Below, in pieces: positions 1 to 64,000 of a stretch of 64,000 nt of DNA. Position 1 is the stretch's first letter; each line of letters opens with the position of its first letter. This stretch comes from Pseudomonas sp. GOM6 (GTDB lineage Bacteria; Pseudomonadota; Gammaproteobacteria; Pseudomonadales; Pseudomonadaceae). A program made the position numbers and the translations under genes. Under the pieces are notes generated by a model. The model was not told where the DNA came from and ran no database searches. It worked only from the letters and a program-made list of their open reading frames with translations. The DNA lies in the NCBI RefSeq assembly GCF_029537485.1, contig NZ_JARPUS010000003.1:124001-188000 (forward strand). Reading direction: 5' to 3'.

Positions 1-751
1 GGGCCAACGGGTTGGCGGCGTCCTTCAGCATCAGCGACTCGCCGGCACGGCGAGCAGGCCCGCTGTAGTACAACTTGGTCTGGAAGTAGATGTCCTTGGC
101 GTCGATGACTTTGTTTACGTCTTCATAGATAGGGAAGGCATTGAACGCGGTGCCGGTGGTGGCCAGGGTGGCCACGCCGGCGGCATCAACGTTCCAGGAG
201 TCGTACTTGGTGGTATAGCCGGCCCCCTGGAAACGCAGCAGGTGGTTCCACATGGCCTCAGCACCAGACTGCGGAATCGGGAAGGGAATGCCCGGCAGCA
301 CGTTCTCGATGGCGTTGCCGCCCTCCTTCGAGCTGGCCCCGGTGGCGTTCTTCACGGTGTTGTCCAGCAGCGCCTTGGGCATGGTCGCGGTGCGGTGAGT
401 CGGGTAGACGTCAATGCGAAAGCTCGGATAACGCTTGGCCAGCTCATAGGTCACCGCAGTCAGCTGTTCCTGATACTGGCCAGCGTTCTTGCCGTCGATA
501 GTCAGCAGCGGCTGCTCGCCGGCGAACGGGTCGGGGCGCACGGTGTCGCCGGCCTTGAAGTCGGCCGGGGCGCTGGTCAGGCCACCGGTGAAGGCCGGGA
601 TGGAACCATCAGCGTTGCCGGCCATGTCGGCGCCGACCAGGGTCAGCGACTGGCCGAGTTTGGCCGCTTCGGCGGCGGAGACTGCGGCATGGGCCTGGCC
701 GGCAACGGCCAGGGCGAGGGATGCAGCCAATAGGGTTTGCACGAATTTCAT
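1..751 (-). CDS. DUF1329 domain outer-membrane-associated protein (3' end outside window)
   Basis: About 250 codons are visible and the reading frame runs off the left edge, so the C-terminus is missing. The start at 751 follows a clear AGGAG. The first ~23 residues (MKFVQTLLAASLALAVAGQA) form a signal peptide, and the mature part begins with an AAKLGQSLTLVGADMAGN stretch typical of DUF1329 proteins. These are LolA/B-fold periplasmic proteins that in pseudomonads are usually encoded beside a DUF1302 protein and linked to uptake or processing of hydrophobic substrates such as steroids and esters. Here it lies 37 bp downstream of a DUF1302 gene on the same strand, so the two are probably co-transcribed. 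Family assignment is confident; the molecular function is not known. Confidence 0.85.
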   Translation of the reverse strand, partial: MKFVQTLLAASLALAVAGQAHAAVSAAEAAKLGQSLTLVGADMAGNADGSIPAFTGGLTSAPADFKAGDTVRPDPFAGEQPLLTIDGKNAGQYQEQLTAVTYELAKRYPSFRIDVYPTHRTATMPKALLDNTVKNATGASSKEGGNAIENVLPGIPFPIPQSGAEAMWNHLLRFQGAGYTTKYDSWNVDAAGVATLATTGTAFNAFPIYEDVNKVIDAKDIYFQTKLYYSGPARRAGESLMLKDAANPLA

Positions 752-788
752 GGGGGTACTCCTGCTCAGAGGCTGGGCAATTCGTGGA

Positions 789-2777
789 TTAAAAAGTGGT
801 TTTGAAGGTCAGGTAGACCGCGCCACGGTCTTCGCCGGTGGCGCCGCCGCCGGAGAAGGACGAGTAGCCACCGCCGTAGCAGGTGTAGCGCTCGGTGCCG
901 TCCAGGGCGTTGGGGGTGGAACCGTCGGTGGCGCCGTCATCACACTTGGCCGAGTCGCCGAAGGAATCCACGTACTTGAGGTCAACGTAGTACTGGTTGT
1001 AGATGGCCGCCGACAGGCCCAACGCGTAGTTGCCGGTGTCCTCGGCGCCGCCGGCGGCGACCGGCGAGACGCCGTCGAGACCGACGTTGATCGACATCGG
1101 CGCGGAAAGGTCCACGCCCGGAAACACCTGGTACCAGGTCGGGGTGAAGTTGACGGCGAGACCCCAGTTGTCGCGGGTAGGCTTGTCGATGCCGCGATAG
1201 GTGTCCTTGCCCTTGTACAGCGCCTCGTTCTTGCTATCGAGCGACAGCAGGTTGCTGTAGTACAGCTCGCCGAGCAGGCTGGCCGAATCGAACAACGGGG
1301 TCTCGGCGATGGCCACCAGGCCGTTGATGGTCCAGTGCAGGGTGTCGCCGGTGGCGGCCAGGCTGTCGCCCTCGCCCGGTAGCTCGGTGACCACGCCGGT
1401 GCCGGCAGTGCGCGGCGCCAGCGCCGGATGTCCCAGTCCCGCCGCCAGACCACCCGGGCCGGTAGCGCTGATAATGGCCGGGATGCTGGCCAGCGGCATA
1501 TTGCTGCGCAGGTTCAGGTCGCTGCCGACGCTGACTCCGGCAAACTCCTTGGACAGACTCAGGCCGTAGATGTCGATGTCATCGCCGTAGGAGAAGTTGT
1601 AACTGGTGCCCGCCAGTGAGTCGACCAGGCGGCAGACGCCGGTACCCGGCACGCTGAGCACGCCACCCGGCGCCACCACGCAGCTGCCCTGGGTCAGCGA
1701 CAGTGAGCGGGCATCGAGCACGGCCTGCGGCAGAATATCGGAGGTGTTGCGGTAGTAGAGGCCCAGGGTGCCGTTCAGCCACTCCGGCGACCACTTGGCC
1801 ATCAGGCCCCAGTCGCCGCTGTCGTCCGGGGTGTTGTCGTCGCCGCGACGCACATTGGTCAGCGCGTTCGGGCCGAGGAATCCGGCCGGGTTGGCGGTGT
1901 GGCCGAGCAGGAAGGACTGCGCGCCCTCTCCCAGCAGGTCGGAAGTGCCGTAGTAGGTGCCGGCCTCTGGCAGGCGGGCGGCATCCCAGTTGAAGAAGTA
2001 CTGGGCGCCGAAGGTCCACTCGGAATTCAGGGTGAAACTGGTGGAAATCTGCTCACGCGGCACGAACAGCTCCTTGGCCTCGGTGCCCGGCGAGGCGGCC
2101 AGCTTGGCCAGGTCCAGACCGGACTGACCGTAGCTCAGCGAATGCACCGGGTTGAGGATGGTCTCGCCCCAGAACACGTTGTGCTGGCCGGCCTTGACGC
2201 TCAGCAGCGACTCCTCGCCCACTTCGGTGCTGTAGAAAACGAAGGCATCGAGGATCTCGCCGGAGGGGCCGCTGTAATAGCGCTGGGCATAGCGGCTCAG
2301 GTGCGGATTGCCGTTGCCGAGGCCGTCGCCACTGGCCAGCGGGCCAACCTGGAAATGCTCATCGACCATGCCACTGGCCGAGCCATTGCCATTGACGAAA
2401 GGATTGGAGTTGGAGCCAGTGTTGTCGTAGGCCTTGTCGTACCAGGAGGCGGCGCTGACGCGGAAGCCCATGCTGTTCTGGTACACCACGTCCAGCTCGG
2501 TGAGCAGGTCGACGCGGTTGGTGATGTTGGTACCGGCCTTGCGGAAGTTGTAATCGCCGTCATTGTTGTTCGGCGTGGCCAGCATGCGCGTGTCTGCGCT
2601 CTCGGTGCGCACACCGTAGTTGTACTTGACGGTGTTGTCGAAGCGGACGTTCCAGTCCTCGCTGCCGGTATCCAGCTCCAGCGCCTGGGCGCCGTTGAGA
2701 CCAAGCCCCATCAGGATGGCCGAGGCCAGCAGGCTTTTCGGCAGGCAGGCAAGGTGATGCTTGTTGTTATTGTGCAT
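789..2777 (-). CDS. DUF1302 family outer-membrane protein
   Basis: This is a 662-residue exported protein. A signal peptide covers about the first 32 residues, followed by LELDTGSEDWNVRFDNTVKY, the typical DUF1302 opening. The rest is rich in aromatic and Asp/Asn/Gly residues with alternating patterns of a large beta-barrel, and it ends in a terminal Phe (LTFKTTF), a usual outer-membrane assembly signal. DUF1302 proteins pair with DUF1329 proteins and are thought to be porin-like channels for hydrophobic compounds. The gene is preceded by a serine hydrolase gene (84 bp away) and followed by the DUF1329 gene. Codons 3-6 (AAT AAC AAC AAG) create an AANAANAA tract just after the start, a possible Hfq/Crc target. 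The precise substrate is unknown. Confidence 0.85.
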   Translation of the reverse strand: MHNNNKHHLACLPKSLLASAILMGLGLNGAQALELDTGSEDWNVRFDNTVKYNYGVRTESADTRMLATPNNNDGDYNFRKAGTNITNRVDLLTELDVVYQNSMGFRVSAASWYDKAYDNTGSNSNPFVNGNGSASGMVDEHFQVGPLASGDGLGNGNPHLSRYAQRYYSGPSGEILDAFVFYSTEVGEESLLSVKAGQHNVFWGETILNPVHSLSYGQSGLDLAKLAASPGTEAKELFVPREQISTSFTLNSEWTFGAQYFFNWDAARLPEAGTYYGTSDLLGEGAQSFLLGHTANPAGFLGPNALTNVRRGDDNTPDDSGDWGLMAKWSPEWLNGTLGLYYRNTSDILPQAVLDARSLSLTQGSCVVAPGGVLSVPGTGVCRLVDSLAGTSYNFSYGDDIDIYGLSLSKEFAGVSVGSDLNLRSNMPLASIPAIISATGPGGLAAGLGHPALAPRTAGTGVVTELPGEGDSLAATGDTLHWTINGLVAIAETPLFDSASLLGELYYSNLLSLDSKNEALYKGKDTYRGIDKPTRDNWGLAVNFTPTWYQVFPGVDLSAPMSINVGLDGVSPVAAGGAEDTGNYALGLSAAIYNQYYVDLKYVDSFGDSAKCDDGATDGSTPNALDGTERYTCYGGGYSSFSGGGATGEDRGAVYLTFKTTF
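2761..2771 (-). promoter_or_regulatory. Candidate Hfq/Crc (CA) motif in the start region of the DUF1302 gene
   Basis: On the minus strand the sequence AATAACAACAA lies three bases after the ATG. It fits the AANAANAA pattern bound by Hfq with Crc in Pseudomonas catabolite repression, at a position where binding would block initiation. The motif is seen directly; the function is inferred. Confidence 0.5.
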
Positions 2778-2861
2778 CTAGCTTTCTCCACGCTCGTGCA
2801 GTGGTGGGTGGTGAGGTGCCACCCTGGCCGGAACACAGACCCCGGCCAGGGCGACAGGGGT

Positions 2862-3416
2862 TCAGGCGTCCAGGCGGCGGATCAATGCCTCGGCCAGCGG
2901 CCATTCGCCGTAGCCGGAAGCCGGGTTCAGGTGACCGACGTCGCCCAGGTTCAGCAACTCGCTGCCCCAGGCATCGGCCATCGCGGCGGCAGCTGCGAAG
3001 CTGGCCAGGTAGTCGTTGCTGCTGGCCGCCAGGATGCTGGGGAACGGCAGCCGTCCCTCGGGCAGCGGCTCCCAGCCATGGGCGCGCAGGCTGTCCGGGG
3101 TTGGGTAATGTTCTGGCCATTGCGCGGCCATGTCCGGCGGCGCGGCTAACAGCGCGCCTTTGATCGGGCGCTTATGGCGAGCGGCCCAGTGCACCACCAT
3201 CAGTACGCCGGCGCTGTGGGCGACCAGGATCACCGGGCCATCGATCTGCTCCAGCTCATGCTGGATGGCGGCAACGCGCCCGGCCAGGCTCAGCTTGTTG
3301 TCTTCCAGCGGCGGCACCGAGCGCACTCTGGGCAGTCTGGCTTCGAGCAAGGTCTGCCAGTGGCTCGGCACATGGTCACGCAGTCCCGGGACTATCAGTA
3401 CGGTGGTCTCACTCAT
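2862..3416 (-). CDS. RBBP9/YdeN-family serine hydrolase
   Basis: This is a 184-residue cytosolic alpha/beta hydrolase. It opens with VLIVPGLRDHVPSHWQ, the characteristic RBBP9/YdeN signature. The nucleophile serine sits in VAHSAG and the catalytic His in GDVGHLNPASGYGEW near the C-terminus. The start at 3416 was chosen over an in-frame codon 51 bp upstream because it begins exactly at the conserved MSETTVLIVPGL and has an AGGCGAG ribosome site. It is the first gene of a probable unit with the DUF1302 and DUF1329 genes. The conserved 40-bp repeat element lies 85 bp upstream of its start, so it is a likely member of the same regulon. Family members hydrolyse small esters; its own substrate is unknown. 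Confidence 0.85.
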   Translation of the reverse strand: MSETTVLIVPGLRDHVPSHWQTLLEARLPRVRSVPPLEDNKLSLAGRVAAIQHELEQIDGPVILVAHSAGVLMVVHWAARHKRPIKGALLAAPPDMAAQWPEHYPTPDSLRAHGWEPLPEGRLPFPSILAASSNDYLASFAAAAAMADAWGSELLNLGDVGHLNPASGYGEWPLAEALIRRLDA

Positions 3417-3501
3417 CGCGCTACTCGCCTGTTGTGATCGATTCGGGCTGAACCGTGCTGCGGTCACCCTGGGTCATGACAGTAGATTTCGGCTGGCCGG
3501 G

Positions 3502-3546
3502 GTGCTTCACATTGCACGTCAGTGACTTTTCATTTGGTGACAAGCC
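3502..3546. promoter_or_regulatory. Conserved regulon element, copy A (upstream of the hydrolase-DUF1302 unit)
   Basis: This is one of three copies of a 40-bp element. Read on the plus strand it has GCTTC at 3504-3508, a half-site GTCAGTGAC at 3518, the invariant core TTTTCATTT at 3527-3535 and a second half-site GACAAGCC at 3539. The two GAC/GTC half-sites are 21 bp apart, two helical turns, as expected for an AraC-family protein. It lies 85 bp upstream of the start at 3416 and points the same way relative to its minus-strand gene as the other two copies. Conservation is seen directly; binding by the AraC-type protein encoded at 5350 is inferred. Confidence 0.6.
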
Positions 3547-3577
3547 GGTCGAGTGTCGACACAGTGCACCGCCCGCC

Positions 3578-5143
3578 TCAGCGCTCGAAACGGGCGACCA
3601 GTGCATGCAGGGCGTGGGCCGTGGACTCCAGCTCACCGCCCAACTGCGCCGAGCGGCTAGTGATTTGGGCGTTGTGCTCGGAGGCCTGGGAGATATTGGC
3701 GATCTGCCGGGAGATGTCCTCGGCCACCTGATTCTGCTGCGTGGCGGCGGCGGCCATCTGCTCGGCCATCTGGTGGATACGCTCGACCGCCTGGCCGATA
3801 CCGCCCAGCGCCGCCTCGGTTTCCACTACCCGCTGCACACCGCTGTGCGCCTCGTCGCTGCCCTGCCGGGCGATAGCCACCGCCTGCTCGGCCACGCTCT
3901 GCAGGCCACTGATGATGCGCTGGATGGCCTCGGTGGACTCCTGGGTCTTGGAGGCCAGGGCGCGCACCTCGTCGGCCACCACGGCGAAGCCCCTGCCCTG
4001 TTCGCCGGCGCGCGCCGCCTCGATGGCGGCATTGAGCGCCAGCAGGTTGGTCTGCTCGGCGATCGCGCGGATCATGTTGGCGGCCTGCTGGATGGACTGG
4101 GCCTCACCGGCCAGGCCCTCGACCGAGACGCTGATGCCCTCCACCGTCTGCGCCAGCTTCTCCACTACGCTGCGACTCTGCCGCGCCTGGGTGCTGCCAT
4201 CCTGGGCCAAGCGGTTGACCTGGCGCGCCTCCGCGGCGGTCAGTTGCACATGACCGGCGACCTGGGTGATGGAGGCTGCCATCTGCTGCATGGCGGTGGC
4301 CGCCATCTCGGCCTCCACGCGCTGCGCCTGCAGGGCCTGCTCGGCCTGCTGCACTAACTGGCCGTTCTGCGAGGCCTGGCTAGCAGTCAGGTCGGCATAG
4401 TCGCCGAGCAGGCCGAGGGCGGTGCGAATGCGCGCCTCCTCACTGATCAGTGCCAGCTGCAACCGCGCCACCGCGCCGCTGTCGTCGGTGTAAGTACGCG
4501 CCACCAGCTCACTGGCGAAGGCCTTGGGTGCGGCCATGGCCACCTTGAGCATGGCGCGCCTGACGAAGGCCATGGTCACCAGAGCCTGCCCCAGGCCGAG
4601 CAGCGCCAGCAGGGCGATGCCCGCACCGCCATGGCCGGCCAGCCACAGCACCGGCCCCAGCACGGCGGCCAGTATCGGCAGCAACAGGAAGCGCGCCAGC
4701 ACCCCCAGCGTCTCGCTCAACGGGGCCGCCGGCTGACCACGATTGAGCCGGGCATAAAGCGCCTGGGCACGACGCAGCTGCTCGGGCGCGGCGCGCATAC
4801 GAACCGATTCGTAGCCGACCACCCGGCCACCATCGAGAATAGGCGTGATATAGGCATTGACCCAGTAGTGGTCGCCGTTCTTGCAGCGGTTCTGCACGAT
4901 GCCCATCCAGCTCTTGCCGGCCTGGAGGTAGTCCCACATGTGGGCGAAGACTTGTGCCGGCATGTGCGGATGACGCACCAGGTTGTGCGGACTGCCGATG
5001 AGTTCCTCACGGCTGTATCCACTGACCTCGACGAACAGGTCGTTGCAGTAGGTGATGATGCCACGCGTGTCGGTGGCGGAAACCAGGCGCTGGTCGGCGG
5101 GGAAGCTGCGCTCGCGCTCGCTGATGGGCATGTTCAGGCGCAT
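3578..5143 (-). CDS. Aer-like PAS-domain methyl-accepting chemotaxis protein
   Basis: This is a 521-residue chemoreceptor without a periplasmic domain. Residues ~12-125 form an Aer-type PAS domain ([37 protein letters not shown]), which in Aer binds FAD and reports redox or energy state. Two membrane segments follow at about residues 150-195. The signalling tip ([19 protein letters not shown]) and [10 protein letters not shown] are standard for MCP cytoplasmic domains. The start at 5143 has an AGAGGA site and begins right before the PAS domain; a codon 33 bp upstream lacks one. It is divergent from an AraC-type regulator gene, with the conserved 40-bp element between them. It probably steers the cell toward conditions where the local catabolic genes are useful. 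Confidence 0.9.
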
Positions 5144-5246
5144 TGGGAGTCCTCTGACGGCCGAATGAATTCGCACAGGATTCCGGCCACCGGGCCCTGC
5201 GGCAGCAGCCGGAAAGCCTGGAATTCTAGGAAGCAGCTGTCTGCGA

Positions 5247-5292
5247 CCGCTTCGCTTTGCCTGTCAGCAGCTTTTCATTTCACGACTCAGCC
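5247..5292. promoter_or_regulatory. Conserved regulon element, copy B (between the PAS chemoreceptor and araC-type genes)
   Basis: Second copy of the 40-bp element: GCTTC at 5249-5253, half-site GTCAGCAGC at 5263, core TTTTCATTT at 5272-5280 and half-site GACTCAGCC at 5284, again 21 bp apart. It lies 103 bp upstream of the chemoreceptor start at 5143 and about 58 bp upstream of the regulator start at 5350, close to a TATAAA at 5295. This placement would allow control of both divergent genes, including autoregulation. Confidence 0.6.
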
Positions 5293-5349
5293 CCTATAAA
5301 GAGATAGCTCGCCAGCGAAGCGGGTGAATTTGACTGATAAGGAAAACCC

Positions 5350-6369
5350 ATGACTGCCCTGGCCCGCGCCGCGATACTGACGAACTACCTCGAAGTGGCA
5401 CGCCACTTTGGCCTCAACGGCCCCAAGCTGCTCGCCGAGGCAGGTCTCAATGCGGCGCTGATCAGCGATCCCAACCAGCGCATCTCGGTCGCCGCGGCCA
5501 TCGCCACCATCGAGGAGTCGGCCCGCCTGAGTGGCTGCGAGACCTTCGGCCTGCGCATGGCCGAACTACGCCAGCTATCGGATTTCGGCGAGGTCAGCCT
5601 GCTGCTTAGTCATCAACGCAGCCTGCGCGACGCGCTGCAGGTCATCGTGCAGTACCGCCACCTGCTCAACGACTCACTGGCAATCCATATCGAAGAATCC
5701 GGCAAGACGGTGATCATCCGCGAGGAGGTCATTACCGACCTGCCTGGACATAGCCGTCAGGCGATCGAACTGGCGATTGGCGTGATGCATCGCTTCTGCG
5801 CGGCCCTGCTCGGCGCCCACTGGCACCCGATCAGCGTCAACTTCAGCCACGAGGCGCCCGCCGACCTGACCGTGCACCGGCGCATCTTCGGCTGCAAGCT
5901 GGAGTTCGGTAGCGAGTTCAATGGCATCGTCTGCCAGGCCGCCGACCTCGACGCCTCCAACCCGCTGGCCAACGAGGCCATGGCACGCCACGCCCAGCGC
6001 TACCTCGACTCGCTGCAGCGCACGGCCGAGCACTCGCTGGTATTCGACGTACGCAAGGCCATCTACCTGCTACTGCCGATGGGCCGTGCCACCATTGAAC
6101 AGATCGCCCAGGCCCAGGGCATGAACGTGCGCACTCTGCAGCGCCGCCTGGAGGAAGGCGGCGCCAGCTTCAGCGAGCTAATCAACGACGTGCGCCGCGA
6201 CCTGGTGATGCGCTACCTGGAGAACCCGGGCTACTCGCTGAGCCGGATCGCCGACATGCTCGGCTACTCCATGCCCAGCTCCTTCACCCGCTGGTTCATC
6301 GCCCAGTTCGGCATGCCGCCGGCGGCCTGGCGCGCCGAGCACAAGATCGTCCCGCGCAAGGGCGTCTGA
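5350..6369 (+). CDS. AraC-family transcriptional regulator (PF12625-type sensor domain)
   Basis: This is a 339-residue regulator. Residues ~20-210 form the arabinose-binding-like domain of the OruR/ArgR-type AraC subfamily, including the ISVAAAIATIEESARLSG stretch. The C-terminal ~100 residues are a double helix-turn-helix (ATIEQIAQAQGMNVRTLQRR, then YSLSRIADMLGYSMPSSFTR and FGMPPAAWR). AraC proteins bind direct repeats about 21 bp apart, which matches the three conserved elements in this region, one of them just upstream of this gene. It is therefore the best candidate for the local pathway-specific activator. The start is the first ATG after an AAGGAAA site. The inducer is unknown. The gene converges with the SDR gene, 6 bp away. 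Confidence 0.9.
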   Translation: MTALARAAILTNYLEVARHFGLNGPKLLAEAGLNAALISDPNQRISVAAAIATIEESARLSGCETFGLRMAELRQLSDFGEVSLLLSHQRSLRDALQVIVQYRHLLNDSLAIHIEESGKTVIIREEVITDLPGHSRQAIELAIGVMHRFCAALLGAHWHPISVNFSHEAPADLTVHRRIFGCKLEFGSEFNGIVCQAADLDASNPLANEAMARHAQRYLDSLQRTAEHSLVFDVRKAIYLLLPMGRATIEQIAQAQGMNVRTLQRRLEEGGASFSELINDVRRDLVMRYLENPGYSLSRIADMLGYSMPSSFTRWFIAQFGMPPAAWRAEHKIVPRKGV

Positions 6370-6375
6370 ACCCGC

Positions 6376-7209
6376 TCATGGCCTCTGCCCGAGGGCCAGG
6401 CGCCGGGCCAGCAGGCGATCGAGCAGCCCGGTCGGCAGCCAACGAGCCAGGTGCCACATGGCATGCAGCGGATAGCGGGCCCTGACCCGCCGCGCCTCGA
6501 TCGCCGCCAACACCGCCTGGCCGACGCGCTCGACCGGCGCGCCGCGCTCGGCATTCTTCGCCACCAACCGCTGCAAGGCCTGCATGGATTCGGCATAAGG
6601 GCCGTCGGCGTAGCGTGGATCGCCCCCCGCCTTGCTCCAGATCGGCGTGCGGATGGGCCCCGGTTCGATCAGCACCACATCAATAGCGCTGGGCCTCAGC
6701 TCAAGGCGCAGCGCATCGCTGACCGCCTCCAGCGCGTGCTTGGTGGCGGCATAGCAGCCGGTCAGGGGGGTAGTCACGCGCCCGGACACCGAGCCGATGT
6801 TGATCAGCCGCGCCGGCTGGCCCGGGCGCGAGCGCAACAGCGGAGCGAAGGCCTGGGTCAGGGCGATGGCGCCGAACAGGTTGACCTCGAACATCGCGCG
6901 CATCTCGTCGAGAGGCTGCAGCAGCAGCGGGCCGCTGGGCGAGGCGATGCCGGCGTTGTTGACCAGCGCGCGCAGCGGCGCCCCGGCGAGCCATTCCTGC
7001 ACCTGGCACACGGCCCCCGGCAGGGCGGCCTGGTCGGTGACATCCAGCAGCAGCGGCTGGAAGTTGGGCCCCAGGACCAGGCGCAGGCGCTCGGCCTCGT
7101 CGGCCCGGCGCAGGGTGCCGATCACCCGGTAGCCCCGCTCGGTCAGTTGGTGTGCGCATTCCAGGCCAATGCCGGAGGATACGCCGGTGATCAGTACGGT
7201 TTCGCTCAC
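6376..7209 (-). CDS. SDR family oxidoreductase
   Basis: This is a 277-residue classical short-chain dehydrogenase/reductase. The nucleotide-binding TGVSSGIG is at residues 9-16, NNAG at 84-87, and the catalytic tetrad is represented by Ser140, Tyr153 and Lys157 (YAATK). The C-terminus (RYPLHAMWHLARWLPTGLLDRLLARRL) is membrane-associating, as in SDRs that act on lipid or steroid-like substrates. It reduces or oxidises an alcohol/ketone with NAD(P)H. It is the last gene of the minus-strand array, 15 bp after the unknown exported protein. The substrate cannot be read from the sequence. Confidence 0.88.
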   Translation of the reverse strand: MSETVLITGVSSGIGLECAHQLTERGYRVIGTLRRADEAERLRLVLGPNFQPLLLDVTDQAALPGAVCQVQEWLAGAPLRALVNNAGIASPSGPLLLQPLDEMRAMFEVNLFGAIALTQAFAPLLRSRPGQPARLINIGSVSGRVTTPLTGCYAATKHALEAVSDALRLELRPSAIDVVLIEPGPIRTPIWSKAGGDPRYADGPYAESMQALQRLVAKNAERGAPVERVGQAVLAAIEARRVRARYPLHAMWHLARWLPTGLLDRLLARRLALGQRP

Positions 7210-7224
7210 TTGATTTTCCTTGGT

Positions 7225-7965
7225 TCAGGGCAGATTCGCAGCCAGTTCGTTCAGGTCCAGCACCGCGCGACTGAGATAGAACTCCGCCCCGCCACTGGTA
7301 CTGCGCACGTTGCTCTGCAGAGGGTTGCGCACGAACTGGTAGTGACGGCGGATGCTGCGCAGCGCCGCGGCCTGCTCCGGCAGCGCCTGCTCCAGGCGCC
7401 CGAAACGCTGCCCGACGGCCTGGTCGACCTGCTGTCGCTGCGCGGCCGTCAACAGATCGCTGCGGGTCTGCGGCCAGGGGTAATGGCGCATCTGGTAGTC
7501 CAGCAGCAGGCGCGCCAGGTCGAGGCTCTGCCGCTGCAACAGGTTGACGACAGGTGGCGAACCCTGCACTGCACCCTCCTCGCCTTCCAGGGCCTGCAGC
7601 AGCGAGCGCTGCTGACTCAGCAACGGCTCCAGCAGCTGCGGATAACGCGCCCTCTCGCTAGGCGGCAGGCGGTCGAGACGGTTGAAGCTGTCCTTGAGCG
7701 CCAGCAGCGGCTGTTGCAGGGCCGCTGGCTGGCCCAGCTGCAGCACCAGGGTCTCGAGGCTGTTGAGGTGATAGTAGGCGGCCGTCAGGCCCCGTGGATC
7801 GAGGGTGCGCTGCTGCGGGTCGAAGTACAGCAGCGCACTGGCACAGAGCAGCCGGCTGCGGCTGGCGATCTCGCTCAGCTGCTGGGCGCGCAGCCGCTCG
7901 CTGGACTGCGCCGGGGACAGCAAAGGCAGCAGGCACAGCAGTACACAGAGGGAGTAACGGCGCAT
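7225..7965 (-). CDS. Exported protein of unknown function
   Basis: I do not recognise this 246-residue protein. It begins with a signal peptide (MRRYSLCVLLCLLPLLSPAQ) and is otherwise predicted to be all-helical, with many Leu, Gln and Arg residues, resembling helical-bundle periplasmic proteins. The N-terminal hydrophobic segment ends without a clear lipobox. A cysteine at about residue 41 is the only other notable residue. The ribosome site AAGGAGA directly overlaps an AACAAGAACAA tract, a likely Hfq/Crc target. It lies 35 bp after an MFS pump gene and 15 bp before the SDR gene, so it is probably in their operon. Confidence 0.65.
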   Translation of the reverse strand: MRRYSLCVLLCLLPLLSPAQSSERLRAQQLSEIASRSRLLCASALLYFDPQQRTLDPRGLTAAYYHLNSLETLVLQLGQPAALQQPLLALKDSFNRLDRLPPSERARYPQLLEPLLSQQRSLLQALEGEEGAVQGSPPVVNLLQRQSLDLARLLLDYQMRHYPWPQTRSDLLTAAQRQQVDQAVGQRFGRLEQALPEQAAALRSIRRHYQFVRNPLQSNVRSTSGGAEFYLSRAVLDLNELAANLP

Positions 7966-7975
7966 CGGGCTCTCC

Positions 7976-7986
7976 TTGTTCTTGTT
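7976..7986 (-). promoter_or_regulatory. Candidate Hfq/Crc (CA) motif overlapping the ribosome site
   Basis: On the minus strand AACAAGAACAA runs directly into the GGAGA ribosome site for the start at 7965. It matches AANAANAANAA. Crc/Hfq sites that mask ribosome sites are the classical arrangement in Pseudomonas catabolic genes. The motif is seen; the function is inferred. Confidence 0.55.
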
Positions 7987-8000
7987 GTGATGGAACTCCG

Positions 8001-9203
8001 TCAGGCACTGCCGGCCGCTAGCGGACGAGTACCACCGCGCAGCACCAGGACAAAAGCCAGCAGGCCGAGCACCTGCAGGCCGGCCATGCCGAGCGCCAAA
8101 TACAGGGGGCTGTCCAGCAGCAGCGGCACCAGCAGCGCCGCAGACAATGCGTTGCCGAGTTGCTGCAGGGTGACGAACGCGCTGGAGGCCAGGCCGCGGC
8201 GCTGCGCGAAGCAATCCATGGCCAGCAGCTGCAAGCCCGGCTGCGTCAGCATCAGGCCCAGGCCGAACAACGGCAGGGCCAGTACCGCCCAAGGCAGCGC
8301 CAGCGGCAGCCACAGCACCAGGCCGATATTCAGCAGAGCGGCGGGCAACATCACTGCATGCCCGAGCAATACACCATGACCGAGGGTCACACGCCCGACC
8401 AGCCGGTGTGCCGCCAGGGCCCCCAGCAGCAACCCTGCTACCAACGGCAGGAACAGCCAGGCGAAGGACTGCTCGCCCAGGCCCAGATGGCGCACGACGA
8501 AGGCAGGCGCCGCCAACACATAGAGGTAGATGGCCATGTTGACGCCTGCATTGGCCAGGCAGATCAGCAGGAAGCGGCCATCGTGCAGCAGCTCCAGGTA
8601 GCCAACCGTCAGCGCACGCGGCCGCAGCGACTGGCGGCGCTGCGGCGGCAGGGTCTCCGCCAGGTAGCGCCAGCAGCCGGCCAGCAGCAAGACGCCCAGC
8701 ACGGTGAGAAACACGAATACCCCGCGCCAACCCGCAAATGGCAACAGCCAGCCGCCGCACAACGGTGCCAGCGCCGGCGCCAGGCAGAACAGCATGGCCA
8801 CCAGCGCCAGCTGGCGCTGTGCCTGCTCGCCGTCGAAACGATCGCGCACCATGGCCCGCCCCACCACAATGCCGACGCCGGCCGCCAGTCCCTGGAGCGC
8901 ACGCCCCAGGTACAGCCAGTGGATGTTCGACGCCAGGGCGCAGAGTGCCGACCCCAGCACAAACAGCGCCAGCCCCAGCAGCACGTAGCGGCGCCGGCCG
9001 CAGGCATCGGCAATCGCCCCGTGGCCCAGCAGCGCTAGGGCGAAGGGCAATAAGTAGGCGGTCAGGCTCTGCTGCACCTGCGCGGCGCTCGCACCGAGGT
9101 CGGCAGCGATCGCGGCAAAGGCTGGCAGGTAGGTGGCGACGGCGAACTGGCCCAGCGAAACGAGGCAAGCCACCAGCAGCAGGAAACGGGTCGACTCAAC
9201 CAT
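8001..9203 (-). CDS. MFS transporter, Bcr/CflA-type drug efflux family
   Basis: This is a 400-residue inner-membrane protein with 12 hydrophobic segments. The loop 2-3 signature GHGAIADACGRRRYVLLGL and the motif-C-like segment in helix 5 (LAPALAPLCGGWLLPFAGWR) are typical of Bcr/CflA proton-driven exporters. The start at 9203 places the first membrane helix (FLLLVACLVSLGQFAVATYL) at the N-terminus; its ribosome site is weak, and an in-frame codon 108 bp upstream exists, so the start is uncertain. It lies 245 bp downstream of the PHA synthase gene and 35 bp upstream of the unknown exported protein. It could export a toxic intermediate or an antibiotic; no substrate can be assigned. Confidence 0.85.
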   Translation of the reverse strand: MVESTRFLLLVACLVSLGQFAVATYLPAFAAIAADLGASAAQVQQSLTAYLLPFALALLGHGAIADACGRRRYVLLGLALFVLGSALCALASNIHWLYLGRALQGLAAGVGIVVGRAMVRDRFDGEQAQRQLALVAMLFCLAPALAPLCGGWLLPFAGWRGVFVFLTVLGVLLLAGCWRYLAETLPPQRRQSLRPRALTVGYLELLHDGRFLLICLANAGVNMAIYLYVLAAPAFVVRHLGLGEQSFAWLFLPLVAGLLLGALAAHRLVGRVTLGHGVLLGHAVMLPAALLNIGLVLWLPLALPWAVLALPLFGLGLMLTQPGLQLLAMDCFAQRRGLASSAFVTLQQLGNALSAALLVPLLLDSPLYLALGMAGLQVLGLLAFVLVLRGGTRPLAAGSA

Positions 9204-9448
9204 GCTGGCCGGCGACCGCGCATTTAATAAAAAACGGCATGCTGCCTGGGCAGACGCCGAAAGCAAACCGACAGCGGGGGGACGCCAGCGGCCCAGGATA
9301 GGCCCCGCCATGGAGTAAGCGAGGCCGTCCGTTCATGACAGGCTGCACGCCTGCGGTTGTTCGAAGTCCATGCCCACAAAGGGTTGAACGGCCAAGGGGA
9401 TGAGGACTCCCACATGGCGCGCTAGCATGGCTGGATTGGGCATTGGCT

Positions 9449-11344
9449 TCAGCGCTCCAGCACGTAGGTGCCGGGCGCGGCACAAAGCGGTGGGTGCTTC
9501 TTCGAGCCGAGCGACGTGGGTGCTATGCGACTGTCGCCGGAGCGCGCGCCGATCCACTGCCGCCAGTGCGGCCACCAGCTGCCAGGCTGACGTTCGCCGG
9601 CGACCTTCAGCCAGTCTTCAGCGTCGGCCTGGATGGCACTGGCGCTGTAAAAATACGACTTGGGGTTGCCCGGCGGATTCACCAGGCTCTGCAGGTGGCC
9701 GGAGTTGGACAGGACGAAGGTGCTGTCCTCGCCGAACAGCCGGGCGGTGCCGTAGCAGCCCTGCCAGGGGGTGATGTGGTCGGTGGTGCCGCCGACCACA
9801 TAGGCGCCGACACGCACCTGGGTCATGTCGATCGGCTGGCCGGCGATCCACAGCCGGTTCGGATGGCTGAAGGGGTTCTTCTCGATCAGGTCCAGGTAGT
9901 CGGCATGCAGCTGGGCCGGCAGGCGCGTGGTGTCGCTGTTCCAGGCCAGGATGTCGAAAGCCGGCGGCTTGTTGCCGAGCAGGTAGTTGTTGACCCAGTA
10001 GTTCCAGATCAGGTCGTTGGGCCGCAACCAGGCGAACATGCGCGCCATCTCCTGGCCGCTGAGCACGCCCTTGCGCCGCGAGTTGGCCTTGGCCGCGGCC
10101 AGCGCGGCCGGGGTGGCGATCATGCCGATGCCGGTGTCGTCCATCACGGAGGGCATGTCCAGCACGCACACCGCCCAGCTGGTATTGGCCACCTTGGCGC
10201 TCTCGCCCACCGCCGCCAGCCAGCCCAGGTAGGCGGCCAGAGTGATACCGCCGGAGCAGGAGCCCCACATGTTCACGTCGGGGCTGCCGGTGATCTGCCG
10301 CGCCACGTCCACCGCCTGGTCCAGGCACTGCACGTATTGCGACAGGCCCCAGTCGCGCTGCTTGGCCGTGGGGTTGCGCCAGCTGATGACGAACAGCTGC
10401 ACGCCGCTGTCCTGGATCCACTTGATCAGGCTTTTCTCCGGCGACAGGTCGACGGCGTAGTACTTGTTGATCTGCGGCGGCGACATCACCAGCGGGCGGC
10501 TGAACACGCTTGGGGTGGTCGGTGCGAACTGCAGCAGCTCAAACATCTTGTTGCGGAACACCACCTCGCCCTTGGCACTGGCGATGTTCTCGCCCAGCCT
10601 GAACGGCTCGCTATCGACCTGCGACGGCAGGCCACGGTTGTGCAGCAGGTCGCGGGCCAGTTGGCGGCCGCCCTGCAGCAGACTGGCGCCGCCGGTGTCG
10701 ACCACCTTGCGCAGCGCCGTAGGGTTGGTCAGTAACAGGTTGCTCGGCGCCAGGGCATCGACCAGTAGTGCGGCGACGAAGCGCGCACGCCCCTTGTCCG
10801 CCCCAGGCAGCTCGGCGGTATCGATGAAGGCATTGAGTTCGCGCTCGCCTGCCAGGTAGCTCTGCACCAAGCGACGCAGAAAGGGGTTGCTCTGCCAGGC
10901 CGGGTCGGCGAAACGCTTGTCCTTCGGCGCCGGCGCCAGCTGCGACTCGCCGCTGGCGATGCGGTACAACTCGCGCAGGTAGTTGCCGGTGTGCATGCCG
11001 GCCTTGAACGGGGTACTCGCTACCGCCTTGAGCAGACTGCCAGCAGCGCCCAGCACGTCGCGTGAGCGCAGGCCGATCAGCGGTGTCACCGCCAGAGTGT
11101 GCTTCTCGGCAGCCTCGGCCAGCTCGGCAGCCGTCTCCAGGACCAGGGACCTGGCGGTCGGCTTGGCGACCTTGGTCACGACCTTCTTCGGCGCAGGCTT
11201 GCTTAACGGCTGCAGCGCCTTGTTAGGGGATTGCTTAGCGCTCTGCTGGGCGACCTTGGCGCGACTAACACGTGGCTTGCGCACGGCAGCAGTGGCCGGC
11301 GCCGCGGACGCCTCTGTCGCGGTGGATTCAGGGTTCTGCTTCAT
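9449..11344 (-). CDS. phaC: Poly(3-hydroxyalkanoate) synthase with Lys/Ala-rich N-terminal extension
   Basis: This 631-residue protein belongs to the PhaC family, which polymerises 3-hydroxyacyl-CoA into storage polyester. The lipase-like box is GSCSGG with nucleophile Cys363; the catalytic Asp522 lies in TTDHITPW and His550 in NSGHLQSLVNPPGNPKSYF. The PhaC N-domain (residues ~110-240) and the C-terminal APGTYVLE are present. It is about 60-70 residues longer than the usual Pseudomonas PhaC1/PhaC2 because residues 1-65 are an Ala/Lys/Pro-rich, histone-H1-like tail resembling that of phasin PhaF. No phaZ, phaD, phaF or phaI is adjacent; the neighbours are a YeiH-type exporter gene (34 bp upstream) and an MFS gene. 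The ribosome site is weak. The enzyme class is certain; monomer preference is not. Confidence 0.88.
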   Translation of the reverse strand: MKQNPESTATEASAAPATAAVRKPRVSRAKVAQQSAKQSPNKALQPLSKPAPKKVVTKVAKPTARSLVLETAAELAEAAEKHTLAVTPLIGLRSRDVLGAAGSLLKAVASTPFKAGMHTGNYLRELYRIASGESQLAPAPKDKRFADPAWQSNPFLRRLVQSYLAGERELNAFIDTAELPGADKGRARFVAALLVDALAPSNLLLTNPTALRKVVDTGGASLLQGGRQLARDLLHNRGLPSQVDSEPFRLGENIASAKGEVVFRNKMFELLQFAPTTPSVFSRPLVMSPPQINKYYAVDLSPEKSLIKWIQDSGVQLFVISWRNPTAKQRDWGLSQYVQCLDQAVDVARQITGSPDVNMWGSCSGGITLAAYLGWLAAVGESAKVANTSWAVCVLDMPSVMDDTGIGMIATPAALAAAKANSRRKGVLSGQEMARMFAWLRPNDLIWNYWVNNYLLGNKPPAFDILAWNSDTTRLPAQLHADYLDLIEKNPFSHPNRLWIAGQPIDMTQVRVGAYVVGGTTDHITPWQGCYGTARLFGEDSTFVLSNSGHLQSLVNPPGNPKSYFYSASAIQADAEDWLKVAGERQPGSWWPHWRQWIGARSGDSRIAPTSLGSKKHPPLCAAPGTYVLER

Positions 11345-11378
11345 GACAAGTCTCGGCTCGGCAGGCTCGGAAGGCGCA

Positions 11379-12389
11379 TCACCAGCCCCAGTGCAACAGC
11401 ACCAGGACCAGCGCGGCGAGGAAGGCGGTTTCGCCGATCATCAGCAGGATCGGCTTGATGCCCACGGTGGCCAGCTCCTTGAGCTGGGTCTTCATGCCCA
11501 GGGCGGCGATGGACACCACCAGGCACCAGCGCGACAGCTCGTTTATGCCGCCTTGCACCAGGCTCGGCACCCAGCCGGTGCTGTTGATGCAGGCCAGGAT
11601 CAAGAAGCCGACGGCGAACCAGGGCAGCAGCGGCGGACGCTGGCCGCCGGTCTCGGCGCCCTGCATGCGGGTGATCATGGCGGCCACTACGATGACCGGC
11701 AGCAGCATGGCCACGCGCATCAGCTTGACCACGGTGGCGGTGTCGCCGGTCTCCGCCGACATGCTGTAACCGGCGCCGACCACCTGGGCCACATCGTGGA
11801 TGGTGGCGCCGAGGAACACTCCGGCCAGTTCGGGCGACAGTGCGAACCCGTTGGCGATCATCGGATAGAGAATCATCGCCAGGGTCGACAGCGCCGACAC
11901 ACCGATCACGGTGAACAGGGTGGCGCGTTCCTTCTGCGGGTGGTTGGGCAACGCGGCGGCCAGCGCCAGTGCTGCCGATGCCCCACAAATAGCAGTAGCG
12001 CCGCCGGTCAGCATGCCGAACAGGCGCTGGAAACCCAGCGCCTTGGCCGCCAGCACCGACAGCGAGATAGTGACCACCACCAGGATCACCACCAGCGCCA
12101 GCGGCTTCCAGCCGAGGCCGACGATCTGCTCCAGGGTGATGCGCATGCCCAGCAGGCACACACCCAGACGCAGCACGGTGCGCGCGGTGAACTCGATGCC
12201 GGCCTTGCACTTGCCCTCGCTGGCGAGAAAGTTCAGCGACAGCCCCAGCAACAGGGCGAACAGCATCACCGGCGCACCGTAATGTTCGGAGAGGAAAGTG
12301 GCTGCCGCGGCGGCCACCAGGCTGACGCTGATGCCCGGCGCCAGTTCGCGGGCGCGTAGATTGAGCTGACTGAGAGCAAGAGTGCTCAT
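11379..12389 (-). CDS. YeiH/UPF0324 family putative sulfate exporter
   Basis: This is a 336-residue polytopic membrane protein with about ten hydrophobic segments. The family signature GGATAICGASAALA sits around residues 125-138, with ATIHDVAQVVGAG later and the conserved end STALGWVP-like segment (INSTGWVP). UPF0324 proteins include TauZ, proposed to export sulfate or sulfite released in taurine and sulfonate breakdown. Here it shares an array with a TauD-family dioxygenase, which makes a link to a sulfonated substrate possible but unproven. The start at 12389 was preferred to one 126 bp upstream because it immediately precedes the conserved part and follows GAGGTT. The 172 bp before it hold no other recognisable gene. 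Confidence 0.82.
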   Translation of the reverse strand: MSTLALSQLNLRARELAPGISVSLVAAAAATFLSEHYGAPVMLFALLLGLSLNFLASEGKCKAGIEFTARTVLRLGVCLLGMRITLEQIVGLGWKPLALVVILVVVTISLSVLAAKALGFQRLFGMLTGGATAICGASAALALAAALPNHPQKERATLFTVIGVSALSTLAMILYPMIANGFALSPELAGVFLGATIHDVAQVVGAGYSMSAETGDTATVVKLMRVAMLLPVIVVAAMITRMQGAETGGQRPPLLPWFAVGFLILACINSTGWVPSLVQGGINELSRWCLVVSIAALGMKTQLKELATVGIKPILLMIGETAFLAALVLVLLHWGW

Positions 12390-12561
12390 GGCGCGGGAAC
12401 CTCGCAGTCGATGAGGATAAACATCTGAGCGCTCTCTTTCTCGACAGAACAGGTAGCGATGCTGAACATGTCGGCGATAGCGGAGAGCCGCACGCCAGGT
12501 TTGAGCAAGCAGCACAAAGCGTCCATTGGCAGCCTCTCAGCTGCCACAGGGAACCAATGAC

Positions 12562-13224
12562 TCATGACGGCTGGGTCTCACGCTCGCGTAATTTGAGAGC
12601 CTCACGCATCCCGCCCAACAACACCTTCGCCGGATGGGCACCGGACAATGCCAACTGACCGTCGAAGATGAAGTGCGGCACGCTGTCTGAGGGACAGGCG
12701 CTACCGGTGAAGGGACGTCCATCGCGATAGAGGGCCCGCGCCATGATCTCGCGCGGATAACCACAGGACACAGCGATAGCCAGTAGCGTATTGGCATCCC
12801 CGATGTTTTCACCGGAGAAAAAATGCGCAGCGAACAAGCGCTCCAGCAGGCGATCACGCTGCTCCGGAGTGCCCAGATCAATGGAATAGCGCAGCAGGCG
12901 ATGTGCATCTGCAGTATTGGGCATGTGAGTAATACGGCTGAAGTCGAAACTGAGATCGACCGTCGCAGCAGCCTCCTGCACTTGCGCCTGACGCAGGCGC
13001 ACAGCCGATTCGCTCCCCAGACGCTTCAGGTAAAACTCGTGGAACGGCACCCCCCCAGCGGGTAATTGCGGCAACAACTGCACGCCCTGCCAGTTGACGC
13101 TCACAACCTGCTCCGGCAGGAACTGCTGCAACTGCAACGTCGCCCGTTTTAGCTGACGCTTGGCAATCAGACACCAGGGGCAGATAAAGTCAAAGGCGAC
13201 ATCGATGCGCACGGCCTGGCTCAC
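12562..13224 (-). CDS. DsbA family (FrnE-like) thioredoxin-fold oxidoreductase
   Basis: This is a 220-residue cytosolic protein with the active-site motif C15-P-W-C18 in FDFICPWCLIAKRQL, and no signal peptide. Later segments (HFFSGENIGD, GVPHFIF-like SVPHFIFDGQLALSGA) are standard for FrnE-like DsbA-family proteins, which act as disulfide isomerases or glutathione-dependent isomerases on polyketide and aromatic intermediates. The start is GTG, overlapping the stop of the upstream MFS gene by four bases, so the two are translationally coupled. The tight coupling points to a role in processing or detoxifying something handled by that carrier. Confidence 0.88.
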   Translation of the reverse strand: MSQAVRIDVAFDFICPWCLIAKRQLKRATLQLQQFLPEQVVSVNWQGVQLLPQLPAGGVPFHEFYLKRLGSESAVRLRQAQVQEAAATVDLSFDFSRITHMPNTADAHRLLRYSIDLGTPEQRDRLLERLFAAHFFSGENIGDANTLLAIAVSCGYPREIMARALYRDGRPFTGSACPSDSVPHFIFDGQLALSGAHPAKVLLGGMREALKLRERETQPS

Positions 13225-14549
13225 GACTGGGCCTCCAGTGCTGCGGTAACGGCCTTTTCCTCGACACCCTCGCCCTTGAGACGGGCCATATCGGCCAAGT
13301 AGCTGCGCCCCGCCAGGAGGAAAACCGCAGCGGCACCGATGCTCACCAGCGGCACCAGCTGGAAGGCATTGTCCAGACCGATCAGGTCGGAAACCTTGCC
13401 AGTCAGCAACGGGCCGGTGGCCAGGCCCAGCAGGTTATTGGCCAGCGTTAAGGTAGCGAAGGCCGTGCCGTGCACTTTGTAGTGGGTCAGGTTGGCGACC
13501 ATCGCGCTTGCCGGACCAGTGGTGCCGGCGGCAACGAACATGCCCAGGCAGATCAGCGCCAGCTGCAGCATGCCAAACGGCAGAGCGAAGGCCAGCGACA
13601 GCATCAGACAGCTGCCCAGGCAATAGGCCATGCACAAACCGATCTTGCGCTCAGCCTTGTTTCGACTGATGCGGTCGCAAAGCATGCCGCAGAGGATCAT
13701 CCCGGCACCGCTGCACAGTACGATGATGGCGGCCACGGCGCCGGCCTTGTCGGTGCTCATGCCGTAGAAGCGGTTCAGGTAGCTGGGCATCCAGACGATT
13801 ACGGTGCCGCCGACAAACAGCTGCAAGCCGCTGGCGACATAGGCGCAGAGTACAGAGCGGCTGGAGTACAGGGTGCGCAGCGGGCGACCAACCTTGTCCG
13901 CCGCCGCACTGGCGGCCTTGGCCACGCGCTGTGGGGCGATCTTCGCCTCGCGCACCACGATCGGGTAGAGCACAGCCAGGGCCAGGCCGAAAAAGGCCAT
14001 GCCGGCGAAGGCCCAGCGCCAGCCGAAATACTGGGCCATAGCGCCACCCAGGGCCATGCCCAGCACCGAGCCGAACATACCACCAGAGATGAAGGCGCCG
14101 GACAGGGTGGCGCGCATCTCGCGCGGGAATACCGAGACCACCACGGCGATGCCAACGCTACCGTAAGCAGCCTCACCGACACCGACCATGAAGCGTGCCC
14201 AGAACATCTGTTCGTAGCTCTCAGCCAGGGCGCAGCCCAGGGTTGCCAGACTCCAGATCACGGCCATGATGGTCAGACTTCTGATCCGCCCGAAGCGGTC
14301 GGCCAGCAGCGACAGCGGGAAAGTCAGCAGGCCAACCATCAACGCGACGATGCCACTGAGCAGTCCCAGTTGGGTGTCGGAGAGCGCCCACTCGGCCTTG
14401 AGGCTTGGGAACACGGCATTGAGCACCTGCCGCGACATGTAGTCGGAGATCAGCAGGCCGAAAGTCAGGGCGAAGACAATCCAGGCATAGCGCCGCGCTA
14501 TGCCCTTGGACGTGTCCTCGATATCGTCATCAATATGATGTGCGGCCAC
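13221..14549 (-). CDS. MFS transporter (spinster/organic anion-type)
   Basis: This is a 442-residue, 12-segment inner-membrane transporter. SLLADRFGRIRSLTIMAVIW is the loop 2-3 signature and ISDYMSRQVLNAVFPSLKAEW is typical of the spinster/ACS-like MFS carriers that take up organic acids. The start codon is GTG, six bases after an AGGAGG. The 5' leader carries an AACAATAACAA tract 29-39 bases upstream of the start, as seen in Crc-controlled uptake genes. It overlaps the DsbA-like gene downstream and lies 250 bp after the BKACE gene. It is the best candidate for the pathway's uptake system; the substrate is unknown. Confidence 0.88.
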   Translation of the reverse strand: MAAHHIDDDIEDTSKGIARRYAWIVFALTFGLLISDYMSRQVLNAVFPSLKAEWALSDTQLGLLSGIVALMVGLLTFPLSLLADRFGRIRSLTIMAVIWSLATLGCALAESYEQMFWARFMVGVGEAAYGSVGIAVVVSVFPREMRATLSGAFISGGMFGSVLGMALGGAMAQYFGWRWAFAGMAFFGLALAVLYPIVVREAKIAPQRVAKAASAAADKVGRPLRTLYSSRSVLCAYVASGLQLFVGGTVIVWMPSYLNRFYGMSTDKAGAVAAIIVLCSGAGMILCGMLCDRISRNKAERKIGLCMAYCLGSCLMLSLAFALPFGMLQLALICLGMFVAAGTTGPASAMVANLTHYKVHGTAFATLTLANNLLGLATGPLLTGKVSDLIGLDNAFQLVPLVSIGAAAVFLLAGRSYLADMARLKGEGVEEKAVTAALEAQS

Positions 14550-14800
14550 GGCAGCCTCCTCGTTGTACAGCTAGTGCTTGTTATTGTTGTAGGTCGTCAT
14601 CGACGCTCGGCAAAGGCCTCTGGCCAGCCCGGTAGGGCCGCCGGCACCGCGTGCGATGCCCCGGTTCGTGGCCCGGGCGCCGCACGCGGCAGAGACCTTT
14701 GCCCAGCGGCGTAGGGCGATCCACGACCTGACCTGCGGGGATCGCCGGAAAGCTCGGAACGGGCGTACCAAGGCACGCCCACCCCACGCCAGGAGGTCAA
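14550..14800. other. 251-bp spacer between the BKACE and MFS genes
   Basis: This stretch holds no convincing gene. It contains two inverted repeats readable in the minus-strand transcript, GGGCGT/ACGCCC around 14761-14780 and GGCGAT/ATCGCC around 14714-14745, but neither is followed by a T-run. They may act in attenuation or mRNA processing and stability between the two genes. The CA motif lies at its left end. Confidence 0.4.
14578..14588 (-). promoter_or_regulatory. Candidate Hfq/Crc (CA) motif in the MFS leader
   Basis: On the minus strand CTACAACAATAACAAGCAC contains AACAATAACAA, a match to AANAANAANAA, in the leader of the MFS gene starting at 14549. The surrounding bases resemble those at the start of the DUF1302 gene (AATAACAACAAGCA). 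The motif is seen; Hfq/Crc control is inferred. Confidence 0.5.
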
Positions 14801-15850
14801 TCACTTGTGCAGGAAGCCCTGCTGGCGGCCCTTGGGGTTAGGTGCGAAACCATTGGCGGCCAGAGTCTCCTCGACGGTGTCGTAGAACACGCCGATCTTG
14901 AGGATCTCGCGGGCCTCCTGGCCGTTAGCCACCGGGCGGCCGAACTCCTTGGCGATACGCACCAGCTGCTGGATCTGCTCGACCGTGGTCATCTTGCGCG
15001 AGCGATCCTGGGTCCAGATGTTGTCCTCGATCCCGCAGCGCACGTGCAGGCCCATGGCCATCCCTATCATGTTGATCGGCAGCACGTTGAGCATGGTGCT
15101 CTCCACGGTCAGCATGGTGCCGTCCGGGATGGCGCGCAGGAAGTTGGCCAGGCTGTAGATATGCGGCTGATCCATGCCCCCGCCGATGGCCACCCAGTTA
15201 CAGACCAGCGGGCCCTTGTAGCCACCGCGACGGATCAGGCGCTCGACCGACTCGTAGCTGTTGATGTTGTAGAACTGGAAGGCACTCTGGATGCCGGCTG
15301 CGGAGAGACGCCGAACGTGCTCCTCGATAAAGCCCGGGCCTGAGGGCACGATCATCTCGCGGTAGGCCTCATGGGTCTCATGAGCCATGGAGGTGCCGGC
15401 GATATCGCGCACATCCATCTGCTCGCAGACGTTCATCTGGGTGGTGTTGACGGTCACGGTCACCTGATCGGGCTTGGGGTCCAGCTCGGCCAGCATGTGG
15501 CGGGTGTCGTCGTGCAGCCACTTGGCCGCCGCACCATCTTCCGGGGGCGCGAAGGAGATCGAGCCGCCCACTTGGATGACCATGTCCGGCACGGCTTCGC
15601 GCACGCCGGCGATCAGCTCGTTGAACTTGGACAGGCGCTTGGAACCCTTGCCGTCCAGCTCGCGAACGTGCAGGTGCAGTACGGAAGCGCCGGCTTCGTA
15701 GCAGTCGACGGCCTTCTGGATCTGCTCCTCCATGGTCACCGGAATGTCTTCCGGGAAGTCGGAGGGGAACCATTCCGGGCCATAGGGCGCAGCGGTGATG
15801 ACCAGCTTGTCCTGGTTTTCAGGGAAGAGCGAACCGTCTAGGAAGTTCAA
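14801..15850 (-). CDS. 3-keto-5-aminohexanoate cleavage enzyme family protein (BKACE)
   Basis: This is a 349-residue TIM-barrel enzyme of the BKACE (DUF849) family. The metal-binding pair His59/His61 is in SVLHLHVRELDGKGSKRL, and the C-terminal GLHVRCGIEDNIW is the family signature containing the third metal-site Glu. BKACE enzymes condense a beta-keto acid with acetyl-CoA and release acetoacetate plus a shorter CoA thioester, for example in lysine fermentation or carnitine (dehydrocarnitine) breakdown. The start is TTG at 15850, with a GAGGT site. It follows a TauD-family gene by 51 bp. The beta-keto acid used here is unknown, but the family makes this the strongest catabolic marker of the cluster. 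Confidence 0.9.
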   Translation of the reverse strand: MNFLDGSLFPENQDKLVITAAPYGPEWFPSDFPEDIPVTMEEQIQKAVDCYEAGASVLHLHVRELDGKGSKRLSKFNELIAGVREAVPDMVIQVGGSISFAPPEDGAAAKWLHDDTRHMLAELDPKPDQVTVTVNTTQMNVCEQMDVRDIAGTSMAHETHEAYREMIVPSGPGFIEEHVRRLSAAGIQSAFQFYNINSYESVERLIRRGGYKGPLVCNWVAIGGGMDQPHIYSLANFLRAIPDGTMLTVESTMLNVLPINMIGMAMGLHVRCGIEDNIWTQDRSRKMTTVEQIQQLVRIAKEFGRPVANGQEAREILKIGVFYDTVEETLAANGFAPNPKGRQQGFLHK

Positions 15851-15901
15851 TTCTGTTACCTCGAATGATTGGAAGTGAGTGCTCCGCCAGAGCGCTCCGA
15901 C

Positions 15902-16750
15902 TCAGAAGGGCTTGTCGCCGATGATCCCCGCGCGCTCCATCTTGCGATGGCACGGTGGGTAGTCCATGACGGCGTAATGCTGGGTACTGCGGTTGTCCCA
16001 GATCGCCACGCTGTTGGGCTTCCAGCGCCAGCGCACCTGGTATTCCGGGATGTAGGCCTGGCCGATCAGGTAGCGCAGCAGGTCGCTGCCGCCCATGCTG
16101 AAGTCCTGGCCGTAGCGCACGTGCTCGGGCGTGTGGAAGTTGCTGAAGTGGGTGGTGAAGGCGTTGACGAACAACACCTTCTCGCCGGTTTCCGGATGAG
16201 TACGCACCACGGGGTGCTCGGCATCCGGGAACTGCGCCTTGAGCGCCAGGCGCTTTTCAATGGGCATGGCGGCGCCGAAGCTGGCCTCGATGCTGTGGCG
16301 TGCGCGCAGGTTGGCGATCTTGGCCTTAACTTCGTCCGGCAGCATCTCGTAGGCCAGCGCCATGTTCGCCCACATGGTGTCGCCGCCCACCGGCGGACAC
16401 TCCACGCAGCGCAGCACGCAACCCATGGGCGGGATGTCGCGCCAGGTGGCATCGGTATGCCAGGCGTTCTCGTAGCGGTCGTTGGGCTGCTCGGGGCTCT
16501 TGTAGATGCGCACCAGGCCAGGATGATCCGGGTCGCTGCCGGCCACCGGGTGGTCCTCCAGCTCGCCGAAACGGCGGGCGAAGGCCACGTGGTCGGCGCG
16601 GCTGATGTCCTGGTCACGCAGGAACAGCACCTTGTGCCTGAGCAGCAACTGGCGGATCTCGGCGAACAGCTGTTCGTCGCGGGCGGCGTCGGCCAGGTTG
16701 ATGCCGCTGATTTCCGCGCCGATGGCGCAGGTCAGTTGTTCGACTTGCAT
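15902..16750 (-). CDS. TauD/TfdA family Fe(II)/2-oxoglutarate-dependent dioxygenase
   Basis: This is a 282-residue enzyme. The iron ligands are His98 and Asp100 (AWHTDATW) and His258 (NRSTQHYAV); an Arg near 269-273 binds 2-oxoglutarate. Family members hydroxylate and so cleave taurine, other sulfonates, phenoxy acids or betaines. The start at 16750 is preceded by AGGAGG. The gene begins 10 bp after the quinone oxidoreductase gene and precedes the BKACE gene, so oxidation followed by beta-keto acid cleavage is a plausible order of reactions. The UPF0324 exporter further down might point to a sulfonate. It is not an exact TauD by eye, so no symbol is given. Confidence 0.9.
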   Translation of the reverse strand: MQVEQLTCAIGAEISGINLADAARDEQLFAEIRQLLLRHKVLFLRDQDISRADHVAFARRFGELEDHPVAGSDPDHPGLVRIYKSPEQPNDRYENAWHTDATWRDIPPMGCVLRCVECPPVGGDTMWANMALAYEMLPDEVKAKIANLRARHSIEASFGAAMPIEKRLALKAQFPDAEHPVVRTHPETGEKVLFVNAFTTHFSNFHTPEHVRYGQDFSMGGSDLLRYLIGQAYIPEYQVRWRWKPNSVAIWDNRSTQHYAVMDYPPCHRKMERAGIIGDKPF

Positions 16751-16760
16751 GGCGGCCTCC

Positions 16761-17741
16761 TCAGATGACGAAGATCGACGAACCGGTGGTCTTGCGCGAC
16801 TCCAGGTCGCGATGCGCCTGCACCGCATCCTGCAGGGCGTAGTGCTGGTTGATTTCGATCTTGATCCGGCCGCTGCCGACATGATCGAACAGCTCGCCGG
16901 CCAGGGCAGCCTTCTCGGCCGGGTCGGCGATATAGTCGGCCAGCGCCGGACGGGTCATGTACAGCGAGCCCTTCATCGCCAGCAACTGCGGATTGAAGCC
17001 TTCGATCGGACCGGAGGCTGTACCGACGCAGACCAGCAGGCCGCGGCGCTTGAGCGAATCCAGCGAGCCCATGAAGGTGTCCTTGCCGACGCTGTCGAAC
17101 ACTACGTTGACGCCGACGCCGTCGGTCAGCTCACGCACGCGCCCCGCGACATCCTCGTGGCTGTAATTGATGGTGTGATCGCAGCCATGGGCACGGGCGA
17201 CATCCGCCTTGGCATCGCTGGAGACGGTGCCAATCACAGTCAGGCCAAGCAGCTTGGCCCACTGCGAGACAATAAGGCCGACCCCGCCGGCGGCGGCGTG
17301 CAGGAGGATGCTGTCGCCTTCCTTGAAGTCATGGATGCGGCGCATCAGGTAGGAGGACGTCAGGCCGCGCATGGTCATGGCCGCGGCGGTCTCGAAAGCG
17401 ATCGAGTCGGGAATCCGGATCAGCGGCGCGGCCGGCACCAGGCGCTCGGTGCTGTAGGCGCCGAGGGTGTTGACGAAACCGGTGTAGGTCACCCGGTCGC
17501 CGACCGCGACGTTATCCACGCCCGCGCCGAGGGCCACCACCACGCCGGCCGCCTCCACGCCGATGCCATTAGGCAGCGGGATCGGGTAGGTGCCGTTGCG
17601 GAAGTAGGTGTCGGCGTAGTTCAGACCCACGGCGACATGGCGGATGCGCACCTGGCCGGGACCGGGGTCGCCGACCTCGACATCCTCGTAGCGCAGCACT
17701 TCCGGTCCCCCGGTCTCATAGAAGCGGACGGCTTTGGCCAT
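16761..17741 (-). CDS. NADPH:quinone oxidoreductase, zinc-less MDR type (QorA-like)
   Basis: This is a 326-residue medium-chain dehydrogenase/reductase. The catalytic-domain opening GGPEVLRYEDVEVGDPGPGQ, the NYADTYFRNGTYP segment and the nucleotide-binding AAAGGVGLIVSQWAKLLG are those of the quinone oxidoreductase (QOR) subfamily, which lacks the zinc-binding cysteines. It reduces quinones or alpha,beta-unsaturated carbonyls with NADPH. It is the first gene of the catabolic array; GGAGAACAGGC precedes its ATG, and copy C of the conserved element lies 74 bp upstream. The physiological substrate could be an enone intermediate of the pathway; that is inference. Confidence 0.9.
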   Translation of the reverse strand: MAKAVRFYETGGPEVLRYEDVEVGDPGPGQVRIRHVAVGLNYADTYFRNGTYPIPLPNGIGVEAAGVVVALGAGVDNVAVGDRVTYTGFVNTLGAYSTERLVPAAPLIRIPDSIAFETAAAMTMRGLTSSYLMRRIHDFKEGDSILLHAAAGGVGLIVSQWAKLLGLTVIGTVSSDAKADVARAHGCDHTINYSHEDVAGRVRELTDGVGVNVVFDSVGKDTFMGSLDSLKRRGLLVCVGTASGPIEGFNPQLLAMKGSLYMTRPALADYIADPAEKAALAGELFDHVGSGRIKIEINQHYALQDAVQAHRDLESRKTTGSSIFVI

Positions 17742-18118
17742 GCCTGTTCTCCAGTCTCAGATTCTTGTAGGCGCCTGTAGCAGCGTGGATCGACTGTAGG
17801 GCCGTGGCACAGCGCGTGCTTCTCATCGAACGACAGCAACTTTTCATTTCATGACACTGACCACCTCAGCATTGATGTGCAGATCAGCGACACAGCCAGT
17901 CGAAGTAGCAGCTGGATTTTCCCGCCATTTTTACCGGCTATTCGGCCACCCCCTGCCAGAGCCACCAGTGAAGAGGGCGTGGTCTCGTGCGCTTCGTCGT
18001 CAATGGATCGCCGCCGAGCTTTTGACTCGTTAAGCTCTGCGCAGGCCAATGGCCAGCATTGAAGACGATAACCTCGGTGGCGCTAGACCGGCACCGCACA
18101 AGAACGGAACCCACCGTC
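17742..18118. other. Divergent intergenic region between qor-like and chemoreceptor genes
   Basis: These 377 bp separate two divergent genes. The left part carries copy C of the conserved element. The remainder has no convincing ORF, terminator or known sigma-28 chemotaxis promoter that I could recognise. It should hold the promoters for both directions. Confidence 0.5.
17816..17862. promoter_or_regulatory. Conserved regulon element, copy C (upstream of the qor-tauD-BKACE array)
   Basis: Third copy of the 40-bp element: GCTTC at 17818-17822, half-site GACAGCAAC at 17832, core TTTTCATTT at 17841-17849 and half-site GACACTGAC at 17853, 21 bp apart. In this copy the two half-sites are most alike (GACAnnnAC against GACAnnGAC), which best shows the direct repeat. 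It lies 74 bp upstream of the qor start at 17741 and in the same relative orientation as copies A and B. Confidence 0.6.
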
Positions 18119-19564
18119 ATGCAACAGAGCTTCCTCTCCACAGCCCTGCCCCCGGCCGAAAGCAGCCACAGCGACCAGTTGCTCAGCCGCATGCTGAACT
18201 TCTTTGCCTACTGCGGCCTGGCCATCGGCCTGTACAGCGGCATCAAGTGGGGACGCCTGGGTAACGATGCGCTGATGCAGGGTTCCTTTCTGCTGATCAT
18301 CGGCATGCCGCTGGTGCTGCTGACGTTGCGCAAGGCCTGGCTACCCGTACGCGGTGTGGGCAACTTCTCCATGGCGCTAATAAGCAGCTACGCCATGATC
18401 CTCATCTACCACCTGGGCGGCCTGCACTCGGCGCATATCTTCTGGCCGCTGGTGGTGATCGGCTTCGCCTACCTGCTGCTCGGCGGACGCAGCGCGGCCC
18501 TCTGGACCGTGGTGCAGCTGCTATTCGTGTTCTGGCTGATCCGCCTGGAGCGCGCCGACGCCGCCCTGCCCCAGTTCGAGCTGAGCCCACGCGACGCCAT
18601 GCTCAACGAGTATTCCGGCTACCTGCTGCCGGTCATCACCATGTGGCTGGCGCAGTGGTACAGCTCGCGGGTGCGCCAGCAGGCCCTGGATAATGCCCAG
18701 CAGCACCTGCAGGAGGCCGAGCGGGTGAACCAGGCCGCCACCACGGGCCGCCAGCAGCTGAGCGAAGTGCTGGGCGAAGTGCGCCATGGCGCCGCCGGCC
18801 TGCACCAGCTCTCGCAGCAGCTGTATCGCACCCTGGACAGCATGCGCCAGCGCTGCCAAAGCATCGATGGCGACGTGCAGCAGCAGGCCGAGGCCATGCA
18901 CCAGCTCGATCTGGCCGTCCACGAAGTACTCGACGGCCTGGCGCAGAGCACCGAGCACATGCAGCGCCTGAGCCAGGACACTCAGCACAGCAGCGTCCAG
19001 GTCAATACCTGCGCCACACGCATGCAGCAGGCCCAAGGCAGCATGCAGGCAATCCAGAGCAGCAATCAGCGCATCGCCGAATCCATGCAGATGATCAGCG
19101 CCATCGCCCAGCAGACCAATCTGCTGGCGCTCAACGCCGCTATCGAAGCGGCCCGCGCCGGTCAGCATGGCCGCGGCTTTGCGGTGGTGGCCGATGAAGT
19201 ACGCAACCTGTCGCAACGCAGCAACCAGACCGCCGACACCGTACAGAGCGTGCTGGGCGAGTCGGAGCAGATCGTCAATACCGGAGCCAGCCAGGTGAGC
19301 GACGTGGGCGAGGCCCTGGCCGAAAACGCCTCGCTGACCGCCAACCTCTCCGATGCCATCCGTGAACACAGCCAGGCGCTCGATCAGGCGCATCGCCAGC
19401 TGGCCCAGGTTCGCGAACACAGCGCAGCTCAGCGAGAAGCCAGCCAGCGTCAACGCGAGGCCAGCGCCGAGCTGCTCAGTGCACAGGAGTCGCTGGTAGC
19501 GCTGGGGGAGCGCCTGGATCGGCTATCTCAGCAACTACACCAACGCGTCATCGAGCGCGGCTGA
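18119..19564 (+). CDS. Methyl-accepting chemotaxis protein with membrane-embedded sensor
   Basis: This is a 481-residue chemoreceptor. Residues ~25-195 hold about six hydrophobic segments with short loops (for example [17 protein letters not shown] and [17 protein letters not shown]) instead of a periplasmic ligand-binding domain. A coiled-coil signalling region follows, with the conserved tip [19 protein letters not shown] and [18 protein letters not shown]. The ATG at 18119 was chosen over an in-frame TTG 60 bp upstream. Receptors of this kind probably sense membrane state, energy or a membrane-soluble compound. It diverges from the qor-tauD-BKACE array and shares its upstream region with conserved element C, which suggests that chemotaxis and catabolism are linked. 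Confidence 0.88.
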
Positions 19565-19646
19565 GGAAATATTCAGGCACAGAACCAGGCTTCCGCCTGG
19601 GCCGGCAGTTGGCCTACAAGTGCCGCTTTGCCATAGGAGCCCGACC

Positions 19647-20651
19647 ATGATCAGGATCACCCCAGCCCTGCTGCTGACCTCACTGCTTCTAGGAACCAGC
19701 GCCCAGGCCGCCACCCCGAGCTACGGCGAGCAGCTGGAAGGCTTCGCCTACCCCTATCCGCAGCAACGCTTCGAATTGCAGTCCCAGGGCCAGACATTGT
19801 CCATGGCCTACATGGATGTGCCCGCTCAGGGCCAGGCCAACGGCCATAGCGTGGTGCTGCTACATGGCAAGAACTTCTGCAGCGCCACCTGGGAGCAGAC
19901 CATCGCCGTCCTGAGTGAAGCCGGTTACCGGGTGATTGCTCCGGATCAGGTCGGTTTCTGCGCCTCCAGCAAACCCCGCGCTTATCAGTTCAGCTTCAGC
20001 CAACTGGCACTTAACACCCAGGCGCTGCTGGATCGACTCGGGGTTAAACAGGCCATCGTGGCTGGCCACTCCATGGGCGGCATGCTCGCCGCACGCTTCG
20101 CCATCAACCACCCGCAGACAGTCGAGCAACTGGTACTGGTCAATCCCATCGGCCTGGAAGACTGGCAGGCCGAGGGCGTGCCCTATGCCAGCCTTGATCA
20201 GCTGAACCAGAACGAGCTGAAGACCAGTTTTGAAAGCATCAAGAACTACCAGCTGAAGTTCTACTACAACGGCCAGTGGAAGCCTGAATACGATCGCTGG
20301 GTAGACATGCAGGTAGGCCTGTACCACGGCAAGGGCCGCGAAATCGTGGCCTGGAACCAGGCACAGACCGCCAACATGCTGTTCAACCAGCCGGTGATCC
20401 ACGAGTTTGGCCGTATCCAGGCGCCCACCCTGCTGCTGATCGGCGGCAAGGATCGCACCGCACCCGGCGCCGCACGGGCCCCCAAGGAGATCGCCGCGCG
20501 CCTTGGCAACTACCCGGAACTGGGGCGCAAAGCGGCCGCGGCATTGCCCAACAGCACCCTGGTGGAATTCCCCGAACTGGGCCATTCGCCGCAGGTCGAG
20601 GCGCCGGAGCGCTTCCATCAGGCGCTACTGAAAGGCCTGATCAGCCTGTAA
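19647..20651 (+). CDS. Exported alpha/beta-fold hydrolase
   Basis: This is a 334-residue hydrolase with a signal peptide (MIRITPALLLTSLLLGTSAQ, cut near AQA-AT). The nucleophile serine is in AGHSMGGMLAARFA, the oxyanion region in VLLHGKNFCSATWEQ, and the catalytic His in PELGHSPQVEAPERF; an Asp in GGKDRTAPG completes the triad. AGGAG lies 7 bases before the chosen ATG. It acts in the periplasm or outside the cell, on an ester or amide that cannot be specified. It follows the chemoreceptor gene by 82 bp on the same strand and is ended by a strong bidirectional hairpin. Confidence 0.88.
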   Translation: MIRITPALLLTSLLLGTSAQAATPSYGEQLEGFAYPYPQQRFELQSQGQTLSMAYMDVPAQGQANGHSVVLLHGKNFCSATWEQTIAVLSEAGYRVIAPDQVGFCASSKPRAYQFSFSQLALNTQALLDRLGVKQAIVAGHSMGGMLAARFAINHPQTVEQLVLVNPIGLEDWQAEGVPYASLDQLNQNELKTSFESIKNYQLKFYYNGQWKPEYDRWVDMQVGLYHGKGREIVAWNQAQTANMLFNQPVIHEFGRIQAPTLLLIGGKDRTAPGAARAPKEIAARLGNYPELGRKAAAALPNSTLVEFPELGHSPQVEAPERFHQALLKGLISL

Positions 20652-20655
20652 GACG

Positions 20656-20690
20656 CAACAAGGCCGGCAAATGCCGGCCTTGTTGTTTGC
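20656..20690. terminator. Bidirectional terminator after the exported hydrolase gene
   Basis: A 14-bp perfect stem (CAACAAGGCCGGCA / TGCCGGCCTTGTTG, loop of two bases) sits between two convergent genes, with T-rich sequence on the plus strand. Confidence 0.85.
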
Positions 20691-20713
20691 AGCTCAGGCA
20701 TGTCTGCCTGGAT

Positions 20714-20905
20714 TCAGATCCGCACGTTGCCACGTGGCCCCATCAGGGCCCAGATGATCAGGCCGATCAGCGGCAGCAGAACGATCAGCAGCACCCAGAG
20801 GATTTTCATCCCCGTTTCCGCATTGCTTTTGATCACATTGATGATGGCCCAGATATCCAGGGCAAGGATGACCAGGCCGACAAGGCCGCTGAGGGTGGAA
20901 CCCAT
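20714..20905 (-). CDS. Small PLDc_N-type membrane protein
   Basis: This 63-residue protein has two hydrophobic segments (LVGLVILALDIWAIINVI and ILWVLLIVLLPLIGLIIWAL) and ends in MGPRGNVRI. The WAIINVI...K.LW.LLI...P..G.IIW pattern is that of the PLDc_N (phospholipase D nuclease N-terminal) small-protein family, common in Pseudomonas. The ATG at 20905 is 8 bases from AGGAG, a better fit than the GTG three codons upstream. It stands alone between two terminators. No function is established for such stand-alone proteins. Confidence 0.8.
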   Translation of the reverse strand: MGSTLSGLVGLVILALDIWAIINVIKSNAETGMKILWVLLIVLLPLIGLIIWALMGPRGNVRI

Positions 20906-21132
20906 GGCTGACACTCCTGTGTGATGGGGCTTCCTTTATAGGATAGGAATAGCGGCCATTCGTTCAAACACGGAAATAACCCCTGAAATAACGCTGACAT
21001 GCGACATATTCCTACGTTTTTACGACAGCCTGTGACTCTAAGGTCAGGTTTTGACATCCATTGTTCACAGGCCACGGCAATAGGTGCTTTCGCTGGCCAA
21101 CGCACATTGGGCACTATTGGAGAAACAGACCC

Positions 21133-21396
21133 ATGAACACCTCGCTCCGCGTCAACGAAGCTCTGCTTATCGCCGGTCGCGCCTTTCAACCTTTCCAGTG
21201 CGTGGCCTGGCAACCCCAGGACGGCACCGGCTCGCTCACCCTGACCGTGATCGACCGCACCAACAAGCGCCTGAGCCAGGCCAACCTGGACCTGCACACC
21301 TACGCCGACCCGGCTCAGCTGGCCGATGCGCTGGCCCAGTCACGTGAGCAGATCAGCCGCCAGGGCTACGCCCTGGAGCCGTGGAGCATGCCCTGA
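21133..21396 (+). CDS. Small conserved hypothetical protein
   Basis: This is an 87-residue soluble protein that I recognise only as a Pseudomonas-type hypothetical. It has no signal peptide, membrane segment or cysteine pair beyond a single Cys in FQPFQCVAW. The sequence alternates a beta-rich first half (SLTLTVIDRTNKRLSQANLDLHTY) and a helical second half (DPAQLADALAQSREQISRQG). A GGAG site precedes its ATG, and a strong terminator follows 30 bp after the stop, so it is a monocistronic unit. Its function is unknown. Confidence 0.7.
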   Translation: MNTSLRVNEALLIAGRAFQPFQCVAWQPQDGTGSLTLTVIDRTNKRLSQANLDLHTYADPAQLADALAQSREQISRQGYALEPWSMP

Positions 21397-21425
21397 TTCA
21401 CTAGCCCCGGCCTGCCGCCACCCCA

Positions 21426-21461
21426 AGCCCCCTCTGCCGCAAGGCGAGGGGGCTTTTGTTT
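21426..21461 (+). terminator. Rho-independent terminator
   Basis: A 9-bp stem AGCCCCCTC/GAGGGGGCT with an 11-base loop is followed by TTTGTTT, just after the small conserved protein gene. Confidence 0.85.
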
Positions 21462-21557
21462 AGGCCCGCCGACAGCGATGTCCATATCTGTGGGCTTATT
21501 GTCATTGTTGCCACGCTGAGCTGAGCGCAGACTGTCTCCACGCTCTGGAGAATGTTT

Positions 21558-22541
21558 ATGCGCACCATCGCCTGCCTGATCTACCCCGACGTCATGAGCC
21601 TGGATGTCACCGGCCCCCTGCAGGTATTCGCCTCGGCCAATGTCGAATGCCAGCGCCAGGGGCTGCCCATTGCATATCAGTTGCGCGTGCTGGCCGAGCA
21701 GGCCGGCCCCGTGGCGACCTCAGCCGGTTTTCAGCTGGTCGCCGAACAGGCCTGGGCTGAATGTGCCCCTGCAGAGCTGGATACCCTGCTGATTCCGGGC
21801 GGCCTCGGCGAGGCCGCGCAGTCTGCCAACCAGCCGCTGCTGACCTGGCTGCGCAGTGCCGAGCCCCAGGTCCGTCGCCTCGGCTCGGTGTGCTCCGGCG
21901 CCCTGATCCTGGCCGCCGCCGGGCTGCTCGATGGCCGCCGCGCCACTACCCACTGGGCCGATGTCGCGGCTTTGCGCGCCCACAACAGCATCGAGGTGGA
22001 CGGCGATCGCCTGCACACCTACGACCCCGAAGGCCAGGATGGCGATGCCCATGTCTTCACCTCGGCCGGAGTCACCGCCGGCATCGACCTGGCCCTGGCA
22101 TTGGTGGAAGCCGATCTCGGCCGCCCGCTGGCGCTGGCCGTGGCCCGGCGCCTGGTGATGTTTCTGCGCCGCCCAGGCGGGCAGGCCCAGTTCAGCGCCC
22201 TGCTCGCCCCGGACGCCAACTGCACGCCGCGACTGCTGGGGCTGCTGGAATGGATCGCCCAGAACCTCGCCGCCGATCTGTCGCTGGAGGCCCTGGCCCA
22301 GCGCGCCAACCTGTCCAGCCGCAGCCTGTCGCGCCTGTTCGTTCAGGAGCTGGGCACAGGCCCGGGCCGCTATGTCGAGCAGCTGCGCCTGGAGGCCGCT
22401 CGCAACCTGCTGCAAGGCAGTGGCGCCTCGATCGGCACGGTGGCGCGCCTGACCGGCTTTCGCCACCCGGAAAACCTGCGCCGCACCTTTCACAAGCACC
22501 TGTCGGTCAGCCCGCAGGATTACGCCGAGCGCTTCGCCTGA
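21558..22541 (+). CDS. GlxA/FtrA-type transcriptional regulator (DJ-1/PfpI plus AraC HTH)
   Basis: This is a 327-residue regulator. The N-terminal ~190 residues are a DJ-1/PfpI-like domain (IACLIYPDVMSLDVTGPLQV; the nucleophile-elbow-like SVCSGALILAAAGLLDGR), and the C-terminal ~100 residues an AraC-type double helix-turn-helix (LSLEALAQRANLSSRSLSRL and ASIGTVARLTGFRHPENLRR). Relatives include GbdR, CdhR and ArgR-like regulators of amine and amino-acid catabolism. The second ATG (21558) is used because it lies 7 bases after GGAG. It is upstream of a DUF1272 gene and an MFS gene on the same strand and may regulate them. Its ligand is unknown. Confidence 0.9.
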   Translation: MRTIACLIYPDVMSLDVTGPLQVFASANVECQRQGLPIAYQLRVLAEQAGPVATSAGFQLVAEQAWAECAPAELDTLLIPGGLGEAAQSANQPLLTWLRSAEPQVRRLGSVCSGALILAAAGLLDGRRATTHWADVAALRAHNSIEVDGDRLHTYDPEGQDGDAHVFTSAGVTAGIDLALALVEADLGRPLALAVARRLVMFLRRPGGQAQFSALLAPDANCTPRLLGLLEWIAQNLAADLSLEALAQRANLSSRSLSRLFVQELGTGPGRYVEQLRLEAARNLLQGSGASIGTVARLTGFRHPENLRRTFHKHLSVSPQDYAERFA

Positions 22542-22574
22542 TTTATCTCAGATACCGCGCCAAGGAGAACCACC

Positions 22575-22814
22575 ATGCTGCAACTGCGCCCCGGCTGCGA
22601 ATGCTGCGACCGCGACCTGCCCGCCGACTCGCCGGACGCGATGATCTGCTCGTTCGAGTGCACCTTCTGCCGCGACTGCGCCGAGCACAAGCTGCACGGC
22701 CGTTGCCCGAACTGCGCGGGCGAGCTGGTACGCCGCCCCATCCGCCCGGTCGTGGCACTGGCCCGCCACCCGGCTTCACATGCACGCATCCATAAACCGG
22801 CCGGCTGCGCCTGA
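22575..22814 (+). CDS. DUF1272 zinc-ribbon-like protein
   Basis: This 79-residue protein carries two cysteine clusters, CECCDRD and CSFECTFCRDCAEHKLHGRCPNC, which match the DUF1272 family and would bind zinc in a RING-like fold. Residues after ~55 are a basic tail. It begins 33 bp after the GlxA-type regulator and ends 10 bp before an MFS gene, so the three are likely co-transcribed. DUF1272 genes often sit next to transporter genes, but the role of the protein is unknown. Confidence 0.88.
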   Translation: MLQLRPGCECCDRDLPADSPDAMICSFECTFCRDCAEHKLHGRCPNCAGELVRRPIRPVVALARHPASHARIHKPAGCA

Positions 22815-22824
22815 GGACATCATC

Positions 22825-23994
22825 ATGCTGTTGCTGAACAATCCGGCCCTGCTGCGCCTGTTCCTGGCCCAGGCCCTGTACTGGAGCTGCACCCTGATTG
22901 GCGTGACGCTGACCACCCTGGTCGGCCTGCAAATCGCCCCCGTCAATGCCCTGGCCAGCCTGCCACTGGCATTACTGGTGCTCGGTTACCTGCTCGCCAC
23001 CCAGCCACTGTCGAGTTTCATGCAACGCCACGGGCGTCGCGCCGGTTTGCTGCTGGGCGCCACGGCTGGTATTGGCGGCGGCCTGCTCAGCGCGCTCGGC
23101 GTGTGGCTGGCCGATTTCTGGCTGTTCTGCCTGGGCGCCCTGCCCCTTGGCGTGTATCAGGCCTCGGCCATGTATTACCGTTTCGCCGCTCTGGAGGCGG
23201 TGGACGAGGCGCACAAGGGGCGCGCCACTGCCTGGGTGATCGGCGGCGGGCTGCTGGCCGCCCTGCTGGCACCGGAACTGACCCTGTGGGCACGCAATGC
23301 GCTGGCGACGCCCTTTGTCGGCGCCTACCTGGCCCTCGCCGCCCTTGCCGCACTGGCCCTGCCACTGTTGGCCGGCCTGCGCCAGGGCGCCCTGCCGCCG
23401 GCCAGCCGGGGAGGTCTGGCGAACATGCGCCTCCTGCTAAGCCGTCCGGTGGTACGCGCCGCCATCGCCACCACGGCAATCGGCCACGGGCTGATGATCC
23501 TGGTGATGAACGCCACACCGCTGGCCATGAGCTTCTGCGGACTGTCCCTGGAGGCCGGCGCCGAAGTGATCCGCTGGCACATGGTCGGCATGTTCCTGCC
23601 GGCCTTCGTTGCCGGACCGCTGGTCGATCGCCTGGGCGCGCGCCGCGTGGCCTTGCTCGGCATCGGTCTGCTGGTCGCCAGCGCCATCATTGCCCTGGCC
23701 GGCCAGTTGCAGATGCATTTCCTGATCTCGTCCCTGCTGCTGGGCATGGGCTGGAACCTGATGCTGGTCGCCGGCACGACCCTGCTCGGTGAAGGCCATG
23801 CACCGGATGAGCGTGGCCAGGCCCAGGGCCTGATGGAACTGGGCAACGGCGCGGTGGCCACCTGCGCATCCTTCGCTTCCGGAGCGCTGATCAGTGGCCT
23901 GGGCTGGAATCCGTTGAACCTGGCCATGTTGCCCCTTTTGGCCATCGCCCTTCTGGCCCTGAGCCAGAGCCGGCGCCAGTTGCAGCCGGCCTGA
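22825..23994 (+). CDS. MFS transporter (YfmO/YcaD-like)
   Basis: This is a 389-residue inner-membrane carrier with 12 hydrophobic segments. It contains FMQRHGRRAGLLLGA at loop 2-3 and VAGPLVDRLGARRVALLGIG at loop 8-9, both MFS signatures. The ATG at 22825 follows GAGG by 8 bases; an earlier in-frame ATG lies inside the DUF1272 gene and is unlikely. It forms a unit with the DUF1272 and GlxA-type genes. A substrate cannot be assigned from sequence. Confidence 0.85.
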   Translation: MLLLNNPALLRLFLAQALYWSCTLIGVTLTTLVGLQIAPVNALASLPLALLVLGYLLATQPLSSFMQRHGRRAGLLLGATAGIGGGLLSALGVWLADFWLFCLGALPLGVYQASAMYYRFAALEAVDEAHKGRATAWVIGGGLLAALLAPELTLWARNALATPFVGAYLALAALAALALPLLAGLRQGALPPASRGGLANMRLLLSRPVVRAAIATTAIGHGLMILVMNATPLAMSFCGLSLEAGAEVIRWHMVGMFLPAFVAGPLVDRLGARRVALLGIGLLVASAIIALAGQLQMHFLISSLLLGMGWNLMLVAGTTLLGEGHAPDERGQAQGLMELGNGAVATCASFASGALISGLGWNPLNLAMLPLLAIALLALSQSRRQLQPA

Positions 23995-24029
23995 GGGCCC
24001 GAGCAAACCAAGTAGTTTTTGCAGACAAC

Positions 24030-24055
24030 AAAAAGGCGCCCAAAGGCGCCTTTTT
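24030..24055. terminator. Bidirectional terminator between MFS and nfuA genes
   Basis: AAAAAGGCGCC and GGCGCCTTTTT form a perfect stem around a four-base loop. It lies between two convergent genes and has T-runs on both strands. Confidence 0.9.
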
Positions 24056-24072
24056 CATCAATCGCAGAGAAC

Positions 24073-24657
24073 TCAGTAGTAGGCGTTCTCGCGGTTGCTG
24101 TGGTCGGTCACATCGCGCACGCCCTTGAGTTCGGGAATACGCTCCAGCAGGGTTTTCTCGATGCCTTCCTTGAGGGTGTAGTCGGCCTGGCCGCAGCCCT
24201 GGCAACCACCGCCGAAACGCAGCACGGCAATGCCTTCCTCGACCACGTCGACCAGGCTCACCTGGCCGCCATGGCTGGCCAGACCCGGATTGATTTCGGT
24301 CTGCAGGTAATAGTTGATGCGCTCGTTGAGCGGGCTGTCCTCGTTGACCATCGGCACCTTGGCGTTCGGCGCCTTGATGGTCAGTTGGCCGCCCATGCGG
24401 TCGGTGGCGTAGTCGACGACGGCGTCTTCCAGGAAAGGCTCGCTGACGGCATCGATCCAGGCGGTGAACTTGGCCAGGCCCAGGGCGGTGTCTTCCGGCT
24501 TCTGCTCACCCGGCTTGCAGTAGGCGATGCAGGTTTCCGCGTAAGGCGTACCCGGCTGGGTGATAAAGACGCGAATGCCGATGCCCGCTGTGCTCTGCTT
24601 GCTCAGCAGATCAGCCAGGTAATCGTGGGCCGCGTCGGTAATGGTGATGGCGCTCAT
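24073..24657 (-). CDS. nfuA: Fe/S biogenesis protein NfuA
   Basis: This is a 194-residue protein with an N-terminal A-type-carrier-like domain ([18 protein letters not shown]; its cysteines are reduced relative to true IscA) and a C-terminal NifU-like domain with the cluster-binding CQGC in [15 protein letters not shown]. NfuA receives and passes on 4Fe-4S clusters and protects Fe-S enzymes under oxidative stress or iron limitation. The start at 24657 has GAGGAG nine bases upstream. The gene lies next to cti and metH as in P. aeruginosa. A possible IscR site lies 58 bp upstream. Confidence 0.95.
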
Positions 24658-24714
24658 GGCAACTCCTCGCAAACGTGCCGCCAGTGTACGCCAATCGGCT
24701 GGGCGGGATAAAGT

Positions 24715-24731
24715 CCTAGCATTTTAGTAGG
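24715..24731. promoter_or_regulatory. Candidate IscR type-1 site upstream of nfuA
   Basis: On the minus strand CCTACTAAAATGCTAGG matches 13 of 17 positions of the type-1 core CYGACTRWWWYAGTCGG. It lies 58 bp upstream of the nfuA start. IscR control of nfuA has been reported in P. aeruginosa as I recall it. The match is by eye and imperfect. Confidence 0.4.
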
Positions 24732-24754
24732 AATATTTCCCACCTTCGCCCGCC

Positions 24755-27031
24755 TCATAGATTGCGATAGCGGTTCATGTCCAGCACACCCGCCTCCACC
24801 GGCTCGGTTTCGCGGATATAGGCCGACAGATCGTGGAAGTAGCGCCAGAATTCCGGATGACTGCGGCGAATGCCCCAGCGCTCCACAACCTTGTCGAAGG
24901 CAGCCTGGTCACGCACCCGTTCCATCGCCGCGACGAATGCCGGCACCTCGTCGGCCCTGAGGCTGAACATGAAGTTCGGGTAGCTGGTGAGCACACCCGG
25001 ATAGACCGTCAGGGTGTCCAGGCCAGGCTGGTAGCGCAGCGACTCGCCCGTCATGAAGGCCACGTTGCTGTGCGCACGGTTGCGCAGCAGGCTGTAGACC
25101 TCGCGCCGGCCATCGGCTCGCTCGACGCGCAGCAGGGTAGCTTCAGGCAGCTGCTCGACCACCTTGAAACCGCTGGCCGGGCGACTGCTCAGCCGGCTAA
25201 GCGCCTGCTCGGCATTCGCCAGGTCGCTCGGCAAATCCGCCCGATGGCACTCGGCATCCCTGCAGCGATTGATCGGATCGGGCCGTGCATTGAGGCTGGC
25301 ATAGCGTGCCAGCAGCACCTGGGCAAAGGCCCCCTTGGCGCCCTGCTCCGGCAGGTCGATGCCGCTCGGCGTGTCGAAGTCGGCCTCGGTGTAGTCCAGC
25401 CACATCTTCAGCTTGCCGCTGTTCTGATACCAGTCGTCCAGGTAGGCCTGACGCGAGTCCGCCGGCAACAGGCGCAGGAAGTTCAGTTCGGCGCCGTTGC
25501 GGATCAGGTCGAAATACAAACGCGTCTGCGCCTGATGCGACACGTTGCCGTAGACATCGAAATTGACCACCAACTGATAGTAGGTGCGCTCCAGCAGCGG
25601 GTAGTCCATCAGCCACAAGGTCTGCGGCACCTCGCCGATCAGGCCTTTGCGCACCATGGCGCTGTCGTGGTGGCGGAAGATCGACAGTAGCGCGTTGTCG
25701 TTGCCGCTCCACAGCGTCGACCAGCCCGGCAGCGGCGCCTGCGCATAGGTCTCGCGGCGCAGATCCTCGTACTCGTTGCGCTTGTCGCGGTAGGAAGTCC
25801 ACAGGCCCAGCAGATCGCCGATATCGTCGAACTGCCCGGGCATGGCCAGCAGCGGCGTGGCCTGGGCGCGGTACTCGGCATCGGTGATGTAGAGGTCGTG
25901 CTGGGGGTCCTGGAACAGCGCCCAGAAATTGTCGCGGATCACGTCGGTGGCGATTTGCCCACGGCACACCGGGCCTCGGATGAAGGTGCGCACGAAGTAT
26001 TCGGCGTTATCCAGCATGAACTGGTAGCGCGCCTTTGCCGGAATGGCCTGGAAGGTCTCGAAGGGGTTGGCGCGGCGCTGGGCGCCGTAACCGGGCACGG
26101 CGTCCGCCGTCCAGTCACTGGCGTAGAACAGCTCGCGGGTACGCTTGAGCTTCTGCGCACTGAGCGGATAGGTGATGTGCGTCTTGTGCACGATCACGCC
26201 CTGGATCGGCCGCAGGCGGTAATAGAAGTCGCTGCCCGGATCGTCGTTGGGCCGGCGCGTGGCAATCGGATCGACCGGCTGGCCGCTGGGCGTACGCGAG
26301 CGCACCAGCTGGAAGAAGTGCCCTGCCTCGCCACCCTCGAAGTACAGATGAGCAAGGAACAGATGCTCATACAGCCAGCGATTGACCAGGCTCTCCCGCG
26401 AGCCAGGCGCATTGAGAAAGGTCTCCCAGTCAGCCACTTGCCTCTGCTCAGCGGGCGACGGCTGCAGCGCCTGCTCGTCCACCGCAGCGCCCTGTTGCAG
26501 CCAGCGCTGCAGGGTGGCGTATTCGGTGTCGCTGAGGCCGGCGACGGCAAAGGGCATGCCGGCGTGGGCGAACTTCCTGGCGTAGGCGTCGAACTCACCG
26601 GGCAACGGGCACTGGTTTTCGCGAGCGATATCGATGTCCAGCTCATCCGGCAACTTGGCGTTGGCGGCCGGTGGATTGCTGCGCCCCAGCTCAAGCATGC
26701 GCGCCAGCAGCGCAGCCTGCCCGGCCTGCGGCTCCAGCACGGAGAAAAAGCCCTTGTTGCGCCAGGCCGCTTCGCCATGGGCATCCATGAACAACTGCGT
26801 GGTCGGCTGCGCCTGGGTGCGCGTACCGTCGTACACCGGCGCCTTGCTGGCGCCGCGCAGCACACCTTCACCACTGCCCAGGTTGAGCTGACAAGGCGAG
26901 TCATAGCAGGCATGGCAGGCCACGCACTTGTCGGTCAGGATCGGCTGAACGTCACGAGTGTAAGAGACCGGCTCGGCAGCGAACAACGGCGCACACAGCA
27001 GCGTCAACGGGGCGAGGAAACGACGGGGCAT
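24755..27031 (-). CDS. cti: Fatty acid cis/trans isomerase
   Basis: This is a 758-residue periplasmic haem protein that converts cis- to trans-unsaturated fatty acids in membrane lipids, giving fast protection against solvents and heat in Pseudomonas. A signal peptide (MPRRFLAPLTLLCAPLFAAE) is followed by the c-type haem motif CVACHAC near residue 35. The start at 27031 follows AAGGA by 8 bases. Length and sequence (for example IQGVIVHKTHITYPL and FMFSLRADEVPAFV) fit Cti throughout. It is divergent from metH with 155 bp between them, as in P. aeruginosa but without the tse1-tsi1 pair found there. Confidence 0.95.
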   Translation of the reverse strand: MPRRFLAPLTLLCAPLFAAEPVSYTRDVQPILTDKCVACHACYDSPCQLNLGSGEGVLRGASKAPVYDGTRTQAQPTTQLFMDAHGEAAWRNKGFFSVLEPQAGQAALLARMLELGRSNPPAANAKLPDELDIDIARENQCPLPGEFDAYARKFAHAGMPFAVAGLSDTEYATLQRWLQQGAAVDEQALQPSPAEQRQVADWETFLNAPGSRESLVNRWLYEHLFLAHLYFEGGEAGHFFQLVRSRTPSGQPVDPIATRRPNDDPGSDFYYRLRPIQGVIVHKTHITYPLSAQKLKRTRELFYASDWTADAVPGYGAQRRANPFETFQAIPAKARYQFMLDNAEYFVRTFIRGPVCRGQIATDVIRDNFWALFQDPQHDLYITDAEYRAQATPLLAMPGQFDDIGDLLGLWTSYRDKRNEYEDLRRETYAQAPLPGWSTLWSGNDNALLSIFRHHDSAMVRKGLIGEVPQTLWLMDYPLLERTYYQLVVNFDVYGNVSHQAQTRLYFDLIRNGAELNFLRLLPADSRQAYLDDWYQNSGKLKMWLDYTEADFDTPSGIDLPEQGAKGAFAQVLLARYASLNARPDPINRCRDAECHRADLPSDLANAEQALSRLSSRPASGFKVVEQLPEATLLRVERADGRREVYSLLRNRAHSNVAFMTGESLRYQPGLDTLTVYPGVLTSYPNFMFSLRADEVPAFVAAMERVRDQAAFDKVVERWGIRRSHPEFWRYFHDLSAYIRETEPVEAGVLDMNRYRNL

Positions 27032-27186
27032 GGCAAAGTCCTTATGCAACGACGGGGCATTGTAAGGCTATGACAGCGAAAGGGCCCAATATGAGCCATT
27101 TTCATGCACAGACCGCAAACGTCTGAAAGGCTTGCAGCTTTGCTATTATTCGCGCCCTTTCTACATGCTCAACCCAGGTAGTCCCC

Positions 27187-30100
27187 ATGTCCGACCGCAG
27201 CGCCCGCCTCCAGGCCCTTCAGCAAGCCCTGAAAGAACGCATCCTGATCCTCGACGGCGGCATGGGCACCATGATCCAGAGCTACAAGCTGGAGGAAGAG
27301 CACTACCGTGGCGAGCGCTTCGCCGACTGGCCGAGCGACGTCAAGGGCAACAACGACCTGCTGCTGCTGACCCAGCCGCAGATCATCGCCGAGATCGAGA
27401 AGGCCTACCTGGATGCCGGCGCCGACATCCTGGAAACCAACACCTTCAACGCCACCCGCGTGTCCCAGGCCGACTACGGCATGGAAGAACTGACCTACGA
27501 GCTGAACGTGGCCGGCGCCCGTGTCGCCCGCCAGGTAGCCGATGCCAAGAGTCTGGAAACCCCGGACCGTCCGCGCTTCGTTGCCGGCGTGCTCGGCCCG
27601 ACCAGCCGCACCTGCTCGATCTCCCCGGACGTCAACGATCCCGGTTTCCGCAACGTCACCTTCGACGAACTGGTGGAGAACTACACGGAGGCCACTCGCG
27701 GCCTGATCGAGGGCGGCGCCGACCTGATCCTGATCGAGACCATCTTCGACACCCTCAACGCCAAGGCGGCGATCTTCGCCGTGCAACAGGTGTTCGACGA
27801 GGACAACGTCGAGCTGCCGATCATGATCTCCGGCACCATCACCGACGCCTCCGGCCGTACCCTGTCCGGCCAGACCACCGAGGCCTTCTGGAACTCGGTG
27901 GCGCATGCCAAGCCGATCTCCGTGGGCCTCAACTGCGCCCTCGGCGCCAAGGAACTGCGCCCGTACCTGGCGGAGCTTTCGGCCAAGGCCGGCACTCATG
28001 TGTCCGCCCACCCCAACGCCGGCCTGCCCAACGCCTTCGGCGAATACGATGAAACCCCGGCGCAGATGGCCGAGGTGGTCGAAGAATTCGCCGCATCGGG
28101 CCTCTTGAACATCATCGGCGGCTGCTGCGGCACCACCCCGCCGCATATCCAGGCGATCGCCGAGGCCGTGGCCAAGTACCCGCCGCGCGCAATCCCGGAC
28201 ATCCCCAAGGCCTGCCGCCTGTCCGGCCTGGAGCCGTTCACCATCGACCGCAACTCGCTGTTCGTGAACGTCGGCGAGCGCACCAACATCACCGGTAGCG
28301 CCAAGTTCGCCCGCCTGATCCGCGAGGAAAACTACACCGAAGCCTTGGAAGTCGCCCTGCAGCAGGTGGAAGCCGGCGCCCAGGTGATCGACATCAACAT
28401 GGACGAAGGGATGCTCGACTCCCAGGCGGCCATGGTGAAGTTCCTCAACCTGATCGCCTCCGAGCCGGACATCTCGCGCGTGCCGATCATGATCGACTCC
28501 TCCAAGTGGGAAGTGATCGAGGCCGGCCTCAAGTGCATCCAGGGCAAGGGCATCGTCAACTCGATCTCCATGAAGGAAGGCGTCGAGCAATTCAAGCACC
28601 ACGCCAAGCTGTGCAAGCGCTACGGCGCCGCCGTGGTGGTGATGGCCTTCGACGAAGTCGGCCAGGCCGACACCGCCGCGCGCAAGAAGGAAATCTGTAA
28701 GCGTTCCTACGACATCCTGGTCAACGAAGTGGGCTTCCCGCCGGAAGACATCATCTTCGACCCGAACATCTTCGCCGTGGCCACCGGCATCGAGGAACAC
28801 AACAACTACGCGGTGGACTTTATCGAGGCCTGCGCCTTCATCCGTGACGAGTTGCCCTACGCGCTGTCGTCCGGTGGCGTGTCCAACGTGTCCTTCTCGT
28901 TCCGTGGCAACAACCCGGTCCGCGAAGCGATCCACTCGGTGTTCCTCTACTACGCCATCCAGAACGGTCTCTCCATGGGCATCGTCAACGCCGGCCAGCT
29001 GGAGATCTACGACGAGATTCCCAAGGAGCTGCGCGACAAGGTCGAGGACGTGGTGCTCAACCGCACGCCGGGTGGCACCGACGCCCTGCTGGCCATCGCC
29101 GACAACTACCGGGGTGGTGGCGCCGTCAAAGAGGCCGAGGACGAGGAATGGCGTAGCTACCCGGTAGCCAAGCGCCTGGAACACGCGCTGGTCAAGGGCA
29201 TCACCGCCTTCATCGTCGAAGACACCGAGGAGTGCCGCCAGCAGTGCGCGCGCCCCATCGAGGTGATCGAAGGCCCGCTGATGAGCGGCATGAACGTGGT
29301 CGGCGACCTGTTCGGCTCGGGCAAGATGTTCCTCCCCCAGGTGGTCAAGTCCGCCCGCGTGATGAAACAGGCCGTGGCCCACCTGATCCCCTTCATCGAG
29401 GCGGAAAAAGGCGACAAGCCGGAAGCCAAGGGCAAGATCCTCATGGCCACCGTGAAGGGCGACGTGCACGACATCGGCAAAAACATCGTCGGCGTGGTGC
29501 TGGGTTGCAACGGCTACGACATCGTCGATCTGGGCGTGATGGTGCCGGCGGAGAAGATTCTCAAGACCGCCATCGAGGAAAAGTGCGACATCATCGGCCT
29601 GTCCGGGCTGATCACGCCGTCGCTGGACGAGATGGTGCACGTGGCCAAGGAGATGCAGCGTCAGGGCTTTACCCTGCCGCTGATGATCGGCGGCGCCACC
29701 ACATCCAAGGCACACACCGCGGTGAAGATCGAACCGCAGTACAGCAACGACGCGGTGGTCTACGTTACCGACGCCTCGCGCGCCGTGGGCGTGGCCACCC
29801 AGCTGCTGTCGAAAGAACTCAAAGCGGACTTCGTGCAGAAGACCCGCGACGAATACGTAGTGGTGCGCGAACGTACCGCCGCCCGCGCCTCGCGCACCGA
29901 GCGCCTGTCGTATGCCGAAGCCATCGCCAACAAGCTGGACTTCGACTGGTCCGGCTACGTGGCGCCCAAGCCGAGCTTCACCGGCGCGCAGGTGCTGGAC
30001 GACATCGACCTGCGCGAACTGGCCGAGTACATCGACTGGACGCCGTTCTTCATCTCCTGGGACCTGGCCGGCAAGTACCCGCGCATCCTCACCGACGAGA

Positions 30101-30897
30101 TCGTCGGCGAGGCCGCCACCAGCCTGTTCAACGATGCCCAGGCGATGCTCAACAAGCTGATCGACGAGAAGCTGATCAAGGCCCGCGCCGTCTTCGGCTT
30201 CTGGCCGGCCAACCAGGTGCGCCACGACGACATCGAAGTCTACGGCGACGACGGCAAACCCCTGGCCACCCTGCACCACCTGCGCCAGCAGACCATCAAG
30301 GCGGACAGCAAGCCAAACCTGTCGCTGGCCGACTTCGTCGCGCCCAAGGAAAGCGGCAAGACCGACTACGTCGGCGGCTTTATCACCACCGCCGGCATCG
30401 GCGCCGAGGAAGTGGCCAAGGCCTACGAGGCCAAGGGCGACGACTACAGCTCGATCATGGTCAAGGCCCTCGCCGATCGCCTGGCCGAGGCCTGCGCCGA
30501 GTGGCTGCACGAGCGCGTGCGCAAGGACTACTGGGGCTATGCCAAGGACGAGACCCTGGACAACGAGGCGCTGATCCGCGAGCAGTACGTCGGCATCCGC
30601 CCCGCGCCAGGCTACCCGGCCTGCCCGGACCACACCGAGAAGGCCACCCTATTCAAGCTGCTCGACCCCGAGGCCGACTACAACCAGGCTGGCAAGAGCG
30701 GTGTATTCCTCACCGAGCACTACGCCATGTTCCCGGCGGCGGCAGTGTCCGGCTGGTACTTCGCCCACCCCGAGGCGCAATACTTCGCCGTCGGCAAGGT
30801 CGATCAGGACCAGGTCGAGCAGTACAGCAAGCGCAAGGGTCAGGAACTGTCCGTGACCGAACGCTGGCTGGCGCCGAACCTGGGTTACGACGACTGA
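27187..30897 (+). CDS. metH: Cobalamin-dependent methionine synthase
   Basis: This is the full-length 1236-residue enzyme that transfers a methyl group from methyl-tetrahydrofolate to homocysteine. The homocysteine domain holds zinc ligands Cys250, Cys313 and Cys314 ([10 protein letters not shown]). The pterin domain begins near [13 protein letters not shown] (~residue 358). The B12 domain has the axial His761 in [11 protein letters not shown]. The reactivation domain has the S-adenosylmethionine motif RPAPGY at 1138-1143. AGGTAG precedes the ATG. No cobalamin riboswitch is visible in the 155-bp upstream region. The codon bias is strong, which creates a long spurious antisense frame. Confidence 0.98.
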
Positions 30898-30955
30898 CTC
30901 TGTACACGTTGCAAGTAGATAAATCTCTTACTCGCTTCAAAGAAGGCCATTACAG

Positions 30956-31775
30956 ATGACTGATAGGACTGCACAACCTACTTGTTTTGTTATCCAGGCC
31001 TTCGACAGCGGCACCTATGACCGCAGATATAGCGAGACAATAAAACCCGCCCTCATAAAAGCAGGTGTGGAGCCTCAAAGAGCCGATGAAATTCTCGGCT
31101 TGAATCCCATAATTGAGAAGATCGAAAGCGCTATAGAGCTTGCATCAATATGCATAGCCGAAGTTAGCGAAGATAACCCCAATGTCTGGCTAGAGTTGGG
31201 CTACGCTCTAGCACTCAACAGACCCACAGTAATTCTTTGCGACAAGTCCAAGCGTTCAAGACTGCCTTTTCGACATCCAACACAGACCAATAATCTTCTA
31301 TCGTACTGATTCAAAAAGCGGATTCGAAGAACTAGAACAAAGCATAATTAAATGGATTCAAAATGAGCTTGCATCGTCTGCACGAACAGGCGCAACAAAA
31401 CTTCTAAAAGAAGGCGCCGAAGCACAGACCGACCTAGAAGACTACGAAGTTGCGATCTTATCTTCAACATTTGAGTTCTGGCCAACTGCAGATGGCTGCA
31501 TCAGCCACTGGCAGCTAGGAAATAGTCTAAAGAGCTTAGGATTCACTGAAATAGCACTTCCTCTTGGAGTTACCAGCCTTATAGAGAAAGGGCTAATTAC
31601 CGAAGAACTTCGAGTAGACCACTCATACAACGGAGAAGAGTACAAGGCCTACTTCATAACAAACCTTGGAATTCAATGGATCCACAAGAACAAAGACTCC
31701 CTAGTAGTCAGAAATAAGACCGCTCCATCAACGGCACCTTCCTATGACTCCTTCGACGACGAAATACCATTCTGA
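30956..31775 (+). pseudogene. TIR/deoxyribosyltransferase-like nucleotide-binding protein with winged-helix tail, frameshifted
   Basis: The first frame gives 117 residues (CFVIQAFDSGTYDRRYSETI; NPNVWLELGYALALNRP with Glu80; VILCDKSKRSRLPF) and stops at 31309. At the four-T run 31267-31270 the next frame continues the family sequence as DIQHRPIIFYRTDSKSGFEE, through a winged-helix-like domain (HWQLGNSLKSLGFTEIALP, SLIEKGLITEE), to a stop at 31773-31775. Deleting one T gives a 272-residue protein. The N-domain resembles the TIR-like/nucleoside 2-deoxyribosyltransferase fold found in nucleotide-sensing and anti-phage proteins. The region is much richer in A and T than its neighbours, with AGA and ATA codons, which suggests recent transfer. 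It sits between metH and pnuC. A sequencing error would also explain the shift. Confidence 0.75.
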
Positions 31776-31783
31776 GCCGTTGA

Positions 31784-32347
31784 ATGTCTCCTATTGAAAT
31801 CATCGCCTCCGCCCTTGGCATCACCTCCGTGTGGCTCACCGTGCGGCAGAACAAGCTGTGCTGGCCCATCGGCCTGGTCATGGTGCTGCTTTATGCCTGG
31901 TTCTTCTTCGATGCCAAGCTCTACTCGCTGGTGCTGCTGCACGGCGTGTTCGCCGCCATGCAGCTGTATGGCTGGTGGCAGTGGAACCAGGGCGTGGACG
32001 ACAGCGGCCAACGCCCGGTCAGCTCGGCCACGCGCCTGGAAATCAGCGTCGGCCTGAGTGCTGCGGCATGCGTTGGCCTGGCCCTGGGACTGACCATGTC
32101 CAGCCTGACCGAGGCTGCCTATCCCTGGATGGATGCCCAGCTCACCGCCTTCAGCCTGCTCGCCCAGCTGTGGATGGCGCTCAAGCGCTGGCAGTGCTGG
32201 CTGCTGTGGGTCGTGGTCGACGTGCTCTATGTCGCCTTCTTCGCCTTCCAGAGCTACTGGCTGACCGCCGGCCTGTACGGCGTATTCATCGCCCTGGCCC
32301 TGCTCGGCCTGCGCGAATGGCGGGCCTCGCGGACGGCGAACGCATGA
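31784..32347 (+). CDS. pnuC: Nicotinamide riboside transporter PnuC
   Basis: This is a 187-residue membrane protein with seven hydrophobic segments and the tryptophan-rich PnuC motifs LYAWFFFDAKLYSLVLLHGV and LYGWWQWNQG, plus CWLLWVVVDVLYVAFFAFQ near the end. It imports nicotinamide riboside by facilitated diffusion; phosphorylation inside the cell traps it. The downstream kinase gene overlaps its stop by four bases, which supports this role. Its own ribosome site is weak, and its start lies only 8 bp after the stop of the frameshifted TIR-like gene. Confidence 0.92.
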   Translation: MSPIEIIASALGITSVWLTVRQNKLCWPIGLVMVLLYAWFFFDAKLYSLVLLHGVFAAMQLYGWWQWNQGVDDSGQRPVSSATRLEISVGLSAAACVGLALGLTMSSLTEAAYPWMDAQLTAFSLLAQLWMALKRWQCWLLWVVVDVLYVAFFAFQSYWLTAGLYGVFIALALLGLREWRASRTANA

Positions 32348-32865
32348 AGGTCGTGGTGCTGACCGGCCCCGAGTCGAGCGGCAAGACCTTCCTCGCCGAA
32401 CGCCTGCAGCGGCGCTTCGGCGGCCTGGTGGTGGGCGAATATGTGCGCCACTTTATCGACCGCGAGCAGCGTGACACCTGCCTGGCCGATATCCCCGCCA
32501 TCGCCCGTGGCCAGCTCGAATGGGAAGACGCCGCCCGCGCCCGGGCGCCCGAACTGCTGATCCTCGATACCCACCTGCTGAGCAATATCCTCTGGAGCCG
32601 CACCCTGTTCGGCACCTGCCCTGACTGGTTGGAACCCGCACTGCAACAGCGCCATTACGACCTGCACCTGCTGCTGTCGCCGGAAGGCGTAGCGTGGGAT
32701 GACGATGGCCAACGCTGCCAGCCGGATCTGGCCGAGCGCCTGCACTTTCACCACAGTTGCCAGGCCTGGTTACAGCAGCACAGCCGGCACTGGCTGGAGA
32801 TCGGCGGGGATTGGCGCGAGCGCGAAGCTGCTGCTCTGGCCGCGGTAGGCCGTCTGCTCGACTAA
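32344..32865 (+). CDS. NadR-like nicotinamide riboside kinase
   Basis: This is a 173-residue P-loop kinase with GPESSGKT at residues 8-15 and Walker-B-like LLILDTHLLSNILW. It corresponds to the C-terminal ribosylnicotinamide kinase (AAA_28) part of NadR, without the helix-turn-helix and adenylyltransferase parts. It phosphorylates nicotinamide riboside to NMN for NAD salvage. Its ATG overlaps the TGA of pnuC, so transport and phosphorylation are coupled at translation. Confidence 0.88.
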   Translation: MKVVVLTGPESSGKTFLAERLQRRFGGLVVGEYVRHFIDREQRDTCLADIPAIARGQLEWEDAARARAPELLILDTHLLSNILWSRTLFGTCPDWLEPALQQRHYDLHLLLSPEGVAWDDDGQRCQPDLAERLHFHHSCQAWLQQHSRHWLEIGGDWREREAAALAAVGRLLD

Positions 32866-32941
32866 AAACATCGAACTCCTGCATCAGCGTCGTGCTCGAA
32901 GGCTTACGGAGCCGATCCGGCTCATGCCACGGAGCTACCAC

Positions 32942-33274
32942 ATGTATACGCACAGACTCGCAGTACTGGCGCTGATGGGCACCCTCGCCGCCTGCTCGAC
33001 CATGGAAAACCCCGTTGACTACGTGATCTACAGCGAAGAGCCGCTGGTGCAGAACGTGCGCGACGGCATGACCAAGGAAGACGTGCTCACCATTGCCGGC
33101 CCGCCCTCCTCGGAAGTCCAAAACACCGTCGAGCCGGGCACCTGCAACAACTACATCCTGACCGAGGAAGGCAAGCAGCAGCCCTACTACGTCAACTTCG
33201 GCAGCGACGGTCTGGTCAAAGGCAAGGGCTTCATGACCTGCGAGGATCACCAGAACAACAAGCGCCGGCTCTAA
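32942..33274 (+). CDS. osmE: Osmotically inducible lipoprotein OsmE
   Basis: This is a 110-residue small outer-membrane lipoprotein of the SmpA/OmlA fold. The lipobox LAAC lies near residue 18 in MGTLAACSTMENP. The NPVDYV...EPLV.NV..GMTK..VL...G.PS pattern and GTCNNYILTEEGKQQPYYV match OsmE. The start at 32942 has GGAG seven bases upstream; an in-frame ATG 18 bp earlier lacks a site. It is a stand-alone gene ended by a strong hairpin. In Escherichia coli osmE responds to osmolarity; whether this holds here is not visible. Confidence 0.88.
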   Translation: MYTHRLAVLALMGTLAACSTMENPVDYVIYSEEPLVQNVRDGMTKEDVLTIAGPPSSEVQNTVEPGTCNNYILTEEGKQQPYYVNFGSDGLVKGKGFMTCEDHQNNKRRL

Positions 33275-33299
33275 GCACGCGCTTTAACCTCGCCCAAAG

Positions 33300-33335
33300 A
33301 AAAAGGCCATCCCCCAAGAGAGGGATGGCCTTTTC
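33300..33335. terminator. Bidirectional terminator between osmE and dcd
   Basis: AAAAGGCCATCCC and GGGATGGCCTTTT form a 13-bp stem around an eight-base loop, with T/A runs on both sides, between convergent genes. Confidence 0.9.
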
Positions 33336-33350
33336 AGATCTGAACCGCGA

Positions 33351-33917
33351 TCAGGCTTTCGGCAGGGTAACGCCGGTCTGGCCCTGGTACTTGCCGCCAC
33401 GGTCGCGATAAGACACTTCGCAGGCTTCGTCGGACTGCAGGAACAGCATCTGCGCCACACCCTCGTGGGCATAGATCTTCGCCGGCAGGTTGGTGGTGTT
33501 GGAGAACTCCAGGGTCACGTGGCCCTCCCACTCCGGCTCCAGCGGGGTGACGTTGACGATGATGCCGCAGCGCGCGTAGGTGCTCTTGCCCAGGCAGATG
33601 GTCAGCACGTCACGCGGAATGCGGAAGTACTCGACAGTGCGGGCCAGGGCGAAGGAGTTCGGCGGGATGATGCAGACATCGCTGTTGATGTCGACGAAGC
33701 TCTTCTCGTCGAAGTTCTTCGGGTCGACCACCGCCGAGTGGATATTGGTGAACACCTTGAATTCGGCAGCGCAGCGCACGTCGTAGCCGTAGCTGGAAAC
33801 GCCGTAGGAGATCACCCGGCTGTCGTCGGCGCCACGGATCTGGCGCTCGACGAAGGGCTCGATCATCCCGTGTTCCTGGGCCATGCGGCGAATCCACTTG
33901 TCCGATTTGATGCTCAT
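33351..33917 (-). CDS. dcd: dCTP deaminase
   Basis: This is a 188-residue enzyme of the dUTPase fold that converts dCTP to dUTP for thymidylate synthesis. The family start [32 protein letters not shown], the substrate motif [11 protein letters not shown] and the catalytic Glu in [11 protein letters not shown] are all present. AGGA lies 8 bases before the ATG at 33917. It is separated from apbC, on the same strand, by about 200 bp that hold a palindromic element. Confidence 0.97.
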
Positions 33918-34022
33918 GGCGGGCGTCCTGAAGCTGGTGGTTGAAAAATGATCGCGCATCTTACCGGGAGGCAGGGTGCGGTTCAAAGGCCCCTCAATAA
34001 ATCCACGACCCGGGGAGCTAGA

Positions 34023-34107
34023 GCCAGGCTAGGCGGCAAAGGACCGAGGGCGCGGAGTTTACTGCAGTAAATGAGCAGCCCGAGGTCTTTTGCCAACAAC
34101 GCCTGGC
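34023..34107. repeat. Imperfect palindromic intergenic element between dcd and apbC
   Basis: An 85-bp palindrome: GCCAGGC (34023-34029) pairs with GCCTGGC (34101-34107), GGCAAAGGACC (34035-34045) pairs with GGTCTTTTGCC (34084-34094) apart from one mismatch, and the centre holds the perfect palindrome TTTACTGCAGTAAA (34058-34071). It would fold into a long hairpin downstream of apbC. Similar TTTAC...GTAAATGAGCA elements recur between Pseudomonas genes, from memory. Confidence 0.6.
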
Positions 34108-34125
34108 CGACGCGCAGCCTGGTCG

Positions 34126-35220
34126 TCAGTCGTCGCTGATCTCGATGGTCGGCATCGCCTGCACACCGAGCCCGGCCTGGGAAATACGCGCGCCCACGCA
34201 GCGGGCCATTTCCTGATAGATCATCGCCAGCTGGCTCTCGGTGTCGGCCACCACGGTCGGCTTGCCGCCGTCGGCCTGCATGCGGATGGCCATCGACAGC
34301 GGCAGCGAGGCCAGCAGGTCGACACCGTACTGGGCCGCCAGCTTCTCGCCACCGCCCTCGCCGAACAGGTGCTCACTGTGGCCGCAGTTGGAGCAGATGT
34401 GCACGGCCATGTTTTCGACCACGCCGAGCACCGGAATATTGACCTTGCGGAACATCTCCACGCCCTTCTTGGCGTCAAGCAGAGCCAGGTCCTGCGGGGT
34501 GGTGACGACGACAGAGCCGGCCACCGGCACCTTCTGCGCCAGGGTCAGCTGGATGTCACCGGTGCCCGGCGGCATGTCGATAACCAGGTAATCGAGATCG
34601 TCCCAGGCGGTCTGGGTCACCAGCTGTAGCAAGGCGCCGGAAACCATCGGCCCGCGCCACACCACCGGGGTGTTGTCGTCGGTGAGGAAGGCCATGGACA
34701 TCACCTGCACGCCATGGGCCTCGATGGGTACGAAGTACTTCTGGTCACGCACCTTGGGCCGGGTGCCTTCGGCGATGCCGAACATGATGCCCTGGCTGGG
34801 GCCGTAGATATCGGCGTCGAGAATACCGACGCGGGCGCCTTCACGAGCCAGCGCCAGGGCCAGGTTGGCCGCGGTGGTGGACTTGCCCACCCCACCCTTG
34901 CCGGAGGCCACGGCGATGATGTTCTTCACATTGGCCAGCGCCGGCACCTGTTCCTGCGCCTTGTGCGGCTCGATCACCACATCAACCTGCACCTTGGCCG
35001 ACGCCACGCCATCGAGGTTTTCCAGGGCCATCTGCAGCATCTGCGCCCAGCCGCTCTTGAACAGATCGGCCGCATAGCCCAGCTCCAGGCGCACGGTGAC
35101 CTTGTCACCCTGGATATCGACTTCACGCAGGCAACCGGCGCTGACCGGGTCCTGGTTCAGATGCGGGTCGGTGAACTGACGCAGGCGGGCTTCGACCGCT
35201 TCGCGGGTCACAAGGCTCAT
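34126..35220 (-). CDS. apbC: Iron-sulfur cluster carrier protein ApbC (Mrp)
   Basis: This is a 364-residue Mrp/NBP35-type ATPase. A DUF59 domain covers residues ~1-90, followed by the deviant Walker A SGKGGVGKST and DADIYGPSQG, then DMPPGTGDIQLTL. The cluster-binding pair is CSNC in MAVHICSNCGHSE. It binds and transfers 4Fe-4S clusters to apoproteins. The ATG at 35220 follows GGAGTTG; a longer frame upstream overlaps the metG promoter and is rejected. It is divergent from metG. Confidence 0.95.
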   Translation of the reverse strand: MSLVTREAVEARLRQFTDPHLNQDPVSAGCLREVDIQGDKVTVRLELGYAADLFKSGWAQMLQMALENLDGVASAKVQVDVVIEPHKAQEQVPALANVKNIIAVASGKGGVGKSTTAANLALALAREGARVGILDADIYGPSQGIMFGIAEGTRPKVRDQKYFVPIEAHGVQVMSMAFLTDDNTPVVWRGPMVSGALLQLVTQTAWDDLDYLVIDMPPGTGDIQLTLAQKVPVAGSVVVTTPQDLALLDAKKGVEMFRKVNIPVLGVVENMAVHICSNCGHSEHLFGEGGGEKLAAQYGVDLLASLPLSMAIRMQADGGKPTVVADTESQLAMIYQEMARCVGARISQAGLGVQAMPTIEISDD

Positions 35221-35350
35221 GGAACAACTCCGAAGTCTGGGTAAAACAGGCCGGCATCTTACCCCGCTGCGCGGCCGGCGCGGATGAAAAAAAACCGCCG
35301 CGCCTATATAGTGGCGGACTTCCTTCGAAACACCCGATGGCCCGATTCCC

Positions 35351-37387
35351 ATGTCCGAAGCCCGCAAGATTCTCGTTACCAGCGCTCTGCCCTACGCCAA
35401 CGGCTCGATCCACCTCGGCCATATGCTCGAATACATCCAGACCGACATGTGGGTGCGCTTCCAGAAACTGCGCGGCCACCAGGCCATCTACGTCTGCGCC
35501 GACGATGCCCACGGCTCGGCCATCATGCTGCGCGCCGAGAAAGAGGGCATCACCGCCGAACAGCTGATCGACGGCGTGCGTGCCGAGCACATGGCCGACT
35601 TCGCCGACTTCGGCGTCGACTTCGACAACTACCACTCGACCCACTCGGAAGAGAATCGCGAGCTGTCCGCCGCCATCTACCTCAAGCTGCGCGACGCCGG
35701 GCATATAGCCACCCGCTCGGTGACCCAGTATTTCGATCCCGAGAAAGGCATGTTCCTTGCCGACCGCTTCATCAAGGGCACCTGCCCGAAATGCGCGGCC
35801 GAGGATCAATACGGCGACAACTGCGAGAAATGCGGCGCCACCTACGCGCCGACCGAGCTGAAGAACCCGCGCTCAGCCATCTCCGGTGCCGTGCCGGTGC
35901 TCAAGGACTCCAAGCACTTCTTCTTCAAGCTGCCCGACTTCGAGGCCATGCTGAAAGAATGGACCCGCTCCGGCACCCTGCAGGACGCCGTGGCCAACAA
36001 GATCGCCGAATGGCTCGATGGCGGCCTGCAGGAATGGGACATCTCTCGCGACGCGCCCTACTTCGGCTTCGAGATACCGGACGAGCCGGGCAAGTACTTC
36101 TACGTCTGGCTGGACGCGCCGATCGGCTATATGGCCAGCTTCAAGAACCTGTGCAGCAAGCGCCCGGAGCTGGACTTCGACGCGTTCTGGAACAAGGACT
36201 CGACGACCGAGCTGTACCACTTCATCGGCAAGGACATCGTCAACTTCCACGCCCTGTTCTGGCCGGCCATGCTCGAAGGCGCCGGCTACCGCAAGCCGAC
36301 CGCGGTCAACGTGCACGGCTACCTGACAGTCAACGGCCAGAAGATGTCCAAATCGCGCGGCACCTTCATCAAGGCACGCACCTACCTGGATCACCTGAAC
36401 CCGGAATACCTGCGCTACTACTACGCCTCCAAGCTCGGCCGCGGCGTGGACGATCTGGACCTGAACCTCGAAGATTTCGTGCAGAAGGTCAACTCCGACC
36501 TGGTCGGCAAGGTCGTCAACATTGCCAGCCGCTGCGCCGGCTTCATCCACAAAGGCAACGCCGGCGTGCTGGTCGATGCCAACCCCGAGCCAGAGCTGTG
36601 GGCCGCCTTCCAGGCCGCCGCGCCGAGCATCGCCGACGCTTATGAAGCCCGCGATTTCTCCCGCGCCATGCGCGAAATCATGGCCCTGGCCGACCGCGCC
36701 AATGCCTGGATCGCCGACAAGGCGCCGTGGGCGCTGAACAAGGTCGAGGGCAAGCAGGCCGAGGTTCAGGAACTCTGCGCCCTGGGCGTCAACCTGTTCC
36801 GCCAGCTGGTGATCATGCTCAAGCCGGTGCTGCCGAAGCTGGCGGCCGATGCCGAGGCCTTCCTCAACGTCGCCCCGCTGACCTGGAATGATCTGGCCAC
36901 CCCGCTGGCCAATCACCAGCTCAACCCGTTCAACCCGCTGCTGACCCGTATTGAACCCGCGAAGATCGAAGCCATGACCGAAGCCTCCAAAGAAGACCTC
37001 GCCGCCGAAGCGCCCAAGCCGCAAGGCAATGGCGAGCTGACCAAGGACCCGCTGGCCGCCGAGATCAACTTCGATGCTTTTGCCGCCGTCGATCTGCGCA
37101 TCGCCCTGATCGAGAAGTGCGAATTTGTCGAGGGTGCCGACAAGCTGCTGCGCCTGTCGCTGGATATCGGCGACGAGAAGCGCAACGTGTTCTCCGGCAT
37201 CAAGTCCGCCTACCCGGACCCAAGCAAGCTGGAAGGCCGCCTGACCCTGTACGTGGCCAACCTGGCCCCGCGCAAGATGAAGTTTGGCATCAGCGAAGGC
37301 ATGGTTCTGGCCGCCGGCCCGGGCGGCGAGGAAATCTACCTGCTCAGCCCGGACAGCGGCGCCAAGCCGGGCCAGCGGGTCAAATAA
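35351..37387 (+). CDS. metG: Methionyl-tRNA synthetase
   Basis: This is a 678-residue class I aminoacyl-tRNA synthetase. The HIGH-type motif is in [13 protein letters not shown] near residue 13, the zinc knuckle in CPKC and CEKC (~residues 145-165), and KMSKS in [10 protein letters not shown] near residue 330. The C-terminal ~100 residues form the tRNA-binding OB-fold domain ([20 protein letters not shown]), which mediates dimerisation. A TATATA lies at about 35305 as a possible -10. A hairpin terminator follows the stop. Confidence 0.98.
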
Positions 37388-37410
37388 GCCGTCTAGGCTT
37401 ATCGATGGAC

Positions 37411-37438
37411 AACAAGCCGGCTTATGCCGGCTTGTTTG
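37411..37438 (+). terminator. Terminator after metG
   Basis: AACAAGCCGGC and GCCGGCTTGTTT form an 11-bp stem with a four-base loop, ending in TTTG. Confidence 0.75.
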
Positions 37439-37504
37439 CAATGGCGCGCTTTCCGATAATAGCCGCCCTTTTTCTACGGCCTTTGCCCCAAGACGGACGT
37501 CTCG

Positions 37505-38089
37505 ATGACCGAACTCGCCTTGATCATGGTCAGTGCCATCCTGGTCAACAATTTCGTGCTGGTGCAGTTCCTCGGCCTGTGCCCGTTCATGGGCGTGTCG
37601 AAGAAGATCGAGACCGCCATCGGCCTGTCGCTGGCCACCACCTTCGTCCTCACCCTGGCCGCCATGTGCAGCTACCTGGTGCAGGAATACGTGCTGGAAC
37701 CCCTGGGCCTGGAGTTCCTGCGCACCATCAGCTTCATCCTGGTGATCGCCGTCACCGTGCAGTTCACCGAGATGGTGGTGAACAAGACCAGTCCCCTGCT
37801 CTACCGCGTGCTGGGCATCTTCCTGCCGCTGATCACCACCAACTGCATCGTCCTCGGCGTGGCCCTGCTCAACGCCAACAAAGCCGAGTTCACCTTCATT
37901 ACCGCCACCGCCAACGGTTTCGCCGCCGGTCTGGGCTTCTCCCTGGTGCTGGTGCTGTTTGCCGCCATGCGTGAGCGCATCGCCATCGCCGACGTGCCCA
38001 AGCCATTCCAGGGCGCCTCCATCGGCATGATCACCGCCGGGCTGATGTCCCTGGCGTTCATGGGCTTCGCCGGGTTGATCAAGTTATGA
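37505..38089 (+). CDS. rsxA: Electron transport complex subunit RsxA (RnfA)
   Basis: This is a 194-residue integral membrane protein with six hydrophobic segments. The opening [33 protein letters not shown] and [17 protein letters not shown] are characteristic, including the conserved transmembrane Cys pair that RnfA and RnfE use for a buried 2Fe-2S centre. It is the first gene of rsxABCDGE-nth; the complex couples NADH-ferredoxin electron flow to ion movement and, in enterics, reduces SoxR. Its stop overlaps the rsxB start by four bases. Confidence 0.97.
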
Positions 38090-38661
38090 GCCTGGTGCTG
38101 ATCGCGGTTCTCGCCATCCTCGGCCTGTGCCTGCTCGGCGGCGCCATCCTTGGTTTCGCCGCGGTGCGTTTCAAGGTCGAGGGCGACCCCATCGCCGAAC
38201 AGATCAATGCCCTGCTGCCGCAGACCCAGTGCGGCCAGTGCGGCTACCCGGGCTGCAAGCCCTACGCCGAGGCCATCGCCGGCGGCGACAAGATCAACAA
38301 ATGCCCACCCGGTGGCGAAGCCACGATCCAGGCCCTGGCCGACCTGCTCGACGTCGAACCGGAGCCGCTGGACGCCGTCGAAGGCGAGAAGCCGCAGATG
38401 GTCGCAGTCATCCGCGAGGCCGAGTGCATCGGCTGCACCAAGTGCATCCAGGCCTGTCCGGTGGACGCCATCGTCGGTGCGGCCAAGCAGATGCACACGG
38501 TGATCGCCAGCGAATGCACCGGCTGCGACCTGTGCGTCGAGCCGTGTCCGGTGGACTGCATCGACATGGTGGAAGTCGGCAGCAACGTGCAGAGCTGGAA
38601 GTGGCAGCTGCCGCTGGCCCCCGGCCAGTTGATCGCCAGTGACCGGGAGCAAGCCGCATGA
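38086..38661 (+). CDS. rsxB: Electron transport complex subunit RsxB (RnfB)
   Basis: This is a 191-residue ferredoxin subunit. An N-terminal membrane anchor (residues ~5-27) precedes the 4Fe-4S domain [17 protein letters not shown]...CPPGG and two bacterial ferredoxin motifs, [12 protein letters not shown] and [12 protein letters not shown]. It relays electrons within the Rsx complex at the cytoplasmic face. It overlaps rsxA and rsxC by four bases at each end, which indicates tight translational coupling. Confidence 0.97.
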
Positions 38662-41117
38662 GTGCCCACGAACGCATCTGGGACATTCCCGGCGGCATCC
38701 ACCCGGCCGAGCGCAAGGAGCTGTCCAATCGCACGCCGATCCAACAGGCACCGCTGCCCAAGCGCCTGATCCTGCCGCTGGGCCAGCATATCGGCGCCGC
38801 TGCCGAGCCCTGCGTGGCGGTCGGCGAGCGCGTGCTCAAGGGCCAGAAGATCGCCGAGGCCATCGGCTTCGTCAGCGCGCCGCTGCATGCGCCGACCTCC
38901 GGCACCGTCAGCTTCATCGGCCCGCAGCCCTACCCGCATGTGTCCGGCATGCTCGCACCGGCCATCGTGCTCGACAGCGACGGCCTGGACCAATGGATCA
39001 AACTGACGCCACAGCCCGACTACCGGCACATGGAGTCCAGCGCGCTACTGGAGCTGATCCGCGAAGCCGGCATCAACGGCCTCGGCGGCGCCGGCTTCCC
39101 CACCGCGGTCAAGCTCACCGCGCGACCGACGCAGAAGATTCACACCCTGATCATCAACGGCACCGAGTGCGAGCCCTATATCACCGCCGATGACGTGCTG
39201 ATGCGCGAGCGCGCCGCCGAGCTGGTATCCGGTATCGACATCCTGGTGCAGCTGATCCAGCCGGACGAAGTGCTGATCGGCATCGAGGACAACAAGCCCG
39301 AGGCCATCGCTGCCGTGCGTGCTGCCCTGAGCGAGCGCAGCTATACCCTCAAGGTGTTCCCCACCAAGTACCCGTCCGGCGGCGAGAAACAGCTGATTCA
39401 GATCCTCACCGGCGTGGAGGTACCCAGCGGCGGCCTGCCAGCGGATATCGGCATGCTCTGCCAGAACGTCGGCACCTGCGTGGCCATCCACGATGCCGTG
39501 CTGCTGGGCAAGCCACTGATCTCGCGCATCACCACCCTGACCGGCGAAGCCCTGGTGCGGCCGGGCAATGTCGAGGCCCTGCTCGGCACGCCGGTCGGTG
39601 AGCTGCTGGCCTTCGCCGGGCTGGATCAAGCCAAACTCAATCGCCTGGTCATGGGAGGCCCGATGATGGGCTTCACCCTGCCCTCGCTCGATGTGCCCGT
39701 GGTCAAGACCGCCAACTGCCTGCTGGCTGGCACTGCCAGCGAGCTGCCCGCGCCGCCACCGGCCATGCCCTGCATCCGCTGCGGCGAATGCGCCGAGGCC
39801 TGCCCGGCCAGCCTGCTGCCGCAGCAGTTGCACTTCTTCGCCCTCGGCCAGCAGCACGAGCAGCTCAAGGCGCACAACCTGTTCGACTGCATCGAATGCG
39901 GCGCCTGCGCCTATGTCTGCCCCTCCAGCATTCCGCTGGTGCAGTACTACCGCGCCGCCAAGGGCGAAATCCGCGAGCTGGAGCAGAAGCAGCAGAAGGC
40001 CGAACACTCCAAGCAGCGCTTCGAACTGCGCCAGGAGCGCCTGCGCCGCGAGGAAGAACGCAAGGAAGCCGAACGCGTGGCCCGCGCCGAGCGCGCCGCC
40101 AAAGCCAAGGCGGCGCAAGCCGAGGCCGCGGCAGCACCGGCCAGCGCGGCGCCAAGCGCCGCCGACGAGCAGCTCAAGCGCCTGAAGATCGAAGCCAGCA
40201 TGGCACAGGTCGCGCTGAAGAAAGCCGAGAAGCAGCTGGCCCAGCACGACACCGACGAGCTCAAGGCCCAGGTCGCCGAACTGCGCAGCGCCGCCGAGGC
40301 CGCGCAGAAGGCTCTCGAAGCCGCCCAGGCCAGCGCACCAGCTCCGACCACAGCAGCGCCAGCCAACGACGACGCGCTGAAAAAAGCCAAGGTCGAAGCC
40401 GCCATGCTCAAGGCCCAGCTACGCAAGCTGGAGAAACTCGAAGCGCCCAGCGCCGAGCAGCAGGCCGAACTGGAGCAGGCCCGCAGCAAGCTGGCCGAAG
40501 CCGAGAAAGCACTGGAACAGCTGCAATCCGCCGCGCCAGCCCCTGCCGCCGCACCGGCTAACGACGACGCGCTGAAGAAAGCCAAGATCGAAGCCGCCAT
40601 GCTCAAGGCCCAGCTACGCAAGCTGGAAAAACTCGAAGCGCCCAGCGCCGAGCAGCAGGCCGAACTGGAACAGGCCCGCGCCAAGCTGACCGAGGCCGAG
40701 AAAGCCCTGGAACAGCTGCAATCCGCCGCGCCAGCGCCTGCCGCCAAGACTGTCGACGACAGCGAGCTGAAAAAGGCCAAGGTCGAGCTGGCGATGAAGC
40801 GCGCCGAGCTGAAGAAGGCCGAGAAAGCTGGTGCAGAGGAAAGCGAGCTGGAGCGCCTACGCCAGGCCCTGTCCGCCGCCGAACAGGCCCTGCATGCCGC
40901 CGAAGACAGTTCCGGCAAACCGGCGCCTGACTTGGTCCGCACCGAGAAGCCCGGCATCGACGCCGCGCTCAAGGCGTTGAAGACCGAAGTCGCCTTCGCC
41001 CGCGCCGACCTGCGCAAGCTGGAGCGCGATGAGAACACATCAGCGGAGGCACTCGACGCCGCAAGGACACGCCTCAGCGCAGCCGAACAGAAACTGGCGG
41101 AACACCAAAGCCCGTAG
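38658..41117 (+). CDS. rsxC: Electron transport complex subunit RsxC (RnfC) with repeat-rich C-terminal coiled coil
   Basis: This is an 819-residue peripheral subunit that accepts electrons from NADH. The flavin/NADH-binding part includes [13 protein letters not shown] and [13 protein letters not shown]; two 4Fe-4S motifs follow ([24 protein letters not shown]). Residues ~440-819 are an Ala/Lys/Glu-rich coiled coil made of about five degenerate repeats, two of them (residues 570-634 and 635-699) nearly identical. The tail is present in many proteobacterial RsxC proteins, but its length varies by strain. The stop codon TAG is the first part of a REPIN. Confidence 0.95.
40365..40754 (+). repeat. 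195-bp tandem repeat within rsxC
   Basis: Two copies, 40365-40559 and 40560-40754, start with AACGACGACGCGCTGAA and encode NDDALKKAK(V/I)EAAMLK followed by an almost unchanged 65-residue unit. The unit length is a whole number of codons, so copy-number change keeps the frame. More diverged units flank them. Confidence 0.9.
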
Positions 41118-41172
41118 CCCGGATGCAATCCGGGTGAATGGCCCAAAACACCCCGGATTGCATCCGGGCTAC
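41114..41172. repeat. REPIN (paired REP sequences) at the end of rsxC
   Basis: GTAGCCCGGATGCAATCCGGG (41114-41134) and its inverted copy CCCCGGATTGCATCCGGGCTAC (41151-41172) enclose a 16-bp loop and form a long hairpin. The GTAGCCCGGATGCAATCCGGG type is a common Pseudomonas REP. The rsxC TAG stop (41115-41117) is part of the left arm. It separates rsxC from rsxD. Confidence 0.88.
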
Positions 41173-41226
41173 CGAACATGAGTTTGCCGCTCTAGCGGCA
41201 CACAGCAACACGACGACGGAGCGCCG

Positions 41227-42258
41227 ATGGCCCTGCCCCGCATCACCTCGCCCCACGCCAGGGGCGCCAACAAGACCCAGCGCGTCATGCTGTTGGTCGC
41301 AGCCGCCTGCGCGCCAGGCGCACTGGCGCTGACCTGGCTGTTCGGCGTCGGCACCCTGGTCAACCTGCTCTGGGCCAGCCTGGTGGCCATCGCCTGCGAG
41401 GCGGCCATCCTCGCTGTGCGCAAGCGCCCACTGGCGTTTTTCCTCAAGGACGGCAGCGCGCTGGTCACCGCCGTGCTGCTGGCCCTGGCCCTGCCGCCCT
41501 ATGCGCCCTGGTGGCTGACCCTGGTCGCCGTGGGCTTCGCCATCGTCTTCGGCAAGCAGCTGTATGGCGGCCTGGGGCAGAACCCGTTCAACCCGGCCAT
41601 GCTCGGCTACGTGGTAGTGCTGATCTCCTTCCCCATCCCCATGACCAGCTGGCCGGCGCCGCACAGCGTCGGAATCGCCGAGGGCATCCAGCAGATTCTC
41701 GGCCTGGCCGCCCTGCCGGATGGCTGGAGCCAGGCCACAGCCCTGGATGCGCTGAAGGTCAACAAGAGCCTGACCATCGATGAGCTGTGGGCGCAGAACC
41801 CGGCCTTCGGCAGCTTCGGCGGCAAGGCGGTGGAATGGGTCAACCTGGCCTTCCTGCTCGGCGGCCTGTTCCTGATCTACAAGAAAGTCATCACCTGGCA
41901 CGCACCAGCGGGCATGCTCGGCGCCCTGTTCGTCATGAGCCTGCTGTTCTGGAACGGCTCGGGCTCGGACTCCAACGGCTCGCCGCTGTTTCACCTGCTG
42001 ACCGGCGCCACCATGCTCGGCGCCTTCTTCATCGTCACCGACCCGGTCAGCGGCGCCACCAGCAACCTCGGCCGAATCATCTTCGGCGCCGGGGTCGGCA
42101 TCCTGGTTTACGTGATCCGCACCTGGGGCGGCTACCCCGACGGCGTGGCCTTTGCCGTGCTGCTAATGAACCTGGCCGCGCCAACCATCGACTACTACAC
42201 CCGCCCGCGCACCTACGGCCATCGCAAGGCCGAGCGCGGCTTCAAGCTGGGAGAATGA
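41227..42258 (+). CDS. rsxD: Electron transport complex subunit RsxD (RnfD)
   Basis: This is a 343-residue polytopic membrane protein. The segment [22 protein letters not shown] contains the S/TGAT-type site to which FMN is covalently linked in RnfD. Family segments [24 protein letters not shown] and [20 protein letters not shown] are present. An ACGGAGCG site precedes the ATG. Its stop overlaps the rsxG start by four bases. Unlike the other junctions of the operon, the rsxC-rsxD junction is open (109 bp) because of the REPIN. Confidence 0.96.
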
Positions 42259-42896
42259 GCGTGCTGCCGGAAATCTCCCGCTCCATGCTGAAGAACGCCA
42301 TCGTGCTGGGCCTGTTCGCTATCGCCACGGTCGGCGTGGTGGCCGCCATTCAGCAAGGCACCGCGCCGCGCATCGCCGCTGCCGAACGCGAAGCCCAGGT
42401 GCAGGCGCTGGCGCAGATCCTGCCGGCCGGCAGCTACGACAACCATCTGCTCGACAACAGCCGCCTGGTGCAGGACGAGCTGCTCGGCAACAGAAACCCG
42501 GCCCCCGCCTATCTGGCCACCCTCGGCGGCCAGCCCAGCGCGGTGATCCTGCAGGTCACCGCGCCGGACGGCTATAGCGGCTCGATCAAGCTGCTCGTGG
42601 GCATTCTCGCCGACGGCCGCCTGGCCGGCGTACGCGCCCTGCATCACCGTGAAACCCCCGGTCTGGGCGACAAGATCGAGCTAGCCAAGAGCCGCTGGAT
42701 TCTCGGCTTCGACGGCAAGTCGCTGATCCAGCCCGACGAAGCCGGCTGGGCGGTGAAGAAGGACGGCGGCCAGTTCGACCAGTTCGCCGGCGCCACTATC
42801 ACCCCGCGCGCCGTGGTCAAGGCCGTGCACAAGGCGCTGCAGTATTTCGACAAGCACAAGGCCGAGCTGCTGGCCCCGGAGGCTTCCCATGGCTAA
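42255..42896 (+). CDS. rsxG: Electron transport complex subunit RsxG (RnfG)
   Basis: This is a 213-residue subunit with one N-terminal membrane helix ([20 protein letters not shown]) and a periplasmic FMN-binding domain. [11 protein letters not shown] near residue 180 is the SGAT(I/T)T motif whose second Thr carries covalent [16 protein letters not shown] is also conserved. The start overlaps rsxD by four bases, and the stop overlaps rsxE by eight. Confidence 0.96.
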
Positions 42897-43596
42897 TTAC
42901 CGCGAAATCGCCGTAGGCGGCCTGTGGAAGAACAACCCCGCCCTGGTCCAGCTGCTCGGCCTGTGTCCGCTGCTGGGGGTGAGCAACTCGGTGGTCAACG
43001 CCCTAGGCATGGCCATCGCCACCGCCGTGGTGCTGACCTGCTCCAACGCCGCCGTGGCACTGATCCGTCGCCAGGTCACCGACGCCGTGCGCCTGCCGGC
43101 CTTCGTCATGATCATCGCCGCGCTGACCACCTGCATCGAGCTGCTGATGCAGGCCTTCACCTACGAGCTGTACCAGATCCTCGGCATCTTCATCCCGCTG
43201 ATCACCACCAACTGCGTGATCCTCGGCCGCGCCGAAGCCTTCGCAGCGAAGAACAGTGTTGCCCACGCCAGCTTCGACGGTCTGATGATGGGCATCGGCT
43301 TCGGCGGCGTACTGCTGGCCATCGGCGCGGTGCGCGAGCTGCTCGGCACCGGCGTGCTGTTCAGCAACATGCAGTTGCTGTTCGGCCCGATCGCCGCCAA
43401 CTGGCAGCTGACCCTGTTCCCTGGCTACCAGGGCTTCCTGCTGGCCATCCTGCCGCCCGGCGCTTTCCTTGTGCTGGGCCTGCTGATCGCGCTGAAGAAC
43501 CGCATCGACGAGCGCCTGGCCGAGCGCGCCAAGGCCGAGGAGCCGGCAGCACCCGCTACCAGCCGTCGCGTGCGGGTCACCGGGGTGATCGAATGA
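42889..43596 (+). CDS. rsxE: Electron transport complex subunit RsxE (RnfE)
   Basis: This is a 235-residue membrane protein homologous to RsxA, with six hydrophobic segments. It shows the matching [19 protein letters not shown] and [17 protein letters not shown] motifs with the conserved cysteines of the membrane-buried cluster. The C-terminal tail is basic and soluble. It overlaps rsxG by eight bases and nth by four. Confidence 0.96.
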
Positions 43597-44231
43597 ACGC
43601 CGCCAAGCGCCTGGAGATCTTCCGCCGCCTGCATGAAGACAACCCCGAGCCGAAGACCGAGCTGGCCTACAGCACGCCCTTTGAGCTGCTGGTGGCGGTG
43701 ACCCTATCGGCCCAGGCCACCGACGTCAGCGTCAACAAGGCCACGGCCAAGCTGTTCCCGGTGGCCAACACACCGGAAGCGATCTACGCCCTTGGCGTCG
43801 AGGGCCTGTCCGAGTACATCAAGACCATCGGCCTGTACAACAGCAAGGCGAAGAACGTCATCGAGGCCTGCCGCATCCTTATCGAGAAGCATGGCAGCCA
43901 GGTGCCGGACAACCGCGAAGACCTGGAAGCCCTGCCCGGCGTCGGCCGCAAGACCGCCAACGTGGTGCTCAACACCGCCTTCCGCCAGCTGGCCATGGCG
44001 GTGGACACGCACATCTTCCGCGTCAGCAACCGCACCGGCATCGCCCCCGGCAAGAACGTGGTGGAAGTCGAAAAAAAGCTGCTCAAGTTCGTGCCCAAGG
44101 ACTATCTGCTGGACGCCCACCACTGGCTGATCCTGCATGGCCGCTACGTCTGCACCGCGCGCAAGCCGCGCTGCGGCGCCTGCCGCATCGAAGACCTGTG
44201 CGAATACAAGGCCAAGACCTCAGACGATTGA
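43593..44231 (+). CDS. nth: Endonuclease III
   Basis: This is a 212-residue DNA glycosylase/AP lyase that removes oxidised pyrimidines. The helix-hairpin-helix [14 protein letters not shown] contains the catalytic Lys, and [11 protein letters not shown] the catalytic Asp. The 4Fe-4S motif C-x6-C-x2-C-x5-C is [17 protein letters not shown] at the end. The start overlaps the rsxE stop by four bases; the rsx-nth linkage is common in gammaproteobacteria and fits a shared response to redox stress. Confidence 0.97.
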
Positions 44232-44338
44232 GCAGTCATTGATTCGCTCACGCTTTCGATTGAGAAAATCTTTTTTACCGCCTCAAGCTTTGTCGCTATA
44301 AGGAGCGCCATCGGCACCCCGAAAGCTGGAGTGAAGCC

Positions 44339-44521
44339 ATGAGCACTGACAAAGAAGATCTCGAACTCGAAGACGATCTGGTCGATGACGACAACGACGA
44401 CAGCGCTGAACGCAGCGTCGATGTGGCCAAGACCAACCTGACCAAGCGCCGCATCATCGACAACCTGCTCGACGAGCGCCGCCTGCAGAAACAGTTGAAC
44501 GACTACGACTACGACTTCTGA
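44339..44521 (+). CDS. Small acidic PA3496-family protein
   Basis: This 60-residue protein has a strongly acidic first half (EDLELEDDLVDDDNDD) and a basic helical second half (TKRRIIDNLLDERRLQKQLNDY) ending in YDYDF. It matches the small protein located after nth in P. aeruginosa (PA3496), annotated in databases as a putative envelope integrity protein. It has no signal peptide. GGAG lies nine bases upstream of the ATG, and a terminator follows. Confidence 0.85.
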   Translation: MSTDKEDLELEDDLVDDDNDDSAERSVDVAKTNLTKRRIIDNLLDERRLQKQLNDYDYDF

Positions 44522-44527
44522 AACAGG

Positions 44528-44556
44528 TAAAAGCCCCGCAAATGCGGGGCTTTTTC
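44528..44556. terminator. Bidirectional terminator
   Basis: AAAAGCCCCGCA and TGCGGGGCTTTTT form a stem between the small acidic protein gene and gloA, which converge. Confidence 0.9.
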
Positions 44557-44569
44557 ATTGTGGCGGACG

Positions 44570-44962
44570 TCAATCAGCCCGCTGGGGCGACAGCAGTTCG
44601 ATCTTGTAGCCGTCAGGATCGGCCACGAACGCCAGTATGCTGTTGCCATGCTTCATCGGCCCCGGCTCACGAGTGATTTGCCCACCACGCGAGCGAATGT
44701 CCTCGCAAGCCTTGTAGACGTCTTCCACCTCCAAGGCGATATGGCCATAACCCGTGCCAAGCTCATACTGATCCACGCCCCAGTTGTGGGTCAGTTCGAT
44801 TACGCTGTTCTCAGCCTCGTTGCCGTAGCCAACGAACGCCAGGGTGAACTGGCCATCCGGATAGTCCTTGCGACGCAAGAGGGTCATGCCCAGCACTTCG
44901 GTATAGAACGCGATGGATCTGTCCATATCGCCGACACGCAGCATGGTATGTAGCAAACGCAT
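44570..44962 (-). CDS. gloA: Lactoylglutathione lyase (glyoxalase I)
   Basis: This is a 130-residue metalloenzyme of the vicinal-oxygen-chelate fold that isomerises the methylglyoxal-glutathione adduct. The metal ligands are His5 ([12 protein letters not shown]), Glu in [12 protein letters not shown], His in YGHIALEV and Glu in [10 protein letters not shown]. Its length matches the nickel-type short GloA. It follows the small exported protein gene on the same strand, with a terminator in between. Confidence 0.96.
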
Positions 44963-44984
44963 ATTGCCTCCTCACTCCAAAACA

Positions 44985-45006
44985 AAAGGGCCTGACAGGC
45001 CCTTTA
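44985..45006 (-). terminator. Terminator of the small exported protein gene
   Basis: Minus-strand stem AAAGGGCCTG/CAGGCCCTTT followed by TGTTTT. It lies between the gene ending at 45038 and gloA. Confidence 0.7.
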
Positions 45007-45037
45007 GAAATCCACGTCTAGAGTGACTTTCAAGCAC

Positions 45038-45325
45038 TCAATTGGTGACCGCCTTCTTGATCGCCTTACGTTCGAGGTGATCGGAAGCGCCATCGACTTT
45101 ATCCCCGACCTTGTCCTTGGCGTCGGAAACTGAATCCTTCTTGTCATCGACATCCAGGCTGTCGCCTACCGCCTCCTTAGCCGTACAGCGGCCACCAACA
45201 CCTACCGTGGCCTTCATCGCCGCGCTCTTGGCGGCTTTCTCTGCCGTACAGTCCGGGTCTAACACACCCGCCTGGGCATTCAGACCAAACAGCCCCAATA
45301 ACAGAACCACTAAAAAATTGCGCAT
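45038..45325 (-). CDS. Small exported protein of unknown function
   Basis: This 95-residue protein begins with a signal peptide (MRNFLVVLLLGLFGLNAQA). The mature part has two cysteines (DPDCTAEKAAK and GGRCTAKEA), likely a disulfide, and a charged helical segment KDSVSDAKDKVGDKVDGASD. I recognise no family with certainty. It is flanked by terminators on both sides, so it is a separate unit between argG and gloA. Confidence 0.7.
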   Translation of the reverse strand: MRNFLVVLLLGLFGLNAQAGVLDPDCTAEKAAKSAAMKATVGVGGRCTAKEAVGDSLDVDDKKDSVSDAKDKVGDKVDGASDHLERKAIKKAVTN

Positions 45326-45393
45326 CTCTGGCCTCCAACAAGCATTGCTTCGAGAGGATCAGTGTGGCCCGACATTGGGCCTGCGGCCAGAAT

Positions 45394-45425
45394 GAAAAAG
45401 CCCGCGCAGATGCACGGGCTTTTTG
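45394..45425. terminator. Terminator downstream of argG
   Basis: AAAAAGCCCG and CGGGCTTTTT pair around a loop. The minus-strand reading ends argG transcription (stop at 45442). Confidence 0.85.
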
Positions 45426-45441
45426 AGGCGCGACGAAGCGC

Positions 45442-46659
45442 TTAGAACAGCTTGCGGCCCTTGCCGGCGGCGATGCGCATGCGCAGCGCGTTGAGCTTGA
45501 TGAAGCCCGCGGCATCAGCCTGGTTGTAGGCGCCGCCATCTTCCTCGAAGGTGGCGATGTTGGCGTCGAACAGCGAGTCGTCGGACTTGCGGCCCACCAC
45601 GATGACGTTGCCCTTGTACAGCTTCAGGCGCACCACACCGTTCACATTGGTCTGCGAGGCGTCGATCATCTGCTGCAGCATCAGACGCTCAGGGCTCCAC
45701 CAGTAGCCGGTGTAGATGAGGCTGGCGTACTTGGGCATCAGCTCATCTTTCAGGTGGGCCACTTCGCGGTCCAGGGTGATCGACTCGATGGCGCGGTGAC
45801 CTTTGAGCATGATGGTGCCACCGGGGGTCTCGTAGCAGCCACGAGACTTCATGCCGACATAGCGGTTCTCGACGATGTCGAGGCGGCCGATACCGTTGGC
45901 ACCGCCGATGCGGTTCAGTTCGGTGAGTACCTGGGCCGGAGTCATCTCCTTGCCGTCGATGGCGACGATGTCACCGGCGCGGTAGGTCAGCTCGATGTAG
46001 GTCGGAGTGTCCGGAGCCGCTTCCGGGGAAACGCTCCATTTCCACATGTCCTCTTCGTGCTCGGTCCAGGTGTCTTCCAGCACGCCACCCTCGTAGGAGA
46101 TGTGCAGCAGGTTGGCGTCCATGGAGTACGGCGACTTCTTCTTGCCGTGACGCTCGATCGGAATGCCGTGCTTCTCGGCATAGTCCATCAGCTTCTCGCG
46201 GGACAGCAGATCCCACTCGCGCCACGGAGCGATCACTTTCACGCCCGGCTTCAGCGCGTAGGCACCCAGTTCGAAGCGCACCTGGTCGTTACCCTTGCCG
46301 GTAGCGCCATGGGAGATGGCGTCGGCACCAGTCTCGTTGGCAATTTCGATCAGGCGCTTGGCGATCAGCGGGCGAGCGATGGAAGTACCCAGCAGGTACT
46401 CGCCTTCGTAGATGGTGTTGGCGCGGAACATCGGGAAGACGAAGTCGCGAACAAACTCTTCGCGCAGGTCGTCGATGTAGATCTCCTTGACGCCCATGGC
46501 CTGGGCCTTGGCACGGGCCGGCTCGACCTCCTCGCCCTGACCGAGGTCGGCGGTGAAGGTCACCACTTCGCAGTTATAGGTGTCTTGCAGCCACTTGAGG
46601 ATCACCGAGGTATCCAGGCCACCGGAATAGGCCAGAACTACCTTCTTAACGTCCGCCAT
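45442..46659 (-). CDS. argG: Argininosuccinate synthase
   Basis: This is a 405-residue enzyme that joins citrulline and aspartate in arginine synthesis. The PP-loop [15 protein letters not shown] is at residues 9-23, and [13 protein letters not shown] and [17 protein letters not shown] are the citrulline/aspartate site motifs. The start at 46659 follows GGAGTTG. It is downstream of motY on the same strand, as in P. aeruginosa. Confidence 0.98.
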
Positions 46660-46775
46660 GCCAATCAACTCCACGGGTTGTACGGAAAACCGGGGATTCT
46701 ACCGAGCGAGACGCTCGATTTACAGGGGCGCGACAGTCACGGGCGACAAAGCGACAGAAATAATGGGAAAGCAGG

Positions 46776-47720
46776 TCAGCTTTTGGCAGCCGGCGCGGCC
46801 TCGGAAGCTGCAGGCTCGGCAGGCGTATCGGGGGCTGCAGGCTCGGCTTCAAGCACCGGCTCGCGCGACAGCGTCAGCGTCACACGGCGGTTCTTCGCCC
46901 GACTGGCTTCATTCGTGTTCCTCACCAGCGGATAACGCTCGCCATGGAAGCGCACGATGATCTGCTCGGCGGGTACACCCTGCGCCTTGAGGTACTCTTC
47001 GACCGCCACCGCCCGACGCCGGGACAGATCCCGATTGGTCAGGCGATTGCCACTGTTATCGGAGTGGCCGTCGAGCTGGATGCGATTGACGCTGGGGTCT
47101 TCCTTGAGGAAGTCGAGAATGATGTCCAGCCTGGCCTGCGCCATGGGGTCCAACGCATAGCCGCCGCCGGGAAAACCGATCTGCACCTGGCGGATCTGCT
47201 CGAAATTGACTGGCAACAGCCCTGCCGTGCACTTCAGGTACTCGTTGTAGGCCTGGTTGAAGCGAATCGGTAGCAGGCGCACTTCCAGCAACTCGCCGCC
47301 TTGCAGGGTGCGATGACGCACCACGGGACTGCGCCCCTCCATAAGGCCCGTCAACAATCGCCCGCCCTGCTCAGCATTGCTGTTGAACGGCACCTCGCCA
47401 CTGCTGACTTTAAGCGCACCCAGGTTGATATCGCCTCGTCCCGGCTGCCAAGGCGCAGCGGCCGCGAGCAAGGTCGCAGAGCCCGACCCCATCCAGCGTT
47501 CGCGCACCTTGAGGCGGAACGTGGCCTGTTCGCCAGCACGACGGACAAACTCACCACTGCCGAAATCGGCAATGGGTTGGATCAACCGACACTCGAACTT
47601 ATCGCCCTCGACCTTCCACTCCACTTTTTCCATGCGGGTCTGGAACGTGATTGCCGCGGCCGGCATGCACCAAGGCAGGCAGGCGAGCAGACTGAGCAGG
47701 AAAAAACGGCGCTGAAACAA
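46776..47720 (-). CDS. motY: Flagellar stator-associated protein MotY
   Basis: This is a 314-residue exported protein. A signal peptide (about 23 residues) precedes the MotY N-domain (ITFQTRMEKVEWKVEGDKFE), and the C-terminal half is an OmpA-type peptidoglycan-binding domain (VNRIQLDGHSDNSGNRLTNRDLSRRRA). MotY forms the T-ring around the flagellar motor and supports stator assembly. The start is TTG, supported by GAGGGG seven bases upstream. The gene has an Ala/Pro/Glu-rich tail of about 25 residues. Its position between argG and pyrC matches P. aeruginosa. Confidence 0.92.
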   Translation of the reverse strand: MFQRRFFLLSLLACLPWCMPAAAITFQTRMEKVEWKVEGDKFECRLIQPIADFGSGEFVRRAGEQATFRLKVRERWMGSGSATLLAAAAPWQPGRGDINLGALKVSSGEVPFNSNAEQGGRLLTGLMEGRSPVVRHRTLQGGELLEVRLLPIRFNQAYNEYLKCTAGLLPVNFEQIRQVQIGFPGGGYALDPMAQARLDIILDFLKEDPSVNRIQLDGHSDNSGNRLTNRDLSRRRAVAVEEYLKAQGVPAEQIIVRFHGERYPLVRNTNEASRAKNRRVTLTLSREPVLEAEPAAPDTPAEPAASEAAPAAKS

Positions 47721-47843
47721 GATCGGCCCCTCTCGGGAGATACGGCTTACATGCCCTTATCGGCCCTCACCAAGGAAACTTGATAGGCCGCACTGAGGAT
47801 AAGCTGGTAGCATTTCTCCACGTTTTACCTGCTGGGAATCCCC

Positions 47844-48890
47844 ATGTCTGACCGCATTACCTTGCTGCGCCCCGACGACTGGCACATCCATCTGCGCGAT
47901 GGTGCTGTCCTGCAGCACACCGTCCGCGACGTCGCGCGAACCTTCGCCCGCGCCATCATCATGCCCAATCTGGTGCCGCCGGTTCGCAACAGCACCGAGG
48001 CCGACGCCTACCGCCAGCGCATCCTGGCCGCTCGCCCGGCCGGGAACCGCTTCGAGCCACTGATGGTGCTCTATCTCACCGACAAGACCACTGCCGAGGA
48101 CGTACGCACCGCCAAGGCCAGTGGTTTCGTGCACGCCGCCAAACTGTATCCGGCCGGCGCCACCACCAACTCCGACTCCGGCGTGACCAGCATCGACAAC
48201 ATCTTCCCTGTGCTGGAAGCCATGGCCGAGGTCGGCCTACCGCTGCTCGTACACGGCGAAGTGACCCATGCCGATGTCGACGTGTTCGATCGCGAGAAGC
48301 GCTTCATCGACGAGCACCTGGTACGCGTGGTCGAGCGCTTCCCCAGCCTAAAGGTGGTGTTCGAGCACATCACTACCGGCGATGCAGCCGCCTTCGTCAA
48401 AGCCGCTCCGGCAAACGTTGGCGCCACCATCACCGCCCACCATCTGCTGTACAACCGCAACCACATGCTGGTCGGCGGCATTCGCCCACACTTCTATTGC
48501 TTGCCGATCCTCAAGCGCAACACCCATCAGGACGCCCTGCTGGATGCCGCCACCAGCGGCAATGTGAAGTTCTTCCTAGGCACCGACTCGGCACCGCACG
48601 CCAAACACGCCAAGGAAGCGGCCTGCGGCTGCGCCGGCTGCTACACCGCGCATGCCGCCATCGAACTCTACGCCGAAGCCTTCGAACAACGCGGCGCACT
48701 GGACAAGCTGGAAGGCTTCGCCAGCCTGCACGGTCCTGACTTCTATGGGCTGCCGCGCAATACCGACCACATCACCCTGGTACGCGAAGACTGGGTCGGC
48801 CCAAGCGAACTGCCGCTGGGCGATAACCTGGTGATCCCGCTGCGCGCTGGCGAGAAGCTGCGCTGGCGCCTGCTGGAGGAACACGCGTGA
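47844..48890 (+). CDS. pyrC: Dihydroorotase
   Basis: This is a 348-residue class II dihydroorotase of pyrimidine synthesis. The zinc ligands are in [10 protein letters not shown] (HxH), the carboxylated Lys in [13 protein letters not shown], and His in LVHGEV and FEHITT; the catalytic Asp is in [10 protein letters not shown]. It is divergent from motY. Its stop overlaps the GTG start of rnt by four bases. Confidence 0.97.
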
Positions 48891-49561
48891 GCGAAGAACA
48901 TTTCGACGACGAACTCGACGGCAGCCTTCCCTCCGGCCCACGCCACCCGATGGCCGCGCGCTTTCGCGGCTACCTGCCGGTGGTCGTGGATGTGGAAACC
49001 GGCGGCTTCAACGCCGCCACCGACGCCTTGCTGGAGATCGCGGCCACCACCATTGCCATGGACGAAGGTGGTTTCCTTTACCCGGACCACACGCACTTCT
49101 TCCGCATCGAGCCTTTCGAAGGCGCCAACATCGAACAGGCGGCATTGGAGTTCACCGGCATCAAGCTGGATCACCCGCTGCGCATGGCCGTGAGCGAAGA
49201 GCACGCGCTGACCGAAATTTTCCGCGGCCTGCGCAAGTCGATCAAAAGCAATGGCTGCAAACGCGCCATTCTGGTCGGCCACAACAGCAGCTTCGACCTC
49301 GGCTTTCTCAATGCCGCCGTGGCCCGCTGCGATATCAAGCGCAACCCGTTCCACCCCTTCTCCAGCTTCGATACCGCGACACTGGCCGGCTTGGCCTATG
49401 GCCAGACCGTGCTGGCCAAGGCCTGTCAGGCCGCCGGCATCGACTTCGACGGCAAGGAAGCGCACTCCGCGCGCTACGACACCGAGAAAACCGCTGAGCT
49501 GTTCTGTGGCATCGTCAACCGCTGGAAGGAAATGGGCGGTTGGGACGAATTCGATCAGTAA
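48887..49561 (+). CDS. rnt: Ribonuclease T
   Basis: This is a 224-residue DEDD 3'-5' exonuclease that trims tRNA CCA ends and other stable RNAs. The acidic catalytic residues are in [19 protein letters not shown], the second motif in [15 protein letters not shown], and the DEDDh motif in [15 protein letters not shown]. The start is GTG, overlapping the pyrC stop. A terminator follows 16 bp after the stop. Confidence 0.97.
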
Positions 49562-49576
49562 TTGCGACATCCCCGT

Positions 49577-49602
49577 AAAACCGGCTTCGGCCGGTTTTTT
49601 TA
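49577..49602 (+). terminator. Terminator after rnt
   Basis: AAACCGGC-TTCG-GCCGGTTTTTTT, a classical short stem with a T-run. Confidence 0.92.
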
Positions 49603-49691
49603 TGCTCGTTACTTACCGACCAAACTGACGCCACCACCGAGGGCGCCGTCTATCCGGCCAATAGGAAGAATGCATATCAAGCTTTGACAAG

Positions 49692-49710
49692 CATTCTCAT
49701 TAACATTAGT
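49692..49710. promoter_or_regulatory. Candidate Fur box upstream of bfd
   Basis: The reverse strand ACTAATGTTAATGAGAATG matches 12 of 19 positions of the Fur consensus. It lies 43 bp upstream of the bfd start. bfd is an iron-starvation-induced gene in P. aeruginosa, which supports the call. Confidence 0.6.
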
Positions 49711-49752
49711 ATCCTTCCGCAACAGCAACTCACTCTCATTCGAGATCGCCAC

Positions 49753-49971
49753 ATGTACGTCTGCCTCTGCCAGGGTGTCACCGACGGTCAAATTCGCGAA
49801 GCCATTTACGAAGGCTGCTGCAGCTACCGTGACGTACGCGAAAGCCTCGGTGTGGCAACCCAGTGCGGCAAGTGCGCATGCCTGGCCAAGCAGGTAGTGC
49901 GCGACACACTGAGCGAAGTACAGAGTGGCCACGCGGCTCTCGCCTGCCAGGCCAGCTTCGTCGCAGCCTGA
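49753..49971 (+). CDS. bfd: Bacterioferritin-associated ferredoxin
   Basis: This is a 72-residue 2Fe-2S ferredoxin. The cluster ligands are CLC at residues 4-6 (MYVCLCQGVTD) and CGKC in TQCGKCACLAKQVV. Bfd reduces the iron core of bacterioferritin BfrB so that iron can be mobilised. The start at 49753 begins at the family's conserved MYVCLC. bfrB itself is not adjacent in this window. A possible Fur box lies upstream and a terminator follows. Confidence 0.95.
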   Translation: MYVCLCQGVTDGQIREAIYEGCCSYRDVRESLGVATQCGKCACLAKQVVRDTLSEVQSGHAALACQASFVAA

Positions 49972-49985
49972 TTCAGCCCGAAAAC

Positions 49986-50016
49986 GAAAAAGCCGGACCT
50001 TGGTCCGGCTTTTTTA
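49986..50016. terminator. Bidirectional terminator between bfd and miaE
   Basis: AAAAAGCCGGAC-CTTG-GTCCGGCTTTTTT, a 12-bp perfect stem with runs on both sides. Confidence 0.92.
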
Positions 50017-50032
50017 TGCCCGCAACAAAAGC

Positions 50033-50641
50033 TCAGGACTGCGGCACGCCACTGTGGAAACGAAATTCCTGGTCAGGAGACTCGATCAGCTCGCGCTCGG
50101 CCTCACGAACCCGCTCCACAGTTCGCTCAACATCGGTTGCTTCGCCATACTGATAAGCCAGCTTCAGGTAACCCTGAAAATGCCGGGACTCTGACTTCAG
50201 CAGCCCCCCATAGAACTTGCCCAACTCTTCATCCAGGTGCGGCACCAAGGCTTCAAAACGTTCACAGCTGCGCGCTTCGATAAAAGCCCCTACCACTAGG
50301 GTATCCACCAGCTTCTGCGGCTCATGGTTACGCACCTGCTTGCGCAAGCCGGAAGCGTAGCGGGACGCCGAAATCGGGCGCGCTTCGATACGACGCTTCT
50401 TCATGATGCGCAGTACCTGTTCATGGTGCACCAACTCCTCACGAGCCAGGCGCGACATGAAATTGACCAGATCCAGCGACTGGTTGTACTTGGCGATCAG
50501 TGCCATGGCCGTGGAGGCCGCCTTGAACTCGTTGTTCTTGTGGTCGATCAGCAAGGTTTCCTGGTCAGCCAGGGCGGCTTCGACCCAGGCTGTCGGGGTT
50601 GGACAGGCGAGAAACTCATGGATATCGAGAGCGGTATTCAC
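50033..50641 (-). CDS. miaE: tRNA-(ms2io6A)-hydroxylase
   Basis: This is a 202-residue ferritin-fold diiron monooxygenase that hydroxylates the isopentenyl group of ms2i6A37 in tRNA. Iron ligands are in AREELVHHEQVL (ExxH), GAFIEARSCERF and KSESRHFQGYL (second ExxH). The frame begins MNTALDIHEFLACPTP, as in Pseudomonas MiaE. It is convergent with bfd and divergent from a universal stress gene. Confidence 0.95.
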   Translation of the reverse strand: MNTALDIHEFLACPTPTAWVEAALADQETLLIDHKNNEFKAASTAMALIAKYNQSLDLVNFMSRLAREELVHHEQVLRIMKKRRIEARPISASRYASGLRKQVRNHEPQKLVDTLVVGAFIEARSCERFEALVPHLDEELGKFYGGLLKSESRHFQGYLKLAYQYGEATDVERTVERVREAERELIESPDQEFRFHSGVPQS

Positions 50642-50712
50642 GGGGCGAATGCTGGCAGGCAGGGATGAGGCGGGCCATTATACGGATGAGGGCGCACAGG
50701 GCCAGCGATGCC

Positions 50713-50726
50713 GTGATGCAGGTCAA
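50713..50726. promoter_or_regulatory. Candidate ANR box upstream of the universal stress gene
   Basis: GTGAT-GCAG-GTCAA matches the TTGAT-N4-ATCAA consensus except for one base in each half. A TATAGT (50749-50754) downstream would put the transcription start near 50761, which sets the box centre at about -41.5, the standard class II FNR/ANR position. Confidence 0.6.
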
Positions 50727-50788
50727 TAGCGCCGCCCGCGGCCACCTCTATAGTGGGCTGCATCCAAGCACTTCAAAGGGAGAGGCAC

Positions 50789-51652
50789 ATGCAAGCCATA
50801 CGCAGCATTCTGGTGGTGATGGATCCGCAGCAGCCCGAAGGGCTCGCACTCAAACGCGCCAAATTGATCGCCGGCGTGACCCAGTCGCATCTGCATCTAC
50901 TGGTCTGTGACAAGAAAGCCGATCACAGCGCCTACCTCGATGAACAACGAGCCCATCTGCAGGAAGAAGGCTTTAGCGTCAGCACCCAGCAGGCCTGGAA
51001 TGATGGCATCTACCAGACCATCGTTGCCGCCCAGCAATCGTCAGGGTGCGGCCTGGTGGTCAAACAGCACGTACCCGACAACCCACTGAAGAAAGCACTA
51101 CTCACCCCCGAGGATTGGAAACTGCTGCGTTATTGCCCGAGCCCGGTGCTCATGGTGAAAACCTCCACCCCGTGGAACGGCGGCATCATTCTCGCCGCGG
51201 TTGATGTGGGCAATAGCGACGCTGAACATCGCACCCTGCACTCCGGTATCGTCAGCCACGGCTACGACATCGCCCGCCTGGCCAATGGCACCCTGCACGT
51301 GATCAGCGCTCACCCCTCGCCCATGCTCTCGGCGGCGGATCCGACCTTCCAGCTCAAGGAAACCATCGAAGCGCGCTACCGCGAGCAGTGCAAATCCTTC
51401 CAGGCTGAGTTCGATGTCGACGATGAGCGTCTGCATGTGGCAGAAGGCCCCGCTGACGTACTGATCCCCTACACCGCTCAGAAACTCGGCGCAGCAGTGA
51501 CCGTGATTGGTACTGTCGCCCGCACGGGGCTATCCGGCGCCTTGATCGGCAACACTGCGGAAGTCGTACTGGATGCACTGGAAAGCGACGTACTAGTACT
51601 CAAGCCAGATGACATCATCGCCCACCTCGAAGAGCTCGTTGCTCAGCGCTGA
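50789..51652 (+). CDS. Universal stress protein (tandem UspA domains)
   Basis: This is a 287-residue protein with two Usp domains. The first (residues 1-~140, IRSILVVMDPQQPEGLALKRA) is degenerate, and the second ends with the ATP-binding GTVARTGLSGALIGNTAEVV. In P. aeruginosa related Usp proteins (PA1789 and others) are induced by ANR under low oxygen and aid survival. The start at 50789 follows GGGAGAGG; the upstream site and spacing fit ANR control here. Confidence 0.92.
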   Translation: MQAIRSILVVMDPQQPEGLALKRAKLIAGVTQSHLHLLVCDKKADHSAYLDEQRAHLQEEGFSVSTQQAWNDGIYQTIVAAQQSSGCGLVVKQHVPDNPLKKALLTPEDWKLLRYCPSPVLMVKTSTPWNGGIILAAVDVGNSDAEHRTLHSGIVSHGYDIARLANGTLHVISAHPSPMLSAADPTFQLKETIEARYREQCKSFQAEFDVDDERLHVAEGPADVLIPYTAQKLGAAVTVIGTVARTGLSGALIGNTAEVVLDALESDVLVLKPDDIIAHLEELVAQR

Positions 51653-51663
51653 GCCGGCAAAAA

Positions 51664-51692
51664 GAAAAAGCCGCCTGAGGGCGGCTTTTTAA
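51664..51692. terminator. Bidirectional terminator
   Basis: AAAAAGCCGCC-TGAG-GGCGGCTTTTT between the universal stress gene and the convergent DUF1289 gene. Confidence 0.92.
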
Positions 51693-51706
51693 TGTAACAA
51701 CCGGAC

Positions 51707-52183
51707 TCAGACGCGACTTTCAACACCTTCGCGCAGAAAGCGTGGCGCGATGTAGCGCTCGTAATGCGCCTCCGAGAGCAGGAAAAACTCCCGATCAATG
51801 GCCTCGCGCAGCTCTGGCAGAGGCCAGTCGCGAAACTCCGGCAACAGTGCCATGCCATAGGCATCCAGGCGATTGATCAGACGCGACGCTCGGGCAATGA
51901 GCTGATAGGCCCAGCAGTACTCCGACTGCTCAGGCACAAAGCGCACCTGCCGTTGTTCCAGCTGCGCCCGTAGCAACGCAGGATCGAAGACTTCGACCTT
52001 GCCCTGCATCACCTGCACCAGCAGCACCTCCAAACGCCGCCAGACCGCTCGCTTCTCCTCATCGTTGTATGCGTTCCAGTTCACCACCTCATGATGAAAG
52101 CGCTTGCAACCGCGGCACACCTGGTCACCGTAAACCGTGGAGCAGAGGCCGACGCAAGGCGTCTTGATGCGTTGATTGGGCAT
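51707..52183 (-). CDS. DUF1289 domain-containing protein
   Basis: This is a 158-residue protein. The DUF1289 part, residues ~6-55, has the cysteine pattern TPCVGLCSTVYGDQVCRGCKRF and W in VVNWNAYNDEEK, likely an iron-sulfur or zinc site. The rest is a helical extension common in pseudomonads. The start at 52183 immediately precedes the conserved NQRIKTPCVG; a longer frame upstream is unlikely. Gene order with acnB and the universal stress gene matches P. aeruginosa (PA1787-PA1789). The function is unknown. Confidence 0.85.
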   Translation of the reverse strand: MPNQRIKTPCVGLCSTVYGDQVCRGCKRFHHEVVNWNAYNDEEKRAVWRRLEVLLVQVMQGKVEVFDPALLRAQLEQRQVRFVPEQSEYCWAYQLIARASRLINRLDAYGMALLPEFRDWPLPELREAIDREFFLLSEAHYERYIAPRFLREGVESRV

Positions 52184-52611
52184 GGGGAAAACGGGGCGCA
52201 GTGATACAGGCTGCCCATGATAGCGACTCCCCCGGACAGGGTCATCATGACTGATAAGACGCTTATAGACCTCTCGACCAAGCGACGAGCAGCCGACAGG
52301 ATCGGGGTTTGCGCTTAACTTTGCCGCAGGCATCCAGTAGAATCGGACCGCCTTTTTAGGCGCCGATGTCCGTCAGAAGCTGTTTTCAAAGCGTCACGAG
52401 CACAGTTGATCCGCCAGGAACGTCGTTGGCGCAGCAGCCCTGCGCCAGCCCTCATCCACCCGCTTCCTGCGGCGTAAAACTTTGAAAACAGCTTCTAGTA
52501 TGAGGCTTTCGACACACCGGCCAGTACGCCCACAAAGCGTAGCGGCGCGATGTGCGATGGTTTTGTGGATAAGCGTTGCGGGTCACCGCGACCACTGATG
52601 AGGGTATAACT
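52184..52611. other. 428-bp intergenic region upstream of acnB
   Basis: It lies between divergent genes and should carry the promoters of both. No ORF in it is convincing. It contains a 122-bp element with perfect 17-bp terminal inverted repeats (52375-52496). A small palindrome CGCCTTTTTAGGCG lies near 52350. Confidence 0.6.
52375..52496. mobile_element. MITE-like element with 17-bp terminal inverted repeats
   Basis: AGAAGCTGTTTTCAAAG at 52375-52391 is exactly inverted at 52480-52496. The 88-bp interior has no ORF but holds a perfect 8-bp hairpin TGGCGCAG-CAGCC-CTGCGCCA (52427-52447). Length and structure fit a non-autonomous transposable element; no target duplication is clear. Confidence 0.55.
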
Positions 52612-55221
52612 GTGCTTGAAGCCTATCGCAAACACGTAGAAGAGCGCGCCGCGCTGGGTATCGTCCCCCAGCCGCTGAACGCCGAGCAAACCGCAGGCCT
52701 GGTCGAGCTGCTGAAGAATCCTCCCGCCGGCGAAGAAGCCTTCCTGGTTGACCTGCTGACCAACCGTGTACCGCCGGGCGTTGACGAGGCTGCCTACGTC
52801 AAGGCCGGTTTCCTCTCCGCTGTCGCCAAGGGCGAAGCCACCTCCCCGCTGGTCGACAAGAAGCTCGCCGTAGAGCTGCTGGGCACCATGCAGGGCGGCT
52901 ACAACATCGCCACCCTAGTCGAGCTGCTGGACAGCGCCGAACTGGCTGAAGTCGCCGCCGCGCAACTCAAGCACACCCTGCTGATGTTCGACGCTTTCCA
53001 CGACGTCGCCGAGAAAGCCAAGGCCGGCAATGCCCACGCCAAGGCTGTCATGCAGTCCTGGGCGGATGGCGAGTGGTTCGTCAACCGCCCAGCCGTTCCG
53101 GAAAAAGTCACCCTGACCGTGTTCAAGGTCACCGGCGAAACCAACACCGACGACCTGTCGCCGGCTCCGGATGCCTGGTCCCGTCCGGACATCCCGCTGC
53201 ACGCCCTGGCCATGCTGAAAATGGCCCGCGACGGCATCAACCCGGATCAGCCGGGCTCCGTCGGCCCCATCCAGCAGATGGAAGCACTGAAAGCCAAAGG
53301 CTTCCCGGTTGCCTACGTCGGTGACGTGGTCGGTACCGGTTCCTCCCGTAAGTCCGCCACCAACTCGGTGCTGTGGTTCTTCGGCGACGACATCCCGAAC
53401 GTGCCGAACAAGCGCGCTGGCGGCTTCTGCTTCGGTACCAAGATCGCCCCGATCTTCTACAACACCATGGAAGATGCCGGCGCCCTACCGATCGAATTCG
53501 ACTGCACCAACCTGGCCATGGGCGACGTCATCGACGTGTACCCGTACAAAGGTGAAGTACGCCGCAACGGCAGCGACGAACTGGTCACCAGCTTCCAGCT
53601 GAAGACCGACGTGCTGCTGGACGAAGTCCGCGCTGGCGGCCGCATCCCGCTGATCGTCGGCCGCGGCCTGACCGAGAAAGCCCGCGCCGAGCTGGGTCTG
53701 GCTCCGTCCACTCTGTTCAAGAAGCCGGTTGCTCCGGCCGACAGCGGCAAGGGTTTCACCCTCGCTCAGAAAATGGTCGGTCGCGCCTGCGGCCTGCAGG
53801 AAGGTCAAGGCGTACGCCCGGGCACCTACTGCGAGCCGAAGATGACCACCGTTGGTTCGCAGGACACCACCGGCCCGATGACCCGCGACGAGCTGAAAGA
53901 CCTGGCGTGCCTGGGCTTCTCCGCCGACCTGGTCATGCAGTCCTTCTGCCACACCGCGGCTTATCCGAAGCCGATCGACGTCAACACCCACCACACCCTG
54001 CCGGACTTCATCATGACCCGCGGCGGCGTGTCCCTGCGTCCGGGCGACGGCATCATCCACAGCTGGCTGAACCGCATGCTGCTGCCGGACACCGTGGGTA
54101 CCGGTGGTGACTCGCACACCCGCTTCCCGATGGGCATCTCCTTCCCGGCCGGTTCCGGTCTGGTCGCCTTCGCCGCTGCCACCGGCGTCATGCCGCTGGA
54201 CATGCCGGAATCCGTTCTGGTGCGCTTCAAGGGCAAGCTGCAGCCGGGCATCACCCTGCGTGACCTGGTCCATGCCATTCCCTACTACGCCATCCAGGCC
54301 GGCCTGCTGACCGTCGAGAAGAAAGGCAAGAAGAACATCTTCTCCGGCCGCATCCTCGAAATCGAAGGTCTGGACGAGCTGACCGTTGAACAAGCCTTCG
54401 AGCTGTCCGACGCCTCCGCCGAGCGCTCCGCGGCTGGCTGCACCATCAAGCTGCCGGAAAGCGCCATCGCCGAGTACCTGAAGTCCAACATCACCATGCT
54501 GCGCTGGATGATCGGCGAAGGTTACGGCGATGCCCGTACCCTGGAGCGTCGCGCCCAGGCCATGGAAGCCTGGCTGGCCAACCCGCAACTGCTGGAAGCC
54601 GACAAGGACGCCGAGTACGCTGCCGTGATCGAAATCGATCTGGCCGACGTCAAGGAGCCGGTTCTGTGCGCCCCGAACGACCCGGACGACGCTCGCCTGC
54701 TGTCCACCGTACAGGGCGAGAAGATCGACGAAGTGTTCATCGGTTCGTGCATGACCAACATCGGTCACTTCCGTGCTGCCGGCAAGCTGCTGGAAAAGGT
54801 CAAGGGCGGCATTCCGACCACCCTGTGGCTGGCTCCGCCGACCAAAATGGACCAGCATCAGCTGGTCGAGGAAGGCTACTACGGCATCTACGGCAAGGCC
54901 GGTGCGCGCATGGAAATGCCAGGCTGCTCGCTGTGCATGGGTAACCAGGCACGCGTGAAGACTGGTGCGACCGTGGTTTCCACCTCCACCCGTAACTTCC
55001 CGAACCGTCTAGGCGACGCCACCAACGTGTACCTGGCCTCCGCCGAACTGGCAGCGGTCGCTTCGATCATCGGCAAGCTGCCGACCGTCGAGGAGTACAT
55101 GGAGTACGCGAAGAACATCGACAGCATGGCTGCCGACGTTTACCGCTACCTGAGCTTCGACCAGATCGCCGAGTACCGCGAAGCCGCCGCCAACGCCAAG
55201 ATCCCTGCTGTTCAGGTCTAA
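52612..55221 (+). CDS. acnB: Bifunctional aconitate hydratase 2/2-methylisocitrate dehydratase
   Basis: This is an 869-residue TCA-cycle enzyme. The N-terminal HEAT-like domain begins [20 protein letters not shown], and the swivel domain ([17 protein letters not shown]) precedes the catalytic core in the AcnB order. The 4Fe-4S ligands are in [16 protein letters not shown] and [14 protein letters not shown]. The start is GTG at 52612 with GAGGGT seven bases upstream, aligned with the E. coli start; an in-frame TTG 36 bp earlier is rejected. The codon usage is that of a highly expressed gene. Confidence 0.97.
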
Positions 55222-55235
55222 GCGTTAGCTGCAAT

Positions 55236-55266
55236 GAAAAGCCCCGCCTGGTGCGGGGCTTTTTTA
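55236..55266 (+). terminator. Terminator after acnB
   Basis: AAAAGCCCCGC and GCGGGGCTTTTTT form an 11-bp stem with a T-run. Confidence 0.92.
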
Positions 55267-55342
55267 TGCCTGGGATATGCGGCGGGAACAGCTTTAGATC
55301 AGCATATCGCGGCTTAAGCCACTCCCACTGAAACAGAGCAGC

Positions 55343-56362
55343 TCAGAAAATATTCGGCTCAATTTCCAGCGCTATACCAAATCTCGCCAGGATATCCGCC
55401 TGGATACGCCGCGCCAGCGCCAGCAACTGAGCGCCTGTGGCTGAGCCGTAGTTGACCAGCACCAGCGCCTGCAGGCGATGCACGCCGGCGTCACCCTCGC
55501 GAAAGCCTTTCCAGCCGGCGCGCTCGATCAGCCAGCCAGCGGCGAGCTTCACCTGCCCCTCGCCCGCCGGATAGCTGACCAGGTCGGCGTGCTCGGCACG
55601 AATGCGTTCGGCCAGCTCGACTGGCACCAGCGGATTCTTGAAGAAGCTGCCGGCATTGCCCAGCACGACCGGGTCTGGCAGCTTCTCGCTGCGGATGGCG
55701 CAGATGGCTCGACTGACATCCGCCGCACTTGGCACCTCGATACCTTCGGCCTGCAGACGCTGGCGCACCGGGCCGTAATCCAGATGCAGTGCCATCTTGC
55801 GGCTTAGAGCAAAACGCACACGCAGGATCAGCCAGCGCCCCGGCTGCTGCTTGAACAGGCTATCGCGATAGGCGAAGGCGCACTCCTCCAGAGCAAACTC
55901 GCGCAACTCGCCAGTCTGGCGATCCAGCGCAGTCAGCCCGACGAACACGTCCTTGATCTCGACACCGTAGGCACCGATGTTCTGCATCGGCGCGGCACCG
56001 ACAGTGCCGGGAATCAGGCTAAGGTTCTCTAGCCCACAAAGTCCCTGGGCCAGACTCCACTGCACGAAGGGATGCCAGGGCTCACCCGCCTCCGCCTCCA
56101 CCACAACGCGCTCGCCGTCATCTTCGAGTATGCGCAGGCCGCGACTGGCCATGCGCAGCACCAAGGCATCGACATCAGCTGTCAGCAGCAGATTGCTGCC
56201 CCCTCCGACCGGCAGCAACGAAATGCCGCGCCGCTCGGCCTCCGCCAACGCGGTACGCACCTCATCATCGGTGCGCGCCTCAGCAAACCATCGCGCCTGC
56301 ACCTCGACGCCAAAGGTGTTGAATGGCTTGAGGGAAACCGCTTCCTGCAGAGTCAGGCTCAC
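55343..56362 (-). CDS. murB: UDP-N-acetylenolpyruvoylglucosamine reductase
   Basis: This is a 339-residue type I MurB flavoprotein that makes UDP-MurNAc for peptidoglycan. The FAD-binding motif is LPVGGGSNLLL, the catalytic Ser is in LGNAGSFFKNP, and Glu is in the final IALEIEPNIF. The start is GTG, overlapping the stop of the phosphatase gene by four bases. It is the last gene of the operon running from exbB. Confidence 0.97.
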   Translation of the reverse strand: MSLTLQEAVSLKPFNTFGVEVQARWFAEARTDDEVRTALAEAERRGISLLPVGGGSNLLLTADVDALVLRMASRGLRILEDDGERVVVEAEAGEPWHPFVQWSLAQGLCGLENLSLIPGTVGAAPMQNIGAYGVEIKDVFVGLTALDRQTGELREFALEECAFAYRDSLFKQQPGRWLILRVRFALSRKMALHLDYGPVRQRLQAEGIEVPSAADVSRAICAIRSEKLPDPVVLGNAGSFFKNPLVPVELAERIRAEHADLVSYPAGEGQVKLAAGWLIERAGWKGFREGDAGVHRLQALVLVNYGSATGAQLLALARRIQADILARFGIALEIEPNIF

Positions 56363-56823
56363 AAGCGCCCCCGTATTTCCGCCAGTAAACCATCGCTGGC
56401 CTGCTCGATTAGATCCAGCACCTGCTCGAAACCATCGGCACCGCCGTAGTAAGGGTCAGGCACCTCGTCCAGCGCCACGTCGTAACGACGCAAGAACAGA
56501 TCCAGCTCCGCACCTCGCCCCTGGGGACGCAGGGCTTGCAGACGGGCCAGGTTGTCCTGATCCATGGCCAGGATCAGATCAAATCGATCGAAATCCGCAG
56601 CCGTCACTTGTCGCGCCCGCAGACTGGACAGGTCATATCCGCGACGCAACGCGGCCTGGCTGGAGCGACTGTCAGGTGCCTTACCCACATGCCAGTCGCC
56701 AGTACCGGCGGAGTCCACCGTTACCTGCTCCAGCAATCCAGCCTGCTGCAGGCGCTGGCGAAAGACACCCTCGGCGGTAGGCGAGCGGCAGATATTGCCC
56801 ATGCAGACGAACAGAACGCGCAT
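56359..56823 (-). CDS. Low-molecular-weight protein-tyrosine phosphatase
   Basis: This is a 154-residue phosphatase. The P-loop C(X)5RS is VCMGNICRSPTAEG at residues 6-19, and the general-acid Asp is in EVPDPYYGG. Bacterial relatives control exopolysaccharide kinases or have broad specificity. The ATG at 56823 overlaps the kdsB stop by one base (TGATG), so it is translationally coupled. Its place within the KDO/peptidoglycan operon is conserved in pseudomonads. Confidence 0.93.
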   Translation of the reverse strand: MRVLFVCMGNICRSPTAEGVFRQRLQQAGLLEQVTVDSAGTGDWHVGKAPDSRSSQAALRRGYDLSSLRARQVTAADFDRFDLILAMDQDNLARLQALRPQGRGAELDLFLRRYDVALDEVPDPYYGGADGFEQVLDLIEQASDGLLAEIRGRL

Positions 56824-57587
56824 CAGGCCCCCAGCAGGCGACGTACCCGCTCCAGGTCTTCCGGCGTATCGACGCCCGCCGCCGGAGCCTCCAGCGCGTC
56901 GGCGACGTGGATGCGCACGCCATGCCACAGGGCACGCAGCTGCTCCAGGCACTCGGTGTCTTCCAGCCAACACGGCCCCCAGGCCACGAAGTCATGCAGG
57001 AAGCCAGCGCGGTACGCGTAGATGCCGATATGGCGGCGGTAGGGCACGCCTTCCGGCAACACCTCGCGACTCTTGGCGAAGGCATCACGAGCCCAGGCCA
57101 GCGGTGCGCGACTGAAGGTCAAGGCGAGGCCATTCTTGTCGGTCACGACCTTGACCACATTGGGGTTGAACAGCGCCTGCACATCCTCGATCGGCTCCGC
57201 CAGGGTAGCGATGCCGGCCTGCGGATTGGCAGCCAAGTTGGCGGCTACCTGGTCGATGATACTTGGCGGAACCAGTGGTTCGTCGCCCTGCACATTGACC
57301 ACAATCGCATCGTTCTCCAGACCCAGCTGGCTGGCTACTTCGGCCAGGCGGTCGGTACCGGAATTGTGATCGACGCGAGTGATCAGCACTTCCGCGCCGA
57401 AGCCCTGACAGGCTTCGAGGATGCGCGCATCGTCGGTGGCCACAACGACACGGCTCGCGGAGCTTTTCTTGGCCTGTTCCCAGACATGCTGAACCATGGG
57501 CTTGCCTGCGATGTCCTGCAGCGGCTTGCCGGGCAGTCGACTGGAGGCGAAACGGGCCGGGATGACAACGGTGAAGGCAGTGCTCAT
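56823..57587 (-). CDS. kdsB: 3-deoxy-manno-octulosonate cytidylyltransferase
   Basis: This is a 254-residue enzyme that forms CMP-KDO for lipopolysaccharide inner core. The nucleotide-binding [20 protein letters not shown] is at the start; [11 protein letters not shown] and [12 protein letters not shown] are further family motifs. Its ATG directly abuts the stop of the Trm112-like gene, with no spacer. Confidence 0.97.
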
Positions 57588-57773
57588 TTACTTGTCCAGG
57601 CGCTCGTCGACGGTCAGGGTACGGGCTTCGCTCTCCAGCATCACCGGAATGCCGTCGCGGATCGGATAGGCCAGGCCAGCGCCCTTGCTGATCAACTCGG
57701 TCTTGTCTTCGGAAAGCTGCAACGGGCCCTTGCAGACCGGGCAGGCCAGGATATCGAGCAGTTTGGTGTCCAT
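57588..57773 (-). CDS. Trm112 family protein (YcaR-like)
   Basis: This 61-residue protein begins [18 protein letters not shown], with one CxxC, then [16 protein letters not shown], matching E. coli YcaR. Trm112-type proteins bind zinc and activate methyltransferases in eukaryotes; the bacterial role is unclear. It sits between lpxK (38 bp) and kdsB (0 bp), the standard location. Confidence 0.93.
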
Positions 57774-57811
57774 CGGAATGTCCTTGCTGGCATTGAAGAT
57801 GCCGGCGGGAC

Positions 57812-58816
57812 TCAGGCCTGTGCCGGCAGTAGACGGGTCAGTTCGCGGTCGAGCCAGGCAACGAAGGCCGGCGATGGCGCCGCATCCACGGCCAAATACC
57901 ACCAGTTGTCGGCGGCAAAAGCCCGGCATTTCACTGCATCCTTCTCGGTCATCACCAGCGGCAGCTCAGGGCTGAACTGCAACGCTTCCGGGCTGTAACT
58001 GGCGTGATCGGCGAAGGGATGCGCGACTGGCCGCCAGTTTAGCGCTTCGAGGGTACGGAAGAAACGCTGCGGGTTACCGATGCCGGCGACGGCATGCAGT
58101 TGCTGGCCGGCGGCAAAGTAATCGAGCCCGACTCGCTCGCCGCTGCGAAGATTGATCAGAGCAGAAGGCTGCAGCTGGAAAGCGAAGCCCCGGTCATCGT
58201 CACTGTCGGCGCCGTTGCACAGCACGGCATCCACCTCGGCAAGCCGCTCCACCGGCTCACGCAATGGGCCGGCGGGCAGACAGCGTCGATTACCCAGGCC
58301 ACGAGCCGCATCGATCAATACCAGCTCCAGATCACGGGCGAGACGATAATGCTGCAGTCCGTCATCACAGAGAATCAGATCCAGCGCTTCCTCCTGCAGC
58401 AACGCCTGCACGGCACGAGCGCGCTGCGGATCAATCACCAGCGGTACGCTGCTGCGCTGCACGATCAACAGCGGCTCGTCCCCCGCTTCGGCAGCCGACT
58501 GCCCGGCGCGCACGCGCCAAGGTAACTGCGGTGGGGTCGCACCATAGCCGCGACTGACCACCCCGACACGCAGACCGCGAGCCCGACAGTGCTCAATCAA
58601 CCAGAGAATCATCGGCGTTTTACCGGTACCGCCAACGGTGACATTACCGACCACCAGCACCGGCACTGGCGCCCGGTAGATCTCACCCTCGCAAGCCACA
58701 AAAGCGCGGCGTTTACGCCGCACCACGCTGCGGTAGAGCCATTCCAGCGGACGCAACAGCATCAGCGCCGGATGGCCGGTATACCAGGCCTCGACCAGGC
58801 GGTCGGCGAGACTCAA
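57812..58816 (-). CDS. lpxK: Tetraacyldisaccharide 4'-kinase
   Basis: This is a 334-residue inner-membrane-associated kinase that phosphorylates lipid A disaccharide. An N-terminal hydrophobic segment ([17 protein letters not shown]) precedes the P-loop [14 protein letters not shown] (~residues 57-70), and [13 protein letters not shown] is conserved. The start is TTG at 58816, overlapping the exbD stop by four bases; no ATG aligns with the family start. Confidence 0.95.
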
Positions 58817-59241
58817 GGCTGCGCCTCGGCCTCGACCGTGGTGATGCGCAGGTGAGCGAAGCCCAGCTTGCCGGCAGCATCCATCGCGGTAATCACGGCC
58901 TGGTGCGGCGTCTTGGCATCGGCACTGATCACCAGCGGCAGGCTGTTGTCGCCTCCGGACTCTTTGCCCAGCGCCGCCATCAGGCCCGCGAGATCGTTGT
59001 TCATCAGCGCTTGGCCATTCAGCGAGTAGCTACCGTCCGCGCCGATTAGTACTTCCAGCTGCTTCAGCTGGGTTTCCTCGGGAGGCGAACCACTGGCTGC
59101 CTCCGGCAGGTCGACCTTGAGCTGGGTTTCGCGAGTGAACGTAGTGGTGACCACGAAGAACAACAGCAGGATAAACACCACATCGATTAGCGATGCCAGG
59201 TTGATCTCGACGTTTTCCCGGGGTTTGCGCCGAAATTTCAC
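58813..59241 (-). CDS. exbD: ExbD/TolR family biopolymer transport protein
   Basis: This is a 142-residue protein with one transmembrane helix (residues ~14-35), [21 protein letters not shown], containing the essential Asp, and a periplasmic domain. It works with the adjacent ExbB/TolQ-like protein as a proton-driven motor. This chromosomal pair upstream of lpxK differs from tonB-exbB-exbD and tolQR; in P. aeruginosa it is annotated ExbD/TolR-type (PA2984 region). Its partner TonB-like protein is not in the window. Confidence 0.9.
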
Positions 59242-59909
59242 GCCTTCTTGCCCTCTTTGCGGGCTTCCTTGACGCCCCCCCCCGGAACACTGCCCAGGTC
59301 GACGTCACGATCGCCCTGCACCACTTCCACCAGCTTGATCGCCTCCTGCTCCATACCCACGACCAGCTCGTCGACACGACGCTGCAGGAAACGGTGGAAG
59401 AACAGGGCCGGAATCGCCACCATCAAGCCAGCCGCGGTGGTGATCAGCGCCTTGGAAATGCCGCCGGCGAGCACCGCGGCGTTGGCCATGTTGGCGCCCA
59501 TGAAGGCACTGAAGATGTCGATCATGCCCAGTACGGTGCCGAGCAGGCCCAGCAGCGGCGCGATGCCGGCAATGGTGCCGAGGGCATTGAGGTAGCGTTC
59601 CAGCTCGTGGATGACGCGAGCAGCGGCCTCCTCGATGCACTCCTTCATGATCTCGCGGCCATGCTTGGAGTTGGCCAGGCCGGCGGCGAGGATCTGTCCG
59701 AGGGGAGAGTTGGCACGCAGCTCCTTGAGCTTTTCGTTATTGAGCTTCTTCTCCTTGATCCACTTCCACACCTGCCCCAGCAGATGAGACGGCGTGACGC
59801 GGCTCGGCCGCAGGGTCCAGAGACGCTCGGCGATGATGCCGGCAGCAGCGATGGAACACAGAATGATCGGCAGCATCATCCAGCCGCCCGCTTTGACCAG
59901 TTCCCACAC
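59238..59909 (-). CDS. exbB: ExbB/TolQ family proton channel protein
   Basis: This is a 223-residue membrane protein with three transmembrane segments. WELVKAGGWMMLPIILCSIAA opens the protein, and the MotA/TolQ/ExbB channel core LNALGTIAGIAPLLGLLGTV is at ~100-130. The start is taken as GTG at 59909, after GAGGGGG; a longer frame to 59942 runs into the promoter. It is the first gene of the operon exbB-exbD-lpxK-trm112-kdsB-phosphatase-murB. Confidence 0.9.
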   Translation of the reverse strand: MWELVKAGGWMMLPIILCSIAAAGIIAERLWTLRPSRVTPSHLLGQVWKWIKEKKLNNEKLKELRANSPLGQILAAGLANSKHGREIMKECIEEAAARVIHELERYLNALGTIAGIAPLLGLLGTVLGMIDIFSAFMGANMANAAVLAGGISKALITTAAGLMVAIPALFFHRFLQRRVDELVVGMEQEAIKLVEVVQGDRDVDLGSVPGGGVKEARKEGKKA

Positions 59910-59981
59910 GGTTGTACATCCCCCTCGGAAAAGTGGCGCCACTCTAGCATAGGGTCGCGTAGGCGCAGACCACTCGGGTTC

Positions 59982-62207
59982 TCATTTTTCCCGCCAGAAA
60001 CGCGCACGCTGGCGCCAGCTATCGGCATCGGCACCCGCTCCCAATAACAGCCGTACCGCGCCCCGTTCAGCACTGTCATAGAGACTGATATTGCGCGCTT
60101 GGTAACGTGCCAGCACCTGCTGAGCGGGATGCCCGAAGGGGTTGTGCCAACCACGTGAAAGCAGCGCCGAATGCGCGCCTACTGCATCCAGAAAGCCTGC
60201 GGAAGACGAACTGCGACTGCCGTGATGCGGGACCTGCAGCCAATCCGCCCTGACGTCCCGCCCCGCTTGTAGCAACGCCCTTTCGGTCGAACTGTCGATA
60301 TCCCCCGTCAACAGCAAGGACTCTCCCTCGGCCTCAACCTTGAGCAGGCAGGAGGCCGCATTGCCCTCCTTGGCCGCCGCCCAGCGCCAGGTGGTAAAGC
60401 GCACGCCATCCCAGCTCCAACTGGCACCATCGCTGCACGGCTGCGCATTCAGTTCGGCGGGCAGATCCCGCGCCTCACCACTAAGCACAGTAGCGACTGG
60501 CAAGCCATGAGCAATGGCCAGAGCTCCACCGGCGTGATCGCTGTCGGCATGGCTCAGCAACATCTGATCAATCCGGGTCACACCCAGCTGCCGCAATGAC
60601 GGCAACACTACCCGCTCGCCCAGATCGAAATCAGCGAAACGCGGCCCGGCGTCATACAGCAACGCGTGTTCCCGCGTGCGCACCAGCACCGCCAGCCCCT
60701 GGCCGACATCGAACTGCCAGACTTCAGCTTGCCCGAGCGCTACCTGAGGCTGAGGCGCAAGAAAAAAAGCCGACAGCAGCAACAGACCCGGCAGGCGCAC
60801 CGTTAACCCGGCGGGCAGCAGACATAACACAGCACCCAGCGTGCCTAGCAGCCAGGCCCACAGTGGCACCGCTGTGGGCAGCCAAGCCGGCATCCACGCA
60901 GCCAGCCAGGCGAGCAAATGGAACAACAAGGCCAACAGACCGCCAGCAACAGCCAGCAGCACCTCGCCGACAACAGGGATAGGTAAGAGCAGAGTGCCAA
61001 GCAATGCCAGCGGCACCACCAGCAGGCTCACCCAGGGCACCGCCAGCAAGTTGCACAACGGCGCACTGACGCTTATTGGTAGTGCCAGAGCGAAGAACAG
61101 CGGCATCAGCCCCAGCGCCATCACCCACTGCGCCCGCCACCAGGCCTGCCACCATGACCAGGCACCGAGCCGGCCGGCGAATGCCAGGATCAGCAGTGCA
61201 ACCGCCCCGAAAGACAGCCAGAAGCCGGGCTGCAAAGTCGCCAGTGGCTCCACCAGCAGCACCAGAATCCAGGCCATGAGCAACGGCAGCCAGACGCCGA
61301 GATGGCGAAAGCGCAGACGCCATAGCAGCACCAACGCCACCATCACACAAGCGCGCCGCACCGGCACCTCGAAACCGGCCAGCAGGCCGTACAGCAAGGC
61401 GCCAGCAAATGCCAGACCACAGGCCCAAGGCAGCCAGGGTAGGCGCCGCGGCCACCAGCCGAGACGGGCCATCCCGGCAACCAGGCCATAAAGCAAAGCC
61501 GCCAGCAACGCCACATGCTGCCCTGAGATCACCAGCAGATGCACCGTGCCGGTGTCCTGCAACACCCGCCAGTCCTCGCGTGACAATCCCGAATCATCGC
61601 CCAGCACCAATGCCGCGAGCGCGCCTTCGCGACCATGGGCATCGACCTTCAGCAAGCGCTGGCGCAAATCATCGCGCCAGGAGGCAAAGCCACCCGCCAT
61701 CTGTAGCCGCTCGCCCTGTTTGACCGTTCCCGTGGCGCCAATGCGCTGCGCCAGCAGCCAGGCCTCGTAGTCGAAGCCTTGCGGATTGACCAGGCCTCGC
61801 GGACGCTTGAGCTTGACCGCCAGCCGCCAGCGCTCGCCAGCCTGTACCCCGGGACCGTCATACCAGGACAGGCGCAACCGCTGCGGTAGGTCATGGCGAC
61901 GAGCATGGACCTGCTCTAGTTGAAAACGCACCACGCCATCACCCTTCTCCGGCAATCCGACGATGCGCCCCTCCAGCCACAGGGTGCGACCATCCAACTC
62001 GACGGCAAGCCGATCATCCAGCGCACGTTGCGCGGAAAAACAGGCCCACGCCAGGCCAAACAGGAACAGCGCCAGAGGATAGGTGCGCCAGGGCAACAGC
62101 ATCAGACCGATGGGCAGTAACGCAGCGAGCAGCCAGCCAGGTGGCAGGGCCGGAAGAAACGGCAGGCAGGCAAGGCCTGCCGCCAGTGCGAGCATCCCTG
62201 TACGCAT
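59982..62207 (-). CDS. comEC: DNA internalization competence protein ComEC/Rec2
   Basis: This is a 741-residue membrane protein. The N-terminal DUF4131 domain precedes the Competence domain with many membrane segments (TVHLLVISGQHVALLAALLY), and the C-terminal ~230 residues are a metallo-beta-lactamase-like domain (LLSHADSDHAGG, QVPHHGSRSSSS). It forms the inner-membrane channel for single-stranded DNA in natural transformation. The start is uncertain among several nearby codons; 62207 places a hydrophobic helix right after it. It is intact. Confidence 0.92.
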   Translation of the reverse strand: MRTGMLALAAGLACLPFLPALPPGWLLAALLPIGLMLLPWRTYPLALFLFGLAWACFSAQRALDDRLAVELDGRTLWLEGRIVGLPEKGDGVVRFQLEQVHARRHDLPQRLRLSWYDGPGVQAGERWRLAVKLKRPRGLVNPQGFDYEAWLLAQRIGATGTVKQGERLQMAGGFASWRDDLRQRLLKVDAHGREGALAALVLGDDSGLSREDWRVLQDTGTVHLLVISGQHVALLAALLYGLVAGMARLGWWPRRLPWLPWACGLAFAGALLYGLLAGFEVPVRRACVMVALVLLWRLRFRHLGVWLPLLMAWILVLLVEPLATLQPGFWLSFGAVALLILAFAGRLGAWSWWQAWWRAQWVMALGLMPLFFALALPISVSAPLCNLLAVPWVSLLVVPLALLGTLLLPIPVVGEVLLAVAGGLLALLFHLLAWLAAWMPAWLPTAVPLWAWLLGTLGAVLCLLPAGLTVRLPGLLLLSAFFLAPQPQVALGQAEVWQFDVGQGLAVLVRTREHALLYDAGPRFADFDLGERVVLPSLRQLGVTRIDQMLLSHADSDHAGGALAIAHGLPVATVLSGEARDLPAELNAQPCSDGASWSWDGVRFTTWRWAAAKEGNAASCLLKVEAEGESLLLTGDIDSSTERALLQAGRDVRADWLQVPHHGSRSSSSAGFLDAVGAHSALLSRGWHNPFGHPAQQVLARYQARNISLYDSAERGAVRLLLGAGADADSWRQRARFWREK

Positions 62208-62306
62208 CAGTGTCCCATCCTGGGTCAATCGGTGTCACAAAAGCGGGCGAGCCGACGCGCCAGCATACGTGCATAATAGCGCCGCCTCAGCTTCCCGAGA
62301 GCCTCA

Positions 62307-62840
62307 ATGCCGCGTCGTCTATTCAAGCGCTACATGCCCGATCCGCAGTTTGTCCGGGAGCACAAATCCCTGCGCTTTCTCGGCAAATTGCTGCACGATC
62401 CCAACCTCTGGCACCTGAACCGTCACTCGGTGGCCCGAGCCATGGCCGTGGGCCTGTTCGCCGCCTTCGTGCCGATTCCGATGCAGATGCTGCTCGCCGC
62501 CGCTATTGCCATAGTGGTCCGCGCCAACATGCCGATCTCGGTGGGACTGGTCTGGCTGACCAACCCCATCACCATGCCGCCGATCTTCTACTGCACCTAC
62601 AAGCTAGGCGCGATGCTGATGGGCATTCCACCGGTCGCGCTACCCGATGAGCTGACCTGGGACTGGATCACCGGCGAACTCGCCACCTTGTGGAAGCCCT
62701 TTCTGTTTGGCTCCCTGCTCACCGGTAGCGTGCTCTCCATCAGTGCCTACGGGCTGACCATGGCTTACTGGCGTTGGTGGGTAGCCCACAATTGGCGCAA
62801 ACGCGTGGAAAGCCGGGCGCTGAATGAAAAACGCCGCTGA
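62307..62840 (+). CDS. DUF2062 domain-containing membrane protein
   Basis: This is a 177-residue protein with a basic N-terminus (MPRRLFKRYMPDPQFVREH) and three to four hydrophobic segments, including SVARAMAVGLFAAFVPIPMQ and VGLVWLTNPITMPPIFYCTYK, the DUF2062 hallmark. It is divergent from comEC and convergent with the lolC-type gene, as in P. aeruginosa. The function is unknown. Confidence 0.92.
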   Translation: MPRRLFKRYMPDPQFVREHKSLRFLGKLLHDPNLWHLNRHSVARAMAVGLFAAFVPIPMQMLLAAAIAIVVRANMPISVGLVWLTNPITMPPIFYCTYKLGAMLMGIPPVALPDELTWDWITGELATLWKPFLFGSLLTGSVLSISAYGLTMAYWRWWVAHNWRKRVESRALNEKRR

Positions 62841-62856
62841 ATAGCGGCGTTTTTTG
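62826..62856. terminator. Bidirectional terminator
   Basis: AAAAACGCCGCT and AGCGGCGTTTTTT pair around a short loop. The DUF2062 stop codon lies inside the hairpin, and the convergent lolC-type gene ends 3 bp beyond it. Confidence 0.9.
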
Positions 62857-62858
62857 TT

Positions 62859-64000
62859 TTACTCGTAGCGCAGCGCCTCGGCTGGCTGGGTCTGTGCTGC
62901 CCGCCAGGCCGGGTAGAGCGTCGCGAGAAAGCTCATCAGCAAAGCCGCCCCGCAGATCAGCACCACATCCGTCACCTGCAGGTCCGACGGCAGACTGCTG
63001 ATGAAATACACGTCGGAACTAAAGATGTGCATGCCGCTGATGCGCTCCAACCAGGCCATCCAGGCGCTGACATTGAGCGCAACCAGCACACCCAGCACGC
63101 CACCAATCAGCGTGCCGATGGAACCAATCACCGTCCCCTGAACCATGAACACCGTCATGATCTGCCCCGGCGTGGCACCAAGGGTACGCAGGATGGCGAT
63201 ATCGGCGCGCTTGTCGGCCACCACCATGATCAGTGTGGCGATGATGTTGAAAGCCGCCACGGCAATGATCAGCAGCAGCAGCAGACCGATCATGGTCTTC
63301 TCCATCTTCATGGCACTGAACAGACTGCCCTGGGTGCGCGTCCAGTCGTTGGCACGGTAGCCGACACCCAACTCCTGAACGATAGCTGTCGCCACCTGGG
63401 GCGCCTGGTACAGATCTTTCAGGGCAATGCGCACACTCTGTACCTGCCCCGGCTCGGCGCGCAGCATGCTGCTGGCGTCCGCGACGTTGATCAGCGCGAG
63501 GCTGCCGTCCAGCTCGGCGCCAACCTTGAATACACCGGCCACCGTCAGGCGCAACATGCGCGGAGTGATGCCCGAAGCGCTGTTGCTCGGTTCCGGCACG
63601 ATCAGCGTCAGCTTATCGCCAACATTCAGGCGAAAACGCCGCGCCGTGATCTCACCGATCACCACCCCGAACTCGCCCGCACGCAGATCATCCAGGCTGC
63701 CCTGGGTAATGTGCTTGGCGATATTGGAGACTTTCTGCTCCTGCTGCGGGTCGATGCCGTTGATCTGCACCGGTTGCATCGAGCCTTTGTAGGAGAACAT
63801 GCCCTCCAGCTCGGCAAAGGGCGCTGCACCGGTTACCTGCTTGTTGCGCATGGCAACAGCCGCTACGGCCTGCCAGTCATCCAGCGGCTTGTCCGCCGCC
63901 AGCGTGGCATGGGGCACCAGGCCGAGGATGCGTGAACTCATTTCCTTCTGGAAGCCGTTCATGACCGACAGCACCACGATCATCGCCAGCACGCCGAGGG
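62859..64000 (-). CDS. LolC/LolE-type lipoprotein-releasing ABC transporter permease (5' end outside window)
   Basis: About 380 codons are present and the frame stays open to the right edge, so the N-terminus is missing. Visible are LAMIVVLSVMNGFQKEMSSR from the end of the first membrane helix, a large periplasmic MacB-like domain (~residues 30-240), and three C-terminal membrane helices (GLLLLLIIAVAAFNIIATLI; ending PAEALRYE). LolCDE extracts lipoproteins from the inner membrane for LolA. lolD should lie just beyond the window. Whether this is LolC or LolE cannot be settled by eye. Confidence 0.93.
   Translation of the reverse strand, partial: LGVLAMIVVLSVMNGFQKEMSSRILGLVPHATLAADKPLDDWQAVAAVAMRNKQVTGAAPFAELEGMFSYKGSMQPVQINGIDPQQEQKVSNIAKHITQGSLDDLRAGEFGVVIGEITARRFRLNVGDKLTLIVPEPSNSASGITPRMLRLTVAGVFKVGAELDGSLALINVADASSMLRAEPGQVQSVRIALKDLYQAPQVATAIVQELGVGYRANDWTRTQGSLFSAMKMEKTMIGLLLLLIIAVAAFNIIATLIMVVADKRADIAILRTLGATPGQIMTVFMVQGTVIGSIGTLIGGVLGVLVALNVSAWMAWLERISGMHIFSSDVYFISSLPSDLQVTDVVLICGAALLMSFLATLYPAWRAAQTQPAEALRYE

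Follow-up and report, generated by a model that had tools for sequence, protein, structure and literature searches.

An AraC/XylS-family regulator gene and a candidate 41-bp operator shared by tauD-BKACE, envelope and chemoreceptor genes in Pseudomonas

The window analyzed here is a 64,000-nucleotide stretch of the genome of Pseudomonas sp. GOM6. Three sets of minus-strand genes in it are each preceded by one copy (A, B or C) of a short conserved element. Behind copy A is a unit that starts with a serine hydrolase gene (PF06821; 2862-3467) and continues with genes for a DUF1302 protein (789-2777) and a DUF1329 protein that runs off the window (1-751). Copy B precedes a gene for a PAS-domain, methyl-accepting chemoreceptor (3578-5176), a proposed member of the regulon. 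The first gene behind copy C encodes a Qor-type NADPH:quinone oxidoreductase of the zinc-binding dehydrogenase family (16761-17741). It is followed by genes for a TauD/TfdA-family 2-oxoglutarate dioxygenase (15902-16753), a beta-keto acid cleavage enzyme (BKACE; 14801-15850), an MFS transporter (13221-14549), a DsbA-fold protein (12562-13224), a YeiH-type (Cons_hypoth698) putative sulfate exporter (11379-12515) and a PhaC-type polyester synthase (9449-11344). A Bcr/CflA-type MFS transporter (8001-9311) and a short-chain dehydrogenase (6376-7209) may be encoded by distal genes of the same operon. The likely start of the tauD-like gene is 16753, because the match to solved relatives begins there; a longer open reading frame runs from 16882. 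The YeiH-type protein matched PF03601 (235.1; cut-off, 24.5) and scored below the cut-off of TIGR00698 (159.8; cut-off, 232.6). The PhaC-type protein has the Cys nucleophile of PHA synthases in a lipase-like box, GSCSG, at residue 361, and it scored 694.6 against the Class II PHA synthase model TIGR01839 (cut-off, 855.4); in some other genomes a relative of its gene has its own element. At locus L134, a DUF1329 gene is followed by genes for a BNR/YCF48 protein and an MMPL-family protein.

The plus-strand gene at 5350-6369 encodes an AraC/XylS-family regulator, the proposed activator. Its N-terminal ligand/dimerization domain matched PF12625 (Arabinose_bd) with 164 bits (cut-off, 27.6), its C-terminal double helix-turn-helix matched HTH_18 with 64.8 bits (cut-off, 33.6), and an alignment with the VirS structure (PDB 8rcx) spanned residues 3-330 and both domains (E 3.4e-27). 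VirS, QhpR, GliR and CypR are likewise AraC/XylS-family activators with a PF12625 N-terminal domain, and they control genes other than those proposed here. For none of the 12 NCBIfam models listed did the 5350 protein reach the equivalog cut-off. Against QhpR (NF049968) it scored 198.2 bits (cut-off, 250), against GliR 131 (cut-off, 570) and against CypR 90.2 (cut-off, 500).

The element had been described in a sequence-only reading of this DNA, and its three copies proved to be real: they lie where that reading placed them, align without gaps and share 25 identical columns, all lying in a stretch of 38. The shared core, CTTTTCATTT, also exists, with ten bases rather than the nine reported. 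It occurs in the 64 kb three times on the plus strand and never on the minus strand, with about 0.015 occurrences expected from base composition. Read on the minus strand, each copy takes the form of a degenerate direct repeat whose units recur after 21 bp, approximately TGTCATnAAATGAAAAG-N4-TGACGTCCAATGTAAAG. The whole element comprises 41 bases, with two head-to-tail 17-base repeats that point the same way as the minus-strand genes; in each repeat a TGTC-type box comes first and an A-rich box second. Repeats 1 and 2 are at 3526-3542 and 3505-3521 in copy A (3503-3543), at 5271-5287 and 5250-5266 in copy B (5248-5288), which adjoins the regulator gene, and at 17840-17856 and 17819-17835 in copy C (17817-17857). 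The two units agree at 10/17, 9/17 and 12/17 positions in copies A, B and C, respectively. At the three window sites a repeat finder reported neither direct nor inverted repeats of at least 12, and the direct ones escaped it because the units are only 9 to 12 of 17 alike in single copies. In a profile of 28 sites, the direct repeat was clear, with a self-match maximum at a shift of 21, the spacing of about two turns found in AraC/XylS direct-repeat operators. The two-turn direct repeat proposed earlier stands, although the full repeat unit had been missed; the GWCAG/GAC half-sites and GCTTC box are present as sequences but are parts of the two 17-bp repeats and not separate boxes. An inverted-repeat or RNA reading was rejected on the results from the same three sites and the 28-site profile.

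With up to three mismatches, a two-repeat pattern matched only the three copies in the window (mean of 0.00 in 100 shuffles), a result that is circular as a discovery test since the pattern was derived from those copies. A loose 19-base pattern was too permissive, with 82 places in the genome at up to three mismatches versus 28 for a reversed control, and was superseded by a trained model. This model (R1) was built from sequence only; its 28 training sites all precede regulator orthologues of other genomes, and the window copies were excluded. Applied to the 4.3-Mb genome to which the window belongs, it recovered copy A (47.0 bits; E 1.1e-11), copy C (35.9 bits; E 3.4e-8) and copy B (25.5 bits; E 6.3e-5), and the best match after these had an E value of 0.84.

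The element travels with the regulator gene through Pseudomonas and some relatives. Among 199 genomes of the same genus (regulator call, E <= 1e-60; site call, E <= 0.01), sites were found in 31/31 genomes with the regulator and in 3/168 without it (Fisher p 3e-33, a value that ignores kinship); 28 of the 31 had contributed a training site to the model. Of the three cases in regulator-free genomes, two look like relics and one is borderline. The element is thus not widespread without the regulator, and the earlier choice of the gene at 5350 as the likely regulator is supported both by these counts and by a site of >15 bits within 350 nt upstream of the regulator at 78 of 80 loci in named genomes (>30 bits at 73 of those). 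A TauD orthologue (E <= 1e-100) was present in all 31 genomes that have the regulator and in none of the other 168. Among 369 genomes sampled across the class, the window's own was the only one with the regulator and the only one with full-length matches; 10 others had partial matches (E 0.0027-0.0098). Diverged regulators still have the site next to them in Aeromonas, Citrobacter and Pluralibacter and also in Polaromonas, Cupriavidus and Caballeronia; beta-proteobacterial relatives were reached via a plasmid search, from which 2 of the 10 matches listed were examined. In Caballeronia (L246), a 47%-identical regulator has a 1.1-bit candidate only and a 46%-identical one has a 34.5-bit site. 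P. oryzagri (L183) has a second copy of the regulator, and this one lacks a neighboring site. It is very improbable that the element is bound instead by the second AraC-type regulator of the window (DJ-1/PfpI plus helix-turn-helix, FtrA/GbdR-like; 21552-22541), which is also an AraC-family protein, is encoded 3.7 kb from copy C and would be expected to prefer direct repeats too, but which was rejected because this GAT-type AraC gene (E <= 1e-100) does not co-occur with the sites, being present in 5/31 genomes with element and regulator and 24/168 others (Fisher p 0.78).

Since most targets are linked to the regulator and the operator, the gain or loss of one gene cluster as a whole could account for much of the co-occurrence. 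Sites distant from the regulator, on other contigs unless stated, form the truly independent evidence, and they are fewer in number. They precede recurring families: PhaC-type genes (6 sites), SorA (8 sites in 7 loci), the PAS chemoreceptor (2 sites; L131 and L218) and DUF1329 (3 sites; L131, L223 and L233, the last about 74 kb off on the same contig). At L215, 1.1 Mb away, a site stands before qor-tauD, followed by an acyl-CoA dehydrogenase gene. The sites at L220, L221 and L232 have no clear downstream gene. SorA (L133; 653.6 bits; cut-off, 600) and SorB (L219; 111.1; cut-off, 93) exceeded their NCBIfam cut-offs, and SorA matched the sulfite:cytochrome c oxidoreductase 2blf with 524.6 bits; here SorAB, a sulfite dehydrogenase, is a proposed member of a catabolic regulon, encoded at a distance from the regulator. 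A site lies upstream of SorA in 8/9 genomes with the regulator, the exception being G015, and in 0/2 without it. SorA itself (E <= 1e-150) is found in only 11/199 genomes. Its association with the regulator is weak when taken alone (Fisher p 0.055).

The distance from the element to a -10-like sequence is nearly constant. The start of a TANNNT follows the element at exactly 18 nt in 148/172 pooled sites and at 17-20 nt in 160/172; none of the 172 has it at 3-16 or 23-44 nt. The corresponding minus-strand hexamers in the window are TACTGT (3479-3484; 18 nt beyond copy A), TAGAAT (5223-5228; 19 nt beyond copy B) and TACAGT (17793-17798; 18 nt beyond copy C). The second repeat therefore reaches the predicted -35 position, 17 nt before the -10 hexamer, and the bases at its end are AAGCR rather than TTGACA-like, which suggests that the protein most likely activates by touching RNA polymerase. 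With the proximal repeat at -35 and a fixed -10 spacing, the layout is most likely that of a class II AraC-type activator, the start positions being predicted from sequence. In E. coli, the araBAD promoter has the direct repeats I1-I2, with I2 overlapping the -35 region, and the operator of P. aeruginosa ArgR consists of TGTCGC-N8-AA direct repeats. In both systems, as here, two direct repeats lie about 21 bp apart with the proximal one at -35, and the order of a TGTC-type and an A-rich box within each repeat is also shared, whereas the sequences and the genes differ.

The element is repeated and intergenic within one genome, as would be expected of a REP-like or other mobile or structural repeat, or of an RNA signal, copied in front of genes, but this explanation is hardly credible for a sequence of which the 4.3-Mb genome has just three copies with E values under 0.84, a direct and not an inverted repeat, a constant distance to a -10-like box, the same gene families behind it at different genomic places and an association with the gene for a DNA-binding protein. 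It is also unlikely, if less remote, that the 5350 protein represses rather than activates, or that it combines the two roles by looping to an additional half-site close to its own start. In favor of repression or looping, a further single 17-bp unit (up to three mismatches) is found upstream of the regulator at 39/80 loci, compared with 2/80 on the opposite strand; of a looping operator of the AraC type, only this frequent extra half-site is seen. A repressor site, however, would more often cover the -10 or the start, whereas the element lies upstream of the -10, repeat 2 ends at the -35 position and a consensus -35 is lacking, which is an activator layout.

Taken together, these data are best explained if the AraC-family protein encoded at 5350-6369 has the element as its operator, which we regard as very probable. 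The element-regulator account of the sequence-only reading was thereby supported; that reading had missed the constant distance to the -10 and the link to sulfur. Two subunits, each with two helix-turn-helix motifs, would bind the two 17-bp repeats, which, at 21 bp or two helical turns apart, would present the same face of the DNA. An inducer on the N-terminal Arabinose_bd domain would then lead to class II activation through contact with RNA polymerase. In the window, the predicted regulon would comprise the hydrolase-DUF1302-DUF1329 unit, the PAS chemoreceptor and the minus-strand run qor-tauD-BKACE-MFS-DsbA-YeiH-phaC. Three unexplained repeats thus become a precise, transferable 41-bp candidate operator, and a candidate for its regulator is named. 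Members of the regulon can be recognized by it in dozens of Pseudomonas, Aeromonas and enterobacterial genomes, and the promoter and regulator form a ready pair for finding the inducer. A regulon of the AraC family is of a known kind; the pathway is possibly new.

The TauD-family oxygenase, BKACE, the YeiH-type putative exporter and the sites before SorAB point to sulfonate catabolism. On balance, we favor a regulon for sensing, envelope transport and catabolism of an organosulfonate, probably a fairly hydrophobic one, and this would tie the DUF1302/DUF1329/MMPL envelope genes, the chemoreceptor and the PHA synthase to one inducible pathway. The TauD-like oxygenase would release sulfite, which would be oxidized by SorAB in genomes that have it; sulfate may leave the cell through the YeiH protein, and BKACE and a CoA-transferase would take the carbon skeleton. 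For the window's own genome the sulfite argument is one of analogy, because no SorA was found there at E <= 1e-150 and SorA is restricted to the few genomes noted above. The TauD-like protein belongs to the TauD/TfdA superfamily (PF02668; 226.6 bits; cut-off, 27) and scored below the cut-off of the taurine dioxygenase model NF007104 (255.1; cut-off, 313). Its H142-T-D144 and the later histidine in WDNRSTQH align with TauD and are presumably the Fe-binding H-x-D ... H residues. The strongest solved relative was 5vn6, annotated as a taurine dioxygenase (548.8 bits), followed by TauD (3pvj/1gqw) and PlaO1, with alkylsulfatases lower. TauD and AtsK, 2-oxoglutarate dioxygenases of the same fold family, are controlled by sulfate starvation, whereas the window gene stands in a catabolic run with BKACE under a proposed AraC-type activator.

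A real regulon with a non-sulfonate substrate is a serious competitor, although we think it the less probable case. The TauD-like enzyme would then hydroxylate some other carboxylate or ether, and SorAB and YeiH would serve general sulfur handling. TauD-family enzymes have many substrates, and Tyr73 and Asn95 of E. coli TauD, which we take to be the residues that hold the amine of taurine, are replaced by Ala114 and Glu138 in the window protein. The scarcity of SorA also fits this case. The equivalents of TauD His70 and Arg270, presumably the sulfonate contacts, are kept, but His70 is kept in PlaO1 as well and so is not diagnostic of a sulfonate. Against a non-sulfonate substrate, SorA carries the element in nearly all genomes that have both SorA and the regulator, and a YeiH-type gene is present in 45/53 named loci where qor, tauD and BKACE were all called.

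Two further candidates were dropped: a carnitine-type BKACE, raised by the GbdR-like neighbor, once the sites before SorA indicated sulfur, and sulfosuccinate, which had no support in the open-licence PMC text and would yield oxaloacetate, which needs no BKACE. The regulon was not found described in that text, which leaves most subscription journals outside its coverage. Rather tentatively, we propose an undescribed catabolic route for carboxylates sulfonated at the beta carbon, such as might remain when a secondary alkanesulfonate surfactant or a sulfonated lipid undergoes beta-oxidation that then stalls. The TauD-like oxygenase would hydroxylate the C-S carbon, so that sulfite leaves and a beta-keto acid forms; BKACE would cleave this acid with acetyl-CoA to acetoacetate and a shortened acyl-CoA; a 3-oxoacid CoA-transferase and PhaC would use the products; SorAB and YeiH would dispose of the sulfur; and the PAS receptor would direct taxis. 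This proposal is made because the tauD-BKACE pair fits chemically and recurs: L130 and L136 each have another such pair, diverged and likewise equipped with an element, in which TauD is 69% and 79% identical and BKACE 67% and 69% identical, respectively.

Three copies of the element are present where the sequence-only reading had placed them, on the minus strand at 3503-3543 (copy A), 5248-5288 (copy B) and 17817-17857 (copy C), with 25 identical columns within a span of 38. Within the window, the ten-base core CTTTTCATTT is confined to these copies. Oriented like the minus-strand genes, each copy comprises an A-rich 17-bp unit ending in AAATGAAAAG, 4 bases, and a second unit ending in GAAG. 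The half-sites and GCTTC box described in the earlier reading are parts of these units: GCTTC closes the second one, and the TTTTCATTT core closes the first. A repeat finder detected no direct or inverted repeats of at least 12 at the three copies; the two units agree at 10/17 positions in A, 9/17 in B and 12/17 in C. A profile of 28 related sites, compared with itself, matches best when displaced by 21 bases, indicating that the element is a two-turn direct repeat.

The proposed regulator, encoded at 5350-6369 on the plus strand, belongs to the AraC/XylS family and contains a PF12625 domain. It is homologous to VirS over nearly its whole length, and against every NCBIfam equivalog listed it scores under the cut-off. 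Of 199 same-genus genomes, 31 carry an orthologue (E ≤ 1e-60), the window's own included. A matrix from the window copies was scanned over 30 returned loci (L031-L060, of which L031 is the window's own) and found a site in 28 of the 29 foreign regulator loci; inspection of the remaining one, L045, revealed a site of 42.4 bits. A sequence-only model, R1, was built from those 28 foreign sites, excluding the window copies. Searched against the 4.3-Mb genome of the window, R1 recovered copies A, C and B; the match ranking after them has E 0.84.

The suggestion that the element would track orthologues of the 5350 gene in related genomes was borne out. At E ≤ 0.01, R1 matched 34/199 same-genus genomes, 31/31 with the regulator and 3/168 without it, counts that overstate independence because training sites came from 28 of the 31 regulator-bearing genomes and because gain and loss affect linked genes jointly. 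Exactly the same 31 of 199 genomes have an orthologue of TauD (E ≤ 1e-100). As for the three genomes lacking the regulator, G164 has a partial match (21/41 positions, E 0.00996), the G135 site precedes qor with no other cluster genes called nearby, and the G108 site has no cluster gene behind it and adjoins a GntR-aminotransferase gene, a family that 9 named loci have no more than two genes from qor. The G135 and G108 sites look like remains of a lost or deleted cluster. The AraC proteins of these three genomes (E ≤ 1e-20) are 25 to 31% identical to the regulator. Orphan elements of regulator-less genomes lie at L124 10001-10037 and L125 10001-10040, one without a cluster gene and one before a lone qor. 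In a class-wide sample of 369 genomes, the regulator was found only in the window's own; 10 other genomes gave weak partial R1 matches (11 matches, 17-26/41 positions, E 0.0027-0.0098) versus 3.7 expected by chance, and none of the 10 had a full-length match. The large scans used stricter filters, with loss of some weak matches. A second AraC-type regulator in the window (21552-22541; DJ-1/PfpI-like domain, FtrA/GbdR-like) was rejected for want of a co-occurrence link to the element: at E ≤ 1e-100 it occurs in 29 genomes, of which 5 also have the 5350 regulator.

In named genomes, the best 80 of 99 regulator loci were scanned; these are mostly from Pseudomonas, with others from Aeromonas, Citrobacter, Pluralibacter and Polaromonas. 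Upstream of the regulator, at a distance of no more than 350 nt, 78/80 loci have a site above 15 bits and 73/80 have one above 30 bits; the weakest counted is that of L176 (15.1 bits). The second regulator copy of P. oryzagri (L183 10001-10972; 77% identical) has no element, and no cluster genes were called within 10 kb of it. In L148, other genes separate the hydrolase from the regulator, and the full site remains with the hydrolase. An extra single 17-bp unit occurs upstream of the regulator in 39/80 loci, versus 2/80 on the opposite strand, and possibly serves autoregulation or looping. In all of these loci except L148, this unit separates the full element from the start of the regulator gene (e.g., L144 9912-9931 and L147 9914-9932).

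For promoter geometry, sites were pooled from 111 sources (the window and L124-L233) after removal of duplicates identical in site and downstream sequence, giving 182 sites above 16 bits, of which 172 reach at least 30 bits. TANNNT starts exactly 18 nt past column 41 in 148/172, a statement of conservation and not a significance test because the sites are related by descent; it starts at 17 to 20 nt in 160/172 and at none of the offsets 3-16 and 23-44. Eight of the 12 sites without TANNNT at 17 to 20 nt are SorA linked, and 7 of these 8 show GATACT or AATACT at the same place. The -10-like boxes in the window are TACTGT (copy A) and TACAGT (copy C), both 18 nt past the element, and TAGAAT (copy B), 19 nt past it. 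If a 17-bp spacer is assumed, the -35 falls at the very end of repeat 2, where the bases read AAGCR. Judged from sequence, this layout is that of class II promoters that depend on an activator, a layout established for AraC-type activators.

Two gene orders are conserved: DUF1329-DUF1302-hydrolase, site, regulator; and YeiH-DsbA-MFS-BKACE-TauD-Qor, site. Calls for all three of qor, tauD and BKACE were made in 53 named loci, and 45 of these also contain a YeiH-type gene; the other 8 include the Citrobacter and Pluralibacter loci. The first gene behind the 172 sites encodes the hydrolase (53), Qor (53), DUF1302 (12), SorA (8), the PAS chemoreceptor (7), PhaC (6), DUF1329 (4), MFS (2) or YeiH (2), with the window's own three besides; at 22 sites a simple gene caller called none, and some of these sites precede real genes whose starts it misplaced. 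Among them, the second L130 site and one L136 site lie before TauD open reading frames that share 69% and 79% identity with that of the window. These second TauD genes (L130 7124-8161 and L136 18879-19727) each lie just before a diverged BKACE, which suggests that TauD and BKACE work as a unit. Good elements with a -10-like box near 5001 in L220, L221 and L232 are followed by no recognized gene; their targets may be small or unannotated.

A gene found within a run in one genome and with its own site elsewhere is a mark of a real regulon. PhaC belongs to the window's minus-strand run; relatives 75 to 76% identical have their own site on a separate contig in L214, L225, L229 and L231, and relatives 49 to 50% identical have their own in L224 and L227. 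The PAS chemoreceptor has its own site in the window, and so it does in L131 and L218, where it is on a different contig; in Aeromonas, a distant chemoreceptor (35 to 37% identical) follows the hydrolase and a gene the size of a CoA ligase. Besides the proposed members, another methyl-accepting chemotaxis gene (window 18059-19564) adjoins qor, divergent from copy C.

The best-studied relatives of TauD-family oxygenases release sulfite from sulfonates. SorA-SorB (sulfite dehydrogenase), both above curated cut-offs, lie behind sites. Where a genome has both SorA and the regulator, a site precedes SorA in 8/9 cases (all but G015); where it has SorA and no regulator, the count is 0/2 (Fisher P = 0.055). 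At the cut-off applied, SorA is absent from the genome of the window itself. The YeiH-type putative sulfate exporter scores below its TIGRFAM cut-off. With the SorAB sites, the TauD-family oxygenase and this putative exporter, the best reading is that the regulon would direct sulfonate breakdown. A plain taurine dioxygenase was rejected for the window TauD, which misses the curated cut-off and has Ala and Glu in place of E. coli Tyr73 and Asn95, the residues that hold the amine of taurine; the equivalents of His70 and Arg270, which contact the sulfonate, are retained. A CoA ligase in Citrobacter L180, an acyl-CoA dehydrogenase in L134 and L215, 3-oxoacid CoA-transferase subunits close to phaC in L137 and L175, and PhaC, which retains its Cys box, indicate a pathway that would make acyl-CoA and acetoacetate. 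BKACE would need a beta-keto acid as the TauD product, and we therefore make the bold proposal that the substrates are beta-sulfo carboxylates. An open-license full-text search found no paper on this regulon. An AraC-family regulon with its operator is of a known kind; the pathway predicted to be attached to it is possibly new.

More distant regulators also adjoin sites: one 57% identical in Cupriavidus (27.3 bits), one 60% identical in Polaromonas (28.4 bits) and one 46% identical in Caballeronia (34.5 bits), where a 47% identical paralogue has only 1.1 bits. Next-best scores in these loci range from -18 to 16, and the positive ones look like variant repeats. The paralogue group as a whole may share one operator grammar with the letters changed. 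Weak TGnCCCnAAATGTnAAG-type variant repeats occur at L245 13142-13182 and 19843-19883, L211 12039-12079 and L176 7997-8037, some of them close to paralogous AraC genes.
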